Below the pieces are notes generated by a model. The model was not told where the DNA came from, did no database searches, and saw only the letters and a program-made list of their open reading frames with translations. 64,000 nucleotides of DNA, taken from the NCBI RefSeq assembly GCF_963675165.1, contig NC_087387.1, forward strand, positions 1,061,001 to 1,125,000, in the 5' to 3' direction. Positions 1 through 64,000 of this stretch are shown here, one piece after another (position 1 is the first letter of the stretch; each line of letters begins with the position of its first letter). Both the position numbers and the translations under genes were made by a program. This stretch comes from Halichondria panicea. Its lineage: Eukaryota > Porifera > Demospongiae > Suberitida > Halichondriidae.

Positions 1-652
1 TCTTGAGTGGGGAGAGGTGCTCCGTCAGCTTTTTGCGAGTTGTGGGGGCGGCTTTCTTTACAAATTCGTAATTGTGTCCAGCGTGTTCAATAACGATACA
101 GTCTCGACAGATGAGCTTGTTGCAATCAAAACAGAAAATCTTTTTTGGCTCCTCATGATCCTCGCATTTTGGGGGTGGTGGGTTTTCGAATGTTAGTTCT
201 TTCACTCCGCCCTGTTTGAGCTCTTCCAGAGTGGAGACGATATGTGTAGCAAACATTTTCATACGTTGATGAGATTCTACACATTTTTCACACATAAACT
301 GGACACACTGTCGGCAGAATGCAGTGGCCTTTCCCCCAGGGCACATTTCACAGGTTGTCTCCAACTTGCCGTGGGCTTTCTCCATCCTCGAGTGGAGTGC
401 TTTCATCCGGTTGATGAAGAACGCAGTGGTCAGTCTGTCTGGGTTGTTGTCTGGCAATAGAGTGGGCTCACGACAGTCGGGGCAGGGGAACGGCTGGTTG
501 GGTGGGTAGCGACTGGAGAGTGTGAGGATGCATTGCTTGCAGTAGTAGTGACAACAAGGGAGCAGCTTTGGCTCCTGGTAGCGGTCATGACAGATGCCAC
601 AGGTCACTTCTTGCTCGAGATCAGCAACAACTGGATCAGGTCCTTCGGCCAT
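1..652 (-). CDS. TRIM-NHL protein T1, N-terminal part (cut by window edge)
   Basis: The first 217 residues of a TRIM-NHL family protein, a probable RING-type E3 ubiquitin ligase. The start codon is at 650-652 and reading runs off the left edge. Visible parts are a C3HC4 RING (about residues 18-60, with CGIC, CCHYYC and CPDC), B-box 1 (about 101-137), B-box 2 (about 163-193, CEDH to HAGH) and the first helix of the coiled coil. Over these 652 bases I see only two differences from T2 (7657-9828), so the two were copied or converted very recently. Unlike T2, its leader region carries a MITE at 866-1091. The filamin and NHL parts lie outside the window, so it is unknown whether the gene is intact. 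Confidence is high on family and low on exact substrate. Confidence 0.9.
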   Translation of the reverse strand, partial: MAEGPDPVVADLEQEVTCGICHDRYQEPKLLPCCHYYCKQCILTLSSRYPPNQPFPCPDCREPTLLPDNNPDRLTTAFFINRMKALHSRMEKAHGKLETTCEMCPGGKATAFCRQCVQFMCEKCVESHQRMKMFATHIVSTLEELKQGGVKELTFENPPPPKCEDHEEPKKIFCFDCNKLICRDCIVIEHAGHNYEFVKKAAPTTRKKLTEHLSPLK

Positions 653-865
653 TATTAGTTAAGATCTGGGGAATGCATTTGTACAACATTTATAAAAGCA
701 TGAAGCTATTCTAATATAAAAATTAAATAGCAACTTCCCTAGAAATTGAGTATACAAGAATTGTTGAATCTGTGAATAATATTTTGCACTAAGTGATCAA
801 TTAGGTCAAGCTAAGCTAGACCTCTGCAGCTAGTTGAAAAAACTTACCTATGAACTTCCTAGATA

Positions 866-1091
866 CCGTATAGCGCGAAATTTTCGAGGGGCTTAATTTT
901 CGTGGATTTCGTGGGTTAGCAATCCTACACGAAAATTAAGTCCACGAAAATCGTTCTTTACCTGCTATAACGTGCAAGATTTAAAGGCGTGGCTTCCGGT
1001 AAGCAGTCATTCCGCGAACATTGTGCAACGAAATGGCTTTTAGAGGCCAATCCACGAAATATAAGTGCCTCGAAAATTTCGCGCTATACGG
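866..1091. mobile_element. 226-bp MITE with TA target duplication
   Basis: Inverted ends that match closely: CCGTATAGCGCGAAATTTTC on the left and its complement on the right (about 40 bases of imperfect inverted repeat). TA flanks it on both sides (864-865 and 1092-1093). The equivalent place upstream of T2 (around 10048) lacks it, so it entered the T1 leader after duplication. There is no coding capacity. The TA flanks suggest a Tc1/mariner-type transposase in trans, which is inference. Confidence 0.75.
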
Positions 1092-1511
1092 TAGATCCCA
1101 ACAAGCCTTTACGCCCATAATTTATTACACAATGTCTGACCAGATACGCCCACTTTTTTGTTTCAACACTGGCCCACACTTTTTCTTTCAATATGAAAGT
1201 ACATGTACATGTATGTACAACAATTCTACACAACTTGGTAGTAACATCTATATCTCCCTGAGCACTGGGCATGAGATGCCTTGATCCCAAGCCACACTGA
1301 ATGGAGGCCTTGTAGGAGGCTAGGGATGCTTCTATTAAAAGCTGTCTTGGTATCTTTCAATTTAAAATTATAATTATCAGCGTACTAGGTACACAAATAA
1401 TATTGAGGAATGCATAATTATAAGTATGTGTTCAATACATGTACATGTATATAACTGGTAAAAATGTTTGCCAAGTTTATAAGTCGTTGAACAAACTAAT
1501 ATTCGATGTGT

Positions 1512-5824
<4,313 letters not shown>

Positions 5825-6393
5825 CTGTGTGTACGAAGTAGGTTATAATTATGAATGAGTAACACCAGGAGCGGCACTCCTGTTAACAAGTTGAATGTGC
5901 AGTAAATGGTGGAGTCTAATGAACTTACACATGCTCACTCTACTTCAACATGTGCTACACTATGTTCTAAGACCGCAGACATCTCATCACACATGTGTTT
6001 ACACATAGTACATGAATACACTGTGTATAATAATATCACTGTAGATGCATACACTAACTAAATTAAGACATAAAATGGTAGCTCAACTGATGCACACATA
6101 TTCAAAGCAACATGTAACTCTGTTGTCTCCCACACCCATGTACCTTATATACAGAGAAACCTCTGATGCATTTAAGCACACTAGTTGACAGTTGACAATG
6201 CACTGTCCCCAAATTTACTTTTCTAACTGACTAAATACAATAACTCTTCTGCCTCCCATACCCATGTATATACCTTATATACAGAGAAACCTTTTATACA
6301 TTAATTTTAAGCACACTAGTTGACAATGCACTGTCGCCAAATTTACTTTTCTACACCAACTACAATGCATGGACAATAAATTATCTACAAAGG
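5825..6393. other. Fusion junction: MCM6 intron joined to Tudor-gene intron
   Basis: No gene here. From 5825 to about 6095 the sequence matches the MCM6 intron that precedes exon 3 in copies 2 and 3. From about 6100 it instead matches the intron between exons 2 and 3 of the Tudor-type gene (compare 49965-50140). The part 6113-6235 is repeated imperfectly at 6236-6360, a local tandem duplication. The same junction occurs in unit 4 near 34,950. Confidence 0.7.
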
Positions 6394-6671
6394 CAGTGGC
6401 GTAGGAAGTGGGGTGGCTCCAGGGGCTAGAGCCACCGCTTGTTGGAGAGCAATGTTTAGCTTCAACTGTTGAGCTAGCTATTAAACTGTAAATTACGTGA
6501 TTACTTCAATGATGGGTTAGGTTGCAAAAGTCTAAAGTGCAAAGTGATAGATCTACCACAGAGATAATGATTGATCTATGAGCCTAGTCTCGAATTCAAG
6601 AATACGAAGTTGGGGAGGGCGTGGCCAGACTACTATGAGCCCCCCTTGCAAAAAATCTTCCTACGCCACTG
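6394..6671. mobile_element. 278-bp MITE, CAGTGGCGTAGG ends, 5-bp AAAGG duplication
   Basis: Terminal inverted repeats CAGTGGCGTAGGAAG / CTTCCTACGCCACTG. Both flanks read AAAGG, and the empty site is preserved in TUD-5 and TUD-6 as CTACAAAGGGACAATATT (about 50130 and 58970), so the insertion is exact. The ends resemble hAT-type elements, although those usually make 8-bp duplications. There is no coding capacity. A second copy sits at the same site in unit 4 (35241-35518). Confidence 0.8.
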
Positions 6672-6737
6672 AAAGGGAAAAATATTAATGTCTTGAATAA
6701 TAAAAATTAATGATAAGGCCAGGGTAGTTTGACTGAC

Positions 6738-7413
6738 CTCGCCTCTGCTCACAGTCACTGGTGGTCACGGCAATTGATAGCGCCTCCAGGTCATGCTCTG
6801 GGTACTCAGCCAGCTGTATCCAGACACGGTCAGGACTGTTCACCTGCAGTACTTGCAATAACATTGTTGACAATTGGTCTCCTTGTGTCAGACAATAATA
6901 GTGTATCCATTGTAGGCTCTTTTGGTGAAGATTTGTCTATAGTGGTGTTCCAACCATATATTCGGCCAAATACTGTAGAGAGTTGTCTTGTGTTGCTATG
7001 ACTTCATCACTTTGCTGTCGTGTGGTGTTTTGTGATACAATAGTTTCTATCGTAATATTTTCAGGGGGACTTGCATTTCTCTGGCTTCATCCTCTGGGGG
7101 GAGGGGCTGCTCTTGTACCTCAAATGTAGCTTGCTGTGTAATGAACGTGGCTTCTGCTGCTAATGCTTGAGACATCATCACCTGGTTGTTGAGCTTACAA
7201 ACTAGGGACTGGGCCGTGTAGAGGTCAAATGTCACATCTTCAGAGCTTGGCCGGCCATCAGTGGGCCTTGGGTACTTCATCTTGTTTATTGAGATTGTCA
7301 CTTTTAGTGAGGTTATTGAGATCTGATTGATAGTGGAGTCTCGCAAGCAGTGGCTCTGCTCTCTCTGTAGTTGTATAATGGGTCCATGCAACTGATGAAA
7401 CTTCAGATACAGA
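6738..7413 (-). pseudogene. TUD-1, 5' fragment of extended-Tudor gene, broken
   Basis: Remnant of the Tudor-type gene best seen at 47941-50956. It keeps exon 2 (6738 to about 6850; VNSPDRVWIQLAEYPEHD, the start of an extended-Tudor fold) and part of exon 1 (to about 7413). Lesions seen: a 7-base deletion near 6754 that shifts exon 2, a deletion of about 70 bases in exon 1 near 6948, a frameshift where GTCCCCCTG replaces the intact reading (about 7063), and loss of the usual start context (no MDKYL). It begins about 240 bases downstream of the T2 stop codon on the same strand and runs into MCM6 copy 1. Confidence 0.6.
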
Positions 7414-7656
7414 GCTGAGAGCTAGCTATAGAGTGTGCCTTGTCTTGTAAATTAGCTAAAATGAGATGGTAAAGATCCTCATAACACAATCACAAACGAT
7501 CTTTCCCAAATTAGGCAGCTTTTTTTGGGCGAGTAAAGATTGTCAGTAGAGCTAACTGTTTCTCAATCAAAAGTCAAGATAATTATAACACCAAGAGTTC
7601 CTCAACCAAAACACAGATTTTCCATTTACTGCCCACACACACAAAATAATAATACA

Positions 7657-9828
7657 CTAAAAGATAACAACAGATCCGGCACTGCGCACATACACAAAAC
7701 CATCACTGTCCACAGCTACTCCATAAAGATCAGTGATATGACCATTACCAAATGATGTGACAAACTGACCGTCTTTAGTGAACACTGACACACGCTTGTT
7801 AGCATCGTCAGCAACATAAACAAAACCAGTGACACACACACCGCGAGGGCCATACAAATCTCCTTGTCCATTTCCTTTCTTTCCAATCGAGCGAATAAAC
7901 CGACCATCCATAGTGAGCATTTGAACACGATGATTATAACAGTCAATGACATACATCATTTGTTCATTGTCCACTGCAACATCCTCTGGTTCGTTAAAAT
8001 GTCCATTACCAGTTCCGTATGAACCAATCTGCTTGACTGGCTCCAACTCTGTCGTCAACACTTGGACTCTGCGATTGTTCTTATCGCACACAAACACTTG
8101 ATCACCAGCGACTGCTATCCCTCGAGGGTAGTAGAGTTCCTTTGGACCATTTCCTTCTGTCCCAAACCTCTTCAGCAGATCTCCTCTTTTGTTGAACTTG
8201 TACACACAGTGTTTGTTGTTGTCACAGAAATAGATGTTGTCCTCCTTGTCTACTGCCACACCAGAGATACCGACAAACCCATGCTTTGATTTGCTGATAC
8301 TTTGAATTTGTTCTCCTTTTTTGTCAAACACCAAAACATCACCAAGAAAGTCAGTTACAATCAGTTCTTCTGATGAGTTGAATGCCATATACACAGGGAT
8401 GTTGATTCCTTTTATCTGCTTCACTGGTTTGTCCAGCTTGGTGGGGGGTATTTTTACGAACACAGAGAAGGGGCTTCCTGGTATGGGCTGGTCGTCCACT
8501 GAGATCAGGAGGTGGTGTCGACCACGTACCCTAGGGGTGTACTCAACGCTGTACACTCCACCCATCAAAGGCACTGCTTGCAATTGTTGGGTCGATTGAT
8601 CAACTAGCGATTTCAGTACTGCTTGTGGTTTGCCTTGTTTTGAACTGATATAGACATTCAGACTTGCACATTTGTCAACTTCAGCTGTTTTGATACCGTC
8701 TCCTTTCACAATCGGCTTTCCTTCACACACAATAACATTGTTCTCACACAACTTCTTGAGATCCTCACAAACAAACACTTCAATTCCAAAATCATCTTTC
8801 TCCACTGGATCAGGATTGGCTGCTTCCTTCCCTCGCTTCACCACCTCGGCATCGATTCGACTCACCACCTGCTCTTGCATCGTAATCAGTTCTTCATCAC
8901 TTGCATTCTCCAGCGTACGCTCTACAAAGTCAATCAAACTCTGAGCAGTGCCCAGGGACAGGTCCAGACCCTTCTCTTGAACTGTCAGCTTCTCCATCTT
9001 TGAATCAGCCAAAGCAGAAGATTCTCGTAAAACACGGATCTTGCATTGATCGAGAATATCGTGTAGCTCCTGAAACTTGGTATTGACTTGTCTCTCTATC
9101 AGTTCTTTCTGGGCCTGGATATTCTGTTTGGTTCCTTTCACTTGATTCACAGCGGTGCTCAGATCAGGCAGTAGGTTCTTGAGTGGGGAGAGGTGCTCCG
9201 TCAGCTTTTTGCGAGTTGTGGGGGCGGCTTTCTTTACAAATTCGTAATTGTGTCCAGCGTGTTCAATAACGATACAGTCTCGACAGATGAGCTTGTTGCA
9301 ATCAAAACAGAAAATCTTTTTTGGCTCCTCATGATCCTCGCATTTTGGGGGTGGTGGGTTTTCGAATGTTAGTTCTTTGACTCCGCCCTGTTTGAGCTCT
9401 TCCAGAGTGGAGACGATATGTGTAGCAAACATTTTCATACGTTGATGAGATTCTACACATTTTTCACACATAAACTGGACACACTGTCGGCAGAATGCAG
9501 TGGCCTTTCCCCCAGGGCACATTTCACAGGTTGTCTCCAACTTGCCGTGGGCTTTCTCCATCCTCGAGTGGAGTGCTTTCATCCGGTTGATGAAGAACGC
9601 AGTGGTCAGTCTGTCTGGGTTGTTGTCTGGCAATAGAGTGGGCTCACGACAGTCGGGGCAGGGGAACGGCTGGTTGGGTGGGTAGCGACTGGAGAGTGTG
9701 AGGATGCATTGCTTGCAGTAGTAGTGACAACAAGGGAGCAGCTTTGGCTCCTGGTAGCGGTCATGACAGATGCCACAGGTCACCTCTTGCTCGAGATCAG
9801 CAACAACTGGATCAGGTCCTTCGGCCAT
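7657..9828 (-). CDS. TRIM-NHL protein T2 (723 aa)
   Basis: Complete single-exon TRIM-NHL protein, probable RING E3 ligase. RING 18-60, B-box 1 101-137, B-box 2 163-193, coiled coil about 205-330, filamin-type Ig domain about 365-460 (ends IPGSPFSVFVK), six NHL blades 470-723. The start is the conserved ATG before AEGPDP, with a leader intron acceptor 13 bases upstream. Strand b-c loops of blades 1-5 read FLGD, NNKH, KNNR, CYNH, DANK, and the loops before strand a read NIPV, VGIS, YYPR, NEPE, YGPR. The filamin half is the short type (KPIVKGDGIKTAEVDK), shared with T5 and in part T8. RING and B-box zinc ligands are all present, so it is probably functional. Relatives are TRIM2, TRIM3 and TRIM71, but orthology is not claimed. 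Confidence 0.93.
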   Translation of the reverse strand: MAEGPDPVVADLEQEVTCGICHDRYQEPKLLPCCHYYCKQCILTLSSRYPPNQPFPCPDCREPTLLPDNNPDRLTTAFFINRMKALHSRMEKAHGKLETTCEMCPGGKATAFCRQCVQFMCEKCVESHQRMKMFATHIVSTLEELKQGGVKELTFENPPPPKCEDHEEPKKIFCFDCNKLICRDCIVIEHAGHNYEFVKKAAPTTRKKLTEHLSPLKNLLPDLSTAVNQVKGTKQNIQAQKELIERQVNTKFQELHDILDQCKIRVLRESSALADSKMEKLTVQEKGLDLSLGTAQSLIDFVERTLENASDEELITMQEQVVSRIDAEVVKRGKEAANPDPVEKDDFGIEVFVCEDLKKLCENNVIVCEGKPIVKGDGIKTAEVDKCASLNVYISSKQGKPQAVLKSLVDQSTQQLQAVPLMGGVYSVEYTPRVRGRHHLLISVDDQPIPGSPFSVFVKIPPTKLDKPVKQIKGINIPVYMAFNSSEELIVTDFLGDVLVFDKKGEQIQSISKSKHGFVGISGVAVDKEDNIYFCDNNKHCVYKFNKRGDLLKRFGTEGNGPKELYYPRGIAVAGDQVFVCDKNNRRVQVLTTELEPVKQIGSYGTGNGHFNEPEDVAVDNEQMMYVIDCYNHRVQMLTMDGRFIRSIGKKGNGQGDLYGPRGVCVTGFVYVADDANKRVSVFTKDGQFVTSFGNGHITDLYGVAVDSDGFVYVRSAGSVVIF

Positions 9829-9841
9829 CGTTAGTTAAGAT

Positions 9842-10029
9842 CTGGGGAATGCATTTGTACAACATTTATAAAAGCATGAAGCTATTCTAATATAAAAATT
9901 AAATAGCAACTTCCCAAGAAATTGAGTAGATCTATACAAGAATTGTTGAATCTGTGAATAATATTTTGCACTAAGTGATCAATTAGGTCAAGCTAAGCTA
10001 GACCTCTGCAGCTAGTTGAAAAAACTTAC
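9842..10029 (-). other. Conserved 5'-leader intron of the TRIM-NHL genes (T2 example)
   Basis: Just upstream of each TRIM start there is a good splice acceptor (CATTCCCCAG, 13 bases before the ATG in T2) and, 170-200 bases further up, a good donor (TAG|GTAAGTT). Equivalent introns can be placed at 666-847 (T1), 18622-18821 (T3), 29698-29894 (T4), 43506-43681 (T6), 53308-53509 (T8) and 62177-62360 (T9). T5 and T7 have more diverged versions. I infer that the single-exon coding region is spliced to a non-coding first exon, so the promoter lies further upstream. A TATA-like TTTATAAAAG inside this intron (9865-9874 in T2) is an alternative explanation as a core promoter. No transcript evidence is available. 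Confidence 0.5.
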
Positions 10030-10463
10030 CTACGAACTTCCTAGATATATCCCAACAAGCCTTTACCCCCATAATTTATTACACAATGTCTGACCAGATA
10101 CGCCCACTTTTTTGTTTCAACACTGGCCCACACTTTTTCTTTCAATATGAAAGTACATGTACATGTATGTACAACAATTCTACACAACTTGGTAGCAACA
10201 TCTATATCTCCCTGAGCATTGGGCATGAGATGCCTTGATCCCAGGCCACACTGAATGGAGGCCTTGTAGGAGGCTAGGGATGCTTCTATTAAATAGCTGT
10301 CTTGGTATCTTTCAATTTAAAATTATAATTGTCAGCGTACTAGGTACACAAATATTGAGGAATGCATAATTATAAGTATGTGTTCAATACATGTACATGT
10401 ATATAACTGGTAAAAATGTTTGCCAAGTTTATAAGTCGTTGAACAAACTAATGTTCGATGTGT

Positions 10464-15705
<5,242 letters not shown>

Positions 15706-15734
15706 CTGTGGGTGAATAAGTTGACACATTATCA

Positions 15735-16225
15735 CTCAAAAAATACTTCGGCCAAATACTGCAGAGTTGTCTTGCGTTGCTATGACTTCATCACTTTGCT
15801 GCCATGTGGTGTCTTGTGATACAACGGTTTCTATCGTAATATTTTCAGGGATGTCTTGCATTTCTCTGGCTTCATCATCTGGGGGGGCCGGGGAGGGGCT
15901 GCTCTTGTACCTCAAATGTAGCTTGCTGTGTAATGAACGTGGCTTCTGCTGCTAATGCTTGAAACATCATCACCTGTTTGTTGAGCTCACAAACTAGGGA
16001 CTGGGCCGTGTAGAGGTCAAATTGTCCATCTTCAGAGCTTGGTTGGTCATCAGTGGGTACCGGTACTTCATCTTGTTCATTGAGATTGTCACTTTTAGTG
16101 AGGTTATTGAGATCTGATTGATAGTGGAGTCTCGCAAGCAGTGGCTCTGCTCTCTCTGTAGTTGTATAATGGGTCCATGCAACTGATGCAGCTTCAGATA
16201 CAGAGTGTGCTAGGTACTTGTCCAT
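15735..16225 (-). pseudogene. TUD-2, exon-1 fragment of extended-Tudor gene
   Basis: N-terminal exon of the Tudor-type gene: start at 16225 (MDKYLAHSVSEAASVAWTHY), then an acidic helical stretch. An extra C in a C-run near 15885, compared with TUD-3, shifts the frame after about 112 residues (the open frame ends at 15875). Homology stops near 15740, where the sequence joins MCM6 copy 2 just upstream of its exon 1. The start lies 175 bases downstream of the T3 stop on the same strand. The Tudor fold itself is absent from this fragment. Confidence 0.6.
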
Positions 16226-16400
16226 TTTCACTTGTAATAAGATGGTAAAGATCCTCATAACACAATCACAAACGATCTTTCCCAAAATAGGCAGCAGGCA
16301 GGTAAAGATCATCAGTAGAACTAACTGCTTCTCAATCAAAAGTAAATTATTACATACACATAAAACACAGATTGCTACTGCCCACACACACAAATAATAA

Positions 16401-18608
16401 CTAAAATATAACAACAGATCCATAACTGCACACATAAACAAAACCATCACTGTCCACAGCTACTCCAGCAACTCTATAAAGATTAGTGATATGAGCATTA
16501 CCAAATGATGTGACAAACTGACCGTCTTTAGTGAACACTGACACACGCTTGTTACCATCCTCAAAAACATAAACAAAACCAGTGACACACACACCACAAG
16601 GGGAAGACAGTTCTCCTTGTCCATTTCCTTTCTTTCCAATCGAGCGAATAAACCGACCATCCATAGTGAGCACTTGAACACGATGATTATAACAGTCAGT
16701 GACATACATCATTTGTTCATTGTCCACTGCAACATCCTCTGGTCCGTTAAAATGCTCATTACCAGTTCCGTATGAACCAATCTGCTTGACTGGCTCCAGC
16801 TCTGTCGTCAACACTTGGACTCTGTGATTACTCTGATCGCACACAAACACTTGATCACCAGCGACTGCTATCCCTCGAGGGGAGTTGAGTTCCTTTGGAC
16901 CACTTCCAATCGTCCCAAACCTCTTCAGCAGATCTCCTCTTTTGTTGAACTTGTACACACAGTGTTTGCTCCAGTCAGAGACATAGATGTTGTCCTCCTT
17001 GTCTACTGCCACGCCAGAGATACCGCCAAACCCGTGCTTTGATTTGCTGATGCTTCGAATTTGTTTTCCTTTCTTGTCAAACACCAAAACATCACCCTCA
17101 AAGTCAGTTACAATCAGTTCTTCTGACGAATTGAATGCCATATACTCAGGGATGTTGATTCCTCTCATCACCCTCACAGGTTTGTCCAGCTTGGTGGGGG
17201 GTATTTTGACGAACACAGAGAAGGGGCTTCCTGGGATGGGCTGGTCGTCTTCTGAGATCAGGAGGTGGTGTCGACCACGTACCCTAGGGGTGTACTCAAC
17301 ACTGTACACTCCACCCCTCACAGGCACTGCTTGTAGCTGTTGAGATGATTCTTCAACTAGCGATTTTAGAGCCACTTGTATTGTAGGATGCTTTAATTGT
17401 GTATTACATTCCACAAGAATCGAAAAATTGTTAGGTTTATCGATTTCAGCAGTTCTAGCTCCATCTCCTTCCACAGTGCACTTTGCTGGATCCACTTTAC
17501 CATCATACACTCTCACATTGTTCTCACACAACTTCTTGAGATCCTCACAAACAAACACTTCGACTCCAAAATCATCTTTCTCCACTGGATCAGGATTGGC
17601 TGCTTCCTTCCCTCGCTTCAACACCTCGGCATCGATTCGACTCACCACCTGCTCTTGCATCGTAATCAGTTCTTCATCACTTGCATTCTCCAGCGTACGG
17701 TCTACAAAGTCAATCAAACTCTGAGCAGTGCCCAGAGACAGGTCCAGACCCTTCTCTTGAACTGTCAGCTTCTCCATCTTTGAATCAGCCAAAGCAAAAG
17801 ATTCTCGTAAAACACGGACCTTGCATCGATTGAGAATATCGTGTAGCTCCTGGAACTTGGCATTCACTTGTCTCTTTGTCAGTTCTTTCTGGGCCTGGAT
17901 CTTCTGTTTAGTTCCTTTCACTTGATTCACAGCGGTGCTCAGATCAGGCAGTAGGTTCTTGAGTGGGGAGAGGTGCTCCGTCAGTTTTTTGCGAGTTGCG
18001 GGGGCGGCTTTCTTTACAAATTCGTAATTGTGTCCAGCGTGTTCAATAACGATACAGTCTCGACAGATGAGCTTGTTGCAATCGAAACAGAAAATCTTTT
18101 TTGGCTCTTCGTGATCTTCACATTTTGGGGGTGGTGGGTTTTCGAATGTTAGTTCTTTGACTCCACCCTGTTTGAGCTCGTCCAGAGTGGAGACGATATG
18201 TGTAGCAAACACTTTCATACGTTGATGAGGTTCCACACATTTTTCACAGATGAAATTGACACACTGTCGGCAGAATGCAGTGGCCTTTCCCCCAGAGCAC
18301 ATTTCACAAGTGGTCTCCAACTTGCCATGGGCTTTCTCCATCCTCGAGTGGAGTGCTTTCATCCGGTTGATAAAGAACGCAGTGGTCAGTCTGTCTGGGT
18401 TGTTGTCTGGCAATAGAGTGGGCTCACGACAGTCGGGGCAGGGGAACGGCTGGTTGGGTCGGTAGCGACTGGAGAGTGTGAGGATGCATTGCTTGCAGTA
18501 GTAGTGACAACAAGGGAGCAGCTTTGGCTCCTGGTAGCGGTCATGACAGATGCCACAGGTCACTTCTTGCTCGAGATCAGCAACAACTGGATCAGGTCCT
18601 TCGGCCAT
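16401..18608 (-). CDS. TRIM-NHL protein T3 (735 aa)
   Basis: Complete single-exon TRIM-NHL protein with intact RING, B-box 1 (FICEKCVEPH), B-box 2, coiled coil, filamin domain and six NHL blades. The filamin half is the long type (YDGKVDPAKCTVEGDGARTA), closely shared with T9. Loops b-c: FEGD, WSKH, QSNH, CYNH, DGNK. Loops before strand a: NIPE, GGIS, NSPR, NGPE, SSPC. The last blade carries a three-residue insertion (LYRVAGVAV against LYGVAV) from a 9-base gain, with the frame kept. The leader intron is at 18622-18821. Probably functional. Confidence 0.93.
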   Translation of the reverse strand: MAEGPDPVVADLEQEVTCGICHDRYQEPKLLPCCHYYCKQCILTLSSRYRPNQPFPCPDCREPTLLPDNNPDRLTTAFFINRMKALHSRMEKAHGKLETTCEMCSGGKATAFCRQCVNFICEKCVEPHQRMKVFATHIVSTLDELKQGGVKELTFENPPPPKCEDHEEPKKIFCFDCNKLICRDCIVIEHAGHNYEFVKKAAPATRKKLTEHLSPLKNLLPDLSTAVNQVKGTKQKIQAQKELTKRQVNAKFQELHDILNRCKVRVLRESFALADSKMEKLTVQEKGLDLSLGTAQSLIDFVDRTLENASDEELITMQEQVVSRIDAEVLKRGKEAANPDPVEKDDFGVEVFVCEDLKKLCENNVRVYDGKVDPAKCTVEGDGARTAEIDKPNNFSILVECNTQLKHPTIQVALKSLVEESSQQLQAVPVRGGVYSVEYTPRVRGRHHLLISEDDQPIPGSPFSVFVKIPPTKLDKPVRVMRGINIPEYMAFNSSEELIVTDFEGDVLVFDKKGKQIRSISKSKHGFGGISGVAVDKEDNIYVSDWSKHCVYKFNKRGDLLKRFGTIGSGPKELNSPRGIAVAGDQVFVCDQSNHRVQVLTTELEPVKQIGSYGTGNEHFNGPEDVAVDNEQMMYVTDCYNHRVQVLTMDGRFIRSIGKKGNGQGELSSPCGVCVTGFVYVFEDGNKRVSVFTKDGQFVTSFGNAHITNLYRVAGVAVDSDGFVYVCSYGSVVIF

Positions 18609-19292
18609 CGTTAGTTAAGATCTGGGGAATGCATTTGTACAACATTTATAAAAGCATGAAACTATATTCTAATATAAAAAATTAAATAGCAACTTCGCTA
18701 GAAATTGAGTATACAAGAATGTTGAATCTGTGAATAATATTTTGCACTAAGTGATCAATTAGGTCAAGCTAAGCTAGACCTCTGCAGCTAGTTGAAAAAA
18801 CGGGTCCCTGAAAAAACTTACCTACTATTTATAAGAACTTCCTAGATCCTTTAATTTCAACAATTACACAAGCCTTTGTTTTGCATGTACCTTGTACTGG
18901 TACATGCTACTCCCATTACACAATGTTATAAATCTGACCAGATACGCCCACTTTTTTGTTTCAACACTGGCCCACACTTTCTTCAATATGAAAGTACATG
19001 TACATGTATGTACAAAATTTCTATGGTAGCAACATTGATATCTCCCTGAGCACTGGGCATGAGATGCCTTGATCCCAGGCCACACTGAAGATGGAGGCCT
19101 TGTAGGAGGCTAGGCTATTAAATAGCTGTCTTGGTATCTTTCAATTTAAAATTATAATTATCAGCGTACTAGGTACACAAATATTGAGGAATGCATAATT
19201 ATAAGTATGTGTTCAATACATGTACATGTATATAACTGGTAAAAATGTTTGCCAAGTTTATAAGTCGTTGAACAAACTAATGTTCGATGTGT

Positions 19293-24447
<5,155 letters not shown>

Positions 24448-24479
24448 CTGTGGGTGAATAAGTTGACACATTATCACTC

Positions 24480-24806
24480 AAAAAATACTTTGGCCAAATA
24501 CTGCAGAGAGTTGTCTTGCGTTGCTATGACTTCATCACTTTGCTGCCCTGTGGTGTCTTGTGATACAACGGTTTCTATCGTAATATTTTCAGGGATGTCT
24601 TGCATTTCTCTGGCTTCATCATCTGGGGGGCCGGGGAGGGGCTGCTCTTGTACCTCAAATGTAGCTTGCTGTGTAATGAACGTGGCTTCTGCTGCTAATG
24701 CTTGAAACATCATCACCTGTTTGTTGAGCTCACAAACTAGGGACTGGGCCGTGTAGAGGTCAAATTGTCCATCTTCAGAGCTTGGTTGGTCATCAGTGGG
24801 TACCGG
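24480..24806 (-). pseudogene. TUD-3, 3' part of exon-1 fragment, split by transposon
   Basis: Tudor-gene exon 1 sequence from PTDDQPSSEDGQFDLY to NSLQYLA, continuing the fragment that begins at 27310. It is open across the C-run that is frameshifted in TUD-2. It ends at the MCM6 copy 3 junction (reads LAKVFFE then stop, 24474). The Ginger element at 24807-27144 interrupts the exon after CCGG. Confidence 0.6.
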
Positions 24807-25009
24807 TGTCATAGGATAGAACCTCCGGGCGACAGTTTCTCCCCCGGAGCCTGCGGTCTTAGGACAATGCCTCCCCCCCGGTGGTTTTGTCCTAGGACAG
24901 AATCCCCGCCCCCAGGATATATCATCCGGGTACATGTACCCTGTCAAGGCTATGGTATAAGCGTATGTACGTGCGAGCATGAGAAATGTATAGACTGTTA
25001 GCAATCAGA

Positions 25010-26413
25010 ATGCCTACTCAACAAGAGTATGAGGACATACTGCTGTACAAGACTGCTGCCAGCAATGCTGGCCAGAAGAAATACAGAGACGGGCTTTCCA
25101 CTAATGACAAGAGAAGTATAAGAGACAAAGTTCAAAGATATGCTCTGCAGCAACAATGCTTATACCTGCCTGAGAAGGACAGCACTGGCATGCATAGAAT
25201 GAGAAGAGTTGTGGTGAAGCAAGAGGAGAAAAGCAGGATACTAAACATGTGCCACGATGGACTGGATGGAATGCATTTTGGGAGAGACAAGACCTATGGA
25301 AAGGTATATTTATCATCATATCTTATAAAGTATAATTATATCTGTTTCATGCATGTAGGTTGCTCAGGATTTCTACTGGAAAGGCCTACATGCTGACGTC
25401 ATACAGCTCTGCAAGCACTGCGACAAATGCCAACGAACGAATCACCAACTGCAGAAGCCCAGAGCAGAACTACATCCCATCCCTGTGACAAAGGTCTGGT
25501 ACAGAGTTGGTATTGACTTAGTAGGACCTCTACCTGAAACAAGCTCTGGAAACAAGTACATTATCACGCTCTCAGACTATTTCTAAGTGGCCTGAGGCTG
25601 CCCCACTCCCATCAAAATCAGCAGAAGGTGTAGCAAAATTTCTGTTTGACACATTTTGCAGGCATGGGTGGCCAAAAGTGATTCAATCAGACCAAGGAAG
25701 AGAGTTTGTGAACGAAATCAACACCCGACTTTTTCAGTTGACTGACATACAGCACTGCGTATCAAGTGCTTACCACCCACAAACAAATGGCCTTGATGAA
25801 CGTTTCAACCAGACTCTAGTGAACACTCTCAAGAAGGTAATCGATTCTAGTACTGATGACTGGGATCAGCATCTCTCTGCTGCTCTTTATGCCTATCGCA
25901 TATCAAAACAGGTAAAATTTTAATTATTATATCATGCATGCTTTTATTTTTTGATTGTAGGCGTCATCAAAGTACACACCCTTTTTCTTAATGTTCAATC
26001 GCCACCCGCGGAAAGCTGTTACTTTTGATATGGATCAATGAGATGGTGCCGACGCTATAGAAGATAGAGGAGATGCTGACCAATTGAGTGGAGAGGAGAC
26101 TGAAAATGAAGAAGACGGAGAAGACATGGATGGAATTCTCCGAAGGTTGATGGAAATTCGTGATCGCTGTCACCTCAATGCCAAGGAGAACATTGCTGCT
26201 GCACAGCAAAAACAGAAGCAGCAGTATGACAACAAGCATAACTCTTTGAAGGTATTATTTTATATAGCAAACTTTAGCTTAATTTTTGCCATTTTTGTCG
26301 TAGAGTTATCCAGTTGGCAGCAGTGTCATGCTAAAGAATATGGCCAATTCTCATCGAATGGGAGGGAAAATGGACTGCACCTGGAAAGGTCCATATAACG
26401 CTTTCCCCAAGTA
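25010..26413 (+). pseudogene. Ginger integrase with introns, frameshifted
   Basis: Exons about 25010-25303, 25359-25911, 25961-26251 and 26304-26413, all with GT-AG borders. In order: an H2C2 zinc-binding segment (HDGLDGMHF to CKHCDKCQ, split by the first intron), a DDE core with D in VGIDLVGPLP, D in QSDQGREF and E in GLDERF (exactly 35 residues between the last two), and a GPY-type end (TWKGPYNAF). This cut-and-paste integrase moves the element. Lesions are a 2-base deletion near 25583 in the region expected to read DYFSKWPEA and a TGA at 26039-26041. It is therefore inactive. Integrase residues otherwise look recent and conserved. Confidence 0.82.
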
Positions 26414-26447
26414 CTGAGCTCCAGATAGCACAAGTGTATAGCCCATT

Positions 26448-26835
26448 AATTCAATGCAATGGGCTCTGTGGTGGCTCTCCAGCAGCAAGAGGGTGCTAAC
26501 AACTGCGGACTATTTAGCATTGCTGCTGCAATCACGCTGCTATGAACGATAATGTGGATTCTCTAGTGTTTGATGAGGCCAAAATGAGAGCACATCTCAT
26601 TAAGTGCTTTGAGAAGGGCAAACTCTCACAGTTCCCTCGCACAAAGAAAGCGATGCCCAAAAGACCAACACCACAAACCATTGCCATTACAATATACTGC
26701 ATGTGCAAGAGACCGGACTCTTTTGAGGATATGGTCATGTGTGACAAATTTAGTGAGTAGTATCACTATCGCTGTGCCAAAATTCGCAATGAACCAGTAG
26801 GTAATTGGTTTTGTTCTGGTTGTATCACTTTATGA
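26448..26835 (+). pseudogene. Ulp1-like protease end plus PHD finger of the Ginger element
   Basis: The frame starting near 26448 reads ALQQQEGANNCGLFSIAAA, the Gln and Cys region of a C48 (Ulp1/SUMO-protease-like) peptidase, and then breaks at 26542. In the next frame FDEAKMRAHLIKCFEKG leads to a C4HC3 PHD finger (YCMCKRPDSFEDMVMCD to HYRC and NWFCSGC, ending 26835). The finger has lost one cysteine (CDKF) and its Trp codon is TAG at 26758-26760. Such protease and PHD modules are known passengers of Ginger elements. No N-terminal His/Asp part of the protease is visible. Confidence 0.6.
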
Positions 26836-27148
26836 TTTGTGCACTTTTGGTTATATTTATTGTACTTCTTTCTCTTGCATTGTTGTATTTATTGAGTATT
26901 GAGATCTATAACATAATAGATACAGCATCTATTGCATCTAGTCTATGGCTGTTTACTTTGTAGCCTAGACTAGTCTTCTCAGATTACCTGTGGACTGACT
27001 TTCACCTGCACCGCAGAATGGGGGAGCTCTGGTCCTGGGGTAGGAGCTTTTGTCCTAGGACAGAAACTCCGGGGGGAGGAAATATCCTAAGGACGGAACC
27101 CCCCCCCGGAGCTACTGTCCTGGGGGAGGCCGTGTCCTGTGACACCGG

Positions 27149-27310
27149 TACTTCATCTTGTTCATTGAGATTGTCACTTTTAGTGAGGTTATTGAGATCT
27201 GATTGATAGTGGAGTCTCGCAAGCAGTGGCTCTGCTCTCTCTGTAGTTGTATAATGGGTCCATGCAACTGATGCAGCTTCAGATACAGAGTGTGCTAGGT
27301 ACTTGTCCAT
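27149..27310 (-). pseudogene. TUD-3, 5' part of exon 1
   Basis: Start at 27310 (MDKYLAHSVSEAAS) to the transposon insertion point after NEQDEVPV. It continues at 24806 once the 2342 inserted bases are removed. The start is 175 bases downstream of the T4 stop codon. Confidence 0.6.
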
Positions 27311-27485
27311 TTTCACTTGTAATAAGATGGTAAAGATCATCATAACACAATCACAAATGATCTTTCCCAAAATAGGCAGCAGGCAGGTAAAGATCATCAG
27401 TAGAATTAACTGCTTCTCAATCAAAAGTAAACTATTACATACACATAAAACACAGATTGCTACTGCCCACACACACAAATAATAA

Positions 27486-29684
27486 CTAAAATATAACAAC
27501 AGATCCTAGACTGCGCACATAAACAAAACCATCACTGTCCACAGCTACTCCATAAGGAAAAATGATATGACCATTACCAAATGATGTGACAAACTGACCG
27601 TCTTTAGTGAACACTGACACACGATTGTTATCATAATCAGCAACATAAACAAAACCAGTGACACACACACCATGAGGGTTAGACAGATCTCCTTGTCCAT
27701 TTCCTTTCTTTCCAATCGAGCGAATAAACCGACCATCCATAGTGAGCACTTGAACACGATGATTATAACAGTCAGTGACATACATCATTTGTTCATTGTC
27801 CACTGCGACATCCTCTGGTCCGTTAAAATGCTCATTACCAGTTCCGTATGAACCAATCTGCTTGACTGGCTCCAGCTCTGTCGTCAACACTTGGACTCTG
27901 TGGTTGTTCTGATCGCACACAAACACTTGATCACCAGCGACTGCTATCCCTCGAGGCCAGTTGAGTTCCTTTGGACCAATTCCCCTTGTCCCAAACCTCT
28001 TCAGTAGATCTTCTCTTTTGTTGAACTTGTACACACAACTTTCGCCGTTGTCACAGACATATATGTTGTCCTCCTTGTCTACTGCCACACCAGAGATATT
28101 GCTAAACCCATGCTTTGATTTGCTGATGCTTCGAATTCGTTCTCCTTTCTTGTCCAACACCAAAACATCACTGTCTCGATCAGTTACAATCAGTTCTTCT
28201 GATGAGTTGAATGCCATATACCGAGGGTTGTTGATTCCTTTTATCACTCTTACTGGTTTGTCCAGCTTCGTAGGGGGTATTTTGACGAACACAGAGAAGG
28301 GGCTTCCTGGGATGGGCTGGTTGTCCACTGAGATCAGGAGGTGGTGTCGACCACGTACCCTAGGGGTGTACTCAACACTGTACACTCCACCCCTCACAGG
28401 CACTGCTTGCAATTGCTGAGATGATTCATCAACTAGCGATTTTAGAGCCACTTGTATTGTATGATGCTTAAATTGTGTATTACATTCCACAAGAATCGAA
28501 AAATTGTTAAGTGTACTAATTTCAGCAGTTCTAGCTCCATTTCCTTCGACAGTGAACTTGGTTGGATCCACTTTTCCTTCATACACAAAAACGTTGTTCT
28601 CACACAACTTCTTGAGATCCTCAGAAACAAACCCTTCGACTTCAAAATCATCTTTCTCTACTGGATCAAGATTGGCTGCTTCCTTCCCTCGCTTCACCAC
28701 CTCGGCATCGATTCGACTCACCACCTGCGATTGCATTGTAATCAGTTCTTCATCACTTGCATTCTCCAGTGTACACTCTACAAAGGCAATCAAACTCTGA
28801 GCAGTGCCCAGGGACAGGTCCAGACCCTTCTCTTGAACCGTCAGCTTCTCCATCTTTGAATCAGCTAAAACAGAAGATTTTCGTAAAACACGGACCTTGC
28901 ATTGATCGAGAATATCGTGTAGCTCCTGGAACTTGGCATTCACTTGTCTCTCTGTCAGCTCTTTCTGGGCCTGTATCTTCTGTTTAGTTCCTTTCACTTG
29001 ATTCACAGCGGTGCTCAGATGAGGCAGTAGGTTCTTGAGTGGGGAGAGGTGCTCTGTCAGCTTTTTGCGAGTTGCGGGGGCGGCTTTCTTTACAAATTCG
29101 TAATTGTGTCCAGCATGTTCAATAACGATACAGTCTCGACAGATGAGCTTGTTGCAATCAAAACAGAAAATCTTTTTCAGTTCCTCGTGATCTTCACATT
29201 TTGGGGGTGGTGGGTTTTCGAATGTTAGTTCTTTGACTCCACCCTGTTTGAGCTCGTCCAGAGTGGAGACGATATGTGTAGTAAACATTTTCATACGCTG
29301 ATGAGGTTCCACACATTTTTCACACATAAACTGGACACACTGTCGGCAGAATGCAGTGGCCTTTCCCCCAGGGCACATTTCACAGGTGGCCTCCAACTTG
29401 CCGTGGGCTTTCTCCATCCTCGAGTGGAGTGCTTTCATCCGGTTGATGAAGAACGCAGTGGGCAGTCTGTCTGGGTTGTTGTCTGGCAATAGAGTGGGCT
29501 CACGACAGTCGGGGCAGGGGAACGGCTGGTTGGGTCGGTAGCGACTGGAGAGTGTGAGGATGCATTGCTTGCAGTAGTAGTGACAACAAGGGAGCAGCTT
29601 TGGCTCCTGGTAGCGGTCATGACAGATGCCACAGGTCACTTCTTGCTCGAGATCAGCAACAACTGGATCAGGTCCTTCGGCCAT
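27486..29684 (-). CDS. TRIM-NHL protein T4 (732 aa)
   Basis: Complete single-exon TRIM-NHL protein with intact RING, two B-boxes, coiled coil, filamin domain and six NHL blades. The filamin half is a long-type variant (YEGKVDPTKFTVEGNGARTA, EISTLNN) almost identical to T6. Loops b-c: RDSD, NGES, QNNH, CYNH, YDNN. Loops before strand a: NNPR, SNIS, NWPR, NGPE, SNPH. Blades 1-3 match T6 exactly at these loops while blade 4 matches T3, a mosaic pattern suggesting gene conversion. Leader intron at 29698-29894. Probably functional. Confidence 0.93.
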   Translation of the reverse strand: MAEGPDPVVADLEQEVTCGICHDRYQEPKLLPCCHYYCKQCILTLSSRYRPNQPFPCPDCREPTLLPDNNPDRLPTAFFINRMKALHSRMEKAHGKLEATCEMCPGGKATAFCRQCVQFMCEKCVEPHQRMKMFTTHIVSTLDELKQGGVKELTFENPPPPKCEDHEELKKIFCFDCNKLICRDCIVIEHAGHNYEFVKKAAPATRKKLTEHLSPLKNLLPHLSTAVNQVKGTKQKIQAQKELTERQVNAKFQELHDILDQCKVRVLRKSSVLADSKMEKLTVQEKGLDLSLGTAQSLIAFVECTLENASDEELITMQSQVVSRIDAEVVKRGKEAANLDPVEKDDFEVEGFVSEDLKKLCENNVFVYEGKVDPTKFTVEGNGARTAEISTLNNFSILVECNTQFKHHTIQVALKSLVDESSQQLQAVPVRGGVYSVEYTPRVRGRHHLLISVDNQPIPGSPFSVFVKIPPTKLDKPVRVIKGINNPRYMAFNSSEELIVTDRDSDVLVLDKKGERIRSISKSKHGFSNISGVAVDKEDNIYVCDNGESCVYKFNKREDLLKRFGTRGIGPKELNWPRGIAVAGDQVFVCDQNNHRVQVLTTELEPVKQIGSYGTGNEHFNGPEDVAVDNEQMMYVTDCYNHRVQVLTMDGRFIRSIGKKGNGQGDLSNPHGVCVTGFVYVADYDNNRVSVFTKDGQFVTSFGNGHIIFPYGVAVDSDGFVYVRSLGSVVIF

Positions 29685-30158
29685 CGTTAGTTAAGATCTG
29701 GGGAATGCATTTGTACAACATTTATAAAAGCATGAAACTATTCTAATATAAAAATTAAATAGCAACTTCGCTAGAAATTGAGTATACAAGAATGTTGAAT
29801 CTGTGAATAATAGTTTGCACTAAGTGATCAATTAGGTCAAGCTAAGCTAGACCTCTGCAGCTAGTTGAAAAAACGGGTACCAGAAAAAACTTACCTACTA
29901 TTTATAAGAACTTCCTAGATCCTTTAATTTCAACAATTACACAAGCCTTTGTTTTGCATGTACCTTGTACTGGTACATGCTACGCCCATTATACAATGTT
30001 ATAAATCTGACCAGATACCCCCACTTTTTTGTTTCAACACTGGCCCACACTTTCTTCAATATGAAAGTACATGTACATGTATGTACAACAATTCTATGGT
30101 AGCAACATCGATATCTCCCTGAGCACTGGGCATGAAATGCCTTGATCCCAGGCCACAC

Positions 30159-30248
30159 TGAATGGAGGCCTTATAGGAGGCTAGGGATGCTTCTATTAAA
30201 TAGTGAATGGAGGCCTTATAGGAGGCTAGGGATGCTTCTATTAAATAG
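30159..30248. repeat. 45-bp tandem duplication
   Basis: Two exact copies of a 45-base unit starting TGAATGGAGGCCTTATAGG (30159-30203 and 30204-30248) in the spacer between T4 and MCM6 copy 4. Other units have one copy. Confidence 0.9.
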
Positions 30249-30406
30249 CTGTCTTGGTATCTTTCAATTAATTATCAGCGTACTAGGTACACAAATATTG
30301 AGGAATGCATAATTATAAGTATGTGTTCAATACATGTACATGTATATAACTGGTAAAAATGTTTGCCAAGTTTATAAGTCGTTGAACAAACTAATGTTCG
30401 ATGTGT

Positions 30407-34680
<4,274 letters not shown>

Positions 34681-35240
34681 CTGTGTGTACGAAGTAGGTT
34701 ATAATTATGAATGAGTAACACCAGGAGCGGCACTCCTGTTAACAAGTTGAATGTGCAGTAAATGGTGGAGTCTAATGAACTTACACATGCTCACTCTACT
34801 TCAACATGTGCTACACTATGTTCTAAGACCGCAGACATCTCATCACACATGTGTTTACACATAGTACATGAATACACTGTGTATAATAATATCACTATAG
34901 ATGCATAAACTAAATTAAGACATAAAATGGTAGCTTAACTGATGCACACATACTCAAAGAAAGCAACATGTAACTCTGTTGTCTCCCACACCTATGTACC
35001 TTATGTACAGAGAAACCTCTGATGCATTTAAGCACACTAGTTGACAGTTGACAATGCACTGTCCCCAAATTTACTTTTCTAACTGACTAAATACAACAAC
35101 TCTTCTGCCTCCCATACCCATGTACATTATTTACAGAGCAACCTCTTATACATTTAAGCACACTAGTTGACAATGCACTGTCCCCAAATTTACTTTTCTA
35201 CACCAACTACAATGCATGGACAATAAATTATCTACAAAGG

Positions 35241-35518
35241 CAGTGGCGTAGGAAGTGGGGTGGCTCCAGGGGCTGGAGCCACCGCTTGTTGGAGAGCAAT
35301 GTTTAGCTTCAACTGTTGAGCTAGCTATTAAACTGTAAATTACGTGATTATTTCAATGATGGGTTAGGTTGCAAAAGTCTGAAGTGTAAAGTGATAGATC
35401 TACCACAGAGATAATGATTGATCTACAAGCCTAGTCTCGAATTCAAGAATACGAAGTTGGGGAGGGCGTGGCCAGACTACTATGAGCCCCCCTTGCAAAA
35501 AATCTTCCTACGCCATTG
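35241..35518. mobile_element. 278-bp MITE, second copy at the same site as 6394
   Basis: Same ends (CAGTGGCGTAGGAAG), same length and same AAAGG flanks as the copy at 6394-6671, including the host sequence. One base of the right end has changed (GCCATTG). It was inherited by duplication rather than inserted twice. Confidence 0.8.
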
Positions 35519-35583
35519 AAAGGGAAAAATATTAATGTCTTGAATAATAAAAATTAATGATAAGGCCAGGGTAGTTTGACTGA

Positions 35584-36370
35584 CCTCGCCTCTGCTCACA
35601 GTGTTGGGGTCACTGGTGGTCACGGCAATTGATAGCGCCTCCAGGTCATGCTCTGGGTACTCAGCCAGCTGTATCCAGACACGGTCAGGACTGTTCACCT
35701 GCAGTACTTGCAATGACATCGTTGACAATTGGTCTCCTTGTATCGGACAATAATAGCGTATGCATTGTAGGCTCTTTGGGTGAAGGTTCGTCTATAGTGG
35801 TGTCCATTGGATGTGCTCTACTAGTGACCTCTGTGAACCTTGTCTCGGCAGCACAAGCACACGACAATTTTCCAATCATACATTCGGCCAAATACTGCAG
35901 AGAGTTGTCTTGCGTTGCTATGACTTCATCACTTTGCTGCCATGTGGTGTTTTGTGATACAATAGTTTCTATAGTAATATTTTCAGGGGACTTGCATTTA
36001 TCTGGCTTCATCCTCTGGGGGGAGGGGCTGCTCTTGTACCTCAAATGTAGCTTGATGTAGCTAGCTAGCTTGCTGTGCAATGAACGTGTCTTCTGCTGCT
36101 AATGCTTGAGACATCATCACTTGGTTGTTGAGCTTACAAACTAGGGACTGGGCCGTGTAGAAGTCAAATGTCACATCTTCAGAGCTTGGCCGGCCATCAG
36201 TGGGCCTTGGGTACTTCATCTTGTTTATTGAGATTGTAACTTTTAGTGAGGTTATCGAGATTTGATTGATAGTGGAGTCTCGCAAGCAGTGGCTCTACTC
36301 TCTCTGTAGTTGTATAATGGGTCCATGCAACTGATGCAACTTCAGATACAGAGCTGAGAGCTAGCTATAG
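35584..36370 (-). pseudogene. TUD-4, 5' fragment of extended-Tudor gene, broken
   Basis: Exon 2 (35584 to about 35703; VNSPDRVWIQLAEYPEHD, ends SRGE with donor GTCAGT) and exon 1. Exon 1 has a stop in the segment that reads EDEARE elsewhere (GCCAGATAA, about 36001) and an insertion near 36060 (repeated TAGC). The usual MDKYL start is absent. It keeps the stretch TRFTEVTSRAHPMDTTIDEP that TUD-1 lost. It joins MCM6 copy 4 across an intron. Confidence 0.6.
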
Positions 36371-36567
36371 AGTGTGCCTTGTCTTGTAAATTAGCTAAAA
36401 TGAGATGGTAAAGATCCTCATAACAATCACAAACGATCTTTCCCAAATTAGGCAGCATTTTTTGTGGGCGAGTAAAGATCGTCAGTAGAGCTAACTGTTT
36501 CTCAATCAAAAGTCAAGATAATTATAACACCAAGAGTTCCTCAACCAAAACACAAAATAATAATACA

Positions 36568-38751
36568 CTAAAAGATAACAACAGATCCTTCACTGCGCAC
36601 ATACACAAAACCATCACTGTCCACAGCTACTCCATAAAGATTAGTGATATGACCATTACCAAATGATGTGACAAACTGGCCGTCTTTAGTGAACACTGAC
36701 ACACGCTTGTTACCATCCTCAACAACATAAACAAAACCATTGACACACACACCATAAGGGTAAGACAGATCTCCTTGTCCACTTCTTTTCTTTCCAATCG
36801 AGCGAATAAACCGACCATCCATAGTGAGCACTTGAACACGAAGATTATGACAGTCAGTGACATACACCATTCGTTCATTATCCACTGCAACATCCTCTGG
36901 GCAGTTAAAATGCTCATTACCAGTTCCCTTTGAACCAATCTGCTTGACTGGCTCCAGCTCTGTAGTCAACACTTGGACTCTGTGATTCTCTCGATCGCAC
37001 ACAAACAATTGATCACCAGCGACTGCTATCCCTCGAGGCCAGTTGAGTTCCTTTGGACCACTTCCCTTCGTCCCAAACCTCTTCAGTAGGTCTCCTCTTT
37101 TGTTGAACTTGTACACACAGTGTTTGCCGCTATCACAGACATAGATGTTGTCCTCCTTGTCTACTGCCACACCAGAGATACCGACAAACCCATGCTTTGA
37201 TTTGCTGATGCTTCGAATTTGTTTTCCTTTCTTGTCAAACACCAAAACATCACCAAGAAAGTCAGTTACAATCAGTTCTTCTGATGAGTTGAATGCCATA
37301 TACACAGGGATGTTGATTCCTTTTATCTCCTTCACTGGCTTGTCTAGCTTGGTGGGGGGTATTTTGATGAACACAGAGAAGGGGCTTCCTGGGATGGGCT
37401 GGTCGTCCACTGAGATCAGGAGGTGGTGTCGACCACGTACCCTAGGGGTGTACTCAACACTGTACACTCCACCCCTCACAGGCACTGCTTGCAATTCTTG
37501 AGATGTGTCATCAGATAGCGTTTTCAGTAGAAGTTGTGGCTTGCCTCTTTTTGAACCGCAATAAAATATCAGTTTTGAACATTTGTCAACTTCAGCTGTT
37601 TTGATACCGTCTCCTTTCACAATCGGCTTTCCGTCATACACAATAACATTGTTCTCACACAACTTCTTGAGATTCTCACAAACAAACACTTCAATTCCAA
37701 AATCATCTTTCTCCACTGGATCAGGATTGGCTGCTTCCTTCCCTTGCTTCACCACCTTGGCATCGATTCGACTCACCACCTGCTCTTGCATCGTAATCAG
37801 TTCTTCATCACTTGCATTCTCCAGTGTACGCTCTACAAAGTCAATCAAACTCTGAGCAGTGCCCAGGGACAGGTCCAGACCCTTCTCTTGAACCGTCAGC
37901 TTCTCCATCTTTGAATCAGCCAAAGCAGAAGATTCTCGTAAAACACGGACCTTGCATCGATCGAGAATATCGTGTAGCTCCTGGAACTTGGCATTCACTT
38001 GTCTCTCTGTCAGTTCTTTCTGGGCCTGAATCTTCTGTTTAGTTCCTTTCACTTGATTCACAGCGGTGCTCAGATCAGGCAGTAGGTTCTTGAGTGGGGA
38101 GAGGTGCTTCGTCAGCTTTTTGCGAGTTGCGGGGGCGGCTTTCTTTACAAATTCGTAATTGTGTCCAGCGTGTTCAATAACGATACAGTCTCGACAGATG
38201 AGCTTGTTGCAATCGAAACAGAAAATCTTTTTTAGTTCTTCGTGATCATCACATTTTGGGGGTGGTAGGTTTTCGAATGTTAGTTCTTTCACTCCGCCCT
38301 GTTTGAGCTCGTCCAGAGTGGAGACGATATGTGTAGCAAACACGGCTTTCATACGTTGATGAGATTCTACACATTTTTCACAGATAAAATTGACACACTG
38401 TCGGCAGAATGCAGTGGCCTTTCCCCCAGAGCACACTTCACAGGTGGTCTCCAACTTGCCGTGAGCTTTCTCCATCCTTGAGTGGAGTGCTTTCATCCGG
38501 TTGATGAAGAATGCAGTGGGCAGTCTGTCTGGGTTGTTGTCAGGCAACAGAGTGGGCTCACGACAGTCGGGGCAAGGGAACGGCTGGTTGGGTTGGTAGC
38601 GACTGGAGAGTGTGAGGATGCATTGCTTGCAGTAGTAGTGACAACAAGGGAGCAGCTTTGGCTCCTGGTAGCGGTCATGACAGATGCCACAGGTCACCTC
38701 TTGCTCGAGATCAGCAACAACTGGATCAACTGGATTAGGTCCTTCGGCCAT
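36568..38751 (-). CDS. TRIM-NHL protein T5 (727 aa)
   Basis: Complete single-exon TRIM-NHL protein. The N-terminus carries a four-residue gain (PNPVDPVV, an imperfect DPV duplication) and B-box 1 an extra Ala (RMKAVFATH). RING and B-box ligands are intact. The filamin half is the short type (KPIVKGDGIKTAEVDK) as in T2, but with its own strand (KLIFYCGSKRGKPQLLLK). Loops b-c: FLGD, SGKH, RENH, CHNL, DGNK. Loops before strand a: NIPV, VGIS, NWPR, NCPE, SYPY. T5 and T2 both sit upstream of the same kind of MCM6/TUD unit, pointing to a larger duplication that included both. Probably functional. Confidence 0.93.
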   Translation of the reverse strand: MAEGPNPVDPVVADLEQEVTCGICHDRYQEPKLLPCCHYYCKQCILTLSSRYQPNQPFPCPDCREPTLLPDNNPDRLPTAFFINRMKALHSRMEKAHGKLETTCEVCSGGKATAFCRQCVNFICEKCVESHQRMKAVFATHIVSTLDELKQGGVKELTFENLPPPKCDDHEELKKIFCFDCNKLICRDCIVIEHAGHNYEFVKKAAPATRKKLTKHLSPLKNLLPDLSTAVNQVKGTKQKIQAQKELTERQVNAKFQELHDILDRCKVRVLRESSALADSKMEKLTVQEKGLDLSLGTAQSLIDFVERTLENASDEELITMQEQVVSRIDAKVVKQGKEAANPDPVEKDDFGIEVFVCENLKKLCENNVIVYDGKPIVKGDGIKTAEVDKCSKLIFYCGSKRGKPQLLLKTLSDDTSQELQAVPVRGGVYSVEYTPRVRGRHHLLISVDDQPIPGSPFSVFIKIPPTKLDKPVKEIKGINIPVYMAFNSSEELIVTDFLGDVLVFDKKGKQIRSISKSKHGFVGISGVAVDKEDNIYVCDSGKHCVYKFNKRGDLLKRFGTKGSGPKELNWPRGIAVAGDQLFVCDRENHRVQVLTTELEPVKQIGSKGTGNEHFNCPEDVAVDNERMVYVTDCHNLRVQVLTMDGRFIRSIGKKRSGQGDLSYPYGVCVNGFVYVVEDGNKRVSVFTKDGQFVTSFGNGHITNLYGVAVDSDGFVYVRSEGSVVIF

Positions 38752-39281
38752 CGTTAGTTCAGATCTGGGGAATGCATTTGTACATTTATTTTATAAAAGT
38801 ATGAAACTATTCGCAACTAGAAATTGAGTACAAGAATGTTCAATAATTGTGCTAAAGTGATCATTAGGTCAAGCTAAAGCTACACCTCTGCAGCTAGTTC
38901 AAAAAACGTACTTACTCGGAAGTTCCTAGATACTAGATCCTTCAATTTCAGAAGCACAGTAGTTGTTGTTTTGCATGTACCGTGTACTGGTACATGCTAC
39001 GCCCATTACACAATGTTATAAATCTGATCAGATATGCCCCACTTTTTTGTTTCAACACCCACACTTTTCTTCAAGGAAGCAGTGAAGTGAAGAAGTGAGT
39101 GAATAAAATACAAATGCATGACCACTGTCCTTGAAATAATGTGCATAGTAGATCTTTATGATATAAAAGTGTTCAAGATACTCACAACCCATTTTCCTTC
39201 CCCTTCCATCACAATTCCTGTGACTTGTAGCTGGTACTATTTGCACTAGTAATATTGCAGAGACTGTATGGTACCGACTGC

Positions 39282-39455
<174 letters not shown>

Positions 39456-39940
39456 GTGCAGCTCAGTGCCTCTCTGGTTCAGTGGTAACAATTACCACCC
39501 ACAATGTAAGTATCATTAGACGGCTATAATTAATTTTGGGTTTAGATTGTCCGATTTCAACTGTTTAATGATTTTCTGCATGGTAGCTCAAGGTTAGCCT
39601 CTATTCAAGGCTGATTTAATCGGCCTTGAATCGAGGCTAGCTCAAGGTTAAGTTCTTTCAGATGGCATAAAATTAGTAATTTCTGAGGCTGTTTTGACAA
39701 AAAAGCTTGGGCTATAGGTGGGTGAAAAGTGCAAAATAGTCTCCATAAACAATGTTGAGCTGAACATAATAATTTATTATCATCTTAAAGTGCACTCTCT
39801 AAGCTTTCAAAATTATTGTTGGACCAACTGTACGCAAGTTATATAGAGTCCCCTTAGTGATTTTCCAAAGTGGTTCTGTTTTGCTAGCAATGTTATTGTG
39901 CACATTCATGTATCTGTTGTATTAAATGTACACATTGTAA
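39456..39940. other. Spacer without a recognised gene
   Basis: No coding feature seen. It contains a small hairpin at about 39594-39641 (AGCCTCTATTCAAGGC against GCCTTGAATCGAGGCT). Confidence 0.5.
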
Positions 39941-40088
39941 TAGCCTCACCCCCAGGCCGATCTGTCTCCAATTGAACGCTAGGTCGCCTCCTCTAGCCTC
40001 GACCCCAGGCCGATCTGTCTCCAATTGAACGCTAGGAGGAGGCGACCTAGCGTTCAATTGGAGACGGATCGGCCTGGGGTCAAGGCTA
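39941..40088. repeat. Inverted repeat with nested direct repeat
   Basis: The left arm (about 39941-39992, TAGCCTCACCCCCAGG onward) is the complement of the right arm (about 40034-40088) over some 50 bases with few mismatches. A third copy of the left arm (39994-40037) lies in the loop. The strong palindrome would form a cruciform or a long hairpin RNA. It may be a small MITE, but no target duplication is obvious. Confidence 0.75.
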
Positions 40089-40263
40089 ACATTGTAATTG
40101 CACTGTCTGGTTGGATTGAAGTGGTTGATCACATTTCTCTCCCATGCACAGTGTGTTAATCCTTCACAAATAATCGTTTGTGGAAGTAGTAATAATTATA
40201 CGGTATGGCTAGTATTTACATTTAACAACCTCCAGCTATAGAGTGTTTGTTCCTTCCCTACAG

Positions 40264-41194
40264 GAAACTGTGTGTCCTGGACAACAGTCACTCACTGCAC
40301 ACCATCTACTCCCTCGACCACAGTCCACAAGAGGAGACATTCATCAATAGCTCCTACGTCAGCATAGACCACTCCTCCCCCATCCAGCACACCTTCACCT
40401 TCACCTACGCCCACCCTCACACCACATCCAACAAACCACAAGAGACAGTATTCAATGTGATGATATTTACAGCCGACACTATATCCCCCCCCTCAACCCA
40501 CACCAAAGCTAGCACAGTGACAGAGAGTATTGATAGAGAGACTGCGAGTGAGACAGTGTCTAATGGAGGGGCAAAGAGAAGAGGATCGTTTGAAGAGATC
40601 GTCAGCCATTTTCCACTGAGGGAGACAGCACAGTTAAATTTGAATAGACGGCAGAATCACAAGACAATTTGCTCAGCAATGATGAGGATGGTTCTGATTA
40701 AAAGCATTCCAGTATATAACATTGTTAATACGTGTATATTGTGCTTCTGTACTTCATGGGCGTATTTTCACAAGGGTACGATATTCAGCATTTTGCTGAG
40801 CTTGCACTGCATTTAGTTACATTTGTAGATAGAAGAGTCAAGGCTATTGCTAGTATCGGTCACTGACTCCTATTCCCCCCCGGCCCCCATACACACACAC
40901 ACACAGCATCAGCTGCCAACTCCCAATCTGAGGAAGAGGCTATCTATACGCTAACAATCAGCACACCCGACTTGGTGCCCATGGCAATGCTGGTCAGAGG
41001 TGACAGTCGTACTGACAGACACAGACACTGCTCAGGTCACCACACCCATCATAGTCGTGCCCAACGGTGCCACCATGCACACTGAAGCACAATCTAGTAC
41101 TGGAACAATGTACTGCTTCAACATGTTGTTTAATGCTTATAATTTTCATTTACGTAAGTCTAAATTCTCAAATTTTTGTACACATCACATTTGA
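40264..41194 (+). pseudogene. Gene X fragment 1 (unidentified, broken)
   Basis: Plus-strand remnant of a gene I do not recognise. It follows a good acceptor (CTTCCCTACAG at 40263). One frame reads KLCVLDNSHSLHTIYSLD and later TESIDRETASETVSNGG; the counterpart at 43961 needs other frames, so both are damaged. A last exon follows a CACACACAG tract at about 40904, with parts such as TISTPDLVPMA in one frame and VTVVLTDTDTAQVTTP in another. Opposite in strand to the TRIM genes. Confidence 0.4.
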
Positions 41195-41290
41195 AAACGG
41201 TTAATTAAGATAATACAACCACAGATTTGTCACTCAACACACAAAATTAATAGTAATTATGAAATGCAAACTAGTCATGCAAGACAGCCA

Positions 41291-43489
41291 CTAAAAGATA
41301 ACAACAGATCCGGCACTGCACACATACACAAAACCATCATTGTCCACAGCTACTCCATAAAGATGGGAAGTGATATGACCATTACCAAATGATGTGACAA
41401 ACTGACCGTCTTTAGTAAACACTGACACACGATTGTTATCAAAATCAGCAACATAAACAAAGCTAGTAACACACACACCATGAGGGCGAGACAGATCTCC
41501 TTGTCCACTTCCCTTCTTTCCAATCGAGCGAATAAACCGACCACCCATAGTGAGCACTTGAACACGATGATTACTATAGTCAGTGACATACACCATTTGT
41601 TCATTGTCCACTGCAATATCCTCTGGTCCGTTAAAATGTCCATTACCAGTTCCCTTTGAACCAATCTGCTTGACCAGCCGCTCTGTCGTTAATACTTGGA
41701 CTCTGTGGTTGTTCTGATCGCACACAAACACTTGATCACCAGCGACTGCTATCCCTCGAGGCCAGTTGAGTTCCTTTGGACCAATTCCCCTTGTCCCAAA
41801 CCTCTTCAGTAGATCTTCTCTTTTGTTGAACTTGTACACACAACTTTCGCCGTTGTCACAGACATATATGTTGTCCTCCTTGTCTACTGCCACACCAGAG
41901 ATATTGCTAAACCCATGCTTTGATTTGCTGATGCTTCGAATTCGTTCTCCTTTCTTGTCCAACACCAAAACATCACTGTCTCGATCAGTTACAATCAGTT
42001 CTTCTGATGAGTTGAATGCCATATACCGAGGGTTGTTGATTCCTCTTATCACTCTTACTGGTTTGTCCAGCTTCGTAGGGGGTATTTTGACAAACACAGA
42101 GAAGGGGCTTCCTGGGATGGGCTGATTGTCCACTGAGATCAGGAGGTGGTGTCGACCACGTATCCTAGGGGTGTACTCAACACTGTACACTCCATCCCTC
42201 ACAGGCACTGCTTGCAATTGCTGAGATGATTCTTCAACTAGCGATTTTAGAGCCACTTGTATTGTATGATGCTTAAATTGTGTATTACATTCCACAAGAA
42301 TCGAAAAATTGTTAAGTGTACTAATTTCAGCAGTTCTAGCTCCATTTCCTTCGACAGTGAACTTTGTTGGATCCACTTTTCCTTCATACACAAAAACGTT
42401 GTTCTCACACAACTTCTTGAGATCCTCAGAAACAAACCCTTCGACTTCAAAATCATCTTTCTCTACTGGATCAAGATTGGCTGCTTCCTTCCCTCGCTTC
42501 ACCACCTCGGCATCGATTCGACTCACCACCTGCGATTGCATTGTAATCAGTTCTTCATCACTTGCATTCTCCAGTGTACGCTCTACAAAGGCAATCAAAC
42601 TCTGAGCAGTGCCCAGGGACAGGTCCAGACCCTTCTCTTGAACCGTCAGCTTCTCCATCTTTGAATCAGCTAAAACAGAAGATTTTCGTAAAACACGGAC
42701 CTTGCATTGATCGAGAATATCGTGTAGCTCCTGGAACTTGGCATTCACTTGTCTCTCTGTCAGCTCTTTCTGGGCCTGGATCTTCTGTTTAGTTCCTTTC
42801 ACTTGATTCACAGCGGTGCTCAGATCAGGCAGTAGGTTCTTGAGTGGGGAGAGGTGCTCTGTCAGCTTTTTGCGAGTTGCGGGGGCGGCTTTCTTTACAA
42901 ATTCGTAATTGTGTCCAGCGTGTTCAATAACGATACAGTCTCGACAGATGAGCTTGTTGCAATCGAAACAGAAAATCTTTTTTAGTTCCTCGTGATCTTC
43001 ACATTTTGGGGGTGGTGGGTTTTCGAATGTTAGTTCTTTCACTCCGCCCTGTTTGAGCTGTTCCAGAGTAGAGACGATATGTGTAGCAAACACTTTCATA
43101 CGTTGATGAGGTCTTACACAATCCTCACAGATGAAATTGACACACTGTCGGCAGAATGCAGTGGCTTTTCCCCCAGAGCACATTTCACAAGTAGTCTCCA
43201 ACTTGCCGTGGGCTTTCTCCATCCTCGAGTGGAGTGCTTTCATCCGGTTGATGAAGAACGCAGTGGTCAGTCTGTCTGGGTTGTTGTCTGGCAATAGAGT
43301 GGGCTCACGACAGTCGGGGCAGGGGAACGGCTGGTTGGGTCGGTAGCGACTGGAGAGTGTGAGGATGCATTGTTTGCAGTAGTAGTGACAACAAGGGAGC
43401 AGCTTTGGCTTCTGGTAGCGGTCATGACAGATACCACAGGTCACCTCTTGCTCGAGATCAGCAACAACTGGATCAGGTCCTTCGGCCAT
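41291..43489 (-). CDS. TRIM-NHL protein T6 (732 aa)
   Basis: Complete single-exon TRIM-NHL protein. I choose the ATG at 43489 by homology; an extra in-frame ATG directly before it (43492) is unique to this copy. RING, B-boxes (B-box 1 FICEDCVRPH as in T9), coiled coil, filamin and NHL are intact. Filamin is the T4 type. Loops b-c: RDSD, NGES, QNNH, YSNH, FDNN. Loops before strand a: NNPR, SNIS, NWPR, NGPE, SRPH. Two residues are missing where others read TTELEPVK (TTERLVK). The last blade has one extra residue (TSHLYGVAV). Leader intron 43506-43681. Probably functional. Confidence 0.93.
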   Translation of the reverse strand: MAEGPDPVVADLEQEVTCGICHDRYQKPKLLPCCHYYCKQCILTLSSRYRPNQPFPCPDCREPTLLPDNNPDRLTTAFFINRMKALHSRMEKAHGKLETTCEMCSGGKATAFCRQCVNFICEDCVRPHQRMKVFATHIVSTLEQLKQGGVKELTFENPPPPKCEDHEELKKIFCFDCNKLICRDCIVIEHAGHNYEFVKKAAPATRKKLTEHLSPLKNLLPDLSTAVNQVKGTKQKIQAQKELTERQVNAKFQELHDILDQCKVRVLRKSSVLADSKMEKLTVQEKGLDLSLGTAQSLIAFVERTLENASDEELITMQSQVVSRIDAEVVKRGKEAANLDPVEKDDFEVEGFVSEDLKKLCENNVFVYEGKVDPTKFTVEGNGARTAEISTLNNFSILVECNTQFKHHTIQVALKSLVEESSQQLQAVPVRDGVYSVEYTPRIRGRHHLLISVDNQPIPGSPFSVFVKIPPTKLDKPVRVIRGINNPRYMAFNSSEELIVTDRDSDVLVLDKKGERIRSISKSKHGFSNISGVAVDKEDNIYVCDNGESCVYKFNKREDLLKRFGTRGIGPKELNWPRGIAVAGDQVFVCDQNNHRVQVLTTERLVKQIGSKGTGNGHFNGPEDIAVDNEQMVYVTDYSNHRVQVLTMGGRFIRSIGKKGSGQGDLSRPHGVCVTSFVYVADFDNNRVSVFTKDGQFVTSFGNGHITSHLYGVAVDNDGFVYVCSAGSVVIF

Positions 43490-43960
43490 CATTTATAGTT
43501 CAGATCTGGGGAATGCATTTGTAAAAGCATGAAACTAATCTCATGTTTAATTAATGCAAATATTGGCTAGCTAGAAATTGAGTACTAGTCTAGAATGTTA
43601 AATCTGTGAATAATAGTTTGCACTAAGTGATCAATTAGGTCAAGCTAAGCTAGACCTCTGCAGCTAGTTGAAAAAACTTACCTACTAGATCTATATCAGA
43701 AGTTCCTTTCAAGCACATTAATTTGTATGAATCTCAGATACGCCCACTTTTTTGTTTCAACGCCCACACTTTTCTTCCCATCATCCATTCACTTCTTCCA
43801 GAGTCTCAAAAGAAGTGAGTCCACATTGAGCATGTATGGAAACAAATTGGATAAAAACCTATATTTATTTGCATACTGCATATTGCTTAGTACAGTCTAT
43901 CTGGCTATAAACAATCAGGCTCCAGCTATAGAATTGAGTGTGTGTGTTCCTTCCCTACAG

Positions 43961-45194
43961 GAAACTGTGTGTCCTGGACAACAATCACTCACTGCACACC
44001 ATCTACTCCCTCACCACAGTCCACAAGAGGAGACATTCATCAACAGCTCCTACGTCAGCATAGACCACTTCCCCATCCAGCACACCTTCACCTTCACCAA
44101 CGCCCGCCCACCCTCACACCAGATCCAAAAAACCACAAGAGACGATAATATTATTGGATGATGATATTTACGGCCGACACTATATCCTCCCTCAACCCAC
44201 ACCAAAGCTAGCACAGTGACAGAGAGTATTGATAGAGGGACTGCGAGGGAGCCACTGTCTAATGGAGGGGCAAAGATAAGAGGATCGTCTTTGAAGAGAT
44301 CTTCAGCCATTTTCCACCGAGGAAGACAGCTCAGTTTGAAGAGACGGCAGAATCACAAGACAATTTGTTCAGTGATGATGAGGATGGTCCTGATTATGAT
44401 ACGCTGGAGCCTGTTGTCATGGATACGTTGTCAGAGGGTGCTCCTCGAGTTCTCAGTAGCATTGCATACTGAGAAACAAGGTATGTACATGTACCAGATT
44501 GTGTTGCTATAACAGTCATCATATTCATTACCTCGGCATTCCAATCACTATTGTTGTGTACCATTGTTGATGCACTGTGCTACTGCAGAAGAGGTACGAC
44601 ACGCTCGGTGCATCTCTAGCAATTAGTCTCGGATTATCTGCCCACATGTTGTTGTTATTGCTGAGTGTAATCAGGCTAATTGCTTGAGCTGCACTGCGCC
44701 CGTTGTACCTCCTTGAACATTGTGCTGAGCTTGCATTTAATTAGAAGAGTCAAGGCTATTGCTAGTATCTGTAACCGCCCACATGCACACACATTAATTT
44801 TGATGCTGGTATATTGTGCTATATGTGCTGTACTTCATGGGGGTGTATTTTCGTGAGGGTTCGCTATAAGTATGGTGCTGAGCTTGCACTATATTTGTAT
44901 TTGTAGATAGAAGAGTCAAGGCTATTGCTATATCTGTCACTGACTCCTACCCCCCACATGCACACACTCTCTCCCCCCCCCACACACACACAGAGCACCA
45001 GCTGCCAACTCCCAATCTGAGGAATAGGCTATCTACGCTAACAATCAGCACACTTGACTTGGTGCCCATGGCAACGCTGGTCAGAGGTGGGAGTCGTACT
45101 GGCAGACACAGACACTGCTCAGATCACACCCATCACGCCCACCACAGCAGCACAACTGACGGCACTAGTGGAACAGTGCACTGACTGTATTTGA
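43961..45194 (+). pseudogene. Gene X fragment 2 (unidentified, broken)
   Basis: Second copy of the gene X remnant. It starts after acceptor TTCCCTACAG (43960), with the first part frameshifted relative to fragment 1. Its middle exon (about 44282-44472) is open and reads FEEIFSHFPPRKTAQFEE, then an acidic run NLFSDDEDGPDYDTLEPV, to a TGA at 44472. The last exon (about 44998-45194) ends ALVEQCTDCI. A block starting near GCTGAGCTTGCAC recurs at 40797, 44722 and 44878, so the region has also been locally duplicated. No family is recognised. Confidence 0.4.
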
Positions 45195-45418
45195 CTCACA
45201 TCTTAGTTATGCTATTACTTTTACGTAAAGTTCATAAATTCGTTCAATCAATAAACAATATACACATATATACTGGTAGACTACAAAACCACAGATATAC
45301 GCTACTGCACACACACAAATAAGGTAAGTAACAAAGTGAAGACAACCACAAAACACTAAAAGATAACAACAGATCCTTCTCTGCACACATACACAAAACC
45401 ATCACTCACTGTCCACAG

Positions 45419-47515
45419 CTACTCCATAAGAGAAGTGATATGACCATTACCAAATGATGTGACAAACTGACCATCTTTAGTGAACACTGACACACGCTTG
45501 TTAGTATACTCAGCAACATAAAGAAAACTACTGACACACACACCATAAGGGTCAGACAGATCTCCTTGTCCATTTCCTTTCTTTCGAATAAACCGACCAT
45601 CCATAGTGAGCACTTGAACACGATGATTACCATAGTCAGTGACATACACCATTTGTTCATTGTCCACCGCAACGTCCTCTGGTAGGTCATTACCAGTTTC
45701 CATTGAATCAATCTGCTTGACTGGCCCCAGCTCTGTCGTCAACACTTGGACTCCGTAATTCCCTCGATTGCACACAAACACTTCATCACCAGCGACTGCT
45801 ATCCCTTGAGGGTAGTAGAGTTTTTTTAGAACACTTTCCCTCGTCCCAAACCATTTTAGCAGATATCCTCTTTTGTACACGCAGTGTTTGTACCTGTCAC
45901 AGACATAGATGTTGTCTTCCTTGTCTACTGCCACACGAGAGATACTGCCAAACCAATGTATTGATTTGCTGATGCTTTGAATTTGTTTTCCTTTCTTGTC
46001 AAACATCAAAATATCACCGTTCCAGTCAGTTACAATCAGTTCTTCTGATGAGTTGAATGCCATATACCGAGGGTTGTTGATTCCTCTTATCACCCTCACA
46101 GGTTTGTCCAGCTTGGTGGGGGGTATTTTGACGAACACAGAGAATGGGCTTCCTGAAATAGGCTGGTCGTCCACTGAGATCAGGAGGTGGTGTCGACCAC
46201 GTACCCTAGGGGTGTACTCAACACTGTACACTCCACCCCTCATAGGCACTGCTTGTAGCTGTTGAGATGATTGATCAGCTAGCAATTTTAAAGTTGCTTT
46301 AGCTTTTGAAAATTGTCGTGGATGGTGTATATTGATTGAAAAGCAAGCAGGTTTATCGATTTCAGCATTTTTAACTACATCTCCTTCCACAGTGCACTTC
46401 GTTGGATCCACTGTACCGTCATACACAATAACGTTGTTCTTACACAACTCCTTGAGACCCTTATAAACAAACACCTCAACTCCAAAATCATCTTTCTCCA
46501 CTGGATCAGAATTGGCTGCTTCCTTCACTACCTCGGCATCGATTCGACTCACCACCTGCTCTTGCATCGTAATCAGTTCTTCATCACTTGCATTCTCCAG
46601 TGTACGCTCTACAAAGTCAATTAAACTCTGAGCAGTGCCCAGGGACAGGTCCAGACCTTTCTCTTGAACCGTCAGCTTCTCCATCTTTGAATTAGCCAAA
46701 GCAGAAGATTCTCGTAAAACACGGACTTTGTATTGATCGAGAATATCGTGTAGCTCCTGAAACTTGGCATTCACTTGTCTCTCTGTCAGTTCTTTCTGGG
46801 CCTGGATCTTCTGTTTAGTTCCTTTCACTTGATTCACAGCGGTGCTCAGATCAGGCAGTAGGTTCTTGAGTGGGGAGAGGTGCTCCGTCAGCTTTTTGCG
46901 AGTTTCGGGGGCAGCTTTCTTAACTAACTCTGACTTGTGGTCACAATGATCGAACACAACACAGTCTCGACAGATGAGCTTATTGCAATCGAAACAAAAA
47001 ATCTTCTTTGGCTCCTCATGATCCTCGCATTTTGGGGGTAGTGGGCTTTCGAATGTTAGATCTTTCACTCCGCCCTGTTTGAGCTCGTCCAGAGTGGAGA
47101 CGATATGTGTAGCAAACACTTTCATATGCTGATGAGATCTTACACAATCCTCACAAATGAACTGGACACACTGTCGGTAGAATGCAGTGGCCTTTCCCCC
47201 AGAGCACATTTCACAGGTGGTCTCCAACTTGCCGTGGGCTTTCTCCATTCTCGAGTGGAGTGCTTTCATCCGGTTGATGACGAATGAAGTGGGCAGTCTG
47301 TCTAGGTTGTTGCCTGGCAATAGAGTGGGCTCACGACAGTCGGGGCAGGGGAACGGCTGGTTGGGTCGGTAGCGACTGGAGAGTGTGAAGATGCATTGCT
47401 TGCAGTAGTAGTGACAACAAGGGAGCAGCTTTGGCTCCTGGTAGCGGTCATGGCAGATGCCACAGGTCACCTCTTGCTCGAGATCAGCAACAATTGGATC
47501 AGGTCCTTCGGCCAT
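45419..47515 (-). pseudogene. TRIM-NHL protein T7, decaying copy (698 aa open frame)
   Basis: The most diverged TRIM-NHL copy. The start is placed at 47515 by homology, although the frame is open 34 codons further up. RING ligands are intact, but B-box 1 has a zinc-ligand Cys changed to Tyr (AFYRQC). B-box 2 is distinct (CVVFDHCDHKSELV). Small in-frame deletions occur (KEAANS for KRGKEAANP, a shortened blade 2-3 region). Loops b-c: WNGD, RYKH, RGNY, YGNH, YTNK. In the final blade one base is lost (HITSLME then stop at 45419), and four bases are gained shortly after, so the last blade is missing. A six-bladed propeller would not close normally. It could still make a truncated protein. Confidence 0.8.
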
Positions 47516-47940
47516 CGTTAGAAATTGTTTCTCAGATCTGAAGAATGCAATTGTGTAGAATGTTGAATATGGCATAAACTTTGTATAATTAGCTATATAC
47601 ATGCTATATACATTCACTATACCTCTGCAGCTACTGTATAAAGTCTTACCTACAATCAGAAAATGGGTTAAGGCATATGGTAAAAGTAAGCAATGAACTG
47701 AAGTAGCAGTAGGCTGCTCTAAGTTGTAAAATTAATGTTATTCATAGCGTTTCACCCAGCTATAGTGTTTTAATGAGATTCATTGCATTTTCTAGTACAA
47801 ATTAATGTTTGCGATTTTACTCAGAAATTAATACTCGCGAAAATATGTAACTGAGATACACCCACATTTCTTCACAGTCATACCATATCTATGGTCATAC
47901 AATATTTGCAGTTAGGCTATAATAATAGCTAGTCCAGTCA

Positions 47941-50900
47941 TCATTCAGTTAAACTTTCAGTTCTCAAATGATAATCACTTGTCAACACTAGGGACTTGCT
48001 GCTCAGACGACGGTCGCTATGACAGCACTCATCAGACTCGTTAGACCAGGAGTCCTCCCCGCTTAACGAGGCTCTCTCCAGAGGGGCATCTTGATACCAG
48101 CAATTGGCAGCTTCCTTACAATCTCCTTTCTCACAAGTAGACACTTTGACACCATTAAACAAGTTTGTCGGTGCTACAGTGGTTTTCCTTACCTTTGCAG
48201 GCTATACTGCAAGAGCACTGCAACCACAATGTAGTAAATATAGTATTTTGGTTGGCTTCTGTTATGATTGTTAGTAACAAGCCAACAAGATTACTTGCTA
48301 TGGCCTGCAAAATGCAAACTGTAACTGGTTTTAATTTGGCAATTTCAAAACTGCCAAATTAGTGGACCTAATTGCTGTATTAGCCTAAGACGTCAAATTA
48401 AAAATCGCCAAATTTTAATAGCTCACTCACCAAATAATTATAATAGCCGCTAAATGTTCCAGGTGTCTCATATTTTATCTGACTGAAGTGATGGTAGCTC
48501 TGATGGTAGCTCAGCTAACTTGTTGCTTGGTTCATTGTGGCAAAATGATATGAGCTAAAACTTGTATGTATAGCTATAGGGAGCGGAGGGCCTATATTTA
48601 CTAGGCTCAAAATTGGATATTTCCGAAAGCAGCTTGTTGACCTCAAGCATTATAATTATAGAAGGAGTGCTGTGAAAGTAGAGTAGTAACCCCTTGAGTT
48701 GTGTGAAAAGTCTGCAATAGCCAGTATTTTACCCATCATTGATTTTTGTGATGTGTGGGTGGACTAAAATAACACAGACAGGTAATCAGTACATTGTGGT
48801 TGCAGTGCTCTTGGAGTATAGCCTGCAAAGGTATGGAAAACCACTGTAGTACAGCTAACATTGATGATGTCTCTTTAGTGCACAAATAGTTTCTGTTTTG
48901 AGGGTCATGAATTGTTTTGATTTCTTTAGTAGGTAACTGAACCAAAATAGTAATGATCGTGGGGGATTGGTCACTGCTTGTGAGGGGGTGGTTTAAGGTG
49001 TGGGTGTGGTCTTGGCTAGCAGAGAGGTGGAGCTGAGGTATAGTCCTTTAGTGAGGAGCAGGTTAGTTACTGTGTTCTTGCCAACACGATCATAGTAGAT
49101 ATCGACGACACCAACTTGTAGCCCGGATGGTTTCCTGGTAACCTTGGCAAACACCTGTAGTCACATTTAAGCAAGCATGAACAAAATGCACACACTATAA
49201 AACACATACTACATGTATATACACAATTTACAAAGTCTACAGTTTTAGTTCTACTTATAGGCACTTATTATCAGACGGTGGGGGGACTAAGTAAGTGCAA
49301 CCACAAAAAGTTCCTTCTAAACTGCAGCTACTTCACAGAAGCCTTTCGCTACACTATATTCACCATTTTGTGTCGTAGGTGTTTCTATAGTAGCTGTTTG
49401 TCCAGTGGGAATCATTCCTCTCCGTGATTGAATGTTGAGTAGAGGCCGTCAATAGCCGTGGGGAGGGACCACGCCCACTCTCAGTCCGTGGGGGAGCTTG
49501 TAGAGGAGTGACACACTGTGCATCGTTGAGCCACAATCTATCAGCTCCAGTGGAGCCTGAGGTTGTATACACACAGGTGGGGAGATAACAAGCAAATGAT
49601 CAAATGATTGTGCAATCATGTTTGTCTATATAATGTAGCTTCCCCCGAGTATTGTCATTTGTAATTTTAGAAGCAATTATTTAGAAGTGCCTAGAAATTC
49701 AGTCTATTCAGGCTACACAGTTTATAGACTATGGAAGAGGATGTTGAAGGATAATGGCTATAAGTGGCTCTATTGAGCAACAGGCACACCCACTCACCTG
49801 TCCAATGTAGTGTGGTCGATTGACCTCTGTCACTCTAGCTCTCCTGTAGAAGCCATCCTCTTCTCTCTCTTGAGTGCCTCCAACACTCACAAGCACAGCA
49901 CAATACAGTCCAACCATCAACTGCAGAATGTTCCGTATAAAAAGCCATCCATGAATGTACATACTCAAAGCAACATGTAACTCTTCTGCCTCTCACAACA
50001 TGTACCTTATATACAGAGAAACCTCTGACACATTTAAGCACACTAGTTGACAATGAACTGTCGTCCCCAAACTTACTTTTCTACACCAACTAAATTCAAT
50101 GCACTAAATTTAATGGACAATAAATTATCTACAAAGGGACAATATTAATGTCTTGAATAATAAAATGATAGGGCCAAGGTAGTTTGACTGACCTCGCCTC
50201 TGCTCATAGTGTTGGGGTCACTGGTGGTCATGGCAACTGATAGCTCCTCCAGGTCATGCTCTGGGTACTCAGCCAGCTGTATCCAGACACGGTCAGGACT
50301 GTTCACCTGCAGTACTTGCAATGACATCGTTGACAATTGGTCTCCTTGTGTCGGACAATAATACCGTATCCATTGTAGGATCTTTGGGTGAAGGTTCGTC
50401 TATAGTGGTGTCCATTGGATGTACTCTACTGGTGACCTCTGTGAACCTTGTCTCGGCAGCACAAGCACACGGCAATTTTCCAACCATACATTCGGCCAAA
50501 TACTGCAGAGAGTTGTCTTGCGTTGCTATGACTTCATCACTTTGCTGCCGTGTGGTGTCTTATGATACAACAGTTTCTATCGTAATATTTTCAGGGCATT
50601 TCTCTGGCTTCATCCTCTGGGGGGAGGGGCTGCTCATGTACCTCAAATGTAGCTTGCTGTGTAATGAACGTGGCTTCTGCTGCTAATGCTTGAGACATCA
50701 TCACCTGTTTGTTGAGCTCACAAACTAGGGACTGGGCCGTGTAGAGATCAAATTGTCCATCTTCAGAGCTTGGTTGGTCATCAGTGGGTACCGGTACTTC
50801 ATCTTGTTCATTGAGATTGTCACTTTTAGTGAGGTTATTGAGATCTGATTGATAGTGGAGTCTTGCAAGCAGTGGCTCTGCTCTCTCTGTAGTTGTATAA

Positions 50901-50956
50901 TGGGTCCATGCAACTGATGCAGCTTCAGATACAGAGTGTGCTAGGTACTTGTCCAT
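47941..50956 (-). pseudogene. TUD-5, most complete extended-Tudor gene
   Basis: Exon 1 from 50956 (MDKYLAHSVSEAASVAWTHY), exon 2 50193-50306 (VNSPDRVWIQLAEYPEHD), exon 3 49798-49920 (VGLYCAVLV, DGFYRRARVTEV), exon 4 about 49479-49556 (LELIDCGSTMHSVSLL), exon 5 48993-49154 (VDIYYDRVGKNT, LLLTKGLY), and a probable last exon down to 47941 (ends HLRTESLTE). Together these give the Tudor core (GxYCA, YRRARV, IDCGST where IDYGNT is usual) and the SN-like tail of an extended-Tudor fold, which in animals reads methyl-arginine in germline RNP proteins. Exon 1 is frameshifted by an 8-base deletion near 50597, and a MITE (48177-48846) splits the last exon. The exon 1/2 junction is not resolved. The start is 178 bases downstream of the T8 stop. 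Confidence 0.6.
48177..48846. mobile_element. 670-bp inverted-repeat element
   Basis: Ends CAGTGGTTTTCC on the left and its complement on the right, with about 55 bases of inverted repeat (CTTTGCAGGCTATACT shared). The interior holds no gene. TUD-6 lacks it at the same place (57695-57710, GGTGCAGCTGACATTG). TA lies on both sides; a longer duplication is not clear. The ends recall hAT-type elements, and superfamily is unresolved. Confidence 0.75.
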
Positions 50957-51134
50957 TTTCACTTGTAATAAGATGGTAAAGATCCTCATAACACAATCGA
51001 ATCACAAATGATCTTTCCCAAAATAGGCAGCAGGCAGGTAAAGATCATCAGTAGAACTAACTGCTTCTCAATCAAAAGTAAATTATTACATAAATAAAAC
51101 ACAGATTGCTACTGCCCACACACACAAATAATAA

Positions 51135-53294
51135 CTAAAATATAACAACAGATTCATGACTGCGCACATACACAAAACCATCACTGTCCACAGCTACTCC
51201 ATAAAGATCAGTGATATGACCATTACCAAATGATGTGACAAACTGACCGTCTTTAGTGAACACTGACACACGCCTGTTACCATCGTCAATAACATAAACA
51301 AAACCAGTGACACATACACCAAAAGGGCGAGACAGATCTCCTTGTCCATTTCCTTTCTTTCCAATCGAGCGAATAAACCGACCATCCATAGTGAGCACTT
51401 GAACACGATTATTATAATAGTCAATGACATACACCATTTGTTCATTGTCCACTGCAACATCCTGTGGGAGGTTAAAATGTCCATTACCAGATCCCTTTGA
51501 ACCAATCTGCTTGACTGGCTCCAGCTCTGTCGTCAACACTTGGACTCTGTGATTAGCTCGATCGCACACAAACACTTGATCACCAGCGACTGCTATCCCT
51601 CGAGGCCAGTTGAGTTCCTTTGGACCACTTCCCTTCGTCCCAAACCTCTTCAGCAGATCTCCTCTTTTGTTGAACTTGTACACACAGTGTTTGCCGCTAT
51701 CACAGACATAGATGTTGTCCTTCTTGTCTACTGCCACACCAGAGATACCGCCAAACTCATGCTTTGATTTGCTGATGCTTCGAATTCGTTCTCCTTTCTT
51801 GTCAAACACAAAAACATCACCGCTATAGTCAGTTACAATCAGTTCTTCTGATGAGTTGAATACCATATATTGAGGGTTGTTGATTCCTCTTATCACCCTC
51901 ACTGGTTTGTCCAGCTTGGTAGGGGGTATTTTGACGAACACAGAGAAGGGGCTTCCTGGGATAGGCTGATCGTCCACTGAGATCAGGAGGTGGTGTTGAC
52001 CACGTACCCTAGGGGTGTACTCAACGCTGTACACTCCACCCCTCACAGGCACTGCTTGCAATTGTTGGGTCGATTGATCAACTAGCGATTTCAGTACTGC
52101 TTGTGGTTTGCCTTGTTTTGAACTGATATAGACATTCAGATTTGCACATTTGTCAACTTCAGCCATCTTCACACCATCACCCCTCACAGAAGGATAAAAT
52201 ACAACATTGTTCTCACACAACTTCTTGAGATCCTCACAAACAAACACTTCGACTCCAAAATCATCTTTCTCCACTGGATCAGGATTGGCTGCTTCCTTCC
52301 CTCGCTTCACCACCTCGGCATCGATTCGACTCACCACCTGCTCTTGCATCGTAATCAGTTCTTCATCACTTGCATTCTCCAGTGTACGCTCTACAAAGTC
52401 AATCAAACTCTGAGCAGTGCCCAGGGACAGGTCCAGACCCTTCTCTTGAGCCGCCAGCTTCTCCATCTTTGAATCAGCCAAAGCAGAAGATTCTCGTAAA
52501 ACACGGACCTTGCATCGATCGAGAATATCGTGTAGCTCCTGGAACTTGGCATTCACTTGTCTCTCTGTCAGTTCTTTCTGGGCCTGAATCTTCTGTTTAA
52601 TTCCTTTCACTTGATTCACAGCTGTGCTCAGATCAGGCAGTAGGTTCTTGAGTGGGGAGAGGTGCTCCGTCAGCTTTTTGCGAGTTGCGGGGACGGCTTT
52701 TTTTACAAATTCGTAATTGTGTCCAGCGTGTTCAATAACGATACAGTCTCGACAGATGAGCTTGTTGCAATCGAAGCAGAAAATCTTTTTTAGTTCCTCG
52801 TGATCCTCGCATTTTGGGGGTGATGGGCTTTCGAATGTTAGTTCTTTCACTCCGCCCTGTTTGAGCTCATCCAGAGTGGAGATGGCATGTCCGGCAAATA
52901 CTTTCATTTTATGAGACTTCACACAATCGTCACAGATAAAACTGACACACTGTCGGCAGAATGCAGTGGCCTTTCCCCCAGAGCACATTTCACAGGTGGT
53001 CTCCAACTTTCCGTGGGCTTTCTCCATCCTCGAGTGGAGTGCTTTCATCCGGTTGATGAAGAACGCAGTGGGTAGTCTGTCAGGGTTGTTGTCTGGCAAT
53101 AGAGTGGGCTCACGACAGTCGGGGCAGGGGAACGACTGGTTGGGTTGGAAGCGACTGGAGAGTGTGAGGATACATTGCTTGCAGTAGTAGTGACAACAAG
53201 GGAGCAGCTTTGGCTCCTGGTAGCGGTCATGACAGATGCCACAGGTCACTTCTTGCTCGAGATCAGCAACAACTGGATCAGGTCCTTCGGCCAT
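51135..53294 (-). CDS. TRIM-NHL protein T8 (719 aa)
   Basis: Complete single-exon TRIM-NHL protein. B-box 1 is the most distinct in the array (FICDDCVKSHKMKVFAGHA, slightly shorter), with ligands kept. RING, B-box 2 and coiled coil match the rest. The filamin half starts with a unique short segment (VVFYPSVRGDGVKMAEVDK) and then equals T2 (NLNVYISSKQGKPQ), a visible mosaic. Loops b-c: YSGD, SGKH, RANH, YYNN, DGNR. Loops before strand a: NNPQ, GGIS, NWPR, NLPQ, SRPF. Leader intron 53308-53509. Probably functional. Confidence 0.93.
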   Translation of the reverse strand: MAEGPDPVVADLEQEVTCGICHDRYQEPKLLPCCHYYCKQCILTLSSRFQPNQSFPCPDCREPTLLPDNNPDRLPTAFFINRMKALHSRMEKAHGKLETTCEMCSGGKATAFCRQCVSFICDDCVKSHKMKVFAGHAISTLDELKQGGVKELTFESPSPPKCEDHEELKKIFCFDCNKLICRDCIVIEHAGHNYEFVKKAVPATRKKLTEHLSPLKNLLPDLSTAVNQVKGIKQKIQAQKELTERQVNAKFQELHDILDRCKVRVLRESSALADSKMEKLAAQEKGLDLSLGTAQSLIDFVERTLENASDEELITMQEQVVSRIDAEVVKRGKEAANPDPVEKDDFGVEVFVCEDLKKLCENNVVFYPSVRGDGVKMAEVDKCANLNVYISSKQGKPQAVLKSLVDQSTQQLQAVPVRGGVYSVEYTPRVRGQHHLLISVDDQPIPGSPFSVFVKIPPTKLDKPVRVIRGINNPQYMVFNSSEELIVTDYSGDVFVFDKKGERIRSISKSKHEFGGISGVAVDKKDNIYVCDSGKHCVYKFNKRGDLLKRFGTKGSGPKELNWPRGIAVAGDQVFVCDRANHRVQVLTTELEPVKQIGSKGSGNGHFNLPQDVAVDNEQMVYVIDYYNNRVQVLTMDGRFIRSIGKKGNGQGDLSRPFGVCVTGFVYVIDDGNRRVSVFTKDGQFVTSFGNGHITDLYGVAVDSDGFVYVRSHESVVIF

Positions 53295-53986
53295 CGTTAG
53301 TTAAGATCTGGGGAATGCATTTGTACAACATTTATAAAAGCATGAAACTATTCTATAAATATAAAATTAAATACTGTAACTTCGCTAGAAATTGAGTATA
53401 CAAGAATGTTGAATCTGTGAATAATAGTTTTGCACTAAGTGATCAATTAGGTCAAGCTAAGCTAGACCTCTGCAGCTAGTTGAAAAAACGGGTACCCGAA
53501 AAAACTTACCTACTATTTATAAAAATTTCCTAGATCCTTTAATTTCAACAATTACAAGCCTTTGTTTTGCATGTACCTTGTACTGGTACATGCTACGCCC
53601 ATTACACAATGTTATAAATCTGACCAGATACGCCCACTTTTTTGTTTCAACACTGGCCCACACTTTCTTCAATATGAAAGTACATGTATGTACAACAATT
53701 CTACACAACTTGGTAGTAACATCTATATCTCCCTGAGCACTGGGCATGAGATGCCTTGATCCCAAGCCACACTGAATGGAGGCCTTGTAGGAGGCTAGGG
53801 ATGCTTCTATTAAAAGCTGTCTTGGTATCTTTCAATTTAAAATTATAATTATCAGCGTACTAGGTACACAAATAATATTGAGGAATGCATAATTATAAGT
53901 ATGTGTTCAATACATGTACATGTATATAACTGGTAAAAATGTTTGCCAAGTTTATAAGTCGTTGAACAAAATAATGTTCGATGTGT

Positions 53987-57655
<3,669 letters not shown>

Positions 57656-57659
57656 ATTT

Positions 57660-59820
57660 CTCACAAGTAGACACTTTGAGGCCATTAAACAAGTTAGCTG
57701 GTGCAGCTGACATTGATGATGTCTCTTCAGTGCACAAATAGTTTCTGTTTTGAGGGTCGTGAGAAGATAAGATTGTTTTGTTCTTTAGGAGGTAACTGAA
57801 CCAAAATAGTAATGATCGTGGGGGATTGGTCACTGCTTGTGAGGGGGTGGTTTAAGGTGTGGGTGTGGTCTTGGCTAGCAGAGAGGTGGAGCTGAGGTAT
57901 AGTCCTTTAGTGAGGAGCAGGTTAGTTACTCTGTTCTTGCCAACACGATCATAGTAGAGGTGAACGACACCAACTTGTAGCCCGGATGGTTTCCTGGTAA
58001 CCTTGGCAAACACCTGTAGTCACATTTAAGCAAGCATGAACAAAATGCACACACTATAAAACACATACTATATACACAATTTACAAAGTCTACAGTTTTA
58101 GTTCTACTTATAGGCACTTATTATCAGGCTGTGGGGGGACTAAGTGCAACCACAAAAAGTTCCTTCTAAACTGCAGCTACTTCACAGAAGCCTACACTAT
58201 ATTCACCATTTTGTGTCGTAGGTGTTTCTATAGTAGCTGTTTGTCCAGTGGGAACCATTCCTCTCCGTGATTGAATGTTGAGTAGAGGCCGTCAATAGCC
58301 GTGGGGAGGGACCACGCCCACTCTCAGTCCGTGGGGGAGCTTGTAGAGGAGTGACACACTGTGCATCGTTGAGCCACAATCTATCAGCTCCAGTGTAGCC
58401 TGAGGTTGTATACACACAGGTGGGGAGGTAACAAGCAAATGATCAAATGATTGTGTAATCATGTTTGTCTATATAATGTAGCTTCCCCCGAGTATTGTCA
58501 TTTGTAACTTTAGAAGCAATTATCTAGAAGTGCCTAGAAATTCAGTCTATTCAGGCTACACAGTTTATAGACTATGGAAGAGGACGTTGAAGGATAATGG
58601 CTATAAGTGGCTCTATTGAGCAACAGGCACACCCACTCACCTGTCCAATGTAGTGTGGTCGATTGACCTCTGTCACTCTAGCTCTCCTGTAGAAGCCATC
58701 CTCTTCTCTCTCTTGAGTGCCTCCAACACTCACAAGCACAGCACAATACAGTCCAACCATCAACTGCAGAATGTTCCGTATAAAAAGCCATCCATGAATG
58801 CACATACTCAAAGCAACATGTAACTCTTCTGTCTCTCACAATATGTACCTTATATACAGAGAAACCTCTGACACATTTAAGCACACTAGTTGACAATAAA
58901 CTGTCGTCCTCAAACTTACTTTTCTACACCAACTAAATTCAATGCACTAAATTTAATGGACAATAAATTATCTACAAAGGGACAATATTAATGTCTTGAA
59001 TAATAAAATGATAGGGCCAAGGTAGTTTGACTGACCTCGCCTCTGCTCATAGTGTTGGGGTCACTGGTGGTCATGGCAACTGATAGCTGCAGGTCATGCT
59101 CTGGGTACTCAGCCAGCTGTATCCAGACACGGTCAGGACTGTTCACCTGCAGTACTTGCAATGACATCGTTGACAATTGGTCTCCTTGCGTCGGATGATA
59201 ATAGTGTATCCATTGTAGGATCTTTGGGTGAAGGTTCGTCTATAGTGGTGTCCATTGGATGTGCTCTACTGGTGACCTCTGTGAACCTTGTCTTGGCAGC
59301 ACAAGCACACGATACGGAAATTTTCCAACCATATATTCGGCCAAATACTGCAGAGAGTTGTCTTGCATTGCTATGACTTCATCACTTTGCTGTCGTGTGG
59401 TGTTTTGTGATACAATAGTTTCTATCGTAATATTTTCCGGGGGGGGGGGGACTTGCATTTCTCTGACTTCATCCTCTGGACGGAGGGGCTGATCTTGTAC
59501 CTCAAATGTAGCTTGCTGTGTAATGAACGTGGCTTCTGCTGCTAATGCTTGAGACATCATCACCTGGTTGTTGAGCTCACAAACTAGGGACTGGGCCGTG
59601 TAGGGGTCAAATGGTCTATCTTCAGAGCTTGGTTGGTCATCAGTGGGTACCGGTATATACTTCAATCTTGTTCATTGAGATTGTCACTTTTAGTGAGGTT
59701 ATTGAGATCTGATTGATAGTGGAGTCTTGCAAGCAGTGGCTCTGCTCTCTCTGTAGTTGTATAATGGGTCCATGCAACTGATGCAACTTCAGATACAGAG
59801 TGTGTTAGGTACTTGTCCAT
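57660..59820 (-). pseudogene. TUD-6, nearly full extended-Tudor gene, broken
   Basis: Same exon order as TUD-5: exon 1 from 59820 (MDKYLTHSVSEVASVAWTHY), exon 2 near 59036-59146, exon 3 with YCAVLV and FYRRARV near 58641-58763, exon 4 (LELIDCGS) near 58325-58400, exon 5 down to 57852. The last exon is cut at about 57,655 by the junction repeat. Lesions are inserted bases in exon 1 (about 59313, frame lost after EYMVGKF) and a break near 59655 (PVPTDDQ is out of frame with NEQD). The MITE of TUD-5 is absent. It lies 144 bases downstream of T9. Confidence 0.6.
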
Positions 59821-59964
59821 TTTCACTTGTAATAAGATGGTAAAGATCATCATAACACAATCACAAACGATCTTTCCCAAAATTGGCAGCAGGCAGGTAA
59901 AGATCGTCAGTACAACTAACTGCTTATCAGTACATACACATAAAACACAGATTGCTACACACAA

Positions 59965-62163
59965 CTAAAATATAACAACAGATTCTTGACTGCGCACATA
60001 AACAAAACCATCACTGTCCACAGCTACTCCATAAAGATCAGTGATATGACCATTACCAAATGATGTGACAAACTGATCGTCTTTAGTGAACACTAACACA
60101 CGATTGTTACTATCCTCAGCAACATAAACAAAACCAGTGACACACACACCATACGGGTCAGACAGATCTCCTTGTCCACTTCCTTTCTTTCCAATCGAGT
60201 GAATAAACCGACCATCTATAGTGAGCACTTGAACACGATGATTACCATAGTCAGTGACATACATCATTTGTTCATTGTCCACTGCAACATCCTCTGGGTG
60301 GTTAAAATGTCTATTACCAGTTCCCTTTGAACCAATCTGCTTGACTGGCTCCAGCTCTGTCGTCAACACTTGGACTCTGTGATTGTCTTGATCGCACACA
60401 AACACTTGATCACCAGCGACTGCTATCCCTCGAGGCCAGTTGAGTTCCTTTGGACCACTTCCCTTCGTCCCAAACCTCTTCAGTAGATCTCCTCTTTTGT
60501 TGAACTTGTACACACAGTGTTTGCTGCAGTCACAGACATAGATGTTGTCCTCCTTGTCTACTGCCATACCATAGATATTGTCAACCCCATGCTTTGATTT
60601 GCTGAAGATTTGAATTTGTTTTCCTTTCTTGTCAAACACCAAAACATCACCACTACCGTCAGTTACAATCAGTTCTTCTAACGAATTAAATGCCATATAC
60701 CGAGGGTTATTGATTCCTGTTATCACCTTCACTGGTTTGTCCAGCTTGGTGGGGGGTATTTTAATGAACATAGAGAAGGGGCTTCCTGGGATGGGCTGAT
60801 CATCCACTGAGATCAGGAGGTGGTGTCGACCACGTATCCTAGGGGTGTACTCAACGCTGTACACTCCACCCCTCACAGGCACTGCTTGTAGCTGTTGAGA
60901 GGATTGATCAACTAGCGATTTTAGAGCCACTTGTATTGTATGATGCTTTAATTGTGTATTACATTCCACAAGAATCGAAAAATTGTTAGGTTTATCGATT
61001 TCAGCAGTTCTAGCTCCATCTCCTTCCACAGTGCACTTTGCTGGATCCACTTTACCATCATACACTCTCACATTGTTCTCACACAACTTCTTGAGATCCT
61101 CACAAACAAACACTTTGACTCCAAAATCATCTTTCTCCACTGGATCAGGATTGGCTGCTTCCTTCCCTCGCTTCAACACCTCGGCATCGATTCGACTCAC
61201 CACCTGATCTTGCATCGTAATCAGTTCTTCATCACTTGCATTCTCCAGTGTACGTTCTACAAAGTCAATCAAACTCTGAGCAGTGCCCAGGGACAGGTCC
61301 AGACCCTTCTTTTGAACTGTCAGCTTCTCCATCTTTGAATCAGCCAAAGCAGAAGATTCTCGTAAAACACGGACCTTGCATCGATCGAGAATATCGTGTA
61401 GCTCCTGGAACTTGGCATTCACTTGTCTCTCTGTCAGTTCTTTCTGGGCCTGGATATTCTGTTTAGTTCCTTTCACTTGATTCACAGCGGTGCTCAGATC
61501 AGGCAGTAGGTTCTTGAGTGGGGAGAGGTGCTCCGTCAGCTTTTTGCGAGTTGCGGGGGCGGCTTTCTTTACAAATTCGTAATTGTGTCCAGCGTGTTCA
61601 ATAACGATACAGTCTCGACAGATGAGCTTGTTGCAATCGAAACAGAAAATCTTTTTTGGCTCTTCGTGATCTTTGCATTTTGGGGGTGGTGGGTTTTCGA
61701 ATGTTAGTTCTTTGACTCCGCCTTGTTTGAGCTCGTCCAGAGTGGAGACGATATGTGTAGCAAACACTTTCATACGTTGATGAGGTCTTACACAATCCTC
61801 ACAGATGAAATTGACACACTGTCGGCAGAATGCAGTGGCCTTTCCCCCAGAGCACATTTCACAAGTGGTCTCCAACTTGCCATGGGCTTTCTCCATCCTC
61901 GAGTGGAGTGCTTTCATCCGGTTGATAAAGAACGCAGTGGTCAGTCTGTCTGGGTTGTTGTCTGGCAATAGAGTGGGCTCACGACAGTCGGGGCAGGGGA
62001 ACGGCTGGTTGGGTCGGTAGCGACTGGAGAGTGTGAGGATGCATTGCTTGCAGTAGTAGTGACAACAAGGGAGCAGCTTTGGCTCCTGGTAGCGGTCATG
62101 ACAGATGCCACAGGTCACTTCTTGCTCGAGATCAGCAACAACTGGATCAGGTCCTTCGGCCAT
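59965..62163 (-). CDS. TRIM-NHL protein T9 (732 aa), last array member
   Basis: Complete single-exon TRIM-NHL protein with intact RING, B-box 1 (FICEDCVRPH), B-box 2 (CKDHEEPKK), coiled coil, filamin and six NHL blades. The filamin half is the long type shared with T3. Loops b-c: GSGD, CSKH, QDNH, YGNH, DSNN. Loops before strand a: NNPR, DNIY, NWPR, NHPE, SDPY. It is the first TRIM gene of the array in the direction of transcription. Its leader intron (62177-62360) and upstream sequence match other copies up to about 62,478 and then stop matching. Probably functional. Confidence 0.93.
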   Translation of the reverse strand: MAEGPDPVVADLEQEVTCGICHDRYQEPKLLPCCHYYCKQCILTLSSRYRPNQPFPCPDCREPTLLPDNNPDRLTTAFFINRMKALHSRMEKAHGKLETTCEMCSGGKATAFCRQCVNFICEDCVRPHQRMKVFATHIVSTLDELKQGGVKELTFENPPPPKCKDHEEPKKIFCFDCNKLICRDCIVIEHAGHNYEFVKKAAPATRKKLTEHLSPLKNLLPDLSTAVNQVKGTKQNIQAQKELTERQVNAKFQELHDILDRCKVRVLRESSALADSKMEKLTVQKKGLDLSLGTAQSLIDFVERTLENASDEELITMQDQVVSRIDAEVLKRGKEAANPDPVEKDDFGVKVFVCEDLKKLCENNVRVYDGKVDPAKCTVEGDGARTAEIDKPNNFSILVECNTQLKHHTIQVALKSLVDQSSQQLQAVPVRGGVYSVEYTPRIRGRHHLLISVDDQPIPGSPFSMFIKIPPTKLDKPVKVITGINNPRYMAFNSLEELIVTDGSGDVLVFDKKGKQIQIFSKSKHGVDNIYGMAVDKEDNIYVCDCSKHCVYKFNKRGDLLKRFGTKGSGPKELNWPRGIAVAGDQVFVCDQDNHRVQVLTTELEPVKQIGSKGTGNRHFNHPEDVAVDNEQMMYVTDYGNHRVQVLTIDGRFIHSIGKKGSGQGDLSDPYGVCVTGFVYVAEDSNNRVLVFTKDDQFVTSFGNGHITDLYGVAVDSDGFVYVRSQESVVIF

Positions 62164-62487
62164 CGTTAGTTAAGATCTGGGGAATGCATTTGTACAACAT
62201 TTATAAAAGCATGAAACTATATTCTAATATAAAAAATTAAATAGCAACTTCGCTAGAAATTGAGTATACAAGAATGTTGAATCTGTGAATAATATTTTGC
62301 ACTAAGTGATCAATTAGGTCAAGCTAAGCTATGAAAAAACGGGTCCCCGAAAAAACTTACCTACTATTTATAAGAACTTCCTAGATCCTTTAATTTCAAC
62401 AATTACACAAGCCTTTGTTTTGTATGTACCTTGTACTGGTACATGCTACGCCCATTACACAATGTTATAAATCTGACAGGGGGTTCG

Positions 62488-63261
62488 CTAGACTCGCAAG
62501 CCACTCCCTTTTCTCTGATTGGACGGGGGCGGGAGAAAAGGGACTGGTGACTCTGGGCTACAGCTTGTGTAAATCAGGAATGCTATTAAATATTAATGTC
62601 ACGTGCAAATTATCCAATTTATTCTGATGCGTCAAAAGCTAAAGACACACAGAAGACACAAGTATACAGATCTATCTAGCCAGCCTTTTGATTTTATAGA
62701 TCCTTGTACCAGTGTCTGTTGTGCCACAACTTGTGGATTAGCATGGAACAGCTGATGAACGTAGAAATCTTGGCAGTCCTTCTTTGAACTGAGGAGTGGC
62801 AGCGATTTAAGACAGCTTGTACAAGTCTGACTACTCTCAATTCAACTGCTGCCCTCTGCCATTATCTGTCTTGTATTGTACAGGTTATTAAAAGCTTTAG
62901 GCAACCAATGACTTTTGGCTGCCAGTTCTCATCACGTAAAACTAAAACAAGCTAATCTCTGCTGGTGTCTTAGAAGTTAGATGACTATATCCTAGCTGAA
63001 TGCCTGATGATGTTATTACTCCATCATCTTCTCTTTTCTAGCACTAGAATCCATTCTTAAACTGTAGCTAAGAAGCCCGCGATTACTTCTGCAGGCTACG
63101 CAATTCTACTTAACCTCACGCAATTTTTGGATCACGTGGAAAAATCAATGAATAATCTCTACCCAAATTCTGGTAGAGACACAAAATGTGTCCCAGAGTC
63201 ACCAGTCCCTTTTCTCCCGCCCCCGTCCAATCAGAGAAAAGGGAGTGGCTTGCGAGTCTAG
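62488..63261. mobile_element. 774-bp element with about 75-bp terminal inverted repeats
   Basis: Left end CTAGACTCGCAAGCCACTCC and its complement on the right. Arms extend over roughly 75 bases (to GACTCTGGG / CCCAGAGTC). GGGTTCG flanks both sides (62481-62487 and 63262-63268), a probable 7-bp target duplication. The interior has no open frame I can assign. It sits next to the edge of the tandem array. Confidence 0.82.
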
Positions 63262-63268
63262 GGGTTCG

Positions 63269-63444
63269 CATGGTTAGCACTGGATAATAGCATGTAAGCT
63301 GCAAAGCATGCAGTAGTGACTATAGACTATAGTCTATACCGAGTTTAATCTAAAGTAGCGAGCTCTTTTATCTATGGGTGCACTGAGCTAGCTCTGCAGA
63401 ATCAGGTAGATCTAGATCTATATTCTATAGCTAGCTGGCCGGCC
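63269..63444. other. Spacer before the KDZ-like gene
   Basis: No gene seen. It contains short AT/TA self-complementary runs (AGATCTAGATCT, CTAGCTGGCCGGCC). Confidence 0.4.
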
Positions 63445-64000
63445 ATGAGCAAGAGAAGGATAAGTGTGAAGCCTAAGTCTCAATCTATCTCCTACTTTGA
63501 AGTATCTCCTTCAAAACGTTGTGCTGTGCATAAAAAGTCTCTCTCTTTGTCTGCTGTGCCAGAATCCTCTTCTGTTAATTCTTCCAGCAGTACTAGGTTC
63601 CTCTCCAGTGATAAAAATGAAGCTGAAGAAGTAGATGTACATGGAGCGAGCAGGCCTACTGATGTTATCAGTGGCGACTCTCCAGATGTATTAATCAGTA
63701 GTGAGTGGCATGATCATGATCCAGAGAGCTCGGGGCAGGATGACACCACTTTTCCAGACACGGTGAGCTCAAGTGCTTATGAGAAGCGACAGCAGAAGGC
63801 TGCTGACAACTGGGCTGAAGTGCGTGTCCAGTTGCTACGTGCCAGTGTAGAAACCGGAATTCCTTCCCCTTGTTCTGTGTGTGCCGAGTGTGAAGAACCC
63901 GCTGTTGCAATTTGCCGGGATTGTGGACCACAGGCATACTACTGTGCCAACCATGTGGACTCAGTACACTCTCTGACAAATATTTTTCATCGACCTTTTC
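63445..64000 (+). CDS. KDZ-transposase-like protein, N-terminal part (cut by window edge)
   Basis: A frame opens at ATG 63445 (MSKRRISVKPKSQ) and runs without a stop to the window end, 185 codons. The first 130 residues are Ser-rich and acidic. They are followed by a helix (YEKRQQKAADNWAEVRVQLL) and a cysteine cluster: CSVCAECEEPAVAICRDCGP, then YYCANHVDSVH and IFHRP. This arrangement is the cysteine cluster found ahead of the catalytic domain in KDZ (Kyakuja-Dileera-Zisupton) transposases of animals. The catalytic part would lie beyond the window. It might be a live transposon gene or a captured one. It is in opposite orientation to, and outside, the TRIM array. Confidence 0.62.
   Translation, partial: MSKRRISVKPKSQSISYFEVSPSKRCAVHKKSLSLSAVPESSSVNSSSSTRFLSSDKNEAEEVDVHGASRPTDVISGDSPDVLISSEWHDHDPESSGQDDTTFPDTVSSSAYEKRQQKAADNWAEVRVQLLRASVETGIPSPCSVCAECEEPAVAICRDCGPQAYYCANHVDSVHSLTNIFHRPF

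Follow-up and report, generated by a model that had tools for sequence, protein, structure and literature searches.

Diversifying selection on the ligand-like propeller face of a TRIM-NHL gene array, a likely recognition repertoire, in the sponge Halichondria panicea

The stretch of 64,000 nucleotides analysed here (the window, C11:1061001-1125000) is a slice of an array of TRIM-NHL genes on one contig, C11. It raises the question why neighbouring genes that are alike over much of their length differ at a few residues in each blade of their NHL propeller. It had been predicted from the letters of the window that selection has diversified ligand recognition in these proteins. Indeed, the eight minus-strand TRIM-NHL reading frames of the original prediction (T2 to T9, 719-735 aa) were all found, next to part of a further copy:

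2..652, minus strand: 5' part of a ninth TRIM-NHL copy, cut by the window edge (the whole gene is C11:1059481-1061652)
7657..9828, minus strand: T2, intact TRIM-NHL gene, 723 aa (NHL 7660-8451)
16401..18608, minus strand: T3, intact TRIM-NHL gene, 735 aa (NHL 16404-17204)
27486..29684, minus strand: T4, intact TRIM-NHL gene, 732 aa (NHL 27489-28280)
36568..38751, minus strand: T5, intact TRIM-NHL gene, 727 aa (NHL 36571-37362)
41291..43492, minus strand: T6, intact TRIM-NHL gene, 733 aa (NHL 41294-42085), near-identical to four other copies on the contig (five in all)
45419..47602, minus strand: T7, decayed TRIM-NHL copy with an early end in a shifted frame and several in-frame gaps
51135..53294, minus strand: T8, intact TRIM-NHL gene, 719 aa (NHL 51138-51929)
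59965..62163, minus strand: T9, intact TRIM-NHL gene, 732 aa, the reference for numbering
59968..60759, minus strand: NHL propeller of T9, aa 469-732 (AlphaFold2 model, mean pLDDT 90.9)

T7 lacks the end of its last blade. Four copies of its type (T7 and those at C11:949296, 1038658 and 1197289) carry a TAG within the frame at about the same site and adjoin T6-like genes, as if inherited in the decayed form.

The array extends far past the window. In the assembly (131 Mb, 39 contigs) a protein search returned at least 64 rows of TRIM-NHL matches on C11, at least 47 of them full-length and stop-free, counts that are lower bounds because only the best candidates were scored in this search. Most of these matches lie at 940-1,296 kb. 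Reading frames were collected from 43 C11 copies and 38 were aligned; the five dropped were three T7-type copies, one 5'-truncated copy and a seemingly intact one at 1000130, overlooked by the start filter. A contiguous 250 kb of C11 contains no N and no direct repeats of more than 2,500 bases at >=98% identity. This speaks against a simple haplotype-duplication artefact of the assembly, a danger raised with the original prediction, and the artefact was rated low.

In both C11 proteins scanned, RING (zf-C3HC4), B-box (zf-B_box), Filamin and NHL domains scored above the Pfam cut-off, while no match to B30.2/SPRY was found in these two proteins at E 0.01. The coiled-coil region (residues 200-345) was assigned by position. 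The filamin domain is followed by six NHL repeats, predicted to form a six-bladed propeller (Pfam; model pLDDT 90.9). Judged by its predicted domains, the C11 family belongs to the filamin-NHL class of TRIM proteins.

Variability was mapped relative to two landmarks in each blade, namely P, the proline (or equivalent) before strand a in the d-a loop, and D, the aspartate (or equivalent) that ends strand b in the b-c loop. In the 38 aligned C11 copies the five most variable in-blade positions are P-2, P-1, P+1, D+1 and D+2, exactly the b-c and d-a loops that had been singled out beforehand. Mean entropy over the six blades is 2.25 bits for D+2, 2.24 for P-1, 2.23 for D+1, 1.52 for P+1 and 1.01 for P-2. 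The sixth-ranked position, D+4, has 0.93 bits and most remaining positions have less than 0.4. The residues reported for the eight window copies after VTD in blade 1 (FLG, FEG, RDS, FLG, RDS, WNG, YSG, GSG) and after VCD/VCN in blade 3 (KNN, QSN, QNN, REN, QNN, RGN, RAN, QDN) proved exact. In T9 the face consists of the following residues:

485, 486, 488; 528, 529, 531; 575, 576, 578; 621, 622, 624; 668, 669, 671; 708, 709, 711: P-2, P-1 and P+1
503, 504; 546, 547; 592, 593; 639, 640; 684, 685; 726, 727: D+1 and D+2

Distinct faces are found in 33 of the 38 copies, with a mean of 18.5 of the 30 positions differing. The claim that the face differs in almost every copy holds to this extent, but T4 and T6 share blades 1-3, and the T6-like and T9-like sets are near-identical. 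Likewise, the constant scaffold was confirmed for the RING region (mean entropy 0.06 bits in the 38 frames), B-box 2 (0.11) and the coiled-coil region (0.12), but not for the filamin region 346-470 (0.53) and B-box 1 (0.37), which vary too. The filamin region (T9 numbering) comes in a small number of strongly divergent sequence types (pS 0.19-0.25, pN/pS about 0.5), which are intermingled across the copies as though whole blocks had been swapped.

In the structure of zebrafish LIN41/TRIM71, 14 residues are named as RNA contacts in the passages cited (PMC5908797). Mapped on the letters of human TRIM71, all 14 fall in the classes P-2, P-1, P+1, D+1 and D+2, so that the variable classes of the array are the RNA-contact classes of LIN41. 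A letter-by-letter check of human TRIM71 confirmed 12 of 13 contact positions; the thirteenth, R608, lies beyond the letters used in that check and was confirmed separately. The AlphaFold2 model of the T9 NHL domain, built from eight window sequences, superimposes on RNA-bound LIN41 (6fq3) with a TM score of 0.90 and on 4zlr with 0.75; its best matches among solved structures are Thin, LIN41, TRIM71 and TRIM2. The top face was assigned by homology and secondary structure. The 30 face positions lie in non-regular structure (22), at strand ends (four) and in short helices (four) of the model.

Substitution counts set the top loops apart from the remainder of the protein. Over all pairs of the 38 copies, pN/pS is 2.62 for the d-a loops and 1.19 for the b-c loops, against 0.42 for the bottom turns, 0.49 for the rest of NHL, 0.54 for residues 346-470 and 0.26 for residues 1-345. 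For 17 independent nearest pairs, chosen with pairs of fewer than eight NHL differences left out, the corresponding values are 2.88, 1.58, 0.43, 0.66, 0.51 and 0.27. The seven window copies give 2.06, 1.08, 0.50, 0.47, 0.56 and 0.31, the b-c value being just 1.08 because local pS is high there too. Variable sites are thus not scattered over both faces (top loops 1.2-2.9, bottom turns 0.42); the top and bottom classes were taken from the repeat motifs once the entropy map was known, although the same loops had been named in advance.

Codon models were fitted on a coarse grid with fixed kappa and nucleotide branch lengths, using a contact set of 30 positions defined by structural class. On a single NHL tree with shared alpha the estimates were alpha 0.5, beta 3.0 at contact positions and 0.25 at the rest (2dL 592 vs beta=alpha). 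With one tree per blade they were 0.5, 4.0 and 0.35 (2dL 378), and contact beta exceeded alpha in each of the six blades. When the contact codons were given their own alpha, this was 0.75 vs a beta of 3.0 on the single tree (2dL 114) and 1.0 vs 4.0 on the blade trees (2dL 52). The ratio at the contact-equivalent positions therefore lies above 1 in all three settings, with an omega of 4-8 that varies with the tree and with the codons setting the synonymous rate. Individual sites with P>0.9 comprise 25 of the 30 contact positions and 14 of the 232 others on the single tree, and 17 of 30 and 13 of 232 on the blade trees, where 13 of the 30 contact positions stay below 0.9; positions outside the contact set thus make up 14 of 39 and 13 of 30 of such sites, respectively. 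In the N-terminal part 6 of 470 sites passed.

Surface loops often tolerate change, and most face positions of the model lie outside regular structure, so drift at residues that no longer matter might produce a variable face as well. This relaxation of constraint is very improbable, as face nonsynonymous change exceeds synonymous change within the same genes and the bottom loops are equally exposed yet constrained. A further yardstick is offered by an MCM6 gene that lies between the TRIM copies:

12719..13036, minus strand: MCM6 exon frame between TRIM copies
3866-4207, 21554-21871, 32699-33016 and 56350-56682, minus strand: the same MCM6 exon at other sites in the window

This AAA exon, for which MCM6 is the best solved match, was found in 19 of the 31 inter-TRIM intervals of the 250 kb stretch and is carried by 25 C11 rows; the MCM6 gene has introns and is co-amplified with the TRIM genes. 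MCM matches also occur on six other contigs. The exon copies (pS 0.098, pN 0.0038) are constrained, unlike the adjoining TRIM faces. Face nonsynonymous change is also higher than the diversity of the linked MCM6 DNA, noncoding and coding taken together, for which mean pi is 0.036 (19 units with 3,737 columns, the exons of MCM6 among them). As a neutral yardstick this linked noncoding value is imperfect, being lower than the synonymous diversity of MCM6 (0.098) and TRIM (about 0.1), and the latter was relied on. Diversifying selection on the ligand-like face is near certain, and the predicted diversification of ligand recognition by selection is supported by both the rate ratios and the placement of the face; its further step to immunity or self-recognition is one that we infer.

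The copies do not share a single history. N-terminal and NHL trees have 2 of 35 splits in common and each part rejects the tree of the other, each half of NHL likewise rejects that of the other half (AU p 8.6e-06 and 1.8e-08), and between-copy similarity is weakly correlated across blades (0.12-0.35). The copies therefore exchange segments. Single-tree site tests are unreliable under so much recombination and need care, whereas pair counts and blade trees are free of the assumption of one gene tree.

Recent copies were compared with a set of 33 variable codons, chosen partly for their variability. Among the five T6-like copies of the contig there are 3-9 synonymous codon differences and 0-1 differences in this set of 33; among three T9-like copies there are 8-21 and none, respectively. 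The pair 1077401-1168577 has 12 synonymous codon differences in 732, yet 7 of the 33 variable codons differ. Faces that stay nearly unchanged in recent copies indicate that the diversity is not made anew at each duplication. They also argue against local mutation or targeted hypermutation of face codons in place of selection, an explanation that would suit the way changes gather within individual codons, frequently affecting two or three of the bases, and that nevertheless has very little probability. Such a process would have to hit the same structural positions in three clusters and, within each gene, in six different sequence contexts. Furthermore, diversity in the 33 codons is higher at codon positions 1 (0.38) and 2 (0.45) than at position 3 (0.27), a comparison coloured by the fact that these codons were partly picked for variability.

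Two further clusters, about 40% identical, show the same pattern of variability. A search with a cluster 2 protein returned 143 rows, of which 33 (75-100% identity) lie at C3:5.89-6.31 Mb and 34 (about 40% identity) in three C3 stretches at 0.07-1.92 Mb. In cluster 2 (14 sequences, the register of blade 4 set by hand) variability is again highest in the five classes found in C11, with pN/pS 1.11 vs 0.42. In cluster 3 (15 sequences) D+1, P-1, P+1 and D+2 lead and D+4 stands slightly above P-2, with pN/pS 2.04 vs 0.72; all 15 faces are distinct, a mean of 20 of the 30 positions differing. A cluster 3 protein fragment, whose RING end lies outside the fragment, has two B-boxes.

What these faces might bind is suggested by their composition. 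Frequent residues of the C11 faces are N, S, Y, G and R (D also), and W, which is absent from the rest of NHL, is present. The NHL domain of Brat is that of a conserved developmental RNA regulator with a basic face. LIN41/TRIM71, as described in the passages cited (PMC5908797), shares filamin-NHL architecture and fold with the array, and its RNA-contact positions are the array's variable positions; it differs as a conserved developmental RNA regulator with a basic face, the array being multi-copy and hypervariable with C11 faces near neutral. Each NHL domain could read a different RNA element, for instance of viral or transposon origin, as LIN41, Brat and TRIM56 do, the faces tracking changing RNA targets. 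The shared contact positions speak for such an RNA-targeting repertoire, as do the cited statements that the NHL-like domain of TRIM56 binds viral RNA and restricts flaviviruses (PMC11768893). However, the LIN41 contacts are described as mainly electrostatic and directed to the backbone (PMC5908797), and the net charge of the C11 faces averages -0.3 (range -5 to +4), with none of the 38 at the +5 of the TRIM71 face counted identically. The basic top-face patch of RNA-binding NHL domains is thus not seen in C11, although the contact positions are equivalent. In cluster 3, by contrast, the faces carry a mild positive charge (mean +2.7, three of the 15 reaching at least +5), which speaks for RNA. 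On charge the RNA option is weakened for the C11 array but not for cluster 3, and overall we consider it unlikely. TRIM2/3 faces, less polar and of mixed charge, are called unlikely to bind RNA as Brat does in the text cited (PMC9634614). For the C11 array protein ligands would, on the same grounds, be at least as likely as RNA.

The explanation that we favour, with reasonable confidence, is a germline repertoire of cytosolic E3 ligases diversified by selection for ligand recognition; that the array is a recognition repertoire is likely. RING-B-box-filamin-NHL ubiquitin ligases of the cytosol would combine one common effector half with many ligand-binding faces. Tandem duplication would supply new copies, gene conversion and recombination would hold the scaffold uniform while shuffling segments of the face, and diversifying selection would favour changes at about 30 residues on the propeller top that are equivalent to the ligand contacts of LIN41/TRIM71. 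Each copy would probably bind a different foreign or fast-changing cytosolic molecule, and this molecule or its complex would then receive a ubiquitin mark. The diversity, its location, the signal of selection, the recombination and the recurrence in two other clusters are direct results of the analysis. Ligand binding, ligase activity and immune function of the copies are what we infer, and an immune function of the array appears plausible. High diversity on a constant scaffold would fit self-recognition (allorecognition or gamete compatibility) as well as defence. Such a role in place of pathogen defence is rather improbable; the protein starts, by eye, directly with RING, which points to the cytosol.

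Like diversified TRIM repertoires elsewhere, these genes lie in multi-copy clusters and their putative ligand loops are under positive selection. The teleost finTRIMs (ftr), in the passages cited (PMC2657112), are also clustered TRIM genes with near-identical RING/B-box, recombination and a C-terminal ligand domain diversified by positive selection in its loops. That domain is B30.2/PRY-SPRY in finTRIMs and filamin-NHL in the array, so the array is not of the finTRIM family; moreover, finTRIMs were discovered as virus-induced transcripts, the array in genome sequence. Primate TRIM5alpha, as described in the same source (PMC2657112), likewise has hypervariable ligand-binding loops in a cytosolic TRIM, driven by conflict, but is a single gene with B30.2 and a known retroviral capsid ligand. 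TRIM56 is a RING E3 with an NHL-like propeller and a reported direct antiviral role; it is one gene, and the cited text mentions no hypervariable array (PMC11768893). The cited parts of two accounts of the TRIM family mention tandem expansions but not hypervariable NHL (PMC3503706; PMC3137616). No earlier report of hypervariable NHL arrays was found in the open-access PMC literature, which does not prove priority. The best reading by analogy is that the array would work like finTRIMs, with NHL in place of B30.2.

If so, NHL would be a second TRIM ligand fold, besides B30.2, to have become a hypervariable recognition repertoire. One structural map would predict the residues that set specificity, making identification of ligands directly testable. 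It would also broaden our picture of how large sets of intracellular detectors are built by animals that lack adaptive immunity, and it suggests an evolvable propeller scaffold for the design of binder-ligases. The chances are about even for the broadest form of this proposal, in which the NHL propeller serves as recognition scaffold in more than 100 germline E3 genes that diversified separately in three clusters, each bearing some 30 hypervariable contact positions that resemble antibody loops in composition and are reshuffled by recombination, as a large intracellular detector set of an early-branching animal that couples recognition directly to ubiquitination.

Other frames were observed beside the TRIM genes. 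A repeated frame lies downstream of TRIM copies (15875-16459, minus strand, and similar ones after others); this type gave no Pfam match at E 0.001. Open frames at 24983-26398 (plus strand) resemble, by eye, pieces of a retroelement or Ginger-type integrase, and the one at 63349-63999 (plus strand) resembles a KDZ-type transposase, likewise by eye. On another contig, C1:5280527-5280718 is a short nuclear copy of mitochondrial COX1 with an in-frame TGA read as Trp, a reading that shows only a mitochondrial code.
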